Of a stretch of DNA of 64,000 nucleotides, positions 1 through 64,000 are shown piece after piece. The position numbers and the translations under genes are program-made. How positions within the stretch are numbered: position 1 is the first letter of the stretch; each line of letters opens with the position of its first letter. The notes below the pieces were generated by a model. That model did not search any database, was not told the DNA's origin, and saw only the letters and a list, made by a program, of their open reading frames with translations. Origin of the DNA: Paucisalibacillus globulus (GTDB lineage Bacteria > Bacillota > Bacilli > Bacillales > Amphibacillaceae); the NCBI RefSeq assembly GCF_900184735.1, contig NZ_LT855395.1, positions 124,001 through 188,000 of the forward strand, in the 5' to 3' direction.

Positions 1-829
1 GAGAAGACATGATCAAATTTACAATGTGAATAACCAGTTGAATTATGACCCGTTTGATTTAATCTATTGGGAAAAAAGAATGGGAACATGGCACTCACAA
101 ATATTAATCCAAAGTGATGTATCACATGATACCCATATATTTATGAACTCACATCGTCTATTACAATTAATGTTATCATTACCCATTGCACTGAGACGTA
201 ATGGTGAGCTATTTTTAAGTCTTATTGAAAAGAATTGGCCACTACTACGCTTTTGGGATATCAATAATGATAAGACTTTATTAGATAAAGTGGATTTAGC
301 CAAAGAGCGCTATGGGTTGAAACTAGACAATATGGTTATACAGAGTGGTAATCAAATTAATCCTGAAGAAGTTGTTCCATATAATTTTAAGAAGTCTGAA
401 AAGAGTGCTCACTTTTTTATAGATAAGAGTGCTCCTAAAAAAGGAGATTTCGTAGAAGGGGTCATAAATTTACCTATAAATCCTAATAGTGGCCAAGATA
501 TTGTTCTTCAAATAAGGAATAACTTTGAAAACCCCAAAAATAAAGGTAGATTAAAGTACCAAGTCATTTTAAATAACAACATTCTGGTAGAAGAGGATAT
601 TGCTCATTGGAGAGAAACTAATCAAGTTATTATACCGGTCAATAAGCTAAATAACTTGTGTGAACTGAGAGTTAGAGTAATCGCTATTAAAAATTGTGAA
701 GAATGGAATTGGGGAAGAGCTGGTACGTTGTTTATAGAAAGAATCAACATTAGAAAAACAAATAGTATAAAGAAAGTGATAGTATCATCTCCTTTTTCAA
801 AAGTAATTGAAAACAAGGATTCTATTTAA
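1..829 (+). CDS. 3' part of an unrecognised polysaccharide-locus protein
   Basis: The frame is open to the left edge without a stop, so the 5' end lies outside the window; the GTG at 26 is an internal codon or an alternative start. About 275 residues are visible. The N-terminal visible part has a YWEKRMGTWH segment that reminds me of the C-terminal region of asparagine-synthase-like proteins in capsule loci. The last 130 residues look like a beta-rich accessory domain. It converges on the polysaccharide genes to its right and shares a terminator with them. The function is not established. Confidence 0.6.
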   Translation, partial: RRHDQIYNVNNQLNYDPFDLIYWEKRMGTWHSQILIQSDVSHDTHIFMNSHRLLQLMLSLPIALRRNGELFLSLIEKNWPLLRFWDINNDKTLLDKVDLAKERYGLKLDNMVIQSGNQINPEEVVPYNFKKSEKSAHFFIDKSAPKKGDFVEGVINLPINPNSGQDIVLQIRNNFENPKNKGRLKYQVILNNNILVEEDIAHWRETNQVIIPVNKLNNLCELRVRVIAIKNCEEWNWGRAGTLFIERINIRKTNSIKKVIVSSPFSKVIENKDSI

Positions 830-873
830 AGGATACGATGTACTACTTCTATTTTCACAAAACAATTAACACT

Positions 874-912
874 AAAAAGAAGATGATTATTTTTAATAAT
901 CATCTTCTTTTT
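874..912. terminator. Bidirectional Rho-independent terminator
   Basis: A near-perfect inverted repeat (arms 874-891 and 896-912) begins with an A run and ends with a T run, so it can terminate transcription from both sides. It lies between the convergent genes ending at 829 (+) and 945 (-). Confidence 0.85.
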
Positions 913-944
913 ATATATTTAGTTAATATCATTATGGATTACAT

Positions 945-3644
945 TTAATCGGCAAACAATTCTTCACAGTATGTTCTAAACTCAATATATTCTTCTTTAT
1001 TCATACATACAACAAACTTTTCAATTTCCTTACTTTTATCTACCAAATAAGGTTCATATATTTTATAAATATCTAACAATAGACCAAGACTTTCTTTTAA
1101 TGAACTTTCTTCGATCAATGGAACTCTTTTGAAGTACCAATTTTTAAAGTAATAATTAAAACGATCTTTCATATATAGATTTAATATATCATTATTATTT
1201 AAAAACTCGTACCTAGCTCTCTCTAACTTAAGATACTTTTCAAAAAATCTTTTCGAAATAGTATTTGTTACAGAATTTGAGACATCTGCATAATAGATAT
1301 GGATATCTAGGTCCATTATCTTTATTTTATTTGAATTAATTAGTAGCTCCTGGAAGAATAAAGTATCCTGTCCTGCTGCATTTTCTACCATTTTTAAGTT
1401 ATGTCTTAAAATAAGATCTTTTTTAACGAGTAATGCTTGTATACTTTGCGCTCTTAAGGCAGTATTTAGTAGCAACTGTTTAGGATCGTCTATAATATCG
1501 CTTTTGCTCCACTTGTATGCATAATAATAGTAGTTTAAGCGCGTATTTTTATTATCTAGCCTAATTATATTTCCGACAGCTAAATCAAGCGTAGAATCGT
1601 TTTCTAATTCATTAAGTAGTAATGCATAGCCATCATTGATTGCCTCATTATCAGGATCTAGGTAAGTAATATACTGTCCAGTAGCTAGTTCAATTCCTTT
1701 ATTCCTTGGGCGAGAAGCACTACCACTTCCATTATCGTCATACTGATAAAGTTTTACATTATTATAATTTGAATTTAATCTCTCGAGAATTATTTTAGTT
1801 TCTTCAGAAGTAGATCCATCATCAACTAAAATAATCTCCATCTTGTTAAACACACTACTTCTTTTAAGGCTTTTAAAGCACTTATTCTCAAGATATACAC
1901 CATTATTATAAACAGGTACAATTACAGAAAGTTTATATTCTTCCTCTGACTGCAAGACGATAGATTCGTTACCTTGTTGCTCATCATACTCAAAATGATC
2001 AACAACAAAACCATTCTTCCCGTTATCAAGTTGGTTAGAAATAAAATCATTATAAGAATAGGAATTTGTCCAGAACATAGTATTATATTTATTTTCTACC
2101 TTATCTTGATAATTAAAAGAATCAGAGTTAATATCTTTTCCTTTAGAAACATAATCACTATCTGTATATTTAAACCCATTTATAAGGTCATTTAGATAAT
2201 AATGATGATATCTGGTTTTATCACTGAAGAAAGTTACAAAGTCAAATTTAGATAAAGTATCTTCAGTAAAATCATTTTTAGAAACAATATTTTTATTAGA
2301 CATAGCCTGTTTACTAAAGGAATCTGCAACTATTTCATTTATTTCATCAACAACTACTAAGACATTTCTTTCTGGAATTTCATAGTTTAATCCAATTATA
2401 TTAAAGATGTACTGTAGTCTATGATAAGATGTTTCATGATTCATAATTTGTCTAATACCATGAACTTGATGGTTGTAACGTTCTTCAGCAGTTCCACTAT
2501 TAAGTATTTCCCCAACTTCAAATTTATTAGTTACCGTGAAGACATTCTGGAATTTATTGTTAATTGCAGGACTATAATTAGAAATAATAATGTTACCAAG
2601 AGCTTGTAATTCAAATACTCTATTTGCAATCATAGTAGGGCTAGTAATAACAGAATTTAAATTTATTGCCCAATTATATAACTTATGTAACTTTTGAACA
2701 TAATTGTGAGGTACTGCTGGAGAAATATATTTTAAGTACTGCTCCGGAAAGTAGTATTCGGGTATGTTTAAATTAAAGTTACGATCTAAAATTTTCAAAC
2801 CGTTACCCGATTCAATAATGCCATCAAATATCATTTGCGTGTCTTTTTGACGATGTGGATACTTCGAATACCAAGAACCAGCAAATAAAGCATCGTTATT
2901 TTTCTCAAATAAATTCATCCCAATTGGATTATGGTATAAGGGATTTGCTGAAAATTCAATCAAATGGACATTAGCGTGTCCACATTCCTTCTTATATTGA
3001 GGAATTTTTTCTTCTGCTGTAGTAAAGATGTAATCACATTTTTGTGCAATTCCAATAAACCTGTCAAAATTAACAGGATCTTCTTTGTTATAAAAAACAA
3101 CAGGAATATTATTTTTTCTAAACTCTTGTATAACTCTATCAAGAATCTCTCTTTTACTAGAATTTACAGTTCCAAGTCCTCGCCATTCATTCTGAAGACC
3201 TTTCCATGTTGAGGCGATTATTAATACATCAGTATTATTCGAATAATCACTATAATTCTCAGGTGTAATATAATGTAAGTTAGTAATACCAGAAAAGGCA
3301 TTAAATAAGAATTCATCTGAAATAATTGCTACTTCCTTCTCAACTTTCCCAAAATATCTAGATCCATTACTATTCGGTATACTATCTAATTTGCCCTTTA
3401 TATTTTGAAAGAAACCGTAGTCACACAACTCTTCTTTTAGCAATAAGTACCTTTTTTTATCACTAATAGACTGATTAGTATTATTTGAGTTTGAATTTTG
3501 TAATTGTCGCAAGAAATAATTCCAGGTTAAATCTCTTTTTACTAGCTTGTCCAGTAAATCTTTTTCTTTTAATATTTCATTTGCAAGTTGTCTTTGAGAT
3601 CGTTGAATCTCTTTCAGTCTTTTATCTATTCTAGATTTATCCAA
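945..3644 (-). CDS. Two-domain glycosyltransferase (CgeB-like + GT2)
   Basis: The 899-residue product probably adds sugars to a surface polymer on the cytoplasmic face of the membrane. An N-terminal coiled segment (1-60) is followed by a CgeB/GT-B-like region (about 110-430). A GT-A family 2 domain (about 570-800) starts at LSVIVPVYNN and carries the nucleotide-sugar motif VDDGS and a metal-binding DPDNE. The start is a TTG placed 8 nt after AGGGGGT; the gene begins 5 nt past the methyltransferase stop, so the two are translationally linked. The two-domain architecture suggests two transfer steps by one protein, but acceptor and donor cannot be read from the sequence. Confidence 0.8.
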   Translation of the reverse strand: MDKSRIDKRLKEIQRSQRQLANEILKEKDLLDKLVKRDLTWNYFLRQLQNSNSNNTNQSISDKKRYLLLKEELCDYGFFQNIKGKLDSIPNSNGSRYFGKVEKEVAIISDEFLFNAFSGITNLHYITPENYSDYSNNTDVLIIASTWKGLQNEWRGLGTVNSSKREILDRVIQEFRKNNIPVVFYNKEDPVNFDRFIGIAQKCDYIFTTAEEKIPQYKKECGHANVHLIEFSANPLYHNPIGMNLFEKNNDALFAGSWYSKYPHRQKDTQMIFDGIIESGNGLKILDRNFNLNIPEYYFPEQYLKYISPAVPHNYVQKLHKLYNWAINLNSVITSPTMIANRVFELQALGNIIISNYSPAINNKFQNVFTVTNKFEVGEILNSGTAEERYNHQVHGIRQIMNHETSYHRLQYIFNIIGLNYEIPERNVLVVVDEINEIVADSFSKQAMSNKNIVSKNDFTEDTLSKFDFVTFFSDKTRYHHYYLNDLINGFKYTDSDYVSKGKDINSDSFNYQDKVENKYNTMFWTNSYSYNDFISNQLDNGKNGFVVDHFEYDEQQGNESIVLQSEEEYKLSVIVPVYNNGVYLENKCFKSLKRSSVFNKMEIILVDDGSTSEETKIILERLNSNYNNVKLYQYDDNGSGSASRPRNKGIELATGQYITYLDPDNEAINDGYALLLNELENDSTLDLAVGNIIRLDNKNTRLNYYYYAYKWSKSDIIDDPKQLLLNTALRAQSIQALLVKKDLILRHNLKMVENAAGQDTLFFQELLINSNKIKIMDLDIHIYYADVSNSVTNTISKRFFEKYLKLERARYEFLNNNDILNLYMKDRFNYYFKNWYFKRVPLIEESSLKESLGLLLDIYKIYEPYLVDKSKEIEKFVVCMNKEEYIEFRTYCEELFAD

Positions 3645-3649
3645 TGGAA

Positions 3650-4609
3650 TTACCCCCTACTTTTTTTCCATTGCCAATACTTAAGTGTAATTTGTCCCAA
3701 TTTTGATTTCTTTAAGGCATTATATCTATTATTCATTACCTTTAGTTCATTTAAAGCTCTAGACTCGTTATTCTGTTGTTCTATTAACTTCCTTTTATAT
3801 ATTAAGACTTTCATTTTCTCTTCTTCTAATTCTTCATGCAATTTTTTTATCTTATCATGGCCAGCTTCGTCCATATCGCCAACTGCGTCCATTGATTCAA
3901 TTTTAGAGTTATTATCTTTACCATCAATGATTTTTTTTAATTTTAATATTTCATTAATATTTTTTCTCTCAATTTCCTCGAATATTTCTTCCATTTCTTC
4001 AATAATATTAATAGAGATATGATCTGTTTCAATATTCGTTTGAGATTCTTCCTTTTTATAAACTGCTCCTACCCATTTCCCAAAGAACTTAACTTTCTTT
4101 AGATTGACTCCAAAGTTGCTAAATTTAACTAATGAACTTAAATAATATGTTTTTTTATGATCAAAATAATCATTTACACCAAAAGGAACTGTAATTATTA
4201 AAAGTCCATTTTCATGGAGAAACTTTGTTGCTTTATTTATAAACCGAGCAGTATCAGTAATATGTTCTAATATTTCTCCCATTATGATTACATCAAACTT
4301 TTCATCAGACTCAAAATCAGAGAAGTTTAGATTCAGAAATTTAACATGTTTTTTAGTTCCATCTTCTTCCTTTGAAAGTTGGTTGTTAGCATAATCTATT
4401 GCACTCTTATTAATATCAATACCTGTAACGTCTTTTCCTTCTCTTCCCAATAGGATAGAAATCAACCCTTGTGAACAACCAACATCTAATATTCTATCTC
4501 CACTTGCTTTTTCTAAGATCCAATGAACACGACTTCTTACTTTAAAGCCAAACTCCTTCCCATATTCATAATAGTAGGCCTGGTTTAACTTATCTAGATT
4601 TTTCTTCAT
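3650..4609 (-). CDS. SAM-dependent methyltransferase with C-terminal coiled coil
   Basis: Class I methyltransferase of 319 residues. Motif I is ILDVGCSQG (about 40-48), followed by an acidic motif II (VTGIDIN) and IIMGEILEHI, the usual UbiG-like pattern. From about residue 205 the protein turns into a long charged region rich in Glu and Lys, predicted to be a coiled coil, which ends in a basic tail. That tail may dock it to the neighbouring glycosyltransferase, as in chain-length-controlling methyltransferases of polysaccharide loci. Capping or modification of the glycan is an inference from context. Confidence 0.75.
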   Translation of the reverse strand: MKKNLDKLNQAYYYEYGKEFGFKVRSRVHWILEKASGDRILDVGCSQGLISILLGREGKDVTGIDINKSAIDYANNQLSKEEDGTKKHVKFLNLNFSDFESDEKFDVIIMGEILEHITDTARFINKATKFLHENGLLIITVPFGVNDYFDHKKTYYLSSLVKFSNFGVNLKKVKFFGKWVGAVYKKEESQTNIETDHISINIIEEMEEIFEEIERKNINEILKLKKIIDGKDNNSKIESMDAVGDMDEAGHDKIKKLHEELEEEKMKVLIYKRKLIEQQNNESRALNELKVMNNRYNALKKSKLGQITLKYWQWKKSRG

Positions 4610-4626
4610 GTACCATCCATCCTTAT

Positions 4627-5895
4627 TTATTTTATTTCAATAATTTCAGATTGATTTACTAACTTCTCCTTATTAGGTAGTAAAATAAAATACTTAATAA
4701 AGTACTTACCAGGTCCCTTTACTTCAAAAGAAAGTTTACTTTCTACTTGATACATTATCTTAGTTTCAATCTTTCCATTCTTATATATATAATATGCAAA
4801 TTTCAATCTCCTGTTAGACTCTAAATTTAAGTTAAAAGTTATTGTTTTGTTATTATGTACTATATTGGGATTAACGAGCTCTCCTCTTTCATCCAATAAA
4901 AACTTACCTAAATTCTCAGTATAAACATCTTTTTTTTCACTTTTAACTTTATAAAATAAATCCACCATGGTTGGATATTTAAAAGTATTTTTTATCTTAA
5001 ACTTCACTATTTTAGTAAAATTGATTACATCTATTATTTTGTCCTTTATTTTTACTTCTATAACTGAATTATATTGGATAGGAAACTTAGTTGTATCTTC
5101 TAAAATAAATTGTCCTTCAGATACTGATAAATTGTTTTTATTGTAGTTAATGCCAAACAATAACTCCAATACATTAGTAACTAGAAATTCAGGAAACTTT
5201 ATTGCTATTTCATTATGATTCTTTATGTCATTATCAACTATCAAGTTGAAAGGATGGTCACTCTGTTCAAGAAGTTTTACAAATGGTACTGTATGTTTGT
5301 TATGTAATGTATCATTCTCACTAGAGAGAATCTTAATGGTAGTAGCCTTATTATTCATCCCTAAAGCATTATAAATAACTTTATTAAGTAATTGAATATT
5401 ATCCTTATTCGTTCTATCTCCCAACATATAGTCAGCTGTATTATCATGAATATTCATTACATAGTCAGCAATTAACGTTTGTGGAGCTCCAGTAATAATG
5501 GAACCAAAATTATACTTTAATCCGTAATATAAAGCTGCGCTTCCACCTTTAGAACTTCCAGCAGTTATTACGTGTTCATTAGCTATAGTCAACTCACGTT
5601 TAATTTTATTAATAAGTTCAATGACAGATTTTTCAAAGTCAAAGCTCATTGCCTCTCCTAAATAATAGGAACCACGAGGTCCATCACTATCTAGAATAAA
5701 TAGTTTATTACAGTCAATTTGCCTTAATGTTCTTATATAATTATATTTATAAGGTGGAACAGACTTTGCAGTTGCAAAGCCAGAGAACACAATAACTAGA
5801 TAGTCTGTATTGTGTTCTCCTTTTTCAAGCACATAACTAACTTCTTTTCCACCGTTTGGGTTAAATGTTAATTCTTTAAAATCCACCAAACTCAC
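4627..5895 (-). CDS. Alpha/beta-hydrolase of the Asp2-like type in a polysaccharide locus
   Basis: The 422-residue protein has an alpha/beta-hydrolase core over roughly residues 30-250, with an oxyanion-like VFSGF strand and a nucleophile elbow GSSKGG (Ser115). Such domains occur in accessory-secretion protein Asp2 and in capsule-locus acyl-transfer proteins. The C-terminal 170 residues are beta-rich and lack a recognisable motif. No signal peptide is seen, so it should be cytoplasmic. Acetylation or deacylation of the glycan is plausible but unproven. The gene lies between tagH and the methyltransferase with short gaps, consistent with one transcript. Confidence 0.6.
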   Translation of the reverse strand: MSLVDFKELTFNPNGGKEVSYVLEKGEHNTDYLVIVFSGFATAKSVPPYKYNYIRTLRQIDCNKLFILDSDGPRGSYYLGEAMSFDFEKSVIELINKIKRELTIANEHVITAGSSKGGSAALYYGLKYNFGSIITGAPQTLIADYVMNIHDNTADYMLGDRTNKDNIQLLNKVIYNALGMNNKATTIKILSSENDTLHNKHTVPFVKLLEQSDHPFNLIVDNDIKNHNEIAIKFPEFLVTNVLELLFGINYNKNNLSVSEGQFILEDTTKFPIQYNSVIEVKIKDKIIDVINFTKIVKFKIKNTFKYPTMVDLFYKVKSEKKDVYTENLGKFLLDERGELVNPNIVHNNKTITFNLNLESNRRLKFAYYIYKNGKIETKIMYQVESKLSFEVKGPGKYFIKYFILLPNKEKLVNQSEIIEIK

Positions 5896-5904
5896 CCTTG
5901 CTAT

Positions 5905-6819
5905 TTAATATCCTAATACTATTAAGGAACCGAAAATTAAGGTTAATCCAATTAGAAAAGTATTTGTCAACAACTCAGATATCTTTACACTCTTTTTAAC
6001 ATTTCCTACTTGCTTTTGGTTTTCATGGTTAATTTGTTGCCCAAGCATTTTTGTTTTATATAATTTTTTCTCTTCGCTTGACATTTTGTTAAAAGAAGAA
6101 ATAAAGGCTTGATATTCTTTTTGAACCTCCGTAGAACTTCCAAACATTTTAAGCTCACCATAATGTATCCATATTGCCTTTTCACAAAATGATTTCACTT
6201 GTGAAGCAGAATGACTAATGAAAAAGATAGTCTTTCCTCTCTTTTTAAATTCATTCATTTTTTCCAAACTTCGTTGTGCAAAAGTAGAATCTCCTACTGA
6301 AAGAGCTTCATCAATAACTAGGATATCAGGGTCTGTATGAACAGAAATAGAGAATCCTAATCTAGAACGCATACCACTAGAATAATTTTTTACTGGCTGT
6401 TTAATATAATCACCAATATCTGCGAATTCAATAATATCGGGCGTAAGAGCTTCTATTTCGTCATCTTTTAAGCCATGCATCATACATTTCAACTTAATAT
6501 TTTCTAGACCAGTTAAGTTATTATTTAAACCAGCTGATATAGCAATTAGTGAAGTCTGACCATTTATTATTATTTCACCTTTTGTAGGAGGTATTACTTG
6601 AGCTAGCATATTAGATATAGTCGATTTTCCTGATCCATTTAGCCCAACAATACCAATACTTTCTCCTTCATATACTTTAAACGACACATCTCGTACAGCC
6701 ATAAATTCTTTACGTTCTTTTCTCTTATTTAGCGAGAACAACTCTAATAATTTTTCATGTTGTTTAGCATACATATTAAAGGTTTTATATACATTTTTAA
6801 ACTCCACTTTAGCTTTCAT
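5905..6819 (-). CDS. tagH: Teichoic acid ABC exporter, ATP-binding subunit TagH
   Basis: ATPase of the polymer exporter that flips finished wall teichoic acid or a related glycan across the membrane. Walker A is GLNGSGKST (about 59-67), the signature is YSSGMRSR, and Walker B is ILVIDEA. At 304 residues it is shorter than B. subtilis TagH but ends in a predicted transmembrane helix (last 22 residues), which fits the TagH habit of a membrane-linked C-terminus. It follows tagG by 20 nt, and the two form the transporter. Confidence 0.88.
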
Positions 6820-6839
6820 AATTAATACCCCTTTTAGGA

Positions 6840-7664
6840 TTATAGATAATCAACAAAGTTCTTCCTGAATTTCAGATGTACTCCTGCTCCTATGAATAAG
6901 AATGTAAGGGTTAGAGCCCAAAAGTAGCATAAATATAATGGGTCTTCAAAAAACCACTCTCTTGCTAAAAAGGAATCCCTGACCCCTTCAATAATATAAT
7001 AAATTGGGTTTAACTGAAGTATATTTGATACCCAATCTGGAACCTTTTTACTTAACGGATCCCATAATATGGGTGACAGGTACAATAACATTCTAATCAT
7101 AGATTGTAATAACATTTGAAAATCTCTAATTAAAGTGGCCAAAGTTGAACTAAATAAGGTGAATGCAAATAAAAACGCAATTAGACAAAAAATATAATAT
7201 ATTAATTGGACTAAATATAAAGTTGGGAAGAATCCATATATCATTAAAATAAAAATCAATAATAATAATAAAATTATAAAATTAAAACTATTACTAACTA
7301 TTTTTACAGTTGGTAACAAACTAACCGGGAAATTCATTTTTGAAACTAGATTTACTTTTTGATAGACACTATTTGAACCTTGTATAATGGATGGACTAAT
7401 AAAAAACCAAGGGATTAGTCCCATTAACATCCATAGGAAAAAGGGGATTTCCCCAACAGATGTATCTACTGGATCCCCTCCCCTAATACCTAGTCCAAAT
7501 ACAAACCAATAAATGGCAATTTGAATAGCTGGATTCAACACCTGCCATAAAGTACCTAAATAATGAAGTTGATAAGCACTTTTCACATCAAATAAGGCCA
7601 TTCGTAATATCAAATCTTTATGTTTAATTTGTTCCATAATTATTTCTTTTACATTTTTAAACAT
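6840..7664 (-). CDS. tagG: Teichoic acid ABC exporter, permease TagG
   Basis: A 274-residue ABC-2 type permease with about six hydrophobic helices and the family pattern of an amphipathic N-terminus ([15 protein letters not shown]) followed by [10 protein letters not shown]. It partners TagH, encoded immediately downstream. The pair places this cluster in wall teichoic acid or teichoic-like polymer export rather than Wzy-dependent capsule assembly. Confidence 0.88.
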
Positions 7665-7687
7665 ATATTAGCTTCCTTTGTTAGGAT

Positions 7688-8944
7688 TTAAACATATTTA
7701 TATAAGGTACCATAATTAATATAAGTTAAGTTATCCGCTACATTTTTTACTACGTTCTTCGTATCGAACACCTGTCTGACATTCATCTTATCAAAATGTT
7801 CACTGTTTAAGTTTTTAAATTCATTATGATCGCTTAAAACCAATACTAAATCAGAACCTGTTAAAGCCTTTTCTAAATCTTGCTCCACAAAGCTTAATTT
7901 AACATGTGGGTCATAAGCAACTACATCATATTCAGATCGTTTATTCAACTCTTCATAAATATCCATAGCTGGACTTTCGCGAATATCATCTACATTTCCT
8001 TTATACGTTAAACCAAATACAGTGATTTTCTTGCCATTATATTTAGACAATAGTTTCTCTACATTTTGAATTACATATTCAGGCATAGACTTATTGACTT
8101 CACGGGATAACTTAATAATTTTTGCTTGCTCTGGTGCTTTTGCAATAATGAAATATGGATCAACAGCTAAACAATGACCGCCGACACCTGGTCCAGGAGT
8201 GTGTAAGTTTACACGTGGGTGCTTATTAGCCATCTCGATAACTTCTAAGGCATTAATTCCTAGTTCATTACATACTTTTGTTAGTTCATTCGCTAGTGCA
8301 ATATTTACATCACGGAATGTATTCTCCATAAGTTTAGACATTTCAGCTGTTCTTGCATCTGTTTTAATTAATTCACCTTCTACAAATGTCGCATATACTT
8401 CTGCACCTTTGTCTGTACACTGTGGTGTTACCCCACCCACAATACGGTTATTGTGAATAAGCTCATGCATAATTTGACCAGGAAGTACGCGTTCTGGACA
8501 ATGAACTAAGAATATGTCTTCACCAATAGTAAATCCAGCTTCTTCAAGTCTTGGTTTTACATGATCATCCATTGTTCTAGGCGCAATTGTAGATTCTACA
8601 ATGACAACATTCCCTTTTTCCAAAAATGGAATGACGTTTTCTGTTGCTTGCTTTACAAATGATAAATCGCAAGATAGGTATTCATCGTCATTGTTAGGAG
8701 TTGGAACAGCGATAATAAAAACATCTGCTTTTTCTGGCTCTAATGAAGCACGGAATTTACCTTTCTTAATTGCCTTTTCTAAGGCTTCTTGTAAACCAGG
8801 TTCTTCAATATGAATTTTACCACTATTTAACATATCAACAGCTTCTTTTTTTACGTCGACACCAATCACATCTACATCGTAATTTGCAAACATAATTGAA
8901 GTAGGCAATCCTATATATCCTAATCCAACAGTACATAATTTCAT
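7688..8944 (-). CDS. wecC: UDP-N-acetyl-D-mannosamine dehydrogenase type nucleotide-sugar dehydrogenase
   Basis: Oxidises a UDP-hexose at C6 in two NAD-dependent steps. The N-terminal Rossmann motif is VGLGYIGLP; the central domain carries the Lys-Asn pair (KLMENTFRDVNIA) and the catalytic Cys in GPGVGGHCLAVDP; the C-terminal domain has ESPAMDIYE. Sequence style and the 418-residue length favour the WecC (UDP-ManNAc) class over UDP-glucose dehydrogenase. The product would be an acidic sugar donor for the flanking GT4 enzymes, so the polymer may contain uronic acids. Substrate assignment is an inference. Confidence 0.75.
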   Translation of the reverse strand: MKLCTVGLGYIGLPTSIMFANYDVDVIGVDVKKEAVDMLNSGKIHIEEPGLQEALEKAIKKGKFRASLEPEKADVFIIAVPTPNNDDEYLSCDLSFVKQATENVIPFLEKGNVVIVESTIAPRTMDDHVKPRLEEAGFTIGEDIFLVHCPERVLPGQIMHELIHNNRIVGGVTPQCTDKGAEVYATFVEGELIKTDARTAEMSKLMENTFRDVNIALANELTKVCNELGINALEVIEMANKHPRVNLHTPGPGVGGHCLAVDPYFIIAKAPEQAKIIKLSREVNKSMPEYVIQNVEKLLSKYNGKKITVFGLTYKGNVDDIRESPAMDIYEELNKRSEYDVVAYDPHVKLSFVEQDLEKALTGSDLVLVLSDHNEFKNLNSEHFDKMNVRQVFDTKNVVKNVADNLTYINYGTLYKYV

Positions 8945-8971
8945 TAAGTATTCCTTCTTTCTTGTAAGTAA

Positions 8972-10252
8972 TTAATATTTTTTGTAAACCTCTAATAAAT
9001 TGTTTTGTTCCCTTTCCCAATTATACTTTATTCGAGCTTTTTTGCAATTAGCGCTAAATTTATCTCGCATCTCTGGATTATCGATTAAGTAATTAACACC
9101 CCTTGCAATATCAGATGGTTCGTGAGGGTCTACAATTACACCAACTTCTCCATCCTCAACTGCACGCTTAATTTCGGGGAAATTACAAGCAACTACAGGA
9201 ACTTCATTCATCATATATTCAAATAATTTATTTGAAGATGCTGACCAATGGTTAAAGTTTATATTATTTAGCACCTGAAAACCAAGATAAGCGTTTTTGG
9301 TATATTTCGGTAAATCTCTTACTGGTACTTTAGGGATGAATCTAATCTTGTCTTCTAACTTGCGCTCTTTCACCATATTAATGAGTTTTTCTTTTATCTT
9401 TCCATCCCCAATAAATACTAGTGTCCCCTCTTTAAACAATGGGTATGCTTCGACCAATTTTTCTAAACCTCGCCCAGCTTGAATTCCGCCCTGATAGAGC
9501 AGAATCTTTTCATCAGACGAAATGTTAAGTATACTGTGTAAATCAACCTTCTCATCTGTTTGTTGTATTTCTAACGATGGATAGTTATGCAATACATGTG
9601 GATAGAAACCATATAGCTCTTCATTATATTTTGCCCTTGTATCGTTCTCTACTATCATGCTATCCATACGATTGATAAAGAACTGTTCAAATCTTTTGTA
9701 CCAGGGACTATCATACCCTGTTCTACTAGTTTGCACTTCATGTGAGTCATATATTAATGGTTTTTTCTTGAAGCGCCACTTTGCACTGATATACCCTTGT
9801 GGCATTGTATTTAAATCGTTAGAATGATAAATATCATAATTACCTCGATGTCCTTTTATTATCATTCGTAAAATAAGTGCCCCTCTAATCCATATAACGC
9901 GAACTTTAGTCTTTAATAACAAAGCCGTTAATGCTGTTATTACGATTGTAATCCATGGCAAAAAGTATACTAAGATACCCCATATGGCTAAAAATGGAAT
10001 TATTGGCCATCGTTTACCAACAACAAATCGATACAATCCTTGAAGCAATATTAATAAAGTTGGATAACGTTTCATTCTAAACACTCGGAAGTGCTCATTT
10101 ATTTCCTCATATTGCGAAATTGTAGGATCATTAGGATCGTCAATACATATTAATTCTACATCATATCCATTCTGAGATAATGTTGTGCATTCCCTCAACA
10201 CCCTGGCATCATTGGTAAAATGATTCCAGACAAACATCCCTACACGCTTCAT
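8972..10252 (-). CDS. GT4 family glycosyltransferase
   Basis: A 426-residue GT-B glycosyltransferase. The N-terminal half contains two adjacent hydrophobic helices (about 85-140), unusual for a soluble GT4 and suggesting membrane association. The C-terminal nucleotide-sugar domain shows LLYQGGIQAGRGLEKL, FIGDGK and the E-x7-E type region SSNKLFEYMMNEVPVVACN. It starts at ATG after GAGGG and ends 27 nt before the dehydrogenase start. Donor and acceptor are unknown. Confidence 0.8.
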   Translation of the reverse strand: MKRVGMFVWNHFTNDARVLRECTTLSQNGYDVELICIDDPNDPTISQYEEINEHFRVFRMKRYPTLLILLQGLYRFVVGKRWPIIPFLAIWGILVYFLPWITIVITALTALLLKTKVRVIWIRGALILRMIIKGHRGNYDIYHSNDLNTMPQGYISAKWRFKKKPLIYDSHEVQTSRTGYDSPWYKRFEQFFINRMDSMIVENDTRAKYNEELYGFYPHVLHNYPSLEIQQTDEKVDLHSILNISSDEKILLYQGGIQAGRGLEKLVEAYPLFKEGTLVFIGDGKIKEKLINMVKERKLEDKIRFIPKVPVRDLPKYTKNAYLGFQVLNNINFNHWSASSNKLFEYMMNEVPVVACNFPEIKRAVEDGEVGVIVDPHEPSDIARGVNYLIDNPEMRDKFSANCKKARIKYNWEREQNNLLEVYKKY

Positions 10253-10266
10253 ACTAGTTCCCTCAT

Positions 10267-11469
10267 TTACTTCTTAATTATGTCAATTAATCTGTATATA
10301 TTTTTTTCCCATAGGAATTCTTTTTCAATTAAGCTTTCACAGTGATAAACCAATTCTTCAAGCTTATTACTATTCATTCTCAAATCTGAGATTATAGTAA
10401 CTATTTCATGTACATCTTCACTCTCAACCGCATACCCAACACGATTATCCATTATAAGCTTCGCTGCAGTACCTTTAACACCGGCAACTACTGGTGTTTT
10501 GCAACTTATGTAATCAACTATCTTACCAGGTAAGACTGTTGAGAATACCTCTTCATTATTCAAGAAAGCAATTGCTACATGGCATCCTCTGATAAGTTCT
10601 AGACTCTTCTTTCTTGTTGTTGGCTGATGAAGATGAACTTGGGTAAAATTGTTCTGTTTAATATATTCTTCAAACTCTTTAGCCCTAACACCATAACCAA
10701 TCACATCAAAGGTAATATTCTTATCATTTAATAGCTTTGCAGCTAATTTAAGCCTGTCTATATCTTGTGCCAATCCCAGATTACCGGTGTAAACAACTTT
10801 AAAATCATCCATATCTTTTTGTGTCCAATCTTTTAACTCATACTGCCTTGGACCATTTGGAAGATATATGATAGGTCTATCATTTTTACCAAGTTTATTT
10901 TGAATATGTTCTCGGAATCCAGTACTATTGATTATGATGGAATCTGCTTTACGGTACATTCTTTTTTCTAACCACCGAAAAACTCCGATAATTACGCTTG
11001 AATCAAATGCTTTAACTCCCGTCAAACTATCCGGCCATAAATCTCTTACTTCTAATATCAATTTGTTTCTAAATATAAGTTTCCCAATAAATGCAGAAAA
11101 AACAATAAATATCGGCGGCGTGCTCACTAAAATATAATCGTACTTGTTCTTTCTTAGTTTCCATAGCATGACTAAAAATCGAAACATTATTTCTAAATAG
11201 AAAAAGAGTCGATTAAATTTGTGGTTTGAAAGATTATTATTTTTTATGGCTACACGAAAAATATTATCCTTATTATTGTTTAACTGTTTATCATCCCAAA
11301 ACTCTTTATCTCTATACAAGTTCTTATTAGGATAGGCTGGTTCTGTAGTTAGAACATCTGTCTCAATATCATGCTCATTTAATAATTGAAAGATATTTTT
11401 CATTCTATTTCCAGCACTTCCGATAACAGGATAAAAATTTTGCGTCATGATTAGTACTTTCTTTGGCAT
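10267..11469 (-). CDS. GT4 family glycosyltransferase (WbuB-like)
   Basis: A 400-residue GT-B enzyme with the N-terminal glycine loop (VIGSAGNRMKNI) and C-terminal PLPGKIVDYISCKTPVVAGV typical of the WbuB/WcaI-like GT4 branch, often adding an amino sugar to undecaprenyl-linked acceptors. A membrane-associating hydrophobic stretch lies near residue 85-140. It is the first gene after tagO in transcription order, consistent with adding an early sugar to TagO's lipid product, although a terminator separates them. Confidence 0.78.
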   Translation of the reverse strand: MPKKVLIMTQNFYPVIGSAGNRMKNIFQLLNEHDIETDVLTTEPAYPNKNLYRDKEFWDDKQLNNNKDNIFRVAIKNNNLSNHKFNRLFFYLEIMFRFLVMLWKLRKNKYDYILVSTPPIFIVFSAFIGKLIFRNKLILEVRDLWPDSLTGVKAFDSSVIIGVFRWLEKRMYRKADSIIINSTGFREHIQNKLGKNDRPIIYLPNGPRQYELKDWTQKDMDDFKVVYTGNLGLAQDIDRLKLAAKLLNDKNITFDVIGYGVRAKEFEEYIKQNNFTQVHLHQPTTRKKSLELIRGCHVAIAFLNNEEVFSTVLPGKIVDYISCKTPVVAGVKGTAAKLIMDNRVGYAVESEDVHEIVTIISDLRMNSNKLEELVYHCESLIEKEFLWEKNIYRLIDIIKK

Positions 11470-11629
11470 CTAAAACGCTCCTACCTGTTTAAGGTAACAT
11501 CCTATATTTTAACACAATAATACATTTTACGATAAAAGAATCCACATTACAATTATGTAAATTGTATTACAATAACTTTAAAATGAATTTTCCACTAATA
11601 AAGAGCCTGCTATTACAAGAAAACACCAA

Positions 11630-11670
11630 TAAAAAAACACCTTTTTCGTTTGTCGAAAACTGGTGTTTTC
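11630..11670 (-). terminator. Rho-independent terminator after tagO
   Basis: Read on the minus strand, a GC-containing stem (AAAACACC with GGTGTTTT, extended by TTTTTCG/CGAAAA) is followed by a run of seven T residues. It ends the tagO transcript before the glycosyltransferase gene. Confidence 0.8.
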
Positions 11671-11706
11671 AAATCAGAGGTATTCAATATAATATTGCAC
11701 TTTAAG

Positions 11707-12792
11707 TTATTGTTGCCTCTGCTCTTTTATTTTTCGCTTGAAAACTTTTCCAAATAGACTAAGAACTGGGCGCTTTCCACCCAATACTAAACCTGCCATC
11801 TCTGCTAAAAGATGTAGCAAAATTAGTAGAATGATAACAATGAATAGATTGGTCGATATAGAAGCATTTGAGAAAATAATTGCTAAAGTCCCAAATACTG
11901 CACTAATTCCATATAGAATTAATACAGATTTCCGGTGGCTATATCCAGCAGATAATAGTTGATAATGAATATGTTTATTGTCCGGCTTCATAATATTTTG
12001 TTTATTAATTGATCTTCTTAGAATTGCAAATAAAGTATCAAAAATAGGGACAGCAAGTACAATAATAGGTATTATAAAGCTAAATAAAGCAATATTCTTA
12101 AACAACCCTAGAATGGAAATTACAGCAATCATATACCCTAAGAAATTGGAACCAGTATCCCCCATATAAATCTTTGCAGGATAAAAATTATGATATAGGA
12201 ATCCAAGATTTGCCCCGATTAGAACAATACAAAAATACGCTGCTAGGATTTGCATATCAGAAATTGCCATTACAAAGAGACTAATTAGAGCTATAGTAGA
12301 TACACCATTTGCCAATCCATCTAAACCATCTATTAAATTAATTGCATTAGTGATTCCAACTACCCAGATTACAGTTACCAATACACTTAGAAAACCTAGC
12401 TCTACTTGTCCTATGAGCGGTAAAGTAATTCTTTCAATAATGAGACCACCTGAAATTAGAAAAGATGTTGCTATTAATTGACCAGTTAACTTAGCAACTG
12501 GACGCAAAGTAAATTTATCATCTAAAGCACCTGTTATAACGATAATAACAGCACCAATAACGATTTCAAATAAATATTCATGATGAGGTTGTAAATAAAG
12601 AGCACCTAAAAAAGTTCCAAAGAATATCGCAAGACCACCAAGTCTTGGTGTGACTTTTTTGTGTATTTTACGGCTATTCGGTAAATCAAGTGCTCCAATT
12701 TTATACGCGAGTTTTTTCACAGGATAAGTCAACACAAGTGACGATACTAAAGCAATGATGAATGCAATCCCTAAGTCTAGATAGTTAATCAT
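11707..12792 (-). CDS. tagO: UDP-GlcNAc:undecaprenyl-phosphate GlcNAc-1-phosphate transferase
   Basis: A 361-residue polytopic enzyme of the WecA/MraY family that starts wall teichoic acid synthesis by loading GlcNAc-1-P onto undecaprenyl phosphate. The family motifs are present: [17 protein letters not shown], the [15 protein letters not shown] block, GDTGSNFLG and HIHYQL. About ten transmembrane helices are visible. It heads the polysaccharide region and is divergent from the sigma-factor operon on its right. Confidence 0.92.
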
Positions 12793-12934
12793 GGCATTCT
12801 CCCTAATTTAATAATTACTATTAGATGCATTATATCGAATAACCACTTACACATGCAACATTATGTTTCTTTGTGTAATTTATGCGTCCATTTAATGTTT
12901 GCCGTCGTCTAATCATATGAAAGGGGGGAACGAT

Positions 12935-13486
12935 TTGAATTATCAAGGAATTCAACAGTTAGATAATGAATCACATGAAGAAATAATTAATAATTTAATA
13001 ATCTCACATGGCGATGAATTAAAACGGATGGCATTTCTTTATCTAAATGATTTAGCACAAGCAGAAGATATTGTTCAAGAAGTGTTCATCTCTGTCTATA
13101 AAAACCTTCATAAGTTTAATCATAAATCCACCTACAAAACATGGTTATATCGAATCACTATTAATAAGTGTAAAGATTATCAAAAGAAGTGGAGCTACAA
13201 GAATATTTTATACAGAGCACACAATAGCTCAAGTAACACAAATTTACAAAACTCTGTTCAAGATGATTACGAACTTAGACAAGAACAAGAGGAAATACTT
13301 CAAGCAATTTCAAAGCTTCCAGCAAAATATAAAGAACTACTAATATTTTACTATTATAAAGATATGTCAATTAAAGAAATAAGCGAAATTACAGGTGTTA
13401 AAATCAATACATTAAAATCTAGGATAACTAGAGGAAGGCATATGCTAAAGGTTGAACTAGAAAGGAGGGGGATTCAATATGAATAA
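12935..13486 (+). CDS. ECF RNA polymerase sigma factor
   Basis: Region 2 (DLAQAEDIVQEVFISVYKNL, then the YKTWLYRITINKC helix) and region 4 with its helix-turn-helix (SIKEISEITGVKINTLKSRI) are clear. I choose the TTG at 12935, 6 nt after AAAGGGGGG, over the longer frame starting at 12899, giving 183 residues. Its stop overlaps the start of the next gene by 8 nt, the usual arrangement for a sigma/anti-sigma pair. The stimulus is unknown; a location beside tagO makes envelope stress a reasonable guess. Confidence 0.9.
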   Translation: MNYQGIQQLDNESHEEIINNLIISHGDELKRMAFLYLNDLAQAEDIVQEVFISVYKNLHKFNHKSTYKTWLYRITINKCKDYQKKWSYKNILYRAHNSSSNTNLQNSVQDDYELRQEQEEILQAISKLPAKYKELLIFYYYKDMSIKEISEITGVKINTLKSRITRGRHMLKVELERRGIQYE

Positions 13487-14765
13487 ATTTGACCGCCACG
13501 TAAAACAAAATGTCCGAGGATATTTGGAAGAAAATATAAGCATCAGTGAAAGAGAACTTAGCAGTATTCACCAAAAGATTCAAAATAGAAGAAGATCCTT
13601 TAATTTTGCATATATATCTGCGTTTACTGTTTTATCTATTATTTTATTTATCTCTATCTTACCATTCATTCAGCATAAACAAAACTTGGAATTCAGTCCA
13701 GTTCCTTATTCCACAAAGCATGCAGAAGAAAAAGAACAACCAGTAGAAAGAAACATAAACAACACTGAAGATGAACCTCCACTAAAAGAAGTAGAAATAG
13801 AACAAGAGGAAATTGGTGAAGAGAATATAGAAACAGAAGCTGAAAAAGAAGCTAAATTTCTAGAGCTTCTAGTTAAATATAACAAACTTAGAGATTACAA
13901 GATTGAGTATAATCATAGTGAAGTACTCGAGCTAGACAAATCAACTGGATATAACGTCGGGTATAAAATAATTGGATATAAAACATTACAAGAGTTTTCA
14001 TCTCAGTTTTCTGACTTCGCCACAACTAATGCCGTGTCCAAAATGTTTCATCCACTTTTCGAAAACGATGAAGGACTTTATCTAGTTGCAACTGAACACT
14101 ATAGATATTTATTTGAAGTAGACGAAAATTATGAGTTAACGAAAATAGCCGAAAATAAATATCAAATTACACAAACTACACAATCTGACCTAGGTGACCA
14201 TGTGTTTTTTAATCTTTGGTTTGAGTTTACTAAAATTGACGGAAAATGGTTGATAACAGATTGGGATAGTTCAGAAGAGATTACTTACGAACCCGAACCA
14301 GAGATAGAACCAGAGATAATTAGTAGCATTTTGTATACTCTAGGTGAGTATAATCTTATGAGTCATAGTTATTTTGAAACCTCAGATGACATGGTAACCT
14401 TAAAGAATGGAAAAAAAGCATTTAAAGTTAGAGATTTTTATACTGAATTTGATTTTTACAATCAGTTCCATTTATCTGTTTCTAAAGATGTTGCAGAAAA
14501 TATATGGAAGGAATATATACTAGAGCAAGATGGAGAAATCTATATCTTACCAAGTAAGTATAAATATTATTATCCTATATTTGATATAGACTATGGTTAC
14601 GAAATTAAGGAGCTTGAAAAGGGGAAATATCAAGTCACACAAAGCTATTCAAATACCTATTATTCCGAAATAGAAGATGCTATTTACAATTTAAGTTTTG
14701 TGATTGAAAATATTAATGACTTCTATGTTATAACTGGCTTTACTTACTCAATAGAAAATAATTAA
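13479..14765 (+). CDS. Membrane partner of the ECF sigma factor (putative anti-sigma)
   Basis: The 428-residue protein has a short basic cytoplasmic N-terminus (about 45 residues), one transmembrane helix (FAYISAFTVLSIILFIS) and a large outside region. A Glu-rich linker (75-125) is followed by two similar beta-rich domains (about 130-270 and 285-425) that share a pattern ending in KYQ(I/V)TQ. The layout and 8-nt overlap with the sigma gene fit a single-pass anti-sigma factor, but no zinc-binding motif is present and the sensor domains are not ones I recognise. The ATG follows AAAGGAGGGGG. Confidence 0.7.
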   Translation: MNKFDRHVKQNVRGYLEENISISERELSSIHQKIQNRRRSFNFAYISAFTVLSIILFISILPFIQHKQNLEFSPVPYSTKHAEEKEQPVERNINNTEDEPPLKEVEIEQEEIGEENIETEAEKEAKFLELLVKYNKLRDYKIEYNHSEVLELDKSTGYNVGYKIIGYKTLQEFSSQFSDFATTNAVSKMFHPLFENDEGLYLVATEHYRYLFEVDENYELTKIAENKYQITQTTQSDLGDHVFFNLWFEFTKIDGKWLITDWDSSEEITYEPEPEIEPEIISSILYTLGEYNLMSHSYFETSDDMVTLKNGKKAFKVRDFYTEFDFYNQFHLSVSKDVAENIWKEYILEQDGEIYILPSKYKYYYPIFDIDYGYEIKELEKGKYQVTQSYSNTYYSEIEDAIYNLSFVIENINDFYVITGFTYSIENN

Positions 14766-14777
14766 ATAATAACTACT

Positions 14778-14811
14778 AAAATAACCGATAATCTATATTA
14801 TCGGTTATTTT
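14778..14811 (+). terminator. Terminator after the sigma operon
   Basis: Perfect 15-bp arms (14778-14792 and 14797-14811) flank a 4-nt loop and end in TTATTTT, 12 nt after the stop codon. The flanking A-rich arm lets it work in both directions. Confidence 0.85.
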
Positions 14812-14880
14812 AGATATTTTGTCTTAACATTCATTAATACCCTAGTATTATAAAATTCCTCTCATTGGAAAATCTAATAA

Positions 14881-15066
14881 TTACTAATAACAATAGGACT
14901 AATTGCTCTGTCCGCTTGTTCAGATAAAGCAGAAGTCATAAACCAATTAAAAATGGATGCAGAGCAACATGAAGAATTAGGAAAACGTCAGGAAGCAATT
15001 TTAATTTATGAAAAAGTATTAAATATGGAGAAAGATCCAGAGGTAAAGAAAGATTACAGAAATTAA
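14881..15066 (+). pseudogene. Remnant of a small lipoprotein gene
   Basis: An open frame of 61 codons encodes a hydrophobic segment ending in the lipobox LSAC, then a helical TPR-like stretch (EELGKRQEAILIYEKVLNME). The frame is closed just upstream by two TAA codons, and no ATG, GTG or TTG precedes the hydrophobic core, so the start and its ribosome binding site appear to have been deleted. It is most likely a decayed lipoprotein gene. Use of a rare ATT or ATA start cannot be excluded. Confidence 0.55.
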
Positions 15067-15296
15067 AATCTGAACAGGATTAAAAAAGAGTGACAATCTT
15101 ATCCCTCCCCCACTAATACCTCACTAATTTCCGAGTTTTAGTTTAATATTATTCCAAATCACTTGTTTTACTTCTAACCTATAGTTCCTAGAAACTACTT
15201 AACTTAACATTAGTCCAATTTCTGCCGATGTACCAATTAGAACGTGGGATATATTTTATCAAGAAAACATTACAACAAATTAAGGAGAACTATAAC

Positions 15297-15638
15297 ATGT
15301 TCAACAGCCGACTAGCCAAAAAAGACTACCTATTTCGCCGAACATTCTTCATGATCTCAGACGAAGAACTTGTTGAATTAGTCGCATTACTAGTGGAACC
15401 AAATCAATTCACCTACACAGAACTGCATGAGAGTAGCGATACAATAGCAACCGTATCAAGAGAAATGCATATCGCAGCACTTCCACGTAGGAAGGCAAAA
15501 CTAATACTACATAATAAATACCTTATCGAACAACACCCTATTAACCACTATCAATTCAACTATCTAGTAAGTAGTTACAAGGAAAATCTACTTGATGTAA
15601 CACATGAATTACTTAATCTCGTCAAAAAGGGCCGATAA
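15297..15638 (+). CDS. Hypothetical protein of 113 residues
   Basis: No family is recognised. The start is the ATG at 15297, 9 nt after AAGGAG; the longer in-frame start at 15228 has no ribosome binding site. The product is soluble and helical, with no signal peptide, and contains the segments ISDEELVELVALLVEP and LPRRKAKLILHNKY. Upstream lies the decayed lipoprotein gene; downstream, a weak hairpin (15631-15659) overlaps the stop codon. Confidence 0.6.
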   Translation: MFNSRLAKKDYLFRRTFFMISDEELVELVALLVEPNQFTYTELHESSDTIATVSREMHIAALPRRKAKLILHNKYLIEQHPINHYQFNYLVSSYKENLLDVTHELLNLVKKGR

Positions 15639-15689
15639 CATAGAAGTTTCGTTGTCGGCTAATAATCTCCTCTTTATCTCCATTAATAT

Positions 15690-15720
15690 AAAAACAACCG
15701 ACACCACACATGGCATCGGC
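15690..15720 (-). terminator. Terminator for the phosphodiesterase operon
   Basis: On the minus strand a 10-bp stem with three G-U pairs (15697-15706 with 15711-15720) is followed by TTGTTTTTAT. It lies just beyond the small membrane-protein gene. Confidence 0.6.
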
Positions 15721-15726
15721 TGCAAA

Positions 15727-15840
15727 CTAAATTCTCACATACTCTTCTCGACGAAATTTCTTCAAAACAGTGTAAATCATTAAAGGAAAAAGCATCAAAT
15801 AAACCATTAATTTCATGTAAGACTTTCTCTTTTTCTTCAT
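15727..15840 (-). CDS. Small basic membrane protein, 37 residues
   Basis: The short gene starts with ATG preceded by AGAGAGG about 10 nt upstream. It encodes a Lys/Arg-rich head (KKKRKSY), one hydrophobic helix (MKLMVYLMLFPLMIYTVL) and a basic tail (KKFRREEYV). It begins 18 nt after the stop of the phosphodiesterase gene and shares its terminator. The charge-helix-charge layout is that of a small bacterial membrane protein. No homologue comes to mind. Confidence 0.5.
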   Translation of the reverse strand: MKKKRKSYMKLMVYLMLFPLMIYTVLKKFRREEYVRI

Positions 15841-15858
15841 CCCTAACAATCCTCTCTC

Positions 15859-16554
15859 TTATGAAAATACTGTTTTATATCTCTCCAACTCATCAGTCGT
15901 AACCAAAATAGAAGGATACTGCTTTATACTTTTCATTTGTTCCACTGTATTTACTGTCCAAACAACCAGTTGTATACCCAATTCATCACATTTTTTAATA
16001 TGCTTCTTTTTGACAGAAGAATATTTCACCGCAAAATACTCAGCATCTAGCTTTTTAATCAGTCGATAATGTGTCGGAAGTATCCTATTAACGAGTGGAC
16101 CAATCTTTATCTCATCTGATATGCCTCGTAGTATTCGCAAGGAACGATGATCAAAGGAAATAACATATACCTGATTCACCATGTTGAGTCCTTTGATTAC
16201 CTCATAGACCTTCTGCTCAATCTCCGGATAAAGGTTTGGATTCTTTAATTCGATAGATACAACAATCTGGTCTTTTGCTAGTTGCAGTGCTTCTTCTAAT
16301 GTAGGAATTCTTTCACCTGGTGGGATTGTAAATTGTTTCAGTTCCCCTAATGTAAGTTTGCGTATTTCACCATTTCCATCTGTCATTCGGTCAATCGTAT
16401 GGTCGTGCATCACAACGGGAATACCATCCTTACTCATATGCACATCAAGCTCCATATGCGAAAAACCTAGATTAATCGCTGCTTGAAAGGATGATAATGT
16501 ATTTTCTGGGTAGTTTACTGGATAACCACGATGGGCAATGCCTCGAATCGTCAT
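15859..16554 (-). CDS. Glycerophosphodiester phosphodiesterase
   Basis: Hydrolyses glycerophosphodiesters to sn-glycerol-3-phosphate and an alcohol. The 231 residues cover the whole TIM-barrel: HRG (8-10), PENTLSSF, the metal-binding ELDVHMSKDG and the catalytic second His in MHDHTIDRMTDG, then VSIELK. There is no signal peptide, so it is the cytoplasmic type, acting on lipid or teichoic acid breakdown products. It is transcribed together with the small membrane protein downstream. Confidence 0.9.
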   Translation of the reverse strand: MTIRGIAHRGYPVNYPENTLSSFQAAINLGFSHMELDVHMSKDGIPVVMHDHTIDRMTDGNGEIRKLTLGELKQFTIPPGERIPTLEEALQLAKDQIVVSIELKNPNLYPEIEQKVYEVIKGLNMVNQVYVISFDHRSLRILRGISDEIKIGPLVNRILPTHYRLIKKLDAEYFAVKYSSVKKKHIKKCDELGIQLVVWTVNTVEQMKSIKQYPSILVTTDELERYKTVFS

Positions 16555-16796
16555 CTTAATCCTCTTCCTCCCTTAACCTACATGTTATACCTCTACACCT
16601 TACAGTATAAAGCCCCAATGTTAACTAGATATTAGGTAAGTGTGAAGTAATTGTAAAACAAAAATAATAGGTATATCCCTCACCACATAGGAAATCCTGA
16701 AATTATTAATAAAATTTGTTATGTTCGACAACATTCTCAATTGAGAACGATTATAATACTTATAGACCATACTTTTTTAGAGAAAGGAGGTACAAA

Positions 16797-17408
16797 ATGA
16801 AGAAAAAAATACTGATCGCTGCACTGGCAGGTGTTGTATGTTTAGGCACCCTGCAACTCGTACCAGTTATCGCAGGCGAAAAGCACGACAACACGTCACC
16901 GAATAAAAAATCTTATACATCCACAAATGAATTACGAGCCGATCGAGATATTAGCTTGAATAACGACCGAATTACATCGTTAGCCAAGGAATATGGTATT
17001 TCATTAGAAGGTAAAGACTTAGAAACGGTCCAAGAGGAATTACGTAATGCCTTAATTAATGCCAAAGCAAGTGAATTAGGGATCTCTACTGAGGGTAAAA
17101 GCGTTGAAGAGTTGATAAGTGAATTTAAAGTAGCAACTGGTGAGGATTTTGAATCGCAAGGTGAGGATAACTCTATTGCTACGGATATTAATGAATATCG
17201 GATGAAACTTGGGAATCGAAGTGAAGTACTGAAAGATAAAGCAAAGGAATTAGGAATTGAATTAGATAAAAAGGATCCGAACGCTATTCAGCAAGAAGTC
17301 TTAGAGAAAATGATTAAAGAAAAAGCTGCGGAATTAGGTATTTCAACCGAAGGCAAAGACATTGATTCATTAAAGGAAGAATTAAAGAAAAATATGGACC
17401 CGAGGTAG
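16797..17408 (+). CDS. Secreted helical repeat protein
   Basis: The ATG at 16797 follows AGAAAGGAGG by 7 nt and gives 203 residues. A signal peptide (KKKILIAALAGVVCLGTL, probable cleavage near VIAG-E) precedes a hydrophilic helical region. The phrase ELGISTEGK(S/D) recurs with an accompanying (D/K)KAKELGIELDKK-like unit, so the mature part is made of two pairs of related repeats of about 35 residues. No enzymatic motif is present; an extracellular structural or binding role is an inference. Confidence 0.65.
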   Translation: MKKKILIAALAGVVCLGTLQLVPVIAGEKHDNTSPNKKSYTSTNELRADRDISLNNDRITSLAKEYGISLEGKDLETVQEELRNALINAKASELGISTEGKSVEELISEFKVATGEDFESQGEDNSIATDINEYRMKLGNRSEVLKDKAKELGIELDKKDPNAIQQEVLEKMIKEKAAELGISTEGKDIDSLKEELKKNMDPR

Positions 17409-17436
17409 GTAGTGTGTTAGCTAGCTACATAGAAAT

Positions 17437-17474
17437 AGTAGAGCATCTCTCATGAGGTTCTCTACTATTTTTTT
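17437..17474 (+). terminator. Terminator of the secreted repeat protein gene
   Basis: AGTAGAGCATCTC pairs with GAGGTTCTCTACT and is followed by seven T residues (17468-17474). Confidence 0.88.
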
Positions 17475-17547
17475 GCCTGAATCTCTTTCGTAAAAGGATT
17501 AAGTTATCAGTGCTCATTTCTATTAGCAAGCTCCCCTTCAAGAATAG

Positions 17548-17587
17548 GAAAAATCCGCACCACTCTTAGAAGTGGTACGGATTTATT
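17548..17587 (-). terminator. Terminator of the subtilase gene
   Basis: On the minus strand AAATCCGTACCACTT pairs with AGTGGTGCGGATTT and is followed by a T run. It lies 10 nt past the subtilase stop. Confidence 0.85.
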
Positions 17588-17596
17588 CTTCATTCA

Positions 17597-20500
17597 TTAT
17601 CTTATCTTATCAAATTTACCTTTTCCATTCCCTTGTGGACCCATTACTACGGAATAAGAAACGTTTCCAGCATAGTCAACAGTCGTTACTTCAACTACTG
17701 AACTTGGGTGAACATTTCTTAATAGATGAGTAGTTTCGCCTTCAGGAACTTCAACCAGCTCACCATTTACTTCAATCGTAAATTCTTTAATTCCGCTTCC
17801 TTGTCCATCACGTACCATAATTAACGCTTCACGCTTACCACGTTGAATCACAGAACGGACAGATGGAGCAAGTGTATCGACTAATACAGGGACTTCAATG
17901 GATTGTGCTTCTGCACCTTCGTAGTCAATTACCCCTACAGCTTGAAGTTGGTATTCGCCATCACTTGCGACCTTACCATCAATTGTTCCATCCCACATCC
18001 AGTCAGATGAAACCTTGTAGTGAGAACCATATCCACTGTCATAGTAGTCCTTACGTAGGTATTCTTCTGTCGCGATTGTTTCTACGACATTACCATCTGC
18101 ATCTAGAACATTAAAGGAAACTTCCTTCACGTTTCTTAAGAAGGATAGAAGTAATCCTGCATCGTCTAGTGTACCATCTCCATTAGGTGAGAATGCTAGT
18201 TTAGATGGATCTTCACTAACATAATCAAAGTTACCTTCACCAAGAGAAGTTACCACACCGGATACTTCATAGAAGCTTGTACCACTCCAGAATGGAGTAT
18301 CAAATATTGGAGCATCATCCCACTCACCCTTAAATCCTACATATGGAACAACTAGTTCAGGATTTGTGTCAGTTGGATCTGTTAATTTTACAAAACCTTC
18401 TAACCAGTAACCATTAGTAAAGATAGAACTTAAATCTGCATCCCAATCACTAACATCGATAGTTACTTCAAATGATGCAGAACCATTAGCCGGTACTTCC
18501 ACCGTACTAACTGCTTCACCATTTACAGTTGCTACTGCACCAAGATCAAGTGCACCGAATAAATTAGGTGCTGTAACGGTCACACCAGCATTTACTGGCG
18601 TATCTGTTTGTGCATTTGCACTTACTTCATAGCTTACCGCTTCATCTGTGAAGTTTTCCGCTGTTAATTCGAATGTTACTTGGTTTTCGCTTACTTCTTT
18701 CAGTGCTACTTTTGATTCACCAGTTTGAGAATCTGTCACAATGACTGGAGTAGATAGTGCAGCATGTAGTTGCATTAGGCCAGCACCTTGACGACGAGGT
18801 GATACATTCGCACCATCAAATTCAACAACTTTAGATGTGTTCATTAATAGTTTCTTCGCTAATTCCACACGGTCTCTTCCTTCTAGACCGAATTCAGAAT
18901 CAACACGTTCCATTACTAATGCACTACCACCAGAAACGTGTGGAGCAGCCATAGACGTACCATTTTTCGAACCATATCCACCGTTATTTAGTGTAGAGTA
19001 GATTTGTCCACCAGGAGCAGTGATTTCTGGTTTGAAATCAAGGTTTTGTGTGACACCCCAAGAGGTGAAAGCACTCATTTTACCAGCTTCTGCATTTGGA
19101 ACTGCTGTTTTTCCACCAGTAAATGTTACCGATGCAGCTTGTCCATCTAATAACGCAGCTGCAAGAGCATCCCCATCTGTTTTTCCTAGGAATAATTGTG
19201 GAATCACAATAGCAGGGTCAGACGCCATGTTGATCATACCATCTGTATTGTTATACACAATTACACCACTAGCACCTGCAGCTTGTGCATTTAATGCTTT
19301 CGTTACGAAATCTAATTCACCACGTTGAACGAGGGCAAATTTACCTTCTACTTCTTTTCCTTCATAATCTTCTGGATGACCTAATCCAGCTTCTACTAAT
19401 TCAAAAGTAGTTCCAGTTGTTGGAGCAACTGCACCCGCAGACATAAATCCTGCAGAAGCTGCTTCTCCTCCGTCAATCGAATAATCAAGCTCATCCACTG
19501 AGGTATGAGAGTTTTCAAATGATGCTACTTGTAAGGAATCATAAGAAACACCCGGAGAACCAACTACTCCATAATCTGGGTTAGATGCATATGGGTAGAA
19601 GAACCCGTCTCCATACATAGCAGAGTTACCAGCTGAAATAGCCATCATAACACCGTTATCCACGGCACGTGATACCGCTACTTGGTCTGGAGATTCATGA
19701 TTTACGAAACCAGCCGGAGCACCTAAACTCATGTTTAATACATCCGCACCTAACTTAATCGCATCATCAATTGCTGCTACATAAATATCACTGTATGTAC
19801 CACCATTTGCAGGATCATTACTGAATACTTTTAAGTTCAAAATTTGAGCTTCTGGCGCTACACCAGTAATCCCGCCATTATCTGTATCACCGTTTGCACC
19901 AACTGTACCAGCTACGTGCATTCCGTGAGCACCTGAGCTACCGTTAAAGTCAGTATACTCATGGTTTTGGTCATAGTAGTTATATCCATAAGGAACTTTT
20001 TCTGTATAATAAACGCCAGGTAATCCTTCAGTAGAAATCACTGAATTGACCTCAGCTTCTGTTAACGCAACCTCAGTTTCCTCTGAGATTAAGAAATCTT
20101 GGTGATTGTGGTCTACACCAGAGTCAATAACCCCGATTACCATTCCTTCACCTTTAAAGCCATATTCGTTCCAAGCAAGTTGTGCCTCAACTAATTCTTT
20201 TGAGTACTCCATGTCTGGCTCTGCGATTGGCTTTTCATATAATGTAGAAATAACTACATTTTTTACGTTAGGAAGCTTTTCGATTTTCTCAATATCACCG
20301 TATTTAACTTCCGCACTAAATCCGTTCATAACTGCATCAAATTCTTGAAGGTATTTAGCATTGATCTTCTTATCCTTCATTGCTTGTTTTGCAGCTTTTT
20401 TCTTTGCTTTTGCTTCATTTAGAAGCTTTTTCTTTTCCGATACACTTAAATCGCCAAACTTAACCCCTTTTTTCGTTGCCTTCTCAATTGGGGCATCACC

Positions 20501-20689
20501 GTCTATTTCCACCGTGACACGTACTACCTCATCAGCATCATATGCTTTGATGGCTTCTTCCGAAAGGGTTTCTTTCTTCAGATCGGTTCTATTAACGACG
20601 ATATTTCCCGGTGTCGCATACGCAAAGGTACTAAACGCTAATAGAAAAATTAATGATAATACCGAAGTTCTTTTCAATAGCTTGCGCAT
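17597..20689 (-). CDS. Secreted subtilisin-family serine protease (S8, Vpr-like)
   Basis: A 1030-residue exported endopeptidase. A signal peptide ends near TFAYA (25); an inhibitor-I9 propeptide spans about 50-155. The S8 domain has Asp189 (GVIDSGVD), His258 (GAHGMHVAG) and the catalytic Ser in NGTSMAAPHVSGG near residue 580. A PA domain (about 410-530) is inserted between His and Ser, as in Vpr and lactocepin-type proteases. Fibronectin-like and FlgD-like beta domains (NGDGTLDDAG segment) fill the C-terminal third. There is no LPXTG or S-layer motif, so release to the medium or retention by charge is likely. Confidence 0.92.
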   Translation of the reverse strand: MRKLLKRTSVLSLIFLLAFSTFAYATPGNIVVNRTDLKKETLSEEAIKAYDADEVVRVTVEIDGDAPIEKATKKGVKFGDLSVSEKKKLLNEAKAKKKAAKQAMKDKKINAKYLQEFDAVMNGFSAEVKYGDIEKIEKLPNVKNVVISTLYEKPIAEPDMEYSKELVEAQLAWNEYGFKGEGMVIGVIDSGVDHNHQDFLISEETEVALTEAEVNSVISTEGLPGVYYTEKVPYGYNYYDQNHEYTDFNGSSGAHGMHVAGTVGANGDTDNGGITGVAPEAQILNLKVFSNDPANGGTYSDIYVAAIDDAIKLGADVLNMSLGAPAGFVNHESPDQVAVSRAVDNGVMMAISAGNSAMYGDGFFYPYASNPDYGVVGSPGVSYDSLQVASFENSHTSVDELDYSIDGGEAASAGFMSAGAVAPTTGTTFELVEAGLGHPEDYEGKEVEGKFALVQRGELDFVTKALNAQAAGASGVIVYNNTDGMINMASDPAIVIPQLFLGKTDGDALAAALLDGQAASVTFTGGKTAVPNAEAGKMSAFTSWGVTQNLDFKPEITAPGGQIYSTLNNGGYGSKNGTSMAAPHVSGGSALVMERVDSEFGLEGRDRVELAKKLLMNTSKVVEFDGANVSPRRQGAGLMQLHAALSTPVIVTDSQTGESKVALKEVSENQVTFELTAENFTDEAVSYEVSANAQTDTPVNAGVTVTAPNLFGALDLGAVATVNGEAVSTVEVPANGSASFEVTIDVSDWDADLSSIFTNGYWLEGFVKLTDPTDTNPELVVPYVGFKGEWDDAPIFDTPFWSGTSFYEVSGVVTSLGEGNFDYVSEDPSKLAFSPNGDGTLDDAGLLLSFLRNVKEVSFNVLDADGNVVETIATEEYLRKDYYDSGYGSHYKVSSDWMWDGTIDGKVASDGEYQLQAVGVIDYEGAEAQSIEVPVLVDTLAPSVRSVIQRGKREALIMVRDGQGSGIKEFTIEVNGELVEVPEGETTHLLRNVHPSSVVEVTTVDYAGNVSYSVVMGPQGNGKGKFDKIR

Positions 20690-20993
20690 TTCCTTCCTCC
20701 TTTATAAGTTTGACTAGTTAGATTTAAGTCTTTGGTCTCTATTACTCTATTAGACTAAAAACTTAGATAATTATAATGATAGATTTTTCTCAAAACTTAG
20801 ACAAGGTGCGAAGGTCGTAGTTAGATATAATTATAAATTATTATGATTTCTACAAAAAATAGTAATTTTCTGCAATATACTACATATTAATATGGGTAAT
20901 TATGCCTAAAATCGACTAATTTATTGGTGTTATTTCCTTTAATAGAGGGCTGAATCTAAAGGATATGATTGAATAAGTAGGACTTCTTTCAAG

Positions 20994-21022
20994 TTGAGTG
21001 AGGGAAATAGTTATGCTAAGAT
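20994..21022 (+). promoter_or_regulatory. Sigma-A promoter for the ATPase-c-like gene
   Basis: TTGAGT (20994-20999), a 17-nt spacer and TAAGAT (21017-21022) with an extended TGC element. The rest of the 375-base gap back to 20690 is AT-rich and should hold the subtilase promoter; I see no gene, repeat or strong hairpin there. Confidence 0.7.
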
Positions 21023-21065
21023 ACCCATGAGCAATCTAAAATTTTCCAAAATGAGGTGAATTATC

Positions 21066-21473
21066 ATGAGTAGTACATACTATTTTGCATTCGCATCCTT
21101 ACTAGCAGTCATTTCAATTCTATTAGTCTTTAAAGTTAACGTTGAAAAACTCAAAGAAAACCCTAAAGAAGTTGGTCAAATACAGACTAAATTTTTCATT
21201 GGAGTAGCAATCGCAGAAGCAATCCCTATCATCCTAGTCGTCTTTGGATTAATGGATCTGACAGCCGTATCCTCCATGGAAGAATTGTACATACCAGGAT
21301 TAATCGTCATCTTATCCCTAGTATTTGCACCATTCTTCGTCTTCCTTCAGAAATCAGTAGGTGTACCGGAAGATGCTAAGCAAGTTGTGAATACTTTTTC
21401 ATTTATTGGGATGGCAATGGCAAACGCTATTCCGTTTATTTCGTTGGTTGGGTTGATTATGATGTTGCCTTAG
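21066..21473 (+). CDS. Tandem ATP synthase subunit-c-like membrane protein
   Basis: The 135-residue protein has four transmembrane helices in two similar hairpins. The first hairpin has a polar loop (KENPKEVGQ) followed by FFIGVAIAEAIPI, matching the loop and the ion-binding Glu helix of F-type c-subunits; the second has GMAMANAIPF, with Asn replacing the Glu. This is a fused duplicate of a c-type hairpin with only one carboxylate. The real atp operon lies 41 kb away, so this is a paralogue of unknown role. GAGGTG lies 7 nt before the ATG. Confidence 0.65.
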   Translation: MSSTYYFAFASLLAVISILLVFKVNVEKLKENPKEVGQIQTKFFIGVAIAEAIPIILVVFGLMDLTAVSSMEELYIPGLIVILSLVFAPFFVFLQKSVGVPEDAKQVVNTFSFIGMAMANAIPFISLVGLIMMLP

Positions 21474-21479
21474 GGTAGA

Positions 21480-21507
21480 AGCCTTCCTGTTGTGGGGAGG
21501 TTTTTTT
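21480..21507 (+). terminator. Terminator at the head of array 1
   Basis: CCTTCC (21482-21487) pairs with GGGAGG (21495-21500) and is followed by seven T residues. The 21-bp array begins within 40 nt of it. Confidence 0.75.
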
Positions 21508-21545
21508 GTTTGGTTTATGGCATGGGTGCTGCTGTGACTTGGGTT

Positions 21546-21964
21546 GGGAGTATGATTTTGGTTATTGGGCACATGGGGACTTGGAGTGGGAGCAAGGTCT
21601 TGGTGTTTGGGTACATGATATCGAGGAGTGGGAGCATACTCTTGGTCAGTGGGCACATGATGTCGAGGAGTGGGAGCATACTCTTGGATAGTGGGCACAT
21701 GATGTCGAGGAATGGGTCCATGCTCTTGGTCAATGGGCCATGATGACTCGGAATGGGTCCATGCTCTTGGTGTTTGGGCACATGATGACGAGGAGTGGGA
21801 GCATACTCTTAGTCAGTGAGCACATGATGACACGGAATGGGTGCATGCTCTTGGTCAATGGGCTCATGGGGATCAGGAGCGGGTGCATGCTCTCGATTAG
21901 TGGGTACATAGTGATTCAATATGGGGCCATGTTTTTGATTAACAGGCACATATGCTCACTTAAT
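21546..21964 (+). repeat. Array 1: 20 modules of 21 bp, GGGCACATG class
   Basis: Each module is a 9-bp core (consensus GGGNNCATG, most often GGGCACATG or GGGAGCATA) plus a 12-bp spacer. Two spacer types alternate, ATGTCGAGGAGT-like and CTCTTGGTCAGT-like, so the higher-order unit is 42 bp. Only one indel occurs (one module is 20 nt). The array lies between convergent genes, downstream of the c-like gene's terminator. Open frames on both strands across it are a by-product of a period divisible by three. Confidence 0.9.
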
Positions 21965-22061
21965 TTACAAATATAAAAAATGGCCCACCCCATTTAAACG
22001 ATTTCCTTATGAGATGCGCCATATATCGTAAAGTAAAGTAATATCACATTCACATGATTAT

Positions 22062-22712
22062 CTATTTATCAGGTGGCAAGCTATAAATTACCTGCCCTTC
22101 TTCATCTAAAAATTCAAGTTTGGGATTATCATGTTGATCGACTGCTAAACGGATTCGTTGCCTTCCCTTGCTATCTGACAATTTTACGGATACTTCTCCA
22201 GAAGAGGATTTTTCTATCTTCATTCGTTCGAATCCAATTTCACCTTTTTCATATAATTCTTTCATATATGTTTGTTTTTCCGGACTATTTTCCGCGAAGA
22301 GCATATGTTCATGTTCTTTAACAAATTCGGTAAGGAATTTTTTTGGCCTATCACTAAAAACTAACGCATAGGTCCTTTCACCATTTCTATCATACATCCC
22401 AAGATCCACTACATCATTTTGCAGATATGGGTCAAAAGCAAGAAGTATATTTTGTTCATAATTATTTTCATCTTCCTTTTGACTTGAAAATCGTAATCCT
22501 CCACATTCAATTCCCTCATCATTATAAAAAACTATTCCTGCACCTGGATTTCCATCTCTCGGAATATCTTTATCTTCTAGCAGCTTTGGTGTTGGAAATA
22601 ATTCTGTATTGGAGATAGCCATTCGAATGGTCCCATCATTTTCAATGATATTAATACGCTTTACATTTACCTCTTCAAAATCCTGAATATTATTTTTTTC
22701 CTTCAATCTCAT
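22062..22712 (-). CDS. Conserved hypothetical protein, beta-rich
   Basis: A 216-residue soluble protein with no signal peptide or membrane segment. It opens with a strand pattern VKRINIIENDGTIRMAIS and contains AGIVFYNDEGIECGGLRFS and a late VKLSDSKGRQRIRLAVD, suggesting repeated beta hairpins. I have a memory of similar uncharacterised proteins in unrelated bacteria but cannot name a function. It is a single gene with array 1 beyond its 3' end. Confidence 0.65.
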   Translation of the reverse strand: MRLKEKNNIQDFEEVNVKRINIIENDGTIRMAISNTELFPTPKLLEDKDIPRDGNPGAGIVFYNDEGIECGGLRFSSQKEDENNYEQNILLAFDPYLQNDVVDLGMYDRNGERTYALVFSDRPKKFLTEFVKEHEHMLFAENSPEKQTYMKELYEKGEIGFERMKIEKSSSGEVSVKLSDSKGRQRIRLAVDQHDNPKLEFLDEEGQVIYSLPPDK

Positions 22713-22911
22713 ACCTCCTATTAAATAGAATTTCTACGGAGAAAATATTCAAGCTTTCCTCTCATTAGTAGAATTGTCATTCCTTGCTAATACCTTAACA
22801 TAATTTTCAGATAATTATAACAGGAGTTTCATTTTCCAGCACAAATAGTATTCATATCAGTACGTGTGGGTACAGAGATTAAACAGATTATATAATCCTA
22901 ATATAAAAATA

Positions 22912-22952
22912 AAATCGCACTGTTCATTCAACTATGAACTACAGTGCGATTT
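22912..22952 (-). terminator. Terminator of the 23032 gene
   Basis: A 12-bp perfect stem (AAATCGCACTGT / ACAGTGCGATTT) is followed on the minus strand by TTATTTTTAT. It is the only notable element in the gap 22713-23031. Confidence 0.85.
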
Positions 22953-23031
22953 AGTGTATGGAAAATAGGATGTCTTCCTTTAAGCGACCCCAACTATGCA
23001 TAATGCATCTTCATATTTGGGTAATTTCATA

Positions 23032-23454
23032 TTATTTATTATAAAGTTCTTTATAAGCAATTACTTTCAATGCTGTTATTTCTTCTTCTGTTAATTTACC
23101 TGCCACTTCTTGAAGGATCTCTTCCTTGGAAACTTGGCCTTCTTTCACCCTGGATTGTAAATCCTTAATTCCCGAAATACCAAATTTCTTCACAATCACT
23201 TTCGTTGCTTCTTCTTTTGTGGTGAATGGCAATGTGCTTTCATCAACTGATGCTGCACCATTAATAAAAGCCTGCAGTTCCGGGTCATTTTCAATTGCTC
23301 TTTTGATGTTTTCCATTTCCCCACTATTCTCTAGTTCGGTTACCAGAGCTTCCATTATCTTATCCGAGGCAATTTTGGTTCCAAAATGGTAAACCCCGTA
23401 GCCAAGACCACCTAGAAGAATGATAATGATAAGAAGCCATTTTATAAATTTCAT
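23032..23454 (-). CDS. Hypothetical protein with one N-terminal membrane anchor
   Basis: 140 residues: a membrane helix (KWLLIIIILLGGLGYGVYHF) then a helical soluble region rich in Glu and Lys. The pattern TKEEATKVIVKKFG followed by GQVSKEEILQEV suggests short helical repeats. GAGAGGTGAG precedes the ATG, and TATAAT lies just upstream on the minus strand. No function is recognised. Array 2 fills the divergent gap to the next gene. Confidence 0.65.
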   Translation of the reverse strand: MKFIKWLLIIIILLGGLGYGVYHFGTKIASDKIMEALVTELENSGEMENIKRAIENDPELQAFINGAASVDESTLPFTTKEEATKVIVKKFGISGIKDLQSRVKEGQVSKEEILQEVAGKLTEEEITALKVIAYKELYNK

Positions 23455-23531
23455 ATAACACTCTCACCTCTCGAGGACTATTATACCTTTTTTTAAAATG
23501 GATGGTGTTTTATTTTTTGGGAAACGGGTTT

Positions 23532-23783
23532 GGGTTTATGATTTAGAGTTTGAGTTAGATGATTGTTTAGAGCGGGGACATTGTTCTGCTTTTTGGGTAC
23601 AAGATTGCTATGATTGGGTACATGGTTACTTGGCTCGGGCACATCCTTCTGGTCCCAGGGCACATGGTTTCCCAATTCGGGCGCATTCTCCTGCTCCATG
23701 GGCACATGGTTACTCAACTCAGGGACATCTTCATACTCCAAAGGCACAAGCTCCCCCATCTCAGGAACATCTTCCCTACCCCA
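23532..23783 (+). repeat. Array 2: 12 modules of 21 bp, GGGCACATG class
   Basis: Cores read GGGTACATG, GGGCACATC, GGGCACATG, GGGCGCATT and the like, at exactly 21-bp steps with no indel. Spacers are less homogenised than in array 3. The array sits between divergent genes (23454 minus and 23870 plus), so it occupies what should be promoter DNA. A minus-strand frame of 107 codons is uninterrupted across it (Pro at every seventh residue), but its ATG lacks a properly spaced ribosome binding site. Confidence 0.88.
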
Positions 23784-23869
23784 AACATCCCCCCACAACA
23801 CAAAAACTTCCATCTCCCCCCAAACCCTACTATAATGGAAAAGACAAAATAGTTCGGGGTTGATTAATT

Positions 23870-24613
23870 TTGGAAAAACATGAGCAGATAACGAAACTTT
23901 GCTTGTTAACAGGGAAGATTATGTTGGAGAGTAGTGCGGAGACGTATCGGGTGGAGGATACGATGAATCGGATAGCGCGTGCTTTTGGGGTGGAGAATCC
24001 GCAGAGTTATGCTACTCCGACGGGGATTTACTTTTCTATTGATCAGGCGGAGCCGGCGAATATGATGCGGATTATGAAACGGACGACGGATTTGAATAAG
24101 ATTGCAGAGGTTAATAGTGTTTCACGGAGGATTGCTGCTGGGGAGCTTGATATGAAGGAAGCTTATCATGCCTTGAAGCAATTGGAAACATTAAAAGTTC
24201 TGTATTCTAACAAGCTCATGGTCTTCATAGCGGCGCTTGCGAGTGGCTGTTTTACCATCATGTTTGGTGGGATTTGGGCTGATTTTCTCCCATCTGTAGT
24301 AGCTGGTGGAATTGGATTTATCGGGTTTTTGTGGTTTGATAAGTTGGTGGAGATTCGCTTCATTTCTGAGTTTGTGGCATCTTTCATTATCGGCCTTCTT
24401 GCTGTGTTCTTTATCCATACTGGCTTAGGGGTCGAGTTAGATAAGATTATCATTGGTGCAGTGATGCCTCTTGTACCGGGATTACATATTACGAATGCAG
24501 TCCGCGACTTATTGGCGGGGCATTTGGTTGCTGGTTTATCAAAGGGTGTTGAAGCATTGCTGACGGCATCTGCGATTGGCGCTGGGATTGCGGTGGTGTT
24601 GGCGTTTGTATAA
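23870..24613 (+). CDS. Threonine/serine exporter, ThrE N-terminal-type subunit (YjjP-like)
   Basis: 247 residues with a cytoplasmic N-terminal domain containing SSAETYRVEDTMNRI, the family hallmark, then five membrane helices. ThrE-type export needs a second, four-helix subunit, which here is encoded 5 kb away at 29630. Translation probably starts at a TTG with a weak ribosome binding site; a good -10 (TATAAT, about 23832) lies upstream within the flank of array 2. Substrate is inferred from the family. Confidence 0.85.
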   Translation: MEKHEQITKLCLLTGKIMLESSAETYRVEDTMNRIARAFGVENPQSYATPTGIYFSIDQAEPANMMRIMKRTTDLNKIAEVNSVSRRIAAGELDMKEAYHALKQLETLKVLYSNKLMVFIAALASGCFTIMFGGIWADFLPSVVAGGIGFIGFLWFDKLVEIRFISEFVASFIIGLLAVFFIHTGLGVELDKIIIGAVMPLVPGLHITNAVRDLLAGHLVAGLSKGVEALLTASAIGAGIAVVLAFV

Positions 24614-24623
24614 GGTTATGTTC

Positions 24624-24661
24624 AAGATTCGTCATGTTCGGCCATGACGGGTCTTTTTTTC
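24624..24661 (+). terminator. Terminator after the ThrE N-type gene
   Basis: A stem with CGTCATG pairing with CATGACG around a TTCGGC loop is extended by GA/TC pairs and ends in a run of T residues. Confidence 0.85.
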
Positions 24662-24711
24662 TTATCGGCCATTTTGTTCGTTTAGCCGATAAGAATAGAA
24701 GACTTATAACC

Positions 24712-25308
24712 TCAATCGTCAGCCGGGATACAGAATTCACGGATCAACTGTGCTTTTATTTCTTCAATTGGGAACTTATGGGGATAGGTAGATATCATTA
24801 ACATGACTCCTTGTAGTGCAGATGAAAAGTAAAGTGATCGTTTTCGTGGCTCTTCTACACCAATCCTTTCGAAGATTTCACACTGAAACTCAAACTGTCT
24901 GGCGCTTTCTTCAATTAGCATCTTACTGTATTTAATCAATTCTTCATCCGCTTCTGGCTGTGTCTGTAAGTGGAGATAGAAACGAAAAACTTCCGGATGT
25001 TGATAAACGCCATTAATTGCACCTTCCACTATAAATTTTAGTTGCTCTGTTGGTTTCCGAATTGCCTTGGCCCCATCCATTACATGAATTACTTCTGCAA
25101 TTCTTGCTTCAACCATCTGTGCAAGAAGTGCTTCTTTACCTTTGTAATAATTGTAGAGTAGTCCCTTCGATATACCTGCCGATTCAGCTATATCATGAAT
25201 AGAAGTTGCATGATACCCCTGTTTGATAAACAACTCCATAGCAGTATTGTGAATTTTTTGTTTGGCCAACTCGCGAATACGTTCATATTCTTCCGGTGAT
25301 CTAGGCAT
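24712..25308 (-). CDS. TetR family transcriptional repressor
   Basis: 198 residues. The N-terminal HTH (ELFIKQGYHATSIHDIAESAGISKGLLYNYYKGKEALLAQM, about 22-62) is typical TetR. The all-helical C-terminal half would bind a small ligand. The gene lies 6 nt downstream of the hydrolase gene, so the two form an operon. Autorepression through the palindrome at 26101-26118 is likely. Confidence 0.9.
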   Translation of the reverse strand: MPRSPEEYERIRELAKQKIHNTAMELFIKQGYHATSIHDIAESAGISKGLLYNYYKGKEALLAQMVEARIAEVIHVMDGAKAIRKPTEQLKFIVEGAINGVYQHPEVFRFYLHLQTQPEADEELIKYSKMLIEESARQFEFQCEIFERIGVEEPRKRSLYFSSALQGVMLMISTYPHKFPIEEIKAQLIREFCIPADD

Positions 25309-25314
25309 GTTAGT

Positions 25315-26064
25315 TCATTCCTTTATGAAATTAGTAATATGACGATACAGTTCGTCTGGGTGGGTAAGGGTCATCATATGATCGGCCCCAGGGATTTCTA
25401 CAATTCTAGCATTAGAGTGTTCACGGTAATAATCCGCCACTCGGAGATTATCGGGTAACTCCTCCGTACCAATCATGAATAATGTCTTAGCAGACAATTC
25501 TCCCAGTCTTTCAGAAGCAGGAGGCTGTGGCCAAACCAATTCAAACACCGGCCATGCAAAGGACCGTTTGATATGGTGACGCAGCATCTCTTCTGCCAGT
25601 TCCCGATGTGGGCTAGATTGGACAACACGATACGATGGAGCACTTTGGGATATCTCAATCATTTTTTCTACATCAGGAGCTGCTGTGCCAACCTTATTGA
25701 TATATTCCTTAAACGCCTGTGAATAATCAAAGCCAGTTAACGCCGGAGCTAATAAAATCAGATGGGATACTTTTTCCGGGTATTCTAGTGCGAAATCTGT
25801 GGCAATCTGTCCGCCCATGGAATGACCAACGATTGCGGCTTTAGAAATCTCGAGGTGTTCAAGTAGTTCATTTAAGTCCTCCACACAGTTGACATCCTTT
25901 GTAGGATTAGGCGACTTTCCCGCACCACGTCCATCGTAAGCAATGACCTTATAGTCGTTAGCTAAAAGGGGCTCTACGAATGTCCAGTCACGGAGATCGG
26001 CACCACCACTGTGAATAAGAATGACAGGATACCCTTTACCATGAACCTCGTAATACAATTCCAT
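25315..26064 (-). CDS. Alpha/beta-hydrolase
   Basis: 249 residues. HSGG near residue 18-21 forms the oxyanion loop, the nucleophile elbow is GHSMGG (Ser82), and the terminal His lies in GADHMMTLTHPD. A cap domain separates strands 6 and 7. The substrate is unknown; its regulator is encoded immediately downstream, suggesting that a hydrophobic ester or lactone induces the pair. Confidence 0.85.
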   Translation of the reverse strand: MELYYEVHGKGYPVILIHSGGADLRDWTFVEPLLANDYKVIAYDGRGAGKSPNPTKDVNCVEDLNELLEHLEISKAAIVGHSMGGQIATDFALEYPEKVSHLILLAPALTGFDYSQAFKEYINKVGTAAPDVEKMIEISQSAPSYRVVQSSPHRELAEEMLRHHIKRSFAWPVFELVWPQPPASERLGELSAKTLFMIGTEELPDNLRVADYYREHSNARIVEIPGADHMMTLTHPDELYRHITNFIKE

Positions 26065-26100
26065 TACAATCCCTCCATAAATCGTTTAGTTTTTTTATTG

Positions 26101-26118
26101 AATGAACGTTTAGTCATT
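26101..26118. promoter_or_regulatory. Candidate TetR operator
   Basis: AATGAACGTTTAGTCATT has outer inverted halves AATGA/TCATT and lies 37 nt upstream of the hydrolase start; a second CGTTTAG half-site occurs near 26083. Spacing and form fit TetR-family operators. Assignment is by inference. Confidence 0.45.
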
Positions 26119-26331
26119 ATAAAATTATTATATTTTCCCAATCAGGAATAAGAACCTTTTTTCGAGTATGTCATACTGTTTTTTTCGTCCATGTCCAATG
26201 GTAAAATAGTATTTGGGGGAACTTTTGGATTTCTCATGTTGATGTTAGCATTTGTGTTCGGTGGAAGTTAAACATTTCCCCATTTTCCTCCGATAGTGAT
26301 AATGAGCGAGCAGTTAACGGAGTGTGAGAGA

Positions 26332-27033
26332 ATGAACAAGATATGGAAAAGCATCATGATGGTGACATTACTATTTCTAGCGGCTTGTAATACTGAGGAA
26401 ACTAAAGAAATACCAAAGACTCAGCCTGAGGTGAAACAACTTCCCACTAGGCAGTCCACTTCTATCGAATCATTAACTAAATTATATTTGCCTGGACATG
26501 TCTCTGAGAAACGGGTAACACCAATTACCCATGCTGTTATTCATTTCACTAGTAATGCCCAAGAAAAACCAGAGGACCCATATCAAATTCTAGATACATA
26601 CGATATTTTTAATCAATACGGTGTTTCTTCCCATTATGTTATTGACCGGTCTGGAAAACTATATCAGTTTGTAACTGAGAACCGTATTGCCTATCATGCT
26701 GGAAAAGGTAGTTTAGCAAACTATCCTACCTATCATAATAAATTAAACGCCTATTCCATTGGTATTGAGTTACTAGCAATCGGAACCAAAGAGGAAATGG
26801 TTTCGATGATGACGGAAGAAGACTATGATAATATTGACCCCATCCATATCGGGTATACGAATGAGCAATATGAAACCTTGAGAGATTTATTACTCGATAT
26901 TTCCGCATTCTATGGGACGGTGCCACTGGATCGTGAGCATATCATAGGGCATGATGAATATGCACCAGAGCGAAAGACAGACCCTGGTTCCCTGTTTGAT
27001 TGGGAACATTTGATGAATCTATTAGATGAATAG
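26332..27033 (+). CDS. Lipoprotein N-acetylmuramoyl-L-alanine amidase (Amidase_2)
   Basis: I take the ATG at 26332, 7 nt after GGAGTG, giving 234 residues. A lipoprotein signal ends in LFLAAC. The Amidase_2 fold follows: AVIHFTS (zinc His), YHAGKGS, NAYSIGIELLA, and the C-terminal REHIIGHDEYAPERKTDPGSLFDW with the second zinc His and the Lys-x-Asp-Pro motif. It would cut the MurNAc-L-Ala amide bond in peptidoglycan at the outer face of the membrane. Confidence 0.9.
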   Translation: MNKIWKSIMMVTLLFLAACNTEETKEIPKTQPEVKQLPTRQSTSIESLTKLYLPGHVSEKRVTPITHAVIHFTSNAQEKPEDPYQILDTYDIFNQYGVSSHYVIDRSGKLYQFVTENRIAYHAGKGSLANYPTYHNKLNAYSIGIELLAIGTKEEMVSMMTEEDYDNIDPIHIGYTNEQYETLRDLLLDISAFYGTVPLDREHIIGHDEYAPERKTDPGSLFDWEHLMNLLDE

Positions 27034-27040
27034 GACGGAA

Positions 27041-27082
27041 AGGCTTCTCAAAAGTTTGGTAAACTAGTGAGAAGCTTTTTTT
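27041..27082 (+). terminator. Terminator of the amidase gene
   Basis: GCTTCTCA (27043-27050) pairs with TGAGAAGC (27068-27075), followed by seven T residues. Confidence 0.85.
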
Positions 27083-27109
27083 ATTCTTTGGTAAAACCAC
27101 CCTTTTTCG

Positions 27110-27150
27110 ACTATAAATAAAGCCTGTTCTCTAATTCCGAAAACAGGCCA
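27110..27150 (-). terminator. Terminator of the GGDEF-EAL gene
   Basis: GCCTGTT (27122-27128) pairs with AACAGGC (27142-27148); on the minus strand it is followed by TTTATTTAT. Confidence 0.7.
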
Positions 27151-27153
27151 ACG

Positions 27154-29349
27154 TTATTTTTTCATCTTTTTTAGTTTTTTCAACCGGTCCTTCTCCACTT
27201 TCACCGGGTCTGGCTCCAGCATTCCTTTTACGAGTAGTTGTTCAAAGTCTGACACCGGTACTGGTCTTGAAAATAGGTAGCCTTGAATCAGGTCGCAGTT
27301 ACGATTTCTCAAGAAACGATATTGTCCGTATTCCTCCACGCCCTCTGCAATAATCCTCATCTTCAAGCCTTTTGCCATCTCCATCACAGAACCGACAATG
27401 ATATTATCTTTCTCAATTTGGCCATCACGACTTTGAATGAATACTTGGTCAATCTTTAAGGTGTCCGCTTGATATTCACGTAAGTAGTTTAAGGAAGCAA
27501 ATCCCGTACCAAAGTCATCAATTGCAACTCGTACCCCAAGTTCCTTTAACTCTGCAAGTGTATCAATGACACCTTTTTCATTCTTCAGAAGCGAACCTTC
27601 CGTTATTTCCACACCGAAAAAAGCAGTTGGTACGTCATATGCCTTTAGCTGGCTTTTCACGTATTCGGTAAACCCTTTTTTCATGAGACGTATCGGGGAA
27701 ATATTAACCGACACCGGGATCAATTGTAATCCCTTATCCTTCCACTCTCTAATTTGCGCACAGGCTTTTTTAATCACCCAATCACTGATGTCGTTAATTA
27801 GATGGTTTTCTTCGGCAATTGGGATAAATTCGCCTGGGGAAATTAACCCCCACTCTCTATGGTTCCAGCGAATTAAGGCTTCTGCACCCATGATTTCACC
27901 AGTTTGCGTTTCAACAAGTGGCTGGTAATACAGTTCAAAGTCTTCCTTTTCCAGAGCTTCCAGCATCTCATTTTCCAAGCGAAGTTTACGCTGAAATGCG
28001 GTGTCTTTTGAATAGGAGTATAAACGGAATGTATTTCTACCACTTTTCTTGGAATAGCTCAGTGCGGAGTGGGCTTTTTCCATTAACGTTTTACTGGAAT
28101 TCCCGTCTTCCGGGTAAAAGCTTACTCCGATACTTGAGGTCATGTTAATCTCGTATTCATCAATGGTGAATGGCTGCTTAATATCATGGATGAGATTTTC
28201 AATTACCGAAACTAAATCCTCTTTTGACGCATAATCTTCAAACAGGATAATAAAATCATTGCTTTTTAGACGGGCAACGAAACTATTTTCTGGAAGGATT
28301 AATAATAGTCGATTGGCAATTGTTTTTAACACTTCATCCCCAACATGATAGCCCAGGGAGCCATTGATTTGTGAAAATCGATCCAAGTTCAAGAAGGCAA
28401 ACGCAAATGGCTTTTCTCCCCGAAATAGATGACCTAATTTCTCATCCAGACTTCTTTGGTTCGGAAGCGTTGTCAATAAATCGTGATTTGCAGTGTATTT
28501 AAGCTGTTCTTGGATTTTCACTTCGCCTGTAATATCGGTTTGCATCCCGAAGATATGTGTTAGCTTTCCGTTTTCATCATAGTATGGAGCAGTATTACAC
28601 GTTAACCATTTCTCTGTTCCATCTGGATGGGTAATTCGGTAGCGCATATTCACCGACTCACCATTTGCCAGTACTTTAATAGCGGTTCGGCGCACATAAT
28701 CCTTGTCATCTTGATGGACATATTTCTGGATTACATAACGAATATCTAAATTGTCCTTATCAAATGATTCAAACGGATAATTATACAGGTCTGTCAACCC
28801 TTTGGACACATAGACTAATTTCCCAGTCTTAAATTCACTTACCCAAACCCCAATATGTAAATGATTGAATATCAGTTTCAGGCTTTTATTTTCATTTGTT
28901 ATATCAATCTGTTGATGTTTATGAAAGGTGACATCCTTGATAATGAACCCAATTCCTTCTACTTCTGTACCTTGGCTTTGCATGGGAACCATCATCACGT
29001 CAAAAAACTGTTTCTTTCGCTTAATAACTACTTCACATTGTGTAGTTTGTCCAAGTTGAGCACGCTCGAAAGCCGCTTCTAGTTCCTGATAGGACTTTTT
29101 TAGTAAGCTTTGCTTAAAGTCTTCTATTCTCATAACGTTCCCGAAAGGCGTCATTTCTTTATCGTTTCTAGAACGCAAGTCACCATTGGAAGAGAATATC
29201 ATGATTAAATTAGGTGCATTATTCCCTAGTGACGCATAGTGATTTAAAAGTTTATCTGTTAGAGCGTCTCGACTAATGTTTGCATCGGTTATATGGTTTT
29301 GAAATAACAATCCTAACGTGTCAAGTTGTGTCGAATTAGTCTTGGTCAT
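27154..29349 (-). CDS. PAS-GGDEF-EAL protein, probable c-di-GMP phosphodiesterase
   Basis: 731 residues without membrane segments. Two PAS-type sensor regions (about 15-130 and 150-275; the second with the PAC signature YRITHPDGTEKWLTC) lead into a GGDEF domain (about 285-445) and an EAL domain (about 460-710). The cyclase signature is degenerate (LKSNDF in place of GGDEF), so synthesis is not expected. The EAL domain keeps EALIRW, the Glu in GVEITEG, DDFGTG and IAEGVE, so hydrolysis of c-di-GMP is likely, with the dead GGDEF possibly acting as a GTP sensor. Confidence 0.9.
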   Translation of the reverse strand: MTKTNSTQLDTLGLLFQNHITDANISRDALTDKLLNHYASLGNNAPNLIMIFSSNGDLRSRNDKEMTPFGNVMRIEDFKQSLLKKSYQELEAAFERAQLGQTTQCEVVIKRKKQFFDVMMVPMQSQGTEVEGIGFIIKDVTFHKHQQIDITNENKSLKLIFNHLHIGVWVSEFKTGKLVYVSKGLTDLYNYPFESFDKDNLDIRYVIQKYVHQDDKDYVRRTAIKVLANGESVNMRYRITHPDGTEKWLTCNTAPYYDENGKLTHIFGMQTDITGEVKIQEQLKYTANHDLLTTLPNQRSLDEKLGHLFRGEKPFAFAFLNLDRFSQINGSLGYHVGDEVLKTIANRLLLILPENSFVARLKSNDFIILFEDYASKEDLVSVIENLIHDIKQPFTIDEYEINMTSSIGVSFYPEDGNSSKTLMEKAHSALSYSKKSGRNTFRLYSYSKDTAFQRKLRLENEMLEALEKEDFELYYQPLVETQTGEIMGAEALIRWNHREWGLISPGEFIPIAEENHLINDISDWVIKKACAQIREWKDKGLQLIPVSVNISPIRLMKKGFTEYVKSQLKAYDVPTAFFGVEITEGSLLKNEKGVIDTLAELKELGVRVAIDDFGTGFASLNYLREYQADTLKIDQVFIQSRDGQIEKDNIIVGSVMEMAKGLKMRIIAEGVEEYGQYRFLRNRNCDLIQGYLFSRPVPVSDFEQLLVKGMLEPDPVKVEKDRLKKLKKMKK

Positions 29350-29567
29350 GATAGCGCTCCTTTTACTAAAATAGGCAATCGTACTCTTTCTACTCTAAAT
29401 TATAGTATAAAGGACCCCTATTTCAAACATATTTCTTAATATTCTACAGTTATTTCGCTTTTCGAAGTAACAAAATACGATAAATATTTCCAAAATTCCT
29501 TGTTTACTGGATGATATTTCCATAATTCACGAACATTGTTGAAATTTAAGTGTGATTATGTCATGAA

Positions 29568-29596
29568 TTGCAGGCATGATTTTATTGGTTTACAAT
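29568..29596 (+). promoter_or_regulatory. Sigma-A promoter of the ThrE_2 gene
   Basis: TTGCAG (29568-29573), a 17-nt spacer and TACAAT (29591-29596). It gives the exporter's second subunit its own transcript. Confidence 0.75.
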
Positions 29597-29629
29597 AGGT
29601 AGCATGTATTGGAATCGGAGGGTAATGGA

Positions 29630-30082
29630 ATGACAATATTAGCCCAGCTTATCACGAGCTTTATATCATCAGCAGGGTTTGGAATCTTATTTAATGCACC
29701 TAAGAAAGTATTACTTCAATGTGGCTTTAACGGAATGGCTGGTTGGATTGTTTATTATTTATTGGTGGAAAATGGTGTGGACGCCGTACCTGCAACCATC
29801 GTCGGAGCAATTCTAGTTGCCATGATCAGTCGAGGGTTTTCCAAACTGTACAAAACCCCCATTATTATTTTCAATGTTTCTGGCATTATTCCGCTTGTTC
29901 CAGGGGGAATGGCGTATAATGCCATGCGCAGCTTTGTACAAAATGATTACTTAAACGCCGTTCAGTACTCCGCTAAGGTAATGCTTTTGGCTGGTGGTAT
30001 TGCAATGGGACTGATGTTTTCTGAAGTATTGAATCAGATTATGTTGAAAACGACTGGGAAGAGACGGCGGACGCAGTTGTAG
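29630..30082 (+). CDS. Threonine/serine exporter, ThrE_2 subunit (YjjB-like)
   Basis: 150 residues from the ATG 7 nt after GGAGGG; four to five membrane helices with the family segments SAGFGILFNAP and SGIIPLVPGG. It pairs with the ThrE N-type subunit at 23870. In most Firmicutes the two genes are adjacent; here four genes and a different promoter separate them. Confidence 0.85.
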   Translation: MTILAQLITSFISSAGFGILFNAPKKVLLQCGFNGMAGWIVYYLLVENGVDAVPATIVGAILVAMISRGFSKLYKTPIIIFNVSGIIPLVPGGMAYNAMRSFVQNDYLNAVQYSAKVMLLAGGIAMGLMFSEVLNQIMLKTTGKRRRTQL

Positions 30083-30120
30083 AGGTGTTTTGTGGGATGA
30101 TGTTGACTGTGGTTGGGCTT

Positions 30121-30750
30121 GGGCGCATGGTGCTGGGGTTTGGGCATATGGTGCTGGGGTTTGGGCACATGGTTGGGGTTTTTGGGAGCATGCTTGATCA
30201 TGTTGGGTGCATGATTTGAGGTTCCGGGTAGATACTCGTCCGTGTTGGGCACATGCTCAGTGGTCTTGGGTACATCTTCAGCCATTTTGGGCACATGCTC
30301 GGAGGTCTCGGGTGCATCTTCGGCCATTTTGGGCGCATGCTCAGAGGTCTTGGGTACATCTTCGGCCACGTTGGGCGCATGCTCAGTGGTCTTGGGTACA
30401 TCTTCGGCCATGTTGGGCACATGCTCAGTGGTCTTGGGTACATTCTCGGCCACGCTGGGCGCATGCTCAGGGGTCTTGGGTACATTCTCGGCCATGTTGG
30501 GCACATGCTCGGAGGTCTCAGGTGCATCTTCGGCTATATTGGGTGCATGCTCAGAGGTCTTGGGTACATCTTCGGCCATGTTGGGCACATGCTAGGAGGT
30601 TCCGGGTACATCCTCGGCCATGTTGGGCGCATGCTCAGGGGTCTTGGGTACATCTTCGGCCATATTGGGCACATGCTCGGAAATCTTGGGTACATCCTCG
30701 ACCACTTTAGGCGCATGTCCGGAAATCTCTGGCACATGCTCTAAGTGACC
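30121..30750 (+). repeat. Array 3: 30 modules of 21 bp, GGGCACATG class
   Basis: Thirty consecutive modules with no indel over 630 bp. Cores GGGCACATG or GGGCGCATG alternate with GGGTACATC; the spacers alternate between CTCAGTGGTCTT-like and TTCGGCCATGTT-like, giving a 42-bp higher-order unit. It is clearly GC-richer than the flanks. On the minus strand one frame reads His/Asp-Val/Ala-Pro every seven codons, starts at an ATG (about 30819) with AAAGGG upstream and a membrane-helix-like head, but is broken by a TAG at 30592. It lies between convergent genes. Confidence 0.92.
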
Positions 30751-30794
30751 AAGCAAATAACAAATTGCTAAAAAGCCAATTACACTCCACAAAA

Positions 30795-30826
30795 CAAAAA
30801 AGAGACTGGCATTCAACATCCAATCC
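30795..30826 (-). terminator. Terminator of the CNNM gene at the edge of array 3
   Basis: On the minus strand GATTGG pairs with CCAGTC (one G-U pair), followed by TCTTTTTT. The array shoulder starts directly beyond it. Confidence 0.55.
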
Positions 30827-30838
30827 CTTTCCTATCAT

Positions 30839-32152
30839 CTATTCTTCATCAGCTTCCAACTGTTCTAACCTCGTCACCAATACTTTATCCACTCTCGCAC
30901 GATCCATATCCACGACTTCTAGAAGGTAATCTTCTACTTCGATTGTATCTGTGACTTTAGGAATATCACCAATGTAAGTCGTAATGTAGCCTCCAAGGGT
31001 GTGGGATTCGCTACGTAGTTCTTCTAATTCATCAATGTCAAAGTATCGTCTGAATGTTTCCAGCGAAATTAGTCCGTCAGCTAGCCAAGTAGTTTCGTCG
31101 CGTTTGATAATTTTAGGATCCATATCTTCTAAGTCCGGCATATCACCGACAATGCTTTCCATAAAGTCATGTAAACTGACAAATCCTTCTATTCCACCGT
31201 ATTCGTCTATGACAACTGCCTGATGCTTTCCGGAAACTTTGATTTTTTCTAGGGCTTGAAATGCCATCATTGTTTCTGGAAGTACGAGGGCTTTTTCCAC
31301 CAAGTCTTCTAACTTGAAGTCTTGTCTTTTTAGTAATTCGGAAAAGACATTTTTCGTGTAAATGATGCCACGGAAGTTGTCGAGGCTTCCTTCTCCAACT
31401 GGAAATGCTGAGTGATTGCTGGTGCTCATGATTTCTAGGTTCTCTTCGAGCGAATCTTCTAGGTCAATCCACTCTAAATACGTTCTCGGGGTAAGGATAT
31501 CACCTAATCGTTGATCACCCATGTAGAAGATTTGCTCCACCATTTCATGCTCAATTTCTTCTACGACTCCACTGTAGACACCTTGCTCAATCAACTGAGT
31601 GATTTCTTCCTCGGTGACATTTGGTTCGTTATTTTGTTTAATACCGAATACTTTTAGTACAAATTCGGTTGATTTACTTAAAATGATAATAAGTGGCTTA
31701 CCAATTTTCGAGAAGTAGTACATTGGTTTGGCCACGGATAGTGCTGTTTTTTCGGGATTGTTCATCCCAATTCGTTTTGGCACTAATTCACCAATAATTA
31801 ACGATAAATAAGTTGTGATTGCGATAACGATAAACATACTTATTTGTGAACTAAATGGCGCAAGTGCTTCAATTTTTGCAATTTGTGGTGCCAATTGACT
31901 AGCGATAGCAGCTCCACCAAATGCACCCGTTACAACCCCAATTAAGGTTATACCGATTTGGATTGTCGATAATAGTTGGTTAGGCTCTTCTGCTAGTTTA
32001 AGCGCAAAAGTTGCCCTTTTATCGCCATCCTCGGCCATTTTTTCAAGTCTTGCTTTTCTAGATGTTACGATTGCAATTTCTGTCATGGCAAACACGCCAT
32101 TTGCAATAATTAATATAAGAACAATACTGATGGATACCAGTGGGATGTCCAA
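30839..32152 (-). CDS. CNNM/HlyC-CorC family transporter-like membrane protein
   Basis: 437 residues: an N-terminal DUF21/CNNM membrane domain (1-190) with three to four helices and the conserved NGVFAMTE, a CBS pair (about 205-335, ILTPRTYLEWIDLED and VVIDEYGGIEGFVSLHD) and a C-terminal CorC_HlyC domain (350-435). Family members are linked to magnesium or sodium-magnesium exchange; the earlier hemolysin name is misleading. It is a single gene with array 3 past its 3' end. Confidence 0.9.
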   Translation of the reverse strand: MDIPLVSISIVLILIIANGVFAMTEIAIVTSRKARLEKMAEDGDKRATFALKLAEEPNQLLSTIQIGITLIGVVTGAFGGAAIASQLAPQIAKIEALAPFSSQISMFIVIAITTYLSLIIGELVPKRIGMNNPEKTALSVAKPMYYFSKIGKPLIIILSKSTEFVLKVFGIKQNNEPNVTEEEITQLIEQGVYSGVVEEIEHEMVEQIFYMGDQRLGDILTPRTYLEWIDLEDSLEENLEIMSTSNHSAFPVGEGSLDNFRGIIYTKNVFSELLKRQDFKLEDLVEKALVLPETMMAFQALEKIKVSGKHQAVVIDEYGGIEGFVSLHDFMESIVGDMPDLEDMDPKIIKRDETTWLADGLISLETFRRYFDIDELEELRSESHTLGGYITTYIGDIPKVTDTIEVEDYLLEVVDMDRARVDKVLVTRLEQLEADEE

Positions 32153-32339
32153 AATGCCATCACCATACCTTTACTTTTCTTAACACATAAGAAAATTTAA
32201 TCACAATTCTCCCATTCAGTCTAATTTTTGCTACTTATAGGGTTATTATTCTCCTTAAAAGGGAAGCATCTTAGAAAATTATAGGTACTCGTTCGATGGT
32301 ATGCTACAATAGGGATAACGGATATGAGGAGGTTTCAAA

Positions 32340-32528
32340 ATGGATATTGCAGCACTTTCAGTTGTCATGGCAAATAGTCAGGTGCGCTCAGATGCCAGCT
32401 TGGCGATGATGGCTAATATTAAAAATCTCATGAATCAACAAGGAAACCAACTGACCGAAATGTTAAGTCAATCAGTTGCAGATGCTCCACATCCAACACT
32501 TGGAAAGAGCGTGGACATTAAATTGTAA
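32340..32528 (+). CDS. YjfB family small protein (putative motility)
   Basis: 62 residues, opening MDIAALSVVMANSQV and ending in TLGKSVDIKL, the length and ends of the YjfB family, whose B. subtilis member is in the sigma-D (motility) regulon. GAGGAGG lies 8 nt upstream of the ATG. An extended -10 (TGC TACAAT, 32302-32310) is visible; I do not see a convincing sigma-D site. Confidence 0.85.
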   Translation: MDIAALSVVMANSQVRSDASLAMMANIKNLMNQQGNQLTEMLSQSVADAPHPTLGKSVDIKL

Positions 32529-32548
32529 GTTACCTACAAATGCGAAAA

Positions 32549-32583
32549 ATAATCCCCTAGCATCGTTACGCCAGGGGATTTAT
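32549..32583. terminator. Shared terminator of yjfB-like and acidic lipoprotein genes
   Basis: AATCCCCT (32551-32558) pairs with AGGGGATT (32573-32580). An A run before it and TTATT after it allow use from both sides, as expected between convergent genes. Confidence 0.75.
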
Positions 32584-32593
32584 TAATTGCAAT

Positions 32594-32956
32594 TTATTTG
32601 TTCTCATCGTCTTTATTTCTATCGTCATTTGGACCTACTTCTTCGCCCCCGTGATTATCGCTATCATCACCTAGGCCATTTCCATCTTCGCTACCATTTT
32701 CGTCGTCACCGTCTAATAGGCCATCGTCACCATTATCTCCATCAAGACCATCGGTGCCGTCCATATCATTACCGTCATCATCTGTGCCGCCATTCTCAAG
32801 GTCGTTATCGATACCATTATCATCTTCTTGATTTAATGGAGCCTCGTCACCGGCAGGATCATCGATAGGATCTTCCGTATCGTCGTCACCACATGCTGCC
32901 ATAAGTGATAATGCTAATACAGGCGCACCTAATTTTATAAGCCATTTCTTAGTCAT
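32594..32956 (-). CDS. Extremely acidic Asp/Gly/Asn-rich lipoprotein
   Basis: 120 residues. A lipoprotein signal ends LMAAC; the mature part is almost entirely Asp, Glu, Gly and Asn, with no hydrophobic core, so it should be disordered and strongly negative, possibly binding divalent cations at the membrane surface. No family is recognised. Low-complexity coding explains the open antisense frame over it. Confidence 0.7.
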   Translation of the reverse strand: MTKKWLIKLGAPVLALSLMAACGDDDTEDPIDDPAGDEAPLNQEDDNGIDNDLENGGTDDDGNDMDGTDGLDGDNGDDGLLDGDDENGSEDGNGLGDDSDNHGGEEVGPNDDRNKDDENK

Positions 32957-33165
32957 ATGACAATTCCTCCTTGTAATAATAACTTATCGCGAATAGTTTA
33001 ACCCTAATTCCTAATACTGATACGGATTTTTTACAGAAAAATTATGTATTTGGTGTGTGTTTGGTGGGAAATTAGGTTGTGGGAGGTTAGATTTGGTGTG
33101 GATTTGTGCTGGGAATTTTGTTGTTTGTGCTTAGGTTTAGGGAGAATGTAGCTGTAAGTTTTGAG

Positions 33166-33585
33166 TATGTGACCATTATTTGTGAGCTTGTGACTTAAAA
33201 TTCAAAACTTGTGCCCAAACCGTAAGTGCTTGTGACTTATAATCCAAAACTTGTGCCCAAATCGTAAGTGCTTGTGACTTATAATCAAAACCTTGTGCCC
33301 AAAACGTAAGTGCTTGTGACTTATAATCAAAACCATGCGCCCAAACCGTAAGTGCTTGTGACTTATAATCAAAACCTTGTGCCCAAATCGTAAGTGCTTG
33401 TGACTTATAATCAAAAACATGCGCCCATCCAGTGTGAGCATGTGACCACTCCACGCGAATATGGGACCAATATTACATAGCTTGTACCCATATTCCCAAA
33501 CCATGTTACCTTGCCACCAATACATCTGACCATTCACTAAAATCATCCTACCAAAACCACCAAACATCTGCCCCAACACCAACAA
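33166..33585 (-). repeat. Array 4: 20 modules of 21 bp, CTTGTGCCC class
   Basis: On the plus strand the cores are CTTGTGACT and CTTGTGCCC (later CATGCGCCC, CATCTGACC), each followed by 12 bp; spacers TATAATCAAAAC and AAAACGTAAGTG alternate. All 20 modules are exactly 21 nt. Read on the minus strand the core is GGGCACAAG, going away from the fabZ terminator. Cores decay towards the fabZ side while the step is kept. The minus frame starting near 33612 gets its Phe-rich head from the terminator T tract and is not a credible gene. Confidence 0.92.
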
Positions 33586-33587
33586 AA

Positions 33588-33620
33588 CAAAAAATGCCAC
33601 CACACTCAGCATGGCAGCAT
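33588..33620 (-). terminator. fabZ terminator
   Basis: On the minus strand ATGCTGCCA (33612-33620) pairs with TGGTGGCAT (33594-33602), followed by a T run; array 4 begins immediately after. Confidence 0.75.
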
Positions 33621-33633
33621 CTTCAAATTAAAA

Positions 33634-34053
33634 TTATTTAATAGCAAATGTAATCTCTGCTTCACATGCTAATTCTCCATCAACTGTTGCAATGCCTTTT
33701 CCTTTTCCAACTGGTCCTTTTACGCGAGTGATTTCTACTTCTAATCGCAGTTGGTCGCCTGGCTTCACTTGGCGCTTGAAGCGACATTTATCAATTCCGG
33801 CTAAGAATCCGATTTTTCCACGGTTTTCTTCTTTTCCTAACATGGCTATAGCTCCTGTTTGAGCTAGTGCTTCGACAATTAGAACACCAGGCATTACTGG
33901 ATAATCTGGGAAGTGTCCTTGGAAGAATGGTTCATTTGCGGAAACATTTTTGAGACCTACTACTCGTTGTCCTTCGTCCATTTCTAACACCTTGTCCACT
34001 AATAAAAATGGATAACGGTGGGGGATTGTGTTTTTGATTTCATTTATATCCAA
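33634..34053 (-). CDS. fabZ: 3-hydroxyacyl-ACP dehydratase
   Basis: 139-residue hot-dog enzyme of type II fatty acid synthesis that dehydrates 3-hydroxyacyl-ACP. [11 protein letters not shown] opens the fold; the catalytic His47 is in [12 protein letters not shown] and Glu61 in VEALAQTGA. Full length for FabZ. Its place beside flhOP and mbl matches the B. subtilis order. Confidence 0.95.
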
Positions 34054-34118
34054 TGTAAAAACTCCTTTATGTATACTTTTTTATTATTATACCAGATATT
34101 AGGACTTGGGTATAAATA

Positions 34119-34637
34119 TTATTCATTGATATAATCCATTACTTTGCTCAAATAGGTATCAGGATGCTGACTTGTATCAATAATGAGCGTGGCGTGTTTG
34201 TTGGGTCTCTTACTACTTTTTAGTGTTAGTTGGAAGGCTTCCTTTGATTTTATTTCGCTAATTTGGCTAGCCATCTTTTCTCGATTTTTTAACCTTTTGT
34301 TTACTTCTTGGAAATCTTCTAGAACACATTCGATGTACTTGTACTTTGCTTTATATTTTTCTACTAAGTACTCTCCCTTTTCAATCATGACATCATATAG
34401 ACAGGGACTATCAAGAATCACACTATGGCCAATGGATAGATTAGATTCTACAATGGCCCAGTCAATGTTATAGGAAAAAATTCCCGCTTCTTTACGATCT
34501 ATATTCGACACTTCTTCAAGCAATGCAGATTTTACTACATCATGATCAACTAATACTGCTCCTGTTTGTTTCGCAATTTCACGTGCAAGAGTAGATTTTC
34601 CGGAACCTGGAAAACCGGACATTTGGAGAAAAAACAT
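34119..34637 (-). CDS. P-loop kinase-like ATPase (AAA_33 type)
   Basis: 172 residues. A Walker A motif GFPGSGKST (8-16) near the N-terminus, VLVDHDVVKSAL as the substrate-side acidic motif, and a helical lid with basic residues (NKRLKNREKM). This is the layout of small nucleotide/sugar kinases or the AAA_33 family. The substrate is unknown. It is a single gene between fabZ and epuA-like. Confidence 0.75.
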   Translation of the reverse strand: MFFLQMSGFPGSGKSTLAREIAKQTGAVLVDHDVVKSALLEEVSNIDRKEAGIFSYNIDWAIVESNLSIGHSVILDSPCLYDVMIEKGEYLVEKYKAKYKYIECVLEDFQEVNKRLKNREKMASQISEIKSKEAFQLTLKSSKRPNKHATLIIDTSQHPDTYLSKVMDYINE

Positions 34638-34734
34638 GATAATCCCCTTTCCTTTTCTTTATCATTCTATCTATGAGGGAAAAATCCCTGCCAAATAACC
34701 AAAAAACCTGCACTCCTAAGAGTACAGGTCCATA

Positions 34735-35253
34735 TTATCTTTCCTTAAATACGATATCAATGATATGTTGCCAAGTTTCCCATTCTAATGCATCTCTTGG
34801 TTCACCGTCGCCTAGTCCACCGTATCCGAACATTAAGCCACCAGCTAAAGCAGCAACACATAGCGCTACTACAATAATAAGTCTAAGCCAAATTGGGAAA
34901 ATACGAAGTCTTGGCTTTTTATTTTTGCGTTTCTGTATTTTTAGTTGTTTCTTTTCTGCTTTTTGCTTTTTCTTTTGTTCTTTTCTTGTTTGTTGTTGTG
35001 TTTCGGTCAATTCGACTTCAGCACTGGCAGATCTACGTCTTCTCTGCTCTTTTTTTTCTTTTTCTAAGGAAGCATTCTTTTCAGAAGCAACCTCTTCTGC
35101 TTTTGGTTCAGTAGCAGGTGTTGGTTCTTCTTCTTTTACACCTTCAATTGGTACACGCTTGGGTGGAGTCGGCTCTACCTCAACTGGTGCACTCTTTGTT
35201 GGTGTTTCTTGTTTTTCTTCCTTTGTTTTATCAACTTGTTCTGTTGTGGACAT
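34735..35253 (-). CDS. EpuA-like protein (annotated in relatives as RNA polymerase subunit beta)
   Basis: 172 residues from the ATG at 35253, 8 nt after AGGTGA; the upstream GTG would overlap the ribosome binding site. A long charged, disordered Glu/Lys/Thr-rich N-terminus (about 1-110) precedes one membrane helix (LRLIIVVALCVAALAGGLMFGYG) and the family tail GDGEPRDALEWETWQHIIDIVF, which identifies the EpuA family. Despite the common database name it is not a polymerase subunit. It lies downstream of flhP. Confidence 0.8.
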   Translation of the reverse strand: MSTTEQVDKTKEEKQETPTKSAPVEVEPTPPKRVPIEGVKEEEPTPATEPKAEEVASEKNASLEKEKKEQRRRRSASAEVELTETQQQTRKEQKKKQKAEKKQLKIQKRKNKKPRLRIFPIWLRLIIVVALCVAALAGGLMFGYGGLGDGEPRDALEWETWQHIIDIVFKER

Positions 35254-35405
35254 AACTTGGTTCACCTATTTCTAGATTACATTATATCTTCCTACGTAAC
35301 AAATCATAGCAAAGCCCGAACCCATGAGCTAGACCAAAATCCGTACCATACTCTCTTTTATACTATAAGTTATTGTCAGTATGTGCGTCAATCATCTTTT
35401 TCCTA

Positions 35406-36227
35406 TTAAGAACGTAATTGGTTAATTAATCCACTCATTTGATCTCCCATGGAAATGGTTCGTGCATTAAATTGGTAAGCACGTTGGGTCGTGATCAAAT
35501 CCGTTAATTCTTTGGACATATTTACGTTGGAAGTTTCGAGTGTACCACTTTTGACTGAGGCTTGGACACCTTGAATCACTTCTGCTTGGTTAAATCCAAG
35601 TTCTGCTAAGTTTGGAAGACGGAAGTTGTTGTTTCCAGTTGCTTCAAGCAATCGTGGTCGAACCGCTTCGACTACTGTTAATTGCCCCACAACCTCAGTG
35701 TTTGTTCCACGTCTTACGGTCACTTGGCCATCATCAGTAACTTGAATTTCATTGAAGCCATCTGCAAATGTAATCGGACCATTTGCTCCTAGTACCGGGT
35801 CACCATCTTTTGTTGTCAGCATGACTTGATTATTGGCAAGTGGACTTAAATAAAAGGATCCGTCTCTTGTGTAACGAGTTTCAGTCACATTATTTTCTGT
35901 AACGGAGATTTGGAATAAATGGTTTGGCTGCATTAGCGCAACATCAAGAGCGCGCCCTGTTTCTTTCAACGTACCTAATGATAGGTCTACATTAATCGAA
36001 CCAAGCTTAGCCCCGGAACCGACGCGAACACCATCTGGCGTTAGTCGACCTTGTGCATTGGCAGGGTCGGTCATGTTATTAATTTGTTGAAATAATAATG
36101 ATGAAAAATCTGCATTTCTAGCTTTATATCCTGTAGTTTGACTGTTGGCCAAATTATTACCAATTAAGTCCATTTTTTGTTGGAGCTGATTCATGGTAAC
36201 GGCAGCTTGAATCATAGTTCTAGACAA
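35406..36227 (-). CDS. flhP: Flagellar hook/basal-body rod protein FlhP
   Basis: 273 residues of the FlgG/FlgF family. The N-terminal rod helix (IQAAVTMNQLQQKMDLIGNNLANSQTTGYKA) and C-terminal TSNVNMSKELTDLITTQRAYQFNARTI are both conserved. It starts 26 nt after flhO and is co-transcribed with it. Confidence 0.93.
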   Translation of the reverse strand: MSRTMIQAAVTMNQLQQKMDLIGNNLANSQTTGYKARNADFSSLLFQQINNMTDPANAQGRLTPDGVRVGSGAKLGSINVDLSLGTLKETGRALDVALMQPNHLFQISVTENNVTETRYTRDGSFYLSPLANNQVMLTTKDGDPVLGANGPITFADGFNEIQVTDDGQVTVRRGTNTEVVGQLTVVEAVRPRLLEATGNNNFRLPNLAELGFNQAEVIQGVQASVKSGTLETSNVNMSKELTDLITTQRAYQFNARTISMGDQMSGLINQLRS

Positions 36228-36253
36228 GACGTTCCCCTCCTTTAACTTTAAGT

Positions 36254-37057
36254 CTAACCGATACGACCAATTTCACTTACTGCTTTCCCCATGCTTTCGT
36301 CGTATGCTTTTAACACTCGTTGATTCATCTCAAATGAACGATATGACTCCATCATTTGTGTCATCGTTTGGACTGCATTGACATTAGACTGCTCTAAAAA
36401 ACCTTGCTGTACGGTGTAGGTAACCCCAGCTAGTACAGGCCCTGCTTCCCCGTTAAATAGTCCATTGCCTTCTTTTTCCATTTGGTTGGCATCAGCAGAA
36501 TAGGCAATTCCTAATTGAATATTCTGTGCACCAAGTTGTAGTTGTCCCTCTGGAGTCACAGTAAATTCCATTCCTCCTGTTTGAATCGGGTTACCAGCTT
36601 GATTCAGCACATAATATCCTTGTGTGGTTGTTAGAAATCCTTGGCCATCTACCGTGAAGTTCCCGTTTCTTGTGTAACGTGGCGCTCCATTTTCATCTTG
36701 TACCGTAAAGAAAATGCTTCCTGTCTCATCCGGTAAAACACCGTCTATTAAGGCCAAATCAGTAGATACACCCGTTTCTTTCAGTGCACCTTGCACATAA
36801 TCTGGAACATATTCTTGTACGTAAACACCGGTATTGATTGATCCAATTGGATTTTGTACTGGTAGATTTGTTGGATTCTTCGTTGGGATCGTTTGGGAGC
36901 CCATTTGGTATAAAAGCATTTCGGGAAACGATCGTAATGTAGCTTGGTCCGCTTTATAACCTGGTGTGTTCGCATTGGCAATATTATTAGCTAATGCTTC
37001 TTGTTGTCGTTGCATCGAAAGCATTCCGCTCGCTGCTGTATAAAAACCTCTTAGCAT
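36254..37057 (-). CDS. flhO: Flagellar hook/basal-body rod protein FlhO
   Basis: 267 residues with the N-terminal rod motif (GFYTAASGMLSMQRQQEALANNIANANTPGYKA) and the C-terminal SNVNAVQTMTQMMESYRSFEMNQ helix. It pairs with FlhP in the distal rod. A hairpin with perfect 8-bp arms (37091-37098 and 37105-37112) separates it from mbl; its T run is weak. Confidence 0.93.
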   Translation of the reverse strand: MLRGFYTAASGMLSMQRQQEALANNIANANTPGYKADQATLRSFPEMLLYQMGSQTIPTKNPTNLPVQNPIGSINTGVYVQEYVPDYVQGALKETGVSTDLALIDGVLPDETGSIFFTVQDENGAPRYTRNGNFTVDGQGFLTTTQGYYVLNQAGNPIQTGGMEFTVTPEGQLQLGAQNIQLGIAYSADANQMEKEGNGLFNGEAGPVLAGVTYTVQQGFLEQSNVNAVQTMTQMMESYRSFEMNQRVLKAYDESMGKAVSEIGRIG

Positions 37058-37119
37058 TACAATTCGTCCTCCTTTATTTGTATTGGAAATGGGAACTCAT
37101 CTAGGAGTTCCCAAACTGT

Positions 37120-38124
37120 TTAGACAATACTTCTTCTACGTTCGATTTTATCGATATTTTCAAGCATGATTCCTGTTCCTTTTGCCACACAATGCATTGG
37201 CTCTTCAGCAAGGAATACAGGTACTTTAAGCTCTTCTGCTAGTAATTGGTCGATTCCGTGAATCAACGCACCACCACCAGTTAAAATAACCCCGCGATCA
37301 ATAATATCAGCTGATAATTCAGGTGGTGTACGCTCAAGAACAGCTTTTGCACCCTGTACAATCAAGTAAACTGACTCACGAAGAGCCTCTTCAATTTCAT
37401 CAGAATACACTGTAATAGTACGAGGAAGACCTGTCACCATGTCACGACCACGAATATCTAATTCTTCTTTACGAGAACCTTGGAAAACTGTTGCGATATT
37501 AATCTTAATATCTTCAGCAGTACGCTCCCCGATTAGTAATTTATATTTCCGTTTGATGTATTGTAAAATTTCTACATCAAATTTATCCCCAGCCATTTTA
37601 ACCGACTCGGAAGTAACAATATCACCCATGGAAAGTACCGCAATATCAGTAGTTCCCCCACCGATATCAACCACCATGTTACCGCTTGGCTGATAGATTT
37701 CCATACCAGCACCAACCGCAGCAACTTTTGGCTCTTCCTCTAGGTATACTTTTTTACCACCAGATTTCTCTGCAGCCTCTTTGATTGCCTTTTGCTCTAC
37801 TTTAGTAATATTGGTAGGGCAGCAAATCAGCATTCTAGGCTTAGAAAGAAATCCTTTCACATTAATTTTATTTATAAAATGTTTTAACATTGCTTCCGTC
37901 ACATCGAAATCAGCAATTACTCCATCTTTTAATGGGCGAATTGCTTCAATATTTCCTGGTGTCCGTCCAACCATACGACGAGCAGCTTCTCCAACCTCAA
38001 GCACTCTGCCAGTGTTACGATCCATTGCTACTACCGATGGTTCATCCAATACAATTCCTTTTCCCTTCACATGAATCAACACGTTAGCAGTTCCAAGGTC
38101 AATTCCTATATCCCTAGAAAACAT
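37120..38124 (-). CDS. mbl: MreB-like cell-shape actin homologue Mbl
   Basis: 334 residues from the ATG at 38124, 6 nt after GAGGAGG. Actin-fold motifs include the phosphate-1 loop IGIDLGTANVLIH, phosphate-2 VVDIGGGTTDIAV and the adenosine motif ILTGGGALIHG. It organises lateral wall synthesis. It is next to flhO as in B. subtilis, but is separated from spoIIID by 2.6 kb that carry arrays 5 and 6 and a NERD gene. Confidence 0.95.
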   Translation of the reverse strand: MFSRDIGIDLGTANVLIHVKGKGIVLDEPSVVAMDRNTGRVLEVGEAARRMVGRTPGNIEAIRPLKDGVIADFDVTEAMLKHFINKINVKGFLSKPRMLICCPTNITKVEQKAIKEAAEKSGGKKVYLEEEPKVAAVGAGMEIYQPSGNMVVDIGGGTTDIAVLSMGDIVTSESVKMAGDKFDVEILQYIKRKYKLLIGERTAEDIKINIATVFQGSRKEELDIRGRDMVTGLPRTITVYSDEIEEALRESVYLIVQGAKAVLERTPPELSADIIDRGVILTGGGALIHGIDQLLAEELKVPVFLAEEPMHCVAKGTGIMLENIDKIERRRSIV

Positions 38125-38316
38125 CAAAATCCTCCTCGTTTATTACGTTCCGCACCTGTCAAAAAACACAATGCTACTTATATCATATATTACCACAAAA
38201 TTTGACATAAAACTGCAATATTTTTAAAAAGAAATGGAAATTTTTGTTTAGTTGGGGTGGGGATGGGGTATAGAGGTGGGATTGGGGTGTGGTGCGGGCT
38301 GTTGTTTGGGTGGGTT

Positions 38317-38820
38317 GGGCTCATGGTTGGGTGCTGTGGGCGCATGCTTTGGTGATCCGGGCTCATCGTTGAGTGACGCGGGCCCATGGTTGAATGTTGC
38401 AGGCACATGCTCGGGTGGCGCGGGCACATGGTACGGTGCTGCGGGCGCATCCTCCAGAATTCAGGGTACATGTTATATTGCAATGGTAACATGTTTTAGT
38501 TAATAGGGAGCATATTGACAAATTACAGTAAGTTGCTCTGAACTTCCGGGCACATGCTTTTCATAACTGGTTGCATGTTTTTCATTAACAAGTCCATGCT
38601 TACTACACTTAGCAGATGCTAAAAAGCAACTCCAACATTAAAAATAACATGATGGTCTATATTTTGTTCGGTTGGGTTCATGTAACTAATTGATCGGCAG
38701 ATGTTTTATGAGAAAGGGTACATACCGGATGTTTTATCTACCATGTCCAATTAATTCAAGTACATACTTTATGTTTATGGGAGCTTGGTTCATAACTTTA
38801 GTCACATACTCCAATACAAA
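38317..38820 (+). repeat. Array 5: 24 modules of 21 bp, GGGCTCATG class, strongly eroded
   Basis: The first nine modules have clear cores (GGGCTCATG, GGGCGCATG, GGGCACATG). Further right many cores are degraded or absent, yet recognisable cores reappear exactly in phase (38506, 38548, 38569, then 38674, 38716), so 504 bp keep one 21-bp register. A G/T-rich shoulder (38235-38316) separates it from mbl. It lies between the divergent mbl and NERD genes and reaches to within 76 nt of the NERD start. Confidence 0.85.
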
Positions 38821-38895
38821 TTTGAAAATAAAGGAGGATTTAATAGAATTATGTAGAATTAGTTAAAGAACAAATATAATAAGGAGTGATTTTTA

Positions 38896-39921
38896 TTGAA
38901 GAAAGTAGTTTTACTTCGCACCAAACCCTACTCTGTTTTATGTTATGAGGCACTGTTTAGGTGGCTTCTCCCACATCTACGTGAAAACAAAATCCTGCAA
39001 GACGAATTTGCTAGCTACCGGGCTGGTTATCGTGGTGAAAGAAATGCAGATTACATTCTTTCCACTTATCCTCACAAGAACGCTTATATTTTCCAAGGAA
39101 TTCGCTTGAAAGTTGGCCCCTTCCACTTCCAAATTGACACATTATTAGTAACCCCAAAGTTTATTCTCATTTTAGAAATTAAAAATCTTAAAGGTGAACT
39201 GGAGTACAATCCGAAAACCCAACAGCTTATTCAGATTGACGGAGATCAGAAGAAAGGTCAGAAAAACCCAATACTCCAGGCCGAAACGCAGAAAAGGCAT
39301 TTAACATTATGGCTCCAGCAATCCGGGTTTCCTCCAATGCCCATCGAAACAGTCGGAGTATCGACAAATCCTTCCTCCATTCTTAGTTATAAGGATGAAA
39401 CTACAATGCCCATAAAATTTGTGCAACTTGAATCTTTGCCCACCATTCTCGATCAACTTTATGAATCGTATGCTAAAGGCATATTTGATTCCACCACAAT
39501 TCGGAAGTTAAATAAAAAGTTGCTAAGAGATAATACACCCCATAAACCTGATTTAATGAATCAATTCAATATCAAAGATCATCATTTGATAAAGGGAATA
39601 GCATGCAATGAATGTGAGATATTCCCAATACAGTATAAGAATAGAAAATGGAAATGTCCAAAGTGTGGTTGGGAAGATCCAAAAGCCCACGAGCAGAAAA
39701 TTCTAGACTATTTTTTACTATATGAACCTACGATTACGAACAGAGCATGCCGCGAACTCCTGCAAATCAAATCTCCAAAAGTCGCCCGTCGTCTTCTTTA
39801 CTCCATGAATTTAGAACACTCCGGAAGAAATTACTCCAGAAAATATCACAGTCCTCCATTGGAAAAATTTCCTCAAGATTCCTTTGTTTCTATTGGGAAA
39901 CGATCTATTTTTAATGATTGA
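38896..39921 (+). CDS. NERD-domain protein with C-terminal zinc ribbon
   Basis: 341 residues from a TTG 8 nt after AAGGAGTG. The nuclease-related domain (about 35-160) has the PD-(D/E)xK-like residues Asp81 (FQIDTLLV) and Glu94-x-Lys96 (LEIKNLKG). Near residue 235-265 two Cys pairs (CNEC and CPKC) form a zinc ribbon, followed by a helical tail. A DNA- or RNA-processing role is inferred from fold. The gene is alone, transcribed against its neighbours, and bracketed by two 21-bp arrays. Confidence 0.8.
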   Translation: MKKVVLLRTKPYSVLCYEALFRWLLPHLRENKILQDEFASYRAGYRGERNADYILSTYPHKNAYIFQGIRLKVGPFHFQIDTLLVTPKFILILEIKNLKGELEYNPKTQQLIQIDGDQKKGQKNPILQAETQKRHLTLWLQQSGFPPMPIETVGVSTNPSSILSYKDETTMPIKFVQLESLPTILDQLYESYAKGIFDSTTIRKLNKKLLRDNTPHKPDLMNQFNIKDHHLIKGIACNECEIFPIQYKNRKWKCPKCGWEDPKAHEQKILDYFLLYEPTITNRACRELLQIKSPKVARRLLYSMNLEHSGRNYSRKYHSPPLEKFPQDSFVSIGKRSIFND

Positions 39922-39976
39922 ATGTTGAATATCATTAATCAGTGGTTGGACTATTGAGGCATATGGTGCTTGATTT

Positions 39977-40543
39977 GGGCTCATAGTTTATGTTTGTGGG
40001 AGCATGAAGCCTTGGCTTGGGCACATGCTTCAAGTTTACGGGCGCATGGTCCCGAGGCATGGGCGCATGGTTCAGGATTACAGGCACATGCTTCTTGGGG
40101 GCGGGGGCATGCTGTGAGTTTACGGGTGCATGCTCCTGGGGCTTGGGCGTATGATCCAAGTTTTCAGGCTCATGTTCTCGAGGCTTGGGCGCATGATCTA
40201 AGTTTACGGGCTCATGCTCTCGAGGCTTGGGTGCATGATCTAAGTTTACGGGCTCATGCTCTCAAGGCTTGGGCGCATGACCCAAGTTTACGGGCTCATG
40301 CTCTCGGGGCTTGGGCGCATGTTCCAAGTTTACGGGTTCATGTTATCAAGGCTTGGGTGCATGATCCAAGTTTACCGGTTCATGTTCTCGAGGCTTGGGC
40401 GCATGCTCTAAGTTTAAGGGCACATGATTCCGGAGCTCGGGTGCATGTTCCAAGTTTTCAGGTGCATCCCGCAGGAGCTCGGGCGCTTGTTCCAAGTTTT
40501 CAGGCCCATCATCCCAGGACTCGGGCAAATGCTCCCACATAAC
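39977..40543 (+). repeat. Array 6: 27 modules of 21 bp, GGGCGCATG class
   Basis: Twenty-seven modules with no indel over 567 bp. Cores GGGCGCATG alternate with GGGCTCATG; spacers ATCCAAGTTTAC-like and CTCTCGAGGCTT-like alternate. GC-rich compared with flanks. It lies between the convergent NERD and spoIIID genes. Minus-strand frames read His-Ala-Pro every seven codons but are closed by a TGA at 40346. Confidence 0.92.
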
Positions 40544-40566
40544 GACATCACAACCCAACAATCCAA

Positions 40567-40600
40567 ACAAAAAACACACCCAACATCTGGATGTGTTTTC
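40567..40600 (-). terminator. spoIIID terminator
   Basis: On the minus strand AAACACATCCA pairs with TGGGTGTGTTT around a short loop, with a T run after it. Array 6 starts about 24 nt beyond. Confidence 0.75.
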
Positions 40601-40712
40601 CGTCATACCGTCTTCATACAGCTTATTTTCCATTTCTAACATCCCAATTAAATAAGTACTCACATTCACCTCCTTTAGAGGATGATGGTGACCGGCAATC
40701 TTGGTGTTAGTT

Positions 40713-40982
40713 CTAGGTTGTTACTTTTTCTGTGTCGCTGGTTTTGTACTTTTTGCGGGTTGCTTCTCCGCCACGTAGGTGTCGGATGGATTTGTGGTAC
40801 TCCAGAATTTCTTTTACTTGTTGGGCTAATTCTGGGTTGATTTCTGGCAGTCTTTCGGTTAAATCTTTATGGACTGTGCTTTTGGAAACACCAAATTCTT
40901 TGGCTATCACTCGGACGGTTTTCCTCGTTTCGACGATATGTTCGCCAATTTTGATAGTTCTTTCTTTGATGTAATCGTGCAC
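40713..40982 (-). CDS. spoIIID: Mother-cell sporulation regulator SpoIIID
   Basis: 89 residues from a GTG 8 nt after GGGAGG. The HTH (TVRVIAKEFGVSKSTVHKDL, 23-42) and the basic C-terminal KSIRHLRGGEATRKKYK are diagnostic. It is a DNA-binding protein that tunes sigma-E genes in the mother cell during sporulation. In B. subtilis it sits next to mbl; here a NERD gene and two arrays intervene. Confidence 0.95.
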   Translation of the reverse strand: MHDYIKERTIKIGEHIVETRKTVRVIAKEFGVSKSTVHKDLTERLPEINPELAQQVKEILEYHKSIRHLRGGEATRKKYKTSDTEKVTT

Positions 40983-41439
40983 ACCGTTCGCCTCCCTAGT
41001 TGAATATTTCCCTGAGGTGTAGACATGAGACTAGGTGATCTAAAAAATGAACGTGCCATTTTTCAGGTAGCCCACCCCTGCTATAAAAGGACATGGATGG
41101 GTGTTCAGTGGCTTGTTAGTGTGGTTACTTGGAAGTTGAGTTACATATTTATAGCAATTTGTGAACAACAGTACATAGAAAGTTAGGATAAATAAACGAC
41201 TAAACTTTTAGGATATTCTTTTTTGAGGCAATATGTAATCAAGCAAATTGGATGTGTTATAAAGAGCCACATAAGCTCTCACCTCAGACTTGACTTTAAT
41301 GCTTGGTTTGTAACATTTTATTATCGTGAGGGCAGGAATATGATAAAAAAAGGACGGAAAGGTCGAGAGGACAAGTAGTTTTTTATTTTATTTTGAATTT
41401 TTCATCATTTATCCTTAAAAGAGCCCCTATATAAAAAAT
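40983..41439. other. Gap upstream of spoIIID
   Basis: This 457-base AT-rich gap should hold the spoIIID promoter. I see no credible gene, 21-bp modules or strong hairpin. A 12-codon frame at 41339 with GAGGGCAGG upstream is too short to call. Confidence 0.5.
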
Positions 41440-41485
41440 AAAACCAAAAGTTCTATACTAATAGATGTATAGAACTTTTGGTTTT
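41440..41485. terminator. Strong terminator after the AimP-like gene
   Basis: Perfect 19-bp arms (41440-41458 and 41467-41485) with an 8-nt loop. On the minus strand the arm ends in TTTT and continues ATTTTTTATAT, so it ends the receptor-peptide operon. Confidence 0.9.
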
Positions 41486-41517
41486 ATATGAATGGATTCA
41501 ACTTTTAAATTTATATA

Positions 41518-41643
41518 TCATGCAGTTTTATCTAACTCTCCGTACTCGGGATCTGCCAATAATGAGCTTGTAGGCTGAATTAATGTGAAAAGCAATGCAA
41601 AACCTAATAGTGCTGTAACTGAAATAGTTTTGATTTTTTTCAT
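41518..41643 (-). CDS. AimP/Phr-like secreted signal pre-peptide, 41 residues
   Basis: Too short for routine gene finding but with an excellent GGAGGAGG 6 nt before the ATG. The product has a basic head (MKKIK), a hydrophobic signal core (VTALLGFALLFTLI) and a plausible signal-peptidase site after SSLLA, leaving an 11-residue tail DPEYGELDKTA. In arbitrium systems the mature hexapeptide is the C-terminus of AimP, which here would be ELDKTA. The gene starts 86 nt after the stop of the AimR-like receptor, the same order and spacing as aimR-aimP, and is followed by a strong terminator. Receptor binding is an inference. Confidence 0.75.
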   Translation of the reverse strand: MKKIKTISVTALLGFALLFTLIQPTSSLLADPEYGELDKTA

Positions 41644-41729
41644 GTTATTCCTCCTCCCTCATATTATTGAAAATCTAGTCGAGTTGAATTCCATCATCGC
41701 TTGTCCACCTTATTCCCGTTATGGGCTTT

Positions 41730-42794
41730 TTATAAACCTAAATTTTTAATTGCATTCATCGGTAATCTGCTAAAGAAGTAGTCACTTCTTTCCACAAACA
41801 TTCGGCATGATTCCGATAGTAAGTTTTTATCCTTCTTGGCAAGTCCCATATAATACATCTTAAATGGGCTTTCGGTATAGATATCCTCTAATAACTCAAT
41901 TGCTTTCTCATTATTTCCTTTTGCGATTTCGAGATGTGCTTGTTCACTTATATCACTCGACTCCACCCCATTTGGCCTACCGAAGTGAGCAGCAAAAAAT
42001 GGAATGGATTTATCTTTAATAGAGTGGATAAATTTATTCAAATTAAACTTTTCAGCGATTTTTAGCGCCTCTTTTAAATGATACATGCCTTGATAGTACG
42101 TATCAAAAGAATAGGTTAATGCTAGGTTCATATGTAAACTCACTTTTGTGGTCGGACTGTTTGTTTGGTTTAGTGCCCTAAAGGCATATTTTCTAGCCAT
42201 GATTAACTCATTACGTGTCCAATAATAAATGAATAATTTTTGGTAAGTCCTTAAATTAAAGCTGGAAAGAATAAAATTATCTTGAATCGGTTCAAATAAT
42301 TCCTGTTGCTTTTCTAAAAAGTTGCCAAATTGACCAAAATCCATTTGGTTAAAATAGGTGTCCACGATAACAAGTTCAATTAAACATTTTAATTCTGGAT
42401 CAGTAGGAATCATTTCTTGTAAACGTGTTCGCATCTCTCCTACCGAATATTTCCGATCACGGCGGTCTAAAATAATTTGATATACCTCAGCCCATAGCTG
42501 GTTGGATGGATGGTTCGATAGTTGGTTTTTCGTGATGAGGATTCTAAGATCATCAAAAAAACCATTCATATATAAAAACTCCATACCCTTTTTCTGAATC
42601 TCATTAGAGGATGATTGTAAGCAGTATTTACGCGTTAAATCAACCACTTCTTCCTCTTCATGTTCTTGGGATAGTAGTAAGATAATCTGACCAATGGATA
42701 ACTCGTCATTTTCCGAAATAGGCGTCAACGTCTCAGGTATTATACTGATACTTCCATAACTCATTTTTTGGGGACCATTCCTTTCAATATACAT
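41730..42794 (-). CDS. AimR-like peptide receptor (RRNPP/TPR family) lacking an obvious HTH
   Basis: 354 residues of helical TPR-like repeats. The YCLQ-containing helix (about residue 57-60), the middle FNLRTYQKLFIYYW-like helix pairs and the end (KAIELLEDIYTESPFKMYYMGLAKKDK then FFSRLPMNAIKNLGL) resemble phage SPbeta AimR in order and pattern. AimR has an N-terminal DNA-binding HTH; here only about 45-55 residues precede the YC helix and they carry no HTH pattern. The ATG at 42794 lacks a good ribosome binding site; one at 42764 has AAAGGA 14 nt upstream. No phage genes surround it. Function by protein-protein contact, as in Rap proteins, is possible. Confidence 0.75.
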   Translation of the reverse strand: MYIERNGPQKMSYGSISIIPETLTPISENDELSIGQIILLLSQEHEEEEVVDLTRKYCLQSSSNEIQKKGMEFLYMNGFFDDLRILITKNQLSNHPSNQLWAEVYQIILDRRDRKYSVGEMRTRLQEMIPTDPELKCLIELVIVDTYFNQMDFGQFGNFLEKQQELFEPIQDNFILSSFNLRTYQKLFIYYWTRNELIMARKYAFRALNQTNSPTTKVSLHMNLALTYSFDTYYQGMYHLKEALKIAEKFNLNKFIHSIKDKSIPFFAAHFGRPNGVESSDISEQAHLEIAKGNNEKAIELLEDIYTESPFKMYYMGLAKKDKNLLSESCRMFVERSDYFFSRLPMNAIKNLGL

Positions 42795-43023
42795 AGGCGA
42801 CTGATAAATATTTTAACATTACTAGACTTCAGAAAAGTTCTGTCTGCTAGATGTGATATATTATATTCTAGTAAAATTAATGCAATTTAATAGTACCATA
42901 TTATTTCTTTGATAAAAGGTATAATCGTTCGACAATTTTCTTATGGGAACCTTGAATTTGAAGGATTTTTGACAGATTGTGCGATTCTCCCTTAATGAGA
43001 GATTTATGAGGTTAAAATTCTAT

Positions 43024-43062
43024 AAAAAAAAGAAATCCTAGCATGATAATTTACTAGGATTT
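43024..43062 (-). terminator. spoIIQ terminator
   Basis: AAATCCTAG pairs with CTAGGATTT; on the minus strand it is followed by CTTTTTTTT. The 228 nt from here to the receptor start hold its promoter. Confidence 0.88.
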
Positions 43063-43070
43063 CATCTTTA

Positions 43071-43970
43071 TTATTCTTCAGAGTCAGTTGAATTTTCTTC
43101 TTCTGTAGACTCATCCGTAGATTCTTCTGAAGAATCATCTTTTGATTCTTCATCTTCTTTTGGCTCATCTGTTTCAGTCTCGGACGTTTCGCCCTCTTCT
43201 GTGTTTTCAGTAGCCTCGTTTGAATCTACTTCTTCAGAGTTGATGCTAGAAGTGTCTTCTTCTGATACATCTTCAGATTCTGTGCTTTCTAGCTTGCTTA
43301 CAGGTTGATTAAAGAACTCTTCCGGGTTAAACACTTTTTCATCTTTTCTAATTTCAAAGTGTACATGGACACCATTGTTTTGACCGAAGATATTCTCTCC
43401 AGCTGTACCAATAACATCACCCTGTTTTACTTCATCCTGTGCTTTTACACCAACTTCTCCTAGACTAGCATAATAGGTAGTTACCCCATTATCATGTGTT
43501 AGAACGACAACATTTCCTAGTAAAGGATCTTCTTTGACCTCCGAAACTGTACCGCTTAGTGCTGCTAGTACATCAAATGCTTCACCGTTTGGATAGACGA
43601 TGTCAACTCCTGTACTTTGGTAATAGCGGTTGTTATGAAGAATCAGTGCACTTTCGCGATCCTCTTGAGACGCATCGTAATCAAAGAACTTCGTTACGAT
43701 TTCAGCTTGTTCCTGGTCAGCCACAGGCATCTTGATTACTTCCTGTGAATCCATTACAGGTGCTGCATCCTCATCATGTGGATTTGGTGTATAATTATCA
43801 CCTAACTCTTGGTCATCCCCAGCTTCTGGTAATTGATTATCAATATTTTGATACCAAACTACTACTGCCAATAATAGTGCAGCAATCGTTAAGTATACTG
43901 CAGGGAAAAACCATTTCTTACGGAAAATTGATTGGCCACCCTTTTTTGGCGCTTTGTTTTCCTCTTTCAT
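43071..43970 (-). CDS. spoIIQ: Forespore engulfment protein SpoIIQ (LytM/M23 fold)
   Basis: 299 residues: a membrane helix (WFFPAVYLTIAALLLAVVVWY), a LytM domain (about 95-215) and a long Glu/Ser/Asp/Thr-rich tail (about 220-299). The first zinc ligand of the HxxxD motif is Ser119 (STGVD), as in B. subtilis SpoIIQ, so it is a structural partner of SpoIIIAH rather than a peptidase; HVHFEI is kept. GAGGTGAT lies 6 nt from the ATG. The acidic tail is longer than I expect for the family. Confidence 0.9.
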   Translation of the reverse strand: MKEENKAPKKGGQSIFRKKWFFPAVYLTIAALLLAVVVWYQNIDNQLPEAGDDQELGDNYTPNPHDEDAAPVMDSQEVIKMPVADQEQAEIVTKFFDYDASQEDRESALILHNNRYYQSTGVDIVYPNGEAFDVLAALSGTVSEVKEDPLLGNVVVLTHDNGVTTYYASLGEVGVKAQDEVKQGDVIGTAGENIFGQNNGVHVHFEIRKDEKVFNPEEFFNQPVSKLESTESEDVSEEDTSSINSEEVDSNEATENTEEGETSETETDEPKEDEESKDDSSEESTDESTEEENSTDSEE

Positions 43971-44199
43971 TTATTCATCACCTCACCAACCATTCTGAAC
44001 AGAAAAAGAAAAATCTATACATTTTCTAAAACTTTTTTTATATTTTTATGCATTTTTTAAGATGTTTTGGGGATATTAAGGGTTTCGAGAGGATTATGGG
44101 GGGATTTGGTAGGGATTTGATAGGAGAATTGGTGAGTTTTAGTAGAATGATTGCTTGGGTTTGGTTGATAGTTTTGCGTTTTTGACTTATTGGGAGATG

Positions 44200-44745
44200 G
44201 ATGTGACCGTTTGGGCAGATCTTGTGACTGTTAGTTTAGAACATGGGACCAAAATGAGAAGCCATGTGACTATCTGGGGGGATCTTGTGACCGATTTTGG
44301 CAACCTTGTGACTGTCAAACTAGAGCATGTGACCAAATTTTGCATCCTTATGACCACTAGGTACGAGCTTGTGACCAAATCTTGCATCCTTATGACCACT
44401 AGGTACGAGCTTGTGACCAAATCTTGCATCCTTATGACCACTAGGTACGAGCTTGTGACCAATTCCAGCGACCTTGTGACTCCTAAACTAGAGCTTGGGA
44501 CCAAATCTTGCAGCCTTATGACCACTAGGTACGAGCTTGTGACTACTTCCAGCAACCTTGTGTCTTCAATACTAGAGCTTGGGACCAAAACATGAAACCT
44601 TGTTACCTCCTGGCACGGGCTTCTGCCCAATTCCAGCAACCATGTCCCCCTAATGCGAATACATGGACCCTAAACAAAATACCTTGTGACCAAAAGGCAC
44701 AAGCTTCTGCCCAATCTCAGCTACCTTGTCCCCCTTCTCTAGCCC
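44200..44745 (-). repeat. Array 7: 26 modules of 21 bp, CTTGTGACC class
   Basis: Twenty-six modules with no indel. Plus-strand cores CTTGTGACC, CTTATGACC, CTTGGGACC and CATGTGACC carry spacers such as AAATCTTGCATC and ACTAGGTACGAG; the middle has three near-identical 42-bp units. It fills the gap between spoIIQ and spoIID, with a G/T-rich left shoulder (44050-44199) and a C/A-rich right shoulder reaching the spoIID terminator. Confidence 0.92.
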
Positions 44746-44784
44746 AGAGCTCCCCCCACTCCAACACCCACACCCCATCAACCT

Positions 44785-44814
44785 AAAAAAACCCCAGAGC
44801 CTAAGCTCCAGGGG
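44785..44814 (-). terminator. spoIID terminator
   Basis: On the minus strand CCCCTGGAGC pairs with GCTCTGGGG, followed by seven T residues. Confidence 0.88.
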
Positions 44815-44831
44815 TAACCTAACCAATCAAT

Positions 44832-45983
44832 CTACTGCATGACCAGTGCTGGTACTGCTTCATCCATTTTACTAATCTCTACATCTTTATAATAGTACTT
44901 CACGATATCTTCATATGTTTTTCCTTCTTTGGCCATTCCATTGGCACCATACTGACTCATGCCGACGCCGTGTCCATTTCCTTTTGTAGTGAAGATGAGG
45001 TAGTTGTCTTTTTGTTTTACTGTGAAATCATTGGAGCGAAGTTTGAGTTTTTCTCGTACTTCTCTTCCAGTGAATGTGTTGCCTTCGAGATTTAGTTGGC
45101 CAACGCGTTTGCTTTCTGTTCTTGTTGACTCGATTACTAGTTGTTTGTTGTTGGGAAGGTCGATTCCTAATGCTGACTCCACTTGTTCGAATGTGAATGT
45201 TTCTTGATCTAAGTAGTATGGGGAGGCCTCATCCCATGGGCTTGGCACACTTCGTAAATATGGAATCTCATTAATATAGTAGTCTTCTGAGTTCTCGGTG
45301 AAACCGTTACTAGTTGAGAAAAATTGTGGGTCGATTGGTTTGTCTTGATAGGTAATGATTTGACCTTTAGTTGCGAGAACAGCTTCTGAGATTTTTTTCA
45401 TATTATAATTGTAATTCGTTCCCCACTTTGCTCGAAGTTCGGCATCATTCTTATACACTTGATCCTGAATCGTATCGGTAACATCCGCGGCATCTTCCTC
45501 GGATTGGTATAACATTTTATTGATAACATACGTTCTTGCTGCAAGTGCTTGGGCTTTTAGTGCCTCGAGTTCGAATTCAACTGGCATTTCCTCGGCAACC
45601 ACACCCGTTATATAAGCCTCCAGTGGCACATTTTCAATTTGGTCTGTTTGTGTACGCATGACGGCCACTTCCACTGCGGAGTCTTCTTCTAATTCCGTTG
45701 TCGCCACTTTTGCTTCACTTTCCTGGTCAATCGATTGGGATTGGACCTCGCTATTTGAGATAAATGGAACAACGATTATTGTCGGAACGGCAAGGATGAT
45801 AAACACCAGACTAAATATGAATGCTGCTGGTCCTTTCCATTTGACGCCTCCTGAACTCATCGGTGCTTTCGGTCTTTTATTGGTTATGGTCGCTAAACGT
45901 TTTTGAAGAATTTGTTTCTTCGATGCAGATTTTTTCTTCTTCAGTTTTTGAATTTGTTTAATGGTGTGTTTATTGGTTTTCAA
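44832..45983 (-). CDS. spoIID: Stage II sporulation protein D, peptidoglycan lytic transglycosylase
   Basis: 383 residues from a TTG 8 nt after AGGAGG (an in-frame GTG six bases upstream abuts the ribosome binding site). A basic cytoplasmic head, a membrane helix (AAFIFSLVFIILAVPTIIVV) and the SpoIID/LytB domain with VPLEAYITGVVAEEMPVEFELEALKAQALAARTY (Glu in the catalytic EMP motif), FFSTSNGFTE and GHGVGMSQYGA. It works with SpoIIM/SpoIIP in engulfment. In B. subtilis it follows murA; here the dpp-ykf operon lies between. Confidence 0.94.
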   Translation of the reverse strand: MKTNKHTIKQIQKLKKKKSASKKQILQKRLATITNKRPKAPMSSGGVKWKGPAAFIFSLVFIILAVPTIIVVPFISNSEVQSQSIDQESEAKVATTELEEDSAVEVAVMRTQTDQIENVPLEAYITGVVAEEMPVEFELEALKAQALAARTYVINKMLYQSEEDAADVTDTIQDQVYKNDAELRAKWGTNYNYNMKKISEAVLATKGQIITYQDKPIDPQFFSTSNGFTENSEDYYINEIPYLRSVPSPWDEASPYYLDQETFTFEQVESALGIDLPNNKQLVIESTRTESKRVGQLNLEGNTFTGREVREKLKLRSNDFTVKQKDNYLIFTTKGNGHGVGMSQYGANGMAKEGKTYEDIVKYYYKDVEISKMDEAVPALVMQ

Positions 45984-46137
45984 AGGCACCCTCCTCCTGA
46001 GACTTTTTCATTTTCATTTCTAGCATTCCTACTATTAAACTTATACAGTTTGGGAAAATAATAGAACTAGAATTTTAATAATCTAGTTAGGAAGATTTGA
46101 TAGGACAGGCTATATTTTTTTCCGAACCAACCATTAA

Positions 46138-46176
46138 ACCAAAAGAGGTTGCCTTACCATTTTGTAAGACAACCTC
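46138..46176 (-). terminator. Terminator of the dpp-ykf operon
   Basis: A 13-bp stem (GAGGTTGCCTTAC with GTAAGACAACCTC, one mismatch as G-U) is followed on the minus strand by TTTTGGTTT. Confidence 0.8.
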
Positions 46177-46186
46177 ATCAACTTTA

Positions 46187-47197
46187 CTATCTAATATTCA
46201 CAACCGGCTCATGTCTTCTATCCTTCTTCACTTTCTCATTATACAAATGACATGCGACAAAGTGGTTCTCTTCTACTTCCTGCCATTCTGGTTTCTCCTG
46301 GCCACAGATACCCATGGCGAATGGACAGCGGGTGCGGAAAACACAGCCGCTTGGTGGATTGATTGGGCTTGGGAGTTCTCCTTCCAATATAATTCGTTCC
46401 CGGGATTCTTCAATATCCGGGTCAGGTATTGGGATGGCCGATAGTAGTGCTTGCGTATAAGGATGAAGTGGGTTTTCATAGAGACTATCACTTACCGTCA
46501 ACTCCACCATGTTTCCTAAATACATAACCCCGATTCGATCGGAAATTTGTTTGACCATGGACAAATCATGGGCAATAAACAAGAAGGTCAGGCCTTTTTC
46601 CTCTTGTAGCTGTTTTAATAGATTGACAACCTGTGCTTGGACAGACACGTCTAGGGCCGAGATTGGTTCATCAGCAATGATGAAATCTGGATTTAGGGCT
46701 AGTGCTCTGGCAATTCCAATTCGCTGGCGTTGTCCGCCACTAAATTCATGTGGGTACCGGTTTGCGTGGTCTCTATTTAATCCCACCTCTTCTAATAGTT
46801 GGTAGACTCGCTCATTTTGTTCTTTTTTTGTTTTATAAAGTTTATGTACTTCCATTGGTTCTGAGATGACCTCACGTACTGTGGAGCGCGGGTTAAGGGA
46901 AGCATATGGATCCTGGAATATCATTTGCATTTTTTGGCGTAATTTAAAGAGTTCTTTTTCACTGAGGTCGTGGACATTTTCCCCGTTAAACAACACATCT
47001 CCATCTGTTTTGTTGTACAGACCGATAATGGTTCTACCAATCGTCGACTTTCCACAACCGGATTCCCCTACGAGCCCAAATGTTTCTCCTTTGTTTACGT
47101 GAAAAGTTACATCGTTTACGGCTTTTAATATTTGATTTTTACCCAGATTAAAATGTTTTTTTAGATTCTTGATTTCTAATATTTTTTCTTCTGCCAT
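46187..47197 (-). CDS. ykfD: Oligopeptide ABC transporter ATP-binding protein (YkfD/OppF type)
   Basis: 336 residues. Walker [10 protein letters not shown], signature [15 protein letters not shown], Walker [13 protein letters not shown], and the C-terminal oligopeptide-transporter Cys cluster [17 protein letters not shown], likely an iron-sulfur or metal site. It is the last gene of the operon, in the position of B. subtilis ykfD, and supplies the second ATPase for the Dpp importer. Confidence 0.9.
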
Positions 47198-47214
47198 AGC
47201 TATTCAGGCTCCCT

Positions 47215-48147
47215 TCACCAGTATCGTCTTGCAATACAAAGTTCTCGCTCATATTTTGTCCCAGCTAAACTGACAATCTCAATTCCTCGACCTGTCATTG
47301 GGGAATGTAGCATTTTTCCATCCCCGTAATAAAATCCGACATGATGGATTCTGCCTTTCCCCTCTTCATAGGCGAAAAATAGTAAGTCGCCTGGTTTTAG
47401 TTGGTCAATTGGAACTTCTTTTCCATGCATGGCCTGGTCAGAAGCATCCCTACTAATCTGGATACTATTTGCTTTATGCATGGCATAGGCAAAACCAGAG
47501 CAATCATAGCCAAAGGAACTCATTCCACCCCATAGGTAATCAAGGCCTATGTATGGTTCTCCCGCTTGAATGATGCTTCTACCGTCTCCAAGCTCTCCAC
47601 CCTGTTCCGTTGGAAAAATAGCTACATGCTCTTTTGATAGATATCCTTTTCCTTCGTGAGTGTGAACTGCGACACGAGATTCTTCGACTTCAACTACGGG
47701 TAAACACGTCATATAACTTAGCTTTATCACTTCTTCACCATACTCATTTTCTAGCCAGGTATGGTTTTCCGTAACAGCTGCTGTTTCTGGACGGAGCCAT
47801 TCATCCCGCTTCACTTCTTTTAATTGATGAAACGGAACCCAGCCTGGATAGCCTCTTTCATCTTTTTTAGATGGTTGGCTTGGGATGATAATTTTGGCCC
47901 AGTCTCCTTTTACTTCCTCCACGAGAACTATTTCCCCATATAAAACTTGAGTTTGCAGTCGATTTTCATCACATAACGCAACTTTCTCTTCATATGATAG
48001 ATTGCTTAGCCATGTTTCTATGTCAGTTGTTTCTCCTGTAGCTAATGAATCTAATTCCCTTGGAGACTTGGAATTTGTCCAAACGGTTGCAACCTGAACC
48101 GACGCTATATGAACTGTTTCTGGTAGTGAAGTTGATTGCTTAAACAT
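47215..48147 (-). CDS. ykfC: Gamma-D-glutamyl-L-diamino acid endopeptidase (NlpC/P60)
   Basis: 310 residues from the ATG at 48147, 6 nt after AAAGGAGC; the longer frame would overlap ykfB. Two SH3b-like regions (about 10-180) precede an NlpC/P60 domain with Cys in SFGYDCSGFAYAM and His in GRIHHVGFYYG. No signal peptide: it cuts imported L-Ala-gamma-D-Glu-L-diamino acid peptides in the cytoplasm, releasing L-Ala-D-Glu for YkfB. Confidence 0.92.
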   Translation of the reverse strand: MFKQSTSLPETVHIASVQVATVWTNSKSPRELDSLATGETTDIETWLSNLSYEEKVALCDENRLQTQVLYGEIVLVEEVKGDWAKIIIPSQPSKKDERGYPGWVPFHQLKEVKRDEWLRPETAAVTENHTWLENEYGEEVIKLSYMTCLPVVEVEESRVAVHTHEGKGYLSKEHVAIFPTEQGGELGDGRSIIQAGEPYIGLDYLWGGMSSFGYDCSGFAYAMHKANSIQISRDASDQAMHGKEVPIDQLKPGDLLFFAYEEGKGRIHHVGFYYGDGKMLHSPMTGRGIEIVSLAGTKYERELCIARRYW

Positions 48148-48175
48148 AGTATTGCTCCTTTCCCGGGTGCGCTTT

Positions 48176-49267
48176 TCAAACGATATATTCTTCATTAATT
48201 CCTTCTATTCCTAATCCCTTACCGTTTCCAAATGTTATCAGACTTTCCTTATAGGTAATGCCACCTTCAATTAGATCTCCTGCGAGCATTAACGGGGCAT
48301 CAAAGTCAAAGTACTTTATATTCGATTGGCTTGCTGCAAAGTGTGCCGCAGCTGTTATTCCAATCTTGGATTCAATCATACTACCAACCATGCAGGTCAC
48401 ACCGTAAACATTTGCTAGTTTGGCAATGTTTTGTGCTTCATGAATCCCGCCAGATTTCATTAATTTGATATTGATCAGGTCTGCTGCTCCCATTTCTAGA
48501 ACTGCTCTTGCATCTCTTGCAGAAAAGACACTTTCATCAGCCATGATGGGAATTTGCGTATGGTCTGTTACATACTTCAGACCCTTTAAGTCATATGCCT
48601 TCACCGGTTGTTCGATAAATTCAATGTTTAGCCCCAGGTCCTCCATCTTTTGAATGGAACGAACCGCTTCTTTCGGATCCCATCCCTGGTTAGCATCCAG
48701 GCGAATGGTAACGTTTGGTCCTACTCGTTCACGGATGGCTTGGATTCTCTCAATATCGGTGTTAATCTCATCTTTTCCAACCTTTACCTTTAAAACGGAA
48801 AAGCCATCCTTCACATACCCCTCCGCATCATCCGCCATTTCTTCTGGACTGTTCACACTTACCGTATAATCTGTTTCAATTTTCTCTTGATATCCACCTA
48901 AAAACTGAGACAGGCTCATGTTGGCCTCCTGGGCGATACAATCATAGAGCGCCATGTCGATTGCCGCCTTGGCACTGGTATTACCTACTATCACGCTATT
49001 GATTTTCTCAAAAAGTGGCTCACGGTCCAGGATAGACATTCCGGTTAGTGCAGGTTTAAAAACATCATTGATAGCATAGTGAATGCTGGCTAGTGTATCT
49101 CCTGTAATTACATGGGTTGGCGGTGCCTCGCCCCATCCGACAATACCATGATCACAAGTTATTTTTACGATAATAGTTTCAGCAACTGTCACTGTTCGGA
49201 GTGCTGTCTTGAATGCTTTTTTCAATGGAATGGCTGCTTTAAAGGTTTCAATTTGCTGTATATTCAT
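48176..49267 (-). CDS. ykfB: L-Ala-D/L-Glu epimerase
   Basis: 363-residue enolase-superfamily enzyme. The catalytic Lys pair is in LKVKVGK, metal ligands in RLDANQGW, FIEQPV and MADESVF, and the second Lys in NIKLMKSGG. It converts L-Ala-D-Glu to L-Ala-L-Glu, which ordinary peptidases can split. Its start overlaps the ykfA stop by 4 nt. Confidence 0.93.
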   Translation of the reverse strand: MNIQQIETFKAAIPLKKAFKTALRTVTVAETIIVKITCDHGIVGWGEAPPTHVITGDTLASIHYAINDVFKPALTGMSILDREPLFEKINSVIVGNTSAKAAIDMALYDCIAQEANMSLSQFLGGYQEKIETDYTVSVNSPEEMADDAEGYVKDGFSVLKVKVGKDEINTDIERIQAIRERVGPNVTIRLDANQGWDPKEAVRSIQKMEDLGLNIEFIEQPVKAYDLKGLKYVTDHTQIPIMADESVFSARDARAVLEMGAADLINIKLMKSGGIHEAQNIAKLANVYGVTCMVGSMIESKIGITAAAHFAASQSNIKYFDFDAPLMLAGDLIEGGITYKESLITFGNGKGLGIEGINEEYIV

Positions 49268-50187
49268 TTGTTCGTCACTCCAGGCGTGATGGATAGTGTT
49301 TTTTCAGTTGTATTTAGTGTTGCGTTTACCCCTAGTGGGACGGCAAAATGTGGGAAGCAATGGCCAATCTTAAAGCCCATCATCACTGGGCAAGTTACAT
49401 CACCTAAATAATGCTTGAAAACTTCTTCTAAGGTTAAGGAAGGCTCACTTTTCGGTTCTGCATTGGCAAAATCGCCAACAACTATACCTGCTGCCTGCCC
49501 TAGTTTCCCTGCTAGTTTTAATTGATTTAGCATCGAGTCAATTCGATAAGGTTGCTCATCTATGTCTTCTAGTAGTAAGATTTTTCCTTTTGTATCTATT
49601 TCATATTTAGTTCCTAATGTGCTGGTGATTAATGCTAGATTTCCACCTACTAATGAGCCGCTTCCTTCCCCCTCCACTAATACATCAAGGGCTGAGATGC
49701 TTTCATTATATTGAAGGGCTGTTGGCTCGAATAATTGCAAAAAGGATGTTGCAGAGATGGCATCAAAATCCGGATCCGCTACATCTGAAGCAAGCATTGG
49801 ACCATGGAAGGTTACAAGTCCAGTTTGCTGCCGAATAGCTGTATGTAAATAGGTAATATCGCTATAGCCCCAGATGATTTTAGGGTGTTTAGCGATTAGA
49901 CTATAATCAATCGAATTAACGAATCGTCCAGTACCATAACCACCGCGGGCAAAAATAATAGCTTTCACATCGTCATCTCTTATCATGTCATGAAAATCCG
50001 ATAAACGTTCTTCATCTGTTCCGGCTAAATAACCATGTACATTTTCTATGTTTTTCCCTAGTTTCACATGGAGGCCTAGATTAGTGAAAAAGGGAATGGC
50101 TTTTTCGAGGCGTTTCATATTAGGAGGACTTGCAGGGGCAATCACACCAATGGTATCACCTTTTTTTAGTGCTTTTGGAAGTAGCAT
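49264..50187 (-). CDS. ykfA: LD-carboxypeptidase (S66)
   Basis: 307 residues. The nucleophile Ser is in IIWGYSDITYLH; upstream FARGGYGTGRF and later GGNLALITS and the Glu/His region complete the S66 pattern. It removes terminal D-Ala from murein tetrapeptides. A 423-nt gap with a terminator and the 52-bp array separates it from dppE, so ykf expression may rely on readthrough or its own promoter. Confidence 0.9.
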   Translation of the reverse strand: MLLPKALKKGDTIGVIAPASPPNMKRLEKAIPFFTNLGLHVKLGKNIENVHGYLAGTDEERLSDFHDMIRDDDVKAIIFARGGYGTGRFVNSIDYSLIAKHPKIIWGYSDITYLHTAIRQQTGLVTFHGPMLASDVADPDFDAISATSFLQLFEPTALQYNESISALDVLVEGEGSGSLVGGNLALITSTLGTKYEIDTKGKILLLEDIDEQPYRIDSMLNQLKLAGKLGQAAGIVVGDFANAEPKSEPSLTLEEVFKHYLGDVTCPVMMGFKIGHCFPHFAVPLGVNATLNTTEKTLSITPGVTNK

Positions 50188-50254
50188 ATGTATACCTTCT
50201 TTCTGTTTTATGTCGATGTGTTACTTAGTTGAGAGGAGTTTGAATGTCAGTAAC

Positions 50255-50516
50255 GCTGTCATGAACATTTTTAATCTAAACGCTAGCAAAAATGGTTATG
50301 ACAACAGGGTTCAAGAACATTTGGTAGTGAAAAGTATATCGAAATGTTTATGAAGACCATTCTCATAGACATTTTAATGCCTAGAATCATCCATAAAGTT
50401 TACGAGAGCAGTTCTCATGTACCTTTTGAAACGAATCTCACATTAAAATGGTCTTGAAGTACATTCTCATGAACATTTTCAAACGTATTCATACTAAAAA
50501 GTCTATGACACTATGA
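50255..50516. repeat. Tandem array of five degenerate 52-bp units (separate family)
   Basis: Units start at 50255, 50308, 50360, 50412 and 50464 (53, 52, 52, 52, 53 nt). Each opens TTCTCATGAACATTTT-like and, half a unit later, carries AAAATGGTCTTGAAG-like, which is the inverse of the first motif, so 15-nt elements alternate in orientation every 26 bp. It has no resemblance to the 21-bp cores. It sits between the dppE terminator and ykfA. Confidence 0.82.
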
Positions 50517-50557
50517 CTTGTACTGTTAACCATGTCAGACCTAGTGCTTTTTCTTTT

Positions 50558-50599
50558 AAAAAGGAGCGGCCCATCATGATGGATGAGCCATTCCTTTTG
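50558..50599 (-). terminator. Terminator after dppE
   Basis: On the minus strand AAAGGAATGGCTCATC pairs with GATGGGCCGCTCCTTT, followed by a T run. Likely attenuates transcription from dppABCDE into ykfABCD. Confidence 0.8.
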
Positions 50600-50610
50600 A
50601 TTAATCAACC

Positions 50611-52272
50611 TTACTTCTTATCCGCATACTTCAGATCAAAGTATCCAACTGGGTGGCGTAGGATTCCTTCTACTCCGTCCGCTTCCAGTACTACTGTGTT
50701 GTAGTAACGGATTGGGAATGCTGGCATTTCTTCAGCTAGAAGTTTTTCAGCTTCATATAATGCTTCCCAACGCTCTTCTTCATCTGTTGCTGATTTACCT
50801 TTTGCAATTAGAGCGTCATACTCTTCACTAGAGAAACCAGTACGGTTCATATAAGAATCCGTGATGAAGCTTTCTAGGAAGTTGACCGGGTCATTGTAGT
50901 CATTGATAAATGAACTACGAGAGAACTGTAACTCTAATGCTTTTTGAGCTTCGGAGAATACGTTCCACTCTTGGTTTTCTAAAGTAACTTCTACACCTAA
51001 GTTCTCTTGGAACATACCGTGTAACGCTTCTGCAACGGCTTTGTTTGTATCACTTGTGTTGTAGCTTAGTGTGATTGGTGGTAACTCATCATAGCCTTCT
51101 TCTGCCATACCTTCTTCTAGTAACTGTTTCGCCTTATCCGGGTCAAATGCTACTAGGTCACCATTTACATCACGGAAGTCCTCACCTGTTGGACTTGTAT
51201 AACCAGGGTTAATGTATCCATAGGCAGGCTCTACTCCGTTTTTCACAACAAATTCGGCAATGTCGTCACGATTTACAGCATAAGCGAATGCTTGACGAAT
51301 CTTCTTGTTTTGGAATGGTTCCATTTCCAGATTAAAACGGAAGAATTCTAATCCACCATATGGGCCAATAAATACATTATCGCCACCAATTAATTGATCA
51401 GATAGTTCTGGTGGAATACCTGCTGTATCAAGTTCTCCAGCTTCAAACATTTGATATTGCGTATTAGTATCGTTTACCATTGCGAAATGTACTTTATCCA
51501 ATTTCACTGCACTTGCATCCCAATAATGTTCGTTCTTCACGAATACCATTTCTTCATCATGCTTCCATGATTCCAATTTAAATGGTCCGTTTCCAACAAA
51601 TGTTTCCGCTTCTGTGTGCCAATTTGGATCTGCTTCGGCAACTTTGTGGTTAATTGGGAAGAATGCTGGATTTGTTAATACGTCTAAGAAGAATCCAGTT
51701 GGTGCAGCTAAGACAACTTCTAATGTTTTCTCATCGACAGCCGTTACTTTAACATCATCAGCTGAACCTTCTCCACTGTTATAGGCCTCTGCCCCTTCAA
51801 TGAAATAGCCAAGGAATGCAGCCGCTGAAGCTGTTTCAGGGTCTAGCATGTATTTCCATGCAAATTCAAAGTCTTTAGCCACAACAGGGTCACCATTGGA
51901 CCATTTAGCATCTTCACGTAATGTGAAAGTGTACGTTAAACCATCATCAGAAATCGTCCAATCCTCTGCTACCCCTTCAGCAGCACGATGTTCTGCGTTT
52001 AGTCGTGTTAGACCTTCCATTAAGTTATTTAATGGATCCCAAGATACTGCATCAAACCCAATCGATGGATCTAATGAAGTTGGTTCGGTACTATTATTTA
52101 ATCGAAGTACTTTTTCATCTGATGCCGCATCATCTGTTGAATCCCCGTTTTCTGCCGGTTCTTCCACTTTATCCTTTTCCTCCGGGTCTTTACCCGCGTC
52201 TTCTGTAGCAGTACATGCAGCGAGCATAAACACTGTCAGTGCTGCTATCAGCAAAAAGAGAAGTTTCTTCAT
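50611..52272 (-). CDS. dppE: Peptide ABC transporter substrate-binding lipoprotein
   Basis: 553 residues of the SBP_bac_5 family. A lipoprotein signal ends in FMLAAC, followed by an acidic linker. The fold shows LDPSIGFDAVSWDP at the N-terminus, FRFNLEMEPFQNKKIRQAFAYAVNRDDI in the middle and FPIRYYNTVVL near the end. It captures murein or other peptides for DppBCD-YkfD. Confidence 0.92.
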   Translation of the reverse strand: MKKLLFLLIAALTVFMLAACTATEDAGKDPEEKDKVEEPAENGDSTDDAASDEKVLRLNNSTEPTSLDPSIGFDAVSWDPLNNLMEGLTRLNAEHRAAEGVAEDWTISDDGLTYTFTLREDAKWSNGDPVVAKDFEFAWKYMLDPETASAAAFLGYFIEGAEAYNSGEGSADDVKVTAVDEKTLEVVLAAPTGFFLDVLTNPAFFPINHKVAEADPNWHTEAETFVGNGPFKLESWKHDEEMVFVKNEHYWDASAVKLDKVHFAMVNDTNTQYQMFEAGELDTAGIPPELSDQLIGGDNVFIGPYGGLEFFRFNLEMEPFQNKKIRQAFAYAVNRDDIAEFVVKNGVEPAYGYINPGYTSPTGEDFRDVNGDLVAFDPDKAKQLLEEGMAEEGYDELPPITLSYNTSDTNKAVAEALHGMFQENLGVEVTLENQEWNVFSEAQKALELQFSRSSFINDYNDPVNFLESFITDSYMNRTGFSSEEYDALIAKGKSATDEEERWEALYEAEKLLAEEMPAFPIRYYNTVVLEADGVEGILRHPVGYFDLKYADKK

Positions 52273-52289
52273 CCTTATCCCCCTTATTC

Positions 52290-53291
52290 CTAATTTGTGA
52301 CCATGGTGGCCAGTAGTTGTTTTGCCCGTTCATCTTGCAACCAGCAATCCACCGAATGGGAATCGCTTAAGGTTGTAGAGCCCGGGTATATTTTATTACA
52401 CACCTCCATCGCCATCGGACATCTAGCTGTAAACGGACATCCTTTGGGAGGTGAGAATAAATCTGGTGGTGTACCATCGATTGGCTTTAACTTACCCTTA
52501 GCATCCAATCGTGGAACTGAATTTAGTAATCCTCTTGTGTACGGATGTTGCGGTTTATAAAAGATTTCCCGCTTTGTTCCTGTTTCGATTATTTTCCCGG
52601 CATACATAACAGCGATTCGGTCAGCAATTTTCGCGACCACACCTAAGTCATGTGTAATGAGGATGATCGACACACCCGTTACCTCTTGGATTTTTTCAAA
52701 AAGCTCTAAAATCTGGGCCTGAATCGTTACATCCAGTGCCGTTGTTGGTTCATCGGCAATCAGTAACTCAGGCTCACAAATGAGCGCAATTGCAATTACA
52801 ATACGTTGACGCATTCCACCACTAAATTGGTGGGGATATTGCTTCATACGTTCTTCTGGATTCGGAATCCCTACTAGGTCCATCATCTCCAGCGCACGCT
52901 TTTTCGCTTCCTTATCGGAAACTTTCCGGTGCTGTTTTAACCCTTCCATTAACTGCGTGCCAATAGTTAAGGTTGGATTTAATGCTGTCATGGGATCCTG
53001 GAAAATCATCGAGATATCAACACCCCGAATGGAGCGCATTTTCTTTTCCTGTAATTTCGTTAAATCCTTGCCTTTAAATAGGATTTTTCCACCAGATATT
53101 TTCCCGGGTGGATTAGGGATGAGCCCCATAATCGCATTGGAGGTAACACTTTTCCCACATCCAGATTCCCCTACGATTGCGAGGGTTTCTCCTTTATTTA
53201 GATGGAAGTCCACACCTCTTACTGCTTGTACGGTACCTCCATAGGTCGTGAAGGTAACGTGTAGGTCTTTTACTTCGAGAATTTTTTCCAT
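52290..53291 (-). CDS. dppD: Peptide ABC transporter ATP-binding protein
   Basis: 333 residues (an in-frame GTG precedes the chosen ATG). Walker [10 protein letters not shown], signature FSGGMRQRIVIAIAL, Walker B LLIADEPTTALD, and the terminal CPFTARCPMAMEVC Cys cluster. It forms the ATPase pair with YkfD. Confidence 0.92.
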   Translation of the reverse strand: MEKILEVKDLHVTFTTYGGTVQAVRGVDFHLNKGETLAIVGESGCGKSVTSNAIMGLIPNPPGKISGGKILFKGKDLTKLQEKKMRSIRGVDISMIFQDPMTALNPTLTIGTQLMEGLKQHRKVSDKEAKKRALEMMDLVGIPNPEERMKQYPHQFSGGMRQRIVIAIALICEPELLIADEPTTALDVTIQAQILELFEKIQEVTGVSIILITHDLGVVAKIADRIAVMYAGKIIETGTKREIFYKPQHPYTRGLLNSVPRLDAKGKLKPIDGTPPDLFSPPKGCPFTARCPMAMEVCNKIYPGSTTLSDSHSVDCWLQDERAKQLLATMVTN

Positions 53292-53299
53292 CACTCCAC

Positions 53300-54253
53300 C
53301 TACTTTCTTAATTTCGGATCCAGGGCATCCTGTAATCCGTCCCCTAAAACGTTAAAGGCAAACATTGTAAAGGATATGAAAAATGCTGGGAAGAACAAGG
53401 TCCACCAGTTACCGGAAAGAATCGCACCTAATGAGTCATTCGCCATCACACCCCAACTCGCATTTGGTGAGGATATTCCAAGCCCGATAAAGCTTAGGAA
53501 TGCTTCTGCAAATATCGCGGATGGTACGGTTAACGTCATTTGCACGATAATTGGCCCCATCGTATTCGGTAGGAGACCTCTCCTAATAATCCGTGGTGTC
53601 TTCGTTCCAAATGATTTCGATGCGAGGACATATTCATAGTTCTTAATCTGCATGACCTGCCCCCGCACAATTCTGGCCATGCCGACCCATCCCGTAACAG
53701 TCAGGGCGATAATAATTGTCGATAAACTTGGTCCCAATACAACGAGTAGCAAGATAACTACTAGTAAATACGGGATACCATATAAAATTTCAATAATACG
53801 CATCATAACATTATCCGTGCGTCCACCTTTATATCCGGAAATTCCTCCCCAAATAATTCCGATGGTCACATCAATTAATGCCGCCATAAACCCAACGAAT
53901 AACGAGATTCTCGCTCCATACCAGGTTCGTGTAAACACATCACGACCTGCATTATCCGTTCCAAACCAGTGTTCAGCAGATGGTGGCTGGTACTGTTTGG
54001 ACAACACCTGTGTATTCGCATCATATGGTGAAAGAATAGGACCGAAAATAGCCATGAGAACTAATAGAATTAAAAATACTAACCCAGACATAGCCAGGAA
54101 ATTTTTCCTCAGTCGTCGCCAAGCATCTTTCCAATAGGAGAGGGATGGCCTTGCAACTAATTCCTGCTCCTTAATATCTTTCTTACGCCATGTAAACCAT
54201 TCATCTGGTACATTTTCTTGATTGTAATGCTGGGGATTTTGATTTGGCTTCAT
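53300..54253 (-). CDS. dppC: Peptide ABC transporter permease
   Basis: 317 residues: a long hydrophilic N-terminus, six membrane helices and the coupling helix motif EYVLASKSFGTKTPRIIRRGLLPNTMGPI. N-terminal HWFGTDNAGRDVFTRTWYGARISL is the DppC/OppC hallmark. Confidence 0.92.
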   Translation of the reverse strand: MKPNQNPQHYNQENVPDEWFTWRKKDIKEQELVARPSLSYWKDAWRRLRKNFLAMSGLVFLILLVLMAIFGPILSPYDANTQVLSKQYQPPSAEHWFGTDNAGRDVFTRTWYGARISLFVGFMAALIDVTIGIIWGGISGYKGGRTDNVMMRIIEILYGIPYLLVVILLLVVLGPSLSTIIIALTVTGWVGMARIVRGQVMQIKNYEYVLASKSFGTKTPRIIRRGLLPNTMGPIIVQMTLTVPSAIFAEAFLSFIGLGISSPNASWGVMANDSLGAILSGNWWTLFFPAFFISFTMFAFNVLGDGLQDALDPKLRK

Positions 54254-54254
54254 A

Positions 54255-55187
54255 CTATTCCCCTTCCTTCTTGGTCACTTTGATTCTTGGATCTAATATT
54301 CCATAGGCGATATCCACTAGGAAAAGCATGACGATTAAAAAGGCACTATAAAACACGGTGGTACCCATAATAACTGGGAAATCCCGGTGGTTAATACTTT
54401 CCACAAAGTATTTCCCCATGCCTGGTATCGCGAAGATTTGTTCAATAACAAATGATCCCGTCATAATTCCAGCAAGTAATGTCCCCATAATGGTAATGAC
54501 TGGCATCAAGGCATTTCTAAGTGCGTGCTTCACAATAATTTTCCATGGAGTTAACCCTTTAGCCCGGGCCATTTTTATGTAATCCTGTGTGAGTACCTCA
54601 AGCATAGTGGACCTTGTAAGCCTGGCAATAATCGCCATTGGACCTGTCGCCAAGGCTAGGACTGGTAGCACCATATGCATCGGACTCTTCCATGTCGCAA
54701 CAGGGAAAAACTCCCAATCCACCGCCAACTTCTGAATTAATAAGGTGGCCAATATAAAGTTTGGTATCGATATTCCGAGTACCGCAATTCCCATCGCTAG
54801 ATAATCAATGACCCCATTGTGCCGGAGGGCTGCTAGAATCCCGAGAATGATCCCTGATATAACAGCAACGATTATGGTTATTAAACCGAGTTCTGCGGAT
54901 ATCGGGAATCCTCTACCTAATAAATCATTTACGGTTTGATTTGGTTGTTTAATAGATGGACCAAAGTCTAACGTCGCAACAGATTTTAAATAGAGTAAGT
55001 ACTGGACATGGATTGGTTTGTCGAGATTGTAATGCCTCTCCAGGTTTTGCTGGACAATCTCATTCGAGTTCCCTTCACTATTAAAAGGAGAACCCGGAAC
55101 CGACACCATTAGTACAAAGGTCAATGTAATAATGATCCACAGTGTTAGCACCATGATTAAAAGTTTCTTCAAAATGTATTTGAGCAT
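54255..55187 (-). CDS. dppB: Peptide ABC transporter permease
   Basis: 310 residues from the ATG 9 nt after CAGGAG. Six membrane helices; coupling helix DYIKMARAKGLTPWKIIVKHALRNALMPVI. Stop and dppC start are separated by 1 nt. Confidence 0.92.
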   Translation of the reverse strand: MLKYILKKLLIMVLTLWIIITLTFVLMVSVPGSPFNSEGNSNEIVQQNLERHYNLDKPIHVQYLLYLKSVATLDFGPSIKQPNQTVNDLLGRGFPISAELGLITIIVAVISGIILGILAALRHNGVIDYLAMGIAVLGISIPNFILATLLIQKLAVDWEFFPVATWKSPMHMVLPVLALATGPMAIIARLTRSTMLEVLTQDYIKMARAKGLTPWKIIVKHALRNALMPVITIMGTLLAGIMTGSFVIEQIFAIPGMGKYFVESINHRDFPVIMGTTVFYSAFLIVMLFLVDIAYGILDPRIKVTKKEGE

Positions 55188-55284
55188 TGCCTCCAACTCC
55201 TGTATTGATTTCTCTTCCTGAAGTACTAGTAGAAAAGCTTCTACTTGGAAATATGGTATGAGCGTTTTCTTTTAGTTATGAGAT

Positions 55285-56088
55285 TTATTGGGTTAGATAT
55301 TGATAGATTTCAAGGCCAATTCTCCCAATGATTTCAGGTGACTCTAAATTGTTTAAGCCTTTAGTTAAAACTGACGCGATAAGGGTTCTTTTACCGACAT
55401 AGAAAACACCTACGTCATGTCGAATCCCGGAAACATTTCCGGTTTTATGGGCGATTTCCCATTGCTTTAAGGTGCCAATTACTGGCTCGTCTTGCTCTGG
55501 GATTTTCGCTGGTAATGAATTACTTATTTGTTGTTTCTTTAAAATATCTATCATTTGCTCACAAGCATAAACGGAAATTATTTTTCCAGTAGCGATTTTT
55601 TTGAGCATGTCAGTCATTTCATGTGCAGTAATCTCATTAAACCCTTTTCGGTCCACTTCTTGTGTCATCATTTTGTGAAAAAATTTGCTCTTTACTAAGC
55701 CAATATCTTTCATCGTCTGTTGGATTGCTTCAGTTCCTACTAAATCAATAAGCATATTTGTCGCCGTATTGTCGCTTTGAATAATCATTAGCGTCATTAA
55801 ATCGGTAATGGAAAGTTGTATACCGGGAGTCATATGCTGCAGCACACCACTTCCCCCAACCATATCTTCCCGTTTCACTGTAAGACGATTACTAAGTGAA
55901 ATTTCATTACGATGATTAGCAGCAAATACAGCAATCATGATTGGTATTTTAATAACACTCGCAGAGTAAAATAGCTCATGGCCATTTAATTCCCAGCTTT
56001 CACCAGTACCTGAGTCTTGTAAGGATATTCCCCAGGTTCCCCCTGCATCTTCTGTTATTTGAGTAATTCTTTCTGTCAGTTCTTTCAT
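55285..56088 (-). CDS. Class A beta-lactamase-like serine hydrolase inside the dpp operon
   Basis: 267 residues with the complete penicillin-recognising triad: Ser44-x-x-Lys47 (SVIK), Ser105-Asp-Asn and Lys-Thr-Gly in IAHKTGNVSG. The omega-loop deacylating Glu of true class A enzymes is not evident (EVDRKGFNEIT instead). No signal peptide, so it acts in the cytoplasm. In a murein-peptide operon a role in trimming D-amino-acid peptides is reasonable. B. subtilis dpp lacks this gene. Confidence 0.75.
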   Translation of the reverse strand: MKELTERITQITEDAGGTWGISLQDSGTGESWELNGHELFYSASVIKIPIMIAVFAANHRNEISLSNRLTVKREDMVGGSGVLQHMTPGIQLSITDLMTLMIIQSDNTATNMLIDLVGTEAIQQTMKDIGLVKSKFFHKMMTQEVDRKGFNEITAHEMTDMLKKIATGKIISVYACEQMIDILKKQQISNSLPAKIPEQDEPVIGTLKQWEIAHKTGNVSGIRHDVGVFYVGKRTLIASVLTKGLNNLESPEIIGRIGLEIYQYLTQ

Positions 56089-56109
56089 ATTGTTTCTCCT
56101 ATTGGTTGG

Positions 56110-56934
56110 TTATGCATATTTCGTGTCATAGGCAAGCTCAATCATAACGAGGAGTGCTCGATATGCTTCTAAGATATCTTTCGCCTGATACTGAACAATC
56201 GTCGTTCCAGGAATGATCTCGGTTCCTGGCATCATATGTGCAAGTTCTGCCGCACCATAGTTTACAAATTCTACTTTGATAATCGGGTTTTCTGGTGGAG
56301 TCAACGGCTTCACATGATGCCTGTTTTCAATTGCTTGTTTAACTTTATCCTGCAGTAATTCCCCTGCCTTTTTAGGCGTTAAGCTTTTCGTTGTTGATCT
56401 AGAAACTGCTTCTTTCACAATGGCAGTGGTGACGTTTGGAATCAGAGCTTCGGCTTCCTTTGCCGTCTCATCATCACCTGAAACAAGTAGCAGTGGAACC
56501 CCATGATATCCAGCCACCATTGCGTTCATCCCTATCTCCCCAACCTGCATATCATTCACATAAAAACTCCGGACCATATGTATCATCGAATGAGACATCA
56601 CACCAGGCATCCCAGCTCGCGCGTGGTAACCTATAAACATCGCACCAGAAAAGGTTTCATCGATTCCATGAACCATCGAGTATGTTTTAACCCCACCCGT
56701 TATGAGCTGTGCATCTGGATGAAGCTCATCGATTAAAATATTATTCATCTTCATATGACTATCATTCACCAAAACTTCACTACAGCCAGATTGAAAGGCT
56801 GCATCCACAACGTAATTCGTTTCATTTGTCATGATTTTACGCGCGCGCTCATAATTATGCATGGAAGCGCTAACAAATGTGTAGTCTGGCAAACCGGTTA
56901 TCCCTTCCATATCGACAGATAGATAGAGTTTCAT
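56110..56934 (-). CDS. dppA: D-aminopeptidase DppA
   Basis: 274 residues from the ATG 5 nt after AAAGGAGAC. The zinc site residues lie in LSVDMEGITG, VNDSHMKM and the HSMIHMVRSF region. It removes N-terminal D-Ala from D-Ala-D-Ala-type peptides. It is the first gene of dppABCDE. Confidence 0.93.
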   Translation of the reverse strand: MKLYLSVDMEGITGLPDYTFVSASMHNYERARKIMTNETNYVVDAAFQSGCSEVLVNDSHMKMNNILIDELHPDAQLITGGVKTYSMVHGIDETFSGAMFIGYHARAGMPGVMSHSMIHMVRSFYVNDMQVGEIGMNAMVAGYHGVPLLLVSGDDETAKEAEALIPNVTTAIVKEAVSRSTTKSLTPKKAGELLQDKVKQAIENRHHVKPLTPPENPIIKVEFVNYGAAELAHMMPGTEIIPGTTIVQYQAKDILEAYRALLVMIELAYDTKYA

Positions 56935-57023
56935 AGCATGTCTCCTTTGGTGTTTTATACTTATTAAATTATATGTTTGGATTTCTTTTACATGAGTGGA
57001 TGTTTGTATCATTCTGTGAAGTG

Positions 57024-57065
57024 AGACAAAGGTCTGATAACCCGAGCTTTTCTGAGGTTTTGTCT
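57024..57065 (-). other. Inverted repeat in the dppA leader
   Basis: AGACAAA (57024-57030) and TTTGTCT (57059-57065) bracket 28 nt. They fall inside the expected 5' untranslated region of dppA (transcription start near 57121). No T run follows, so it is a leader hairpin of unknown role. Confidence 0.35.
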
Positions 57066-57127
57066 ATGTGAAATGGTGACAACGCTCGACTTTCTTCCCC
57101 ATTAATTTCTGTGTTTATTTCGTTAAC

Positions 57128-57156
57128 ATTGTACCTGTTATTCCATCTAATTGCAA
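57128..57156 (-). promoter_or_regulatory. Sigma-A promoter of the dpp-ykf operon
   Basis: On the minus strand TTGCAA (57151-57156), a 17-nt spacer and TACAAT (57128-57133). A leader of about 185 nt follows before dppA. In B. subtilis this operon is CodY-controlled; no clear AATTTTCWGAAAATT box was found here. Confidence 0.75.
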
Positions 57157-57287
57157 GATAATTTATACAATTTAATATAGTTGGAATTGGGGGAATATAG
57201 GTGAAATGTGGGGTTTGGGTGGGTGTTTCCATAAATTGGATGGGTTGTTTGGTTTGGGTATGGTCTGTTTGTGAGTGTATGTAATTG

Positions 57288-58115
57288 TATGTGACTGTTT
57301 GGTTTGGACTTGTACCCATTCCTGAGGAGCTTGTGACCGTTTGGGTGAAGCTTGTTCCCTTTGCTGGGGAGCTTGTGACCGTTTGGATGAAGCTTGTTCC
57401 CTTTGCTGGGGAGCTTGTGACCATTTGGGTGAAGCTTGCGACCATTTGGGTGAAGCTTGTTCCCTTTGCCGGGGAGCTTGTGACCATTTGGGTGAAGCTT
57501 GTTCCCTCTGCTGGGGAGCTTGTGACCGTTTGGGTGAAGCTTGTTCCCTCTGCTGGGGAGCTTGTGACCGTTTGGGTGAAGCTTATGACCTTTACTGGGG
57601 AGCTTGTGACCGTTTGGATGAAGCTTGTTCCCTTTGCTGGGGAGCTTGTGACCATTTGGGTGAAGCTTGTTCCCTTTGCTGGGGAGCTTGTACCCGTTTG
57701 GTTAGAACTGTTACCTTTGCCGGGGAGCTTGTGACCGTTTGGATGAAGCTTGTTACCTTTGCCGGGGAGCTTGTGACCGTTTGGATGAAGCTTGTTCCCT
57801 TTGCCGGGGAGCTTGTACCCGTTTGGTTAGAACTTGTTCCCATTTTGGAGTAACATGTGACCGTTAATATAAAACTTATACCCAAGTTGAGAAAACTTGT
57901 GCCTTAAAGTTAATAGAATGTTCCCATCACAAAAAATATGAGACCATTTTACTTAAGAATGTGACCAATCTTACAGACCATGTTCCCAATAATCACAACC
58001 ATGTGCCCTAATCACCACGGCATCTTCCCATTCAAGCCAAGTTTCTGTCCAATTACACCTGACAATGCGCCCGAACGAAATAGCACTTGTTCCATATATT
58101 CTATATAATGTGACC
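57288..58115 (-). repeat. Array 8: about 39 modules of 21 bp, CTTGTGACC class (largest)
   Basis: Plus-strand cores CTTGTGACC and CTTGTTCCC alternate with spacers GTTTGGGTGAAG and TTTGCTGGGGAG, giving a 42-bp unit repeated about ten times with few changes. Single-base deletions occur at about 57708 and 57936 and single-base insertions near 58063 and 58085; the rest is in step. From 57854 the modules are degenerate. It lies between dppA and the murA terminator; the left shoulder (57180-57287) is G/T-rich. Confidence 0.92.
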
Positions 58116-58118
58116 AAA

Positions 58119-58148
58119 ATAAAAAAGTGGAGCACATAAGCACTCCAC
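58119..58148 (-). terminator. murA terminator
   Basis: GTGGAGCAC/GCACTCCAC stem; on the minus strand a TTTTTTATTTT tract follows and runs directly into the last modules of array 8. Confidence 0.8.
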
Positions 58149-58173
58149 CTATCAATCTATTACATTATTCGAC

Positions 58174-59484
58174 TTAAGAAAGTTCAGCAACATAGTTTAC
58201 TTTATATGGGTTTACAAGATCTCCGTTTTCATCAACGCGTTCGATATCTGCACCTAGGCTTGCTAATTTTCCTGCAAAGTCAACATAGCCACGATCTAAA
58301 TGTTTTAGTTCCGTAACTCTTGTTAATCCATCAGCACGAAGTCCAGCAAGAATTAATGCAGCTGCTGCACGTAAGTCTGTTGCAGCTACTTCTGCACCTT
58401 GAAGTTCAGATGGTCCGTCAATGATGACACTACGGCCTTCGATTTTCATTTTTGCATTCATGCGGCGGAATTCTTCCACATGCATGAATCGATTCTCAAA
58501 TACTGTTTCTGTGATCATACTAGTTCCACGAGCACATAACATTAATGCCATGATTTGTGATTGCATATCTGTTGGAAATCCTGGATGTGGTAATGTCTTA
58601 ACGTCAGTTGCTTTTAACACATCTGGTCCGATTACACGAATACCATTTCCTTCTTCCATAATGGAAACTCCCATTTCCTCTAATTTTGCAATTAGAGGTC
58701 TTAAATGCTCACTTACAGCATTTTCAATGAGTATATTTCCACCAGTTATCGCTGCAGCAATCATGAATGTTCCTGCTTCAATACGGTCTGGGATAATGGA
58801 ATGCACGGCACCATGAAGTGTTTCGACACCTTCAATACGGATTGTTTCCGTACCAGCACCAATCACTTTTCCACCCATTTTATTGATGAAGTTAGCTAAA
58901 TCTACTATTTCAGGTTCTTTCGCTGCATTTTCGATAATAGTTTTTCCTTCTGCAAGTGCAGCTGCCATCATAATATTCTCAGTAGCTCCTACACTAGGAA
59001 CATCTAAATAAATCTTTGCACCTTGTAATCTACCATCTACTGTTGCTTCAACAAATCCATTACCGACATGAACTTTTGCACCCATTGCCTCGAAGCCTTT
59101 TAGGTGTAAATCTATTGGACGTGAACCGATTGCACATCCTCCTGGCATTGCAACATTTGCATGACCATAACGAGCAAGTAACGGACCTAAAACAAGAACG
59201 GACGCACGCATTTTTCGAACATACTCAAATGGCGCTTCCGTTTTTAATTGCTTTGAAGCATCAACAACAACTGTATTATTATTAAACTCAACATCTGCAT
59301 TCATATTTCTAATTACTTCATTAATCGTATAAACATCGGCTAGAGCTGGGACCTCATGAATAACGCTATTTCCCTCACTAGCAAGAATACTGGCAGCAAT
59401 TACGGGTAGTACGGCGTTCTTCGCGCCTTCTACATAGACATTACCATTCAATTGCTGTCCGCCTCTTACAATGATTTTATCCAT
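58174..59484 (-). CDS. murA: UDP-N-acetylglucosamine 1-carboxyvinyltransferase
   Basis: 436 residues. First committed step of peptidoglycan synthesis: transfers enolpyruvate from PEP to UDP-GlcNAc. Lys22-Asn23 in [10 protein letters not shown] and the fosfomycin-target Cys117 in [19 protein letters not shown] are present, with two inside-out EPSP-synthase-like domains. Sited after ywmB as in B. subtilis, where the product is MurAA. Confidence 0.95.
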
Positions 59485-59519
59485 ATTTCAAATTCTCCTT
59501 CAGATCCATTTTCCTTATA

Positions 59520-60239
59520 TTAATATTCATTTATTAGGATAGGTGTTCCAATCATGTATTGGACATCACCACTAGCAAGGGTTCTTGTTACAATCTGAAC
59601 ATTCACTGGCCTATCCTGAATGGTAATTTTTTGACCCCACGCGGAGGTATACCCATATACTATTTCTATATTTCTTGTCGAATTTATTGTGTCTTTTTGT
59701 ACATTTATTTGTCGCAAATTAAGCTTTTTAGTAAAACTTTGTATAACATAATCATTTTCAATTATAGCACTAGTTCTCGTAGACATACAAGAGAATATTT
59801 TAACGTCTTTTGTAAAATATTTGTTAGTTAAATTGGACTGTAAATTCCTATAGTTAGAAGACACATTTCCATCCCATAAACTTCCTTTTATGGACACCAC
59901 AAGTTCCGCTTGATACTGCTTTTCTTTCGGGAAAATCACACTATATATTACGTTTATATTACCCGCTTTATGAGCGTCTCTAACTAAATAAATAATACTG
60001 TTTTCGTTCTCTTCTTTTGTGACCGTATGACTATTACTTAACTCCTCTAAAATACCTTCTAATTGCGACGCATCCATATTTTCTTTCAACGTTACTTCCC
60101 AGCTCTCAATTCCAAGGTCGTTCTCTAATATTATATTTGCTATATCAATAATTTCATATTGTTCTTGTTCCAGTTCCATTGCAAAAACGGTATTTGATAT
60201 AAATAAGATCATAATACTCATTGCTAAAATTCTTTTCAT
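59520..60239 (-). CDS. ywmB: YwmB family protein (DUF1779)
   Basis: 239 residues from the ATG 7 nt after GGGGGAT. A signal peptide (KRILAMSIMILFISNTVFA) precedes a mixed alpha/beta region. Position between ywzB and murA and size match B. subtilis ywmB. The family is annotated as TATA-box-binding-like by fold only; it is extracytoplasmic and of unknown function. Confidence 0.85.
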   Translation of the reverse strand: MKRILAMSIMILFISNTVFAMELEQEQYEIIDIANIILENDLGIESWEVTLKENMDASQLEGILEELSNSHTVTKEENENSIIYLVRDAHKAGNINVIYSVIFPKEKQYQAELVVSIKGSLWDGNVSSNYRNLQSNLTNKYFTKDVKIFSCMSTRTSAIIENDYVIQSFTKKLNLRQINVQKDTINSTRNIEIVYGYTSAWGQKITIQDRPVNVQIVTRTLASGDVQYMIGTPILINEY

Positions 60240-60340
60240 AGTAAAATCCCCCTTGTTCAACTTATCAACAGTATGAACAAGAGAGATTCATAACATACAT
60301 CTTTTTTAATAGTTTAGTAGATTCTATATGGACTTTCCTT

Positions 60341-60571
60341 CTATAGAAGGAATTTAAGATCTTGAGACCATTGTAAGAACTCAAGGAAGAAGCGACTTAC
60401 CCCTGTTCCTATCACAATGGTTAGAAAAAGTAATAAAATCCTAGCTTCAGTTCCCCTACCTTTTCGAATTAATGGCTCGAAATTTATGGTTTGCATTAAC
60501 CGCCATGTAATATAGATAAAAAGAATATGGGAAATGATGCTCATCATTGCAACTTGTCCAATTGATAACAT
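60341..60571 (-). CDS. ywzB: DUF1146 family membrane protein YwzB
   Basis: 76 residues with two membrane helices and a cytoplasmic loop (RKGRGTEARI). AAGGTGG precedes the ATG. Always found downstream of atpC in Bacillaceae. Function unknown. Confidence 0.9.
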   Translation of the reverse strand: MLSIGQVAMMSIISHILFIYITWRLMQTINFEPLIRKGRGTEARILLLFLTIVIGTGVSRFFLEFLQWSQDLKFLL

Positions 60572-60944
60572 TTTGAACCACCTTAATAATAATTATTTCC
60601 ACTATAAGACTGCCATTTAATGACTACAATGTCAAATGGAATAAGGAATATAAGGCAGTTCGACACTGGAAATGGTTATATTTTATATTTCGCATTTCCC
60701 GGGAAATATCGACAAGGATGGAGAAGTTTGTTTGTTTATCAGTTGGAAATGATTTTACAATAGTTATGTTTAGACAGAAGATGATGAAAAGCTGGGTTAT
60801 TTTGATTGAAATTAAGTGATATATAATATATTGCTGTAAATTCTATAGGTTTATTTGTGAAGTTTTTATATATTTTGAGATTTATTGTGTTTAAGGAGGG
60901 GGAATTGTTGTTATGAGGTAATTGTGATGAGTATGGGGATTGAA
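60572..60944. other. Gap upstream of ywzB
   Basis: AT-rich, becoming G/T-rich towards array 9. It should contain the ywzB-ywmB promoter. No gene or terminator is visible. Confidence 0.5.
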
Positions 60945-61211
60945 TTTGTTACTGTTAATTCGGAACTTGGGACCTTTTCTACTGAGTTTGTGCCCTATTT
61001 GATGCAGCTTGCGACCGTGGGAACTGTCCTTGTTACCATTAGCTCGAATCTTGGGACCTTTTCTACTGAGCATTTGCCCTTTTTGATTGAGCTTGCGACC
61101 GTAGCAGCTGTCCTTGTTACCATTAACTCAAATCTTGGGACCTTCTCTACTGAGCTTGTGCCCTATTTGATGCAGCTTGCGACCGTGGGAACTGTCCTTG
61201 TTACCATTAAC
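60945..61211 (-). repeat. Array 9, left part: 13 modules of 21 bp with an 84-bp super-unit
   Basis: Plus-strand cores cycle CTTGGGACC, CTTGTGCCC, CTTGCGACC, CTTGTTACC with spacers TTTTCTACTGAG, TATTTGATGCAG, GTGGGAACTGTC, ATTAGCTCGAAT, so four modules make an 84-bp unit present three times. The thirteenth module is cut after ATTAAC by the IS256-like element. Removing the insertion and one CCATTAAC copy restores an exact 21-nt module with the right-hand part. Confidence 0.92.
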
Positions 61212-61278
61212 GGTGATGTCAATAAGTCTGTGTAAGATAATTGCTCCTCACCTGATTAGAAAGCGAAGGAGGTTTTAT

Positions 61279-61371
61279 ATGGAGTGGCGGGCATGATAAC
61301 CTTATTGGTTTAGCCAATATCTTTCGATATCTGGCTTCTTGGCTAAAGAGTCATGCCCGCAGAAGCTCCAT
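61279..61371. repeat. Long interrupted palindrome inside the IS remnant
   Basis: Nested arms ATGGAG/CTCCAT, GCGGGCATGA/TCATGCCCGC, TTTAGCCAA/TTGGCTAAA and GATAT around TTTC form one long stem. It lies between the transposase stop and the left IS end. An AAGGAGG-ATG start (61267-61281) overlaps the base of the left arm. No T run follows on either strand. Confidence 0.75.
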
Positions 61372-61412
61372 GTCAAACCGACGTAAAAAAGTAAGAATCC
61401 TCATATAATTAT

Positions 61413-61622
61413 TTAATCATTATATCTAGCTTCAAACATCTTTTTTAGTTCACTTTTAACTGAACTAAATTCATTTATAACTCTTTTACTCCATCTCTCA
61501 TTGAAGTCCTGGGATACGAGGTATACAATCTTTTCAACAGCTTTCTCGTTTGGTAGGCTATTCATAGTCTTTGTTCGTTTTTTAACCTCTTTAATAGTGC
61601 GTTCTATGGTGTTAGTTGATAT
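61413..61622 (-). pseudogene. 3' remnant of an IS256-family transposase
   Basis: Seventy codons encode the C-terminal end of a Mutator-type transposase: STNTIERTIKEVKKRTK, which contains the conserved N-x-x-E-R of the last catalytic helix, then LPNEKAVEKIVYLV and a basic tail. The remaining start ATG at 61644 is out of frame with it, so the internal deletion also produced a frameshift. Confidence 0.85.
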
Positions 61623-61743
61623 TATTAGTTATACTATTAGACATAGGTAAGGTACTTCCTTTCTGGTTTTTGTGGTTATTAACTAGAGGATTTACCTTAC
61701 CTTTTTTATTTATACTTATTTACACAAACTATTGTACGTCATC

Positions 61744-61946
61744 CCATTAACTCGAATCTTGGGACCTTTTCTACTGAACTTGTGCCCTTTTTGATTGAGC
61801 TTGCGACCGTATTAGCTGTCCTTGTTACCATTAACTCAAATCTTGTGACCCCTATTCTATTTCATGAGACCGTTAATTCTAACCTTGTTCCCAACCTTTA
61901 AAACCATGTGACCAAAACAGCAAACCTTGTGCCCTTACCCGTCCCG
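61744..61946 (-). repeat. Array 9, right part: 9 further modules of 21 bp
   Basis: Continues the 84-bp cycle (CTTGGGACC, CTTGTGCCC, CTTGCGACC, CTTGTTACC) after the IS and then becomes degenerate (CATGAGACC, CTTGTTCCC, CATGTGACC). All steps are 21 nt. An A/C-rich shoulder leads to the atpC terminator. Confidence 0.9.
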
Positions 61947-62002
61947 CCCCGTGCATCCGTACAAACAGGCAACCTCTCACTACACACCACTCCACCAAAA
62001 CG

Positions 62003-62034
62003 AAAAAAATCCCCCGCACTACCGCGGGGGATTT
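62003..62034 (-). terminator. Terminator of the atp operon
   Basis: ATCCCCCGC pairs with GCGGGGGAT around a 6-nt loop; on the minus strand seven T residues follow. Confidence 0.9.
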
Positions 62035-62041
62035 CTTATAA

Positions 62042-62455
<414 letters not shown>

Positions 62456-62473
62456 TTAGACTGGCTCCACTCT

Positions 62474-62511
62474 TACACTAAATGTCAGTCAGTTGACTGA
62501 CATTTAGTGTA
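62474..62511. repeat. Perfect 18-bp-arm palindrome between atpD and atpC
   Basis: Arms 62474-62491 (TACACTAAATGTCAGTCA) and 62494-62511 are exact inverse copies around the central GT. No T run follows, so in mRNA it forms an internal hairpin in the 98-nt atpD-atpC gap, perhaps setting the subunit ratio or protecting an mRNA end. Confidence 0.85.
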
Positions 62512-62541
62512 TAGGTGTTTCCTGAGCCAAATGTCTATTTA

Positions 62542-63951
<1,410 letters not shown>

Positions 63952-63968
63952 TTACTTTCAACCTTAGA

Positions 63969-64000
63969 TTATTCTAGAGCGCTTGCTCCACCAACAATCT
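63969..64000 (-). CDS. atpG: ATP synthase subunit gamma, last codons
   Basis: Only the C-terminal IVGGASALE and TAA stop are in the window; the expected atpG-atpD order supports the call. The rest lies beyond the right edge. Confidence 0.85.
   Translation of the reverse strand, partial: IVGGASALE

Follow-up and report, generated by a model that had tools for sequence, protein, structure and literature searches.

Intergenic arrays of a 9-bp core phased at 21 bp in Paucisalibacillus globulus and their unrepeated counterparts in its nearest relative

REP/BIME elements, which are associated with RAYT transposases, are dispersed and intergenic, with many lying after genes, and the BIMEs of enterobacteria act as topology or termination elements; eukaryotic minisatellites combine a short common core with private spacers and local homogenization, and TIGR and CRISPR arrays have a regular repeat-spacer layout. 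Closest to the arrays described here are the noncoding tandem repeats of Bacillus, 20 to 21 or 52 nucleotides (nt) long and species specific, reported by Subirana and Messeguer in 2021 (PMC8161180), where a characteristic short sequence is conserved in the repeats of a species and several families of the same size occur per genome. In the text of that paper available to us, no function is named for the 20- to 21- and 52-nt repeats, and the authors point to two helix turns and propose a protein that polymerizes on DNA. Transcription has been reported for the 52-nt satellites of B. coagulans (PMC8625621; also stated in the available text of PMC8161180).

Within the window, a stretch of 64,000 nt from the P. 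globulus genome (G000) whose SpoIID, MreB/Mbl, and AimR-like genes hint at a Bacillus host in the broad sense, nine intergenic gaps hold arrays built on a degenerate 9-bp core (consensus GG[GT]CACA[AT]G). A scan of lags 3 to 69 recovered 42-base segments with at least 34 matches solely at lags 21 (23 segments), 41 (7), 42 (1,194), and 63 (49), and this excess at lags 21 and 42 bears out the phase claimed in a preliminary description of the window. Tandem Repeats Finder, with overlapping lower-scoring rows removed prior to counting, assigned a period of 21, 42, or 84 to arrays in each of the nine gaps. A permissive module walk (score of at least 2 bits) resolved ten chains in these gaps with 206 modules, close to the approximately 220 originally described, and a step of exactly 21 bp in 188 of 196 cases; it likewise agreed with the earlier view of both core classes as versions of a single core. 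As the walk relies on the core score, it favors cores at the array ends, which are soft and vary in position with the threshold; strict cores in the same ten chains number 147. A strict core-chain search of the window and 14 further stretches of the same genome, one of them without an array, yielded 26 arrays (both halves of array 9 being tallied as two, here and in the orientation counts below) and none in the reversed sequences. Over all 26, the permissive walk gave 489 modules and 449 of 463 steps of 21 bp. Genome-wide, a three-core pattern had 484 matches with up to three mismatches versus 0 for a control pattern, and by extrapolation the whole genome holds about 40 arrays; among 61 genomes, the exact pattern occurred solely in the one that contains the window.

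Array 1 (21546..21952, plus strand; 19 modules with a GGGCACATG-type core and one 41-bp step) lies between an ATP-synthase-C-like open reading frame (ORF) and a convergent ORF. Array 2 (23532..23771, plus strand; 12 modules in the permissive walk and 5 strict cores at 23595 to 23708) occupies the divergent gap upstream of a ThrE-type gene, and array 3 (30121..30738, plus strand; 30 modules) occupies the convergent gap after a ThrE_2 gene. Array 4 (33166..33573, minus strand) comprises 20 modules with minus-strand GGTCACAAG/GGGCACAAG-type cores. Array 5 (38317..38577, plus strand; 12 modules) is found in a divergent gap flanked by an MreB/Mbl and a NERD-domain gene, and array 6 (39957..40531, plus strand; 27 modules, with one 20-bp step) is found in the convergent gap after this NERD-domain gene. 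Array 7 (44200..44733, minus strand; 26 modules) has SpoIID upstream and a peptidase M23 gene on the other side; between SpoIID and the array is a terminator-like hairpin (44792..44813, minus strand) that matches the consensus and was missed by a simpler search. Upstream of array 8 (57288..58115, minus strand; 38 modules, with steps of 22, 43, 20, and 41 bp) is murA, followed by a terminator-like hairpin (58125..58150, minus strand) directly before the array, and a peptidase M55 gene lies on the other side. Array 9 is split by about 530 bp into a first part (60945..61205, minus strand; 13 modules) and a second part (61758..61934, minus strand; 9 modules), the latter preceded by a terminator-like hairpin after the ATP synthase epsilon gene (62004..62037, minus strand). 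The 20-bp step of array 6 and the split in array 9 amend the earlier statement that arrays 2 to 7 and 9 are free of indels.

Neighboring spacers within arrays are 31% identical, i.e., unrelated, and alternate ones are 60% identical, making the duplicated unit 42 bp; the homogenization first described thus has a period of two steps, not one. Comparison of different arrays gives 27% identity for spacers and 70% for cores, and within arrays the cores remain about 77% identical even where the spacers of a module pair match at 0 to 4 of 9 positions. The spacers, taken at first to be private to each array, are not wholly so, as 154 bp of array 8 recurs on another contig of the genome (C16) at 90% identity with unrelated flanks, and three further array pairs align weakly (68 to 73% over 119 to 222 columns). 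Across 207 homologous module pairs with a 42-bp offset, positions 2 and 7 of the core are unchanged; core positions 1, 3, 6, 8, and 9 change in 5 to 10% of the pairs; positions 12 to 21 change in 12 to 21%; and core positions 4 and 5, at 20% and 25%, are as variable as the spacer.

The preliminary description recognized no described family, but on the features tested, insofar as the available text of PMC8161180 defines them, these arrays belong with the noncoding tandem repeats of Subirana and Messeguer. Their step agrees in length (20 to 21 nt in at least four repeats), with a homogenized unit of two such steps; they are noncoding; their sequence is species specific and carries a short characteristic word; and several families of one length coexist in the genome, as the spacer and core identities between arrays indicate. 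Relative to that available text, the 42-bp duplicated unit with unrelated neighboring spacers, the phased unrepeated series of a relative, the array strand bias with respect to genes, and the occurrence of different words in one orthologous gap of sister species are new.

The likeness to other systems is more partial. The arrays share with REP/BIME elements a dispersed intergenic position, often after genes, but differ in being strictly phased at 21 bp and in lacking a hairpin signal. Folding of 24 array segments was not unusual on average (mean z of -0.34 and -0.46 on the two strands, with 2 and 3 segments below -2). Y1_Tnp matches occur in 10 of 11 genus genomes; of the 26 matches listed, 15 were examined in stretches of 18 to 20 kb, 14 of these were without a tandem array, and the fifteenth had arrays about 3 kb or more away. 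With neither excess folding on average nor arrays flanking the Y1-transposase genes examined, we rejected a REP/BIME system with RAYT. The common short core, private spacer, and local homogenization recall eukaryotic minisatellites, from which the present case differs in that core and phase occur also without homogenization (see below). The layout recalls TIGR and CRISPR arrays too, but here an array holds duplicated spacers, not diverse ones, and a TIGR-Tas system was rejected because a Nop-domain search gave no match in 11 genomes of the genus and was positive in 4 of 14 control genomes. A search of the window against Rfam at gathering scores recovered no family, and a plasmid search with array 8 as the sole query and the low-complexity filter on recovered no match. 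A contig search retrieved 63 stretches, none titled Bacillaceae and many in long open frames, from a set outside which near relatives possibly lie.

Tandem repetition alone cannot tell slippage from function. The nearest relative, G007, helps to separate the two because it keeps core and phase with unrelated spacers. Three of the nine window gaps, including those of arrays 5 and 6 (one flank absent for each), could not be compared because a flank is missing from the G007 stretch. Five of the six comparable orthologous gaps hold three to seven cores on the same strand as in G000 (array 2, 4; array 3, 6; array 4, 7; array 7, 3; array 8, 7), with 20 of 22 steps exactly 21 bp; the sixth, corresponding to the first part of array 9, has a single core and no chain. 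Spacer identity to G000 is 0.30, i.e., the spacers are unrelated, those of array 8 included, and core identity is 0.67 (66 pairs, with cores picked by score); in a shuffle control, 0 of 300 matched in each of the five core-keeping gaps. A chain search over 160 kb of G007 gave seven chains, six of them without repeated spacers, and none in the reversed control. This persistence without repeats is seen in G007 only. A chain search in another species, G001, gave 16 chains versus 1 in the reversed control, and the comparable gaps of the seven other genus members have zero to two cores of the window type.

Array size and presence vary between species, the words differ, and most intergenic arrays have steps of about 20 to 21 or 51 to 52, with a step near 20 or 20.5 bp in some related species. 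The gap after murA has no array in 4 of 11 genus members, so the array is dispensable there, and one orthologous gap carries different words in sister species. An ATC/GAT anchor is present in 9 of 15 species motifs, several of which rest on one or two arrays (arrays containing N having been removed from the motif search), and we do not claim it as common to all of the words.

We propose, with about even confidence, that the arrays are phased series of sites for a putative DNA-binding protein, secondarily expanded into satellites. The G007 words, with their spacing but no repetition, point to a binding site being kept. A sequence-specific protein would sit on the degenerate core every 21 bp, and this step would bring bound molecules onto one face of the helix, where they could contact each other along the intergenic DNA, in many cases immediately downstream of the terminator of a gene. 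The recognized word and its protein would drift together from species to species. Slippage or recombination would duplicate a pair of sites (42 bp), by which the series would grow into satellites; without duplication, or after decay of the repeats, the phased unrepeated series would persist, as in G007. The resulting complex might insulate or organize the DNA between transcription units. Of the phased protein-binding or DNA-structuring element originally suggested, the phased, noncoding part is upheld by a register kept between unrelated spacers, and the binding protein and its species specificity are what we infer. More tentatively, at somewhat less than even confidence, the published 20- to 21-nt Bacillus satellites may represent just one state, the expanded one, of a more widespread and mostly overlooked element. 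This would be a phased series of degenerate 9-bp sites spaced by two helix turns, which selection maintains at fixed intergenic locations and on fixed strands and which is recognized by a DNA-binding protein with a word that varies among species, as a dialect would; repeat finders would miss the series in its unexpanded state. Were such a fast-changing protein behind the arrays, many Bacillaceae would possess an unrecognized factor that organizes or insulates their intergenic DNA. The phased core series offers a defined DNA bait for finding it and a route to the same element in genomes without visible repeats.

Neutral minisatellites, in which slippage and unequal exchange made and homogenized the arrays, copies seeded the loci, and the core reflects descent only, would account for the 42-bp homogenization, the array segment copied to C16 between unrelated flanks, and the differences in array size and presence between species. 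We disfavor this explanation as unlikely: core and phase survive random spacers, both in G000 and in the orthologous gaps of G007, and when duplicated modules are compared, substitutions are less frequent at most core positions than in the spacer.

In codirectional gaps of G000, G001, and G008, the array strand is that of the genes in 26 cases and opposite in 3; arrays of other dialects show no bias, with 8 on the genes' strand and 7 against (the second word of G001, 2 to 0; the remainder, 6 to 7), on the assumption that orientation there can be read from the ATC strand and with 6 locus-edge arrays and 2 within ORFs removed. Base skew may contribute, as the sense core is G-rich in all three species that show the bias. 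This strand preference, together with the transcription reported for B. coagulans 52-nt satellites (PMC8625621), would suit an RNA-level element, transcribed downstream of genes as an RNA-protein platform, sponge, or processing signal. We consider it quite unlikely in view of the unremarkable average folding, the steps near two or five helix turns, which suit DNA rather than RNA, the 8 arrays of divergent gaps, each situated upstream of its two neighboring genes, and the terminator-like hairpin that precedes the array in 10 of 16 gaps, a count made without a shuffle control in 16 of 18 gaps (with the L114 array and the opening half of array 9 excluded). A separate hairpin scan adds array 7 to the terminator-associated arrays. 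Replication strand was not supported as the cause of orientation, as 7 of the convergent-gap arrays share the strand on which most local genes lie and 11 have the opposite one; nor do we claim closeness to the same-strand gene in convergent gaps, which holds in 6 of 6 cases in G000 yet in 11 of 18 over four species. Promoter-like sites in one scanned stretch numbered 41 versus a shuffle mean of 52.8, i.e., no excess.

The position after terminator-like hairpins, the 18 arrays in convergent versus 8 in divergent gaps, and the strand polarity could also reflect a topology or termination element like enterobacterial BIMEs, acting as a second polymerase barrier or a gyrase-type site at positive supercoils; this is improbable, as the words vary between species though gyrase is conserved, there is no hairpin signal, and divergent gaps hold arrays too. 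A translated seven-residue repeat protein, for which 21 bp would be seven codons and the best frame, read from the C-rich strand, shows 66 stops versus about 162 expected at random and is fully open in 7 of 26 arrays, is extremely improbable and was rejected, given that stops occur in every frame (66 to 233 in 10,392 array bases), as the preliminary description had argued, that even this best frame is interrupted in the other arrays, that substitution rates by position modulo 3 (0.169, 0.142, and 0.146) show no codon rhythm, and that the steps near 20 or 20.5 bp in relatives, being no codon multiple, support a noncoding element.

The insertion that splits array 9 (61211..61744, no strand assigned) has CCATTAAC on both sides and is possibly an IS256-type remnant; its sequence occurs again on contig C6, there as two pieces, and another site on C12 carries part of it. 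Over 107 bp, the two parts of array 9 are 93% identical.

The phased intergenic arrays proposed in the preliminary description, rows of modules made up of a 9-bp core and a 12-bp spacer at a 21-bp step, are real: they were recovered by autocorrelation, Tandem Repeats Finder, and a strict core-chain search that returned nothing in the reversed control. The strict search counted 147 cores in the window. A more permissive, profile-based walk along the cores recovered ten chains there with 206 modules in total, in which 188 of 196 steps measure exactly 21 bp; with 14 further stretches fetched from the same genome included, the totals are 26 arrays, 489 modules, and 449 of 463 steps of that length. 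A three-core pattern, with up to three mismatches, has 484 matches in the 3.92-Mb genome, to whose contig C12 the window belongs; 317 of these lie in the window and the fetched stretches, so that the 26 arrays there extrapolate to about 40 genome-wide. By ORF calls of at least 80 aa, the arrays sit in intergenic gaps. Neighboring genes in the window are those for SpoIID, MreB/Mbl, an EPSP-synthase-family protein (the gene that we take to be murA), ATP synthase, ThrE, and an AimR-like regulator (41730 to 42794; Pfam PF22871, 264 bits); the last of these had no tblastn match at 1e-5 in 50,697 phage records. Together these genes point to a host that may be a Bacillus in the wide sense.

The core consensus is GG[GT]CACA[AT]G, with positions 2 and 7 nearly invariant. 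Within arrays, neighboring spacers are 0.31 identical; at lags 2, 3, and 4 the values are 0.60, 0.32, and 0.63, and core identity lies between 0.77 and 0.85 across the same comparisons. The homogenization of spacers suggested earlier thus holds at lags 2 and 4 but not between neighboring modules: the duplicated length is a 42-bp module pair with two unrelated spacers and not the 21-bp step. Between different arrays, cores are 0.70 identical and spacers are near chance (0.27), in line with a common core and private spacers, except that a 154-bp segment of array 8 (57288 to 58115, minus strand) recurs with about 90% identity at a second locus (G000:C16:57986-58140, in stretch L114), where the flanks are unrelated. 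Copying can therefore seed arrays; three other array pairs align weakly. The L114 segment directly follows a terminator-like hairpin and abuts the end of a 1,228-aa ORF on the opposite strand.

Such hairpins lie between the same-strand upstream gene and the array in 10 of the 16 gaps examined, out of 18 (a raw count with no shuffle baseline), and a separate scan found a further one before array 7 (44200 to 44733, minus strand). In codirectional gaps of the window's genome and two other genus members (G001 and G008), 26 arrays, with the two halves of array 9 (60945 to 61205 and 61758 to 61934, minus strand) entered as two, face the direction of the genes versus 3 opposite, all 3 in the window's genome. 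Base skew may lie behind this bias, as the sense core is G-rich in all three species; the bias was not seen in other dialects (8 with and 7 against, small samples). Of the arrays in convergent gaps (18, versus 8 in divergent gaps, with G010 included), 7 share the local majority strand and 11 oppose it, so the bias is not explained by replication direction.

The preliminary description recognized no described family. This did not stand, as the arrays belong to the 20- to 21-nt kind of Bacillus tandem repeat that PMC8161180 records in 781 cases across 176 genomes, alongside 1,886 cases of 51 to 53 nt. That paper describes the repeats as mostly noncoding and species specific with characteristic short sequences, relates 20 to 21 nt to two helix turns, and proposes small RNAs or a protein that polymerizes on DNA; no paper on a function appeared among those listed in literature searches for later work.

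The three-core pattern occurs exactly in 1 of 61 genomes, that of the window, and with up to three mismatches in 7 of 11 genus genomes. Downstream (3') of murA, arrays with differing words (species-specific cores) are present in G000 (the window's genome), G008, G009, G005, G002, and G004, at steps near 20 to 21 bp (near 52 in G004; the site is partly masked in G002 and G004); none is visible in G001, G003, G006, and G010. Further words came from repeat calls over stretches of ten genus members, mostly at 20 to 21 or 51 to 52 bp or multiples, with a few other periods (e.g., 27, 36, and 54). In the wider family, 28 murA sites were newly fetched, of which 5 carry arrays. In a set of 40 stretches (one of 16 kb, the other 39 of 20 kb), 14 contain tandem repeats longer than 55 bp; there are 19 such repeats in all, and by our reading 17 of them have a period near a multiple of 20 to 21 or of 51 to 53. 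Arrays of 51 to 52 bp, the second published size class at about five helix turns, were seen in other genera and G003 (L217, L219, L253, L256, and L187). ATC or GAT occurs in 9 of 15 species words and may be a shared ancestral anchor.

What the nearest relative (G007; murA 97% identical in residues) shows is unusual. Downstream of its murA lies an unrepeated series of cores. Comparison was attempted for nine window gaps, three of which lacked a flank in the G007 stretch; five of the remaining six keep 4, 6, 7, 3, and 7 cores on the same strand, with 20 of 22 steps exactly 21, and the sixth has one core only. In each of the five, the chain length was reached by none of 300 dinucleotide shuffles. 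Over 66 pairs, with cores chosen by score, identity to the window's genome is 0.67 for cores and 0.30 for spacers. Across 160 kb of G007, there are seven chains of four or more cores, six without repeated spacers, versus none reversed; the same search gave 16 versus 1 in G001, 5 versus 0 in G010, and no chains in G003, G005, G006, and G009. Comparison with relatives, an earlier suggestion, thus shows that G007 retains place, strand, and phase without the repeat. Comparable gaps of seven other members hold zero to two cores of this type, so persistence is demonstrated for G007 only. Neutral decay of a satellite is hard to reconcile with such retention; a row of binding sites would behave in this way, and we infer both the binding protein and the role.

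A protein-coding repeat is rejected, and the arrays are noncoding as first proposed: the six frames carry 66 to 233 stops in 10,392 bases of array, where chance would give about 162, and even the most open frame is free of stops in no more than 7 of the 26 arrays. Substitution rates at the three positions modulo 3 are 0.169, 0.142, and 0.146, and steps are near 20 or 20.5 bp in some genus members. A folded RNA finds no support either: the average fold of 24 array segments is ordinary, at a mean z of -0.34 on one strand and -0.46 on the other, with 2 and 3 segments, respectively, scoring below -2.

A single Bacteroidetes metagenome-assembled genome supplied 11 of 63 stretches of a contig scan (L043, L049, L055, L061, L063, L067, L087, L088, L089, L096, and L102). 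The repeats there have periods of 21, 42, and 63 bp, a core of the CATGTTCCC or CTTGTTCCC type, and spacers that are mostly alike; they may represent a separate occurrence in a different phylum, and they may be coding. An insertion of about 530 bp (61211 to 61744), with CCATTAAC at both sides, interrupts array 9; contig C6 carries most of the inserted sequence again, as two pieces, and a part of it is repeated at another place on C12.
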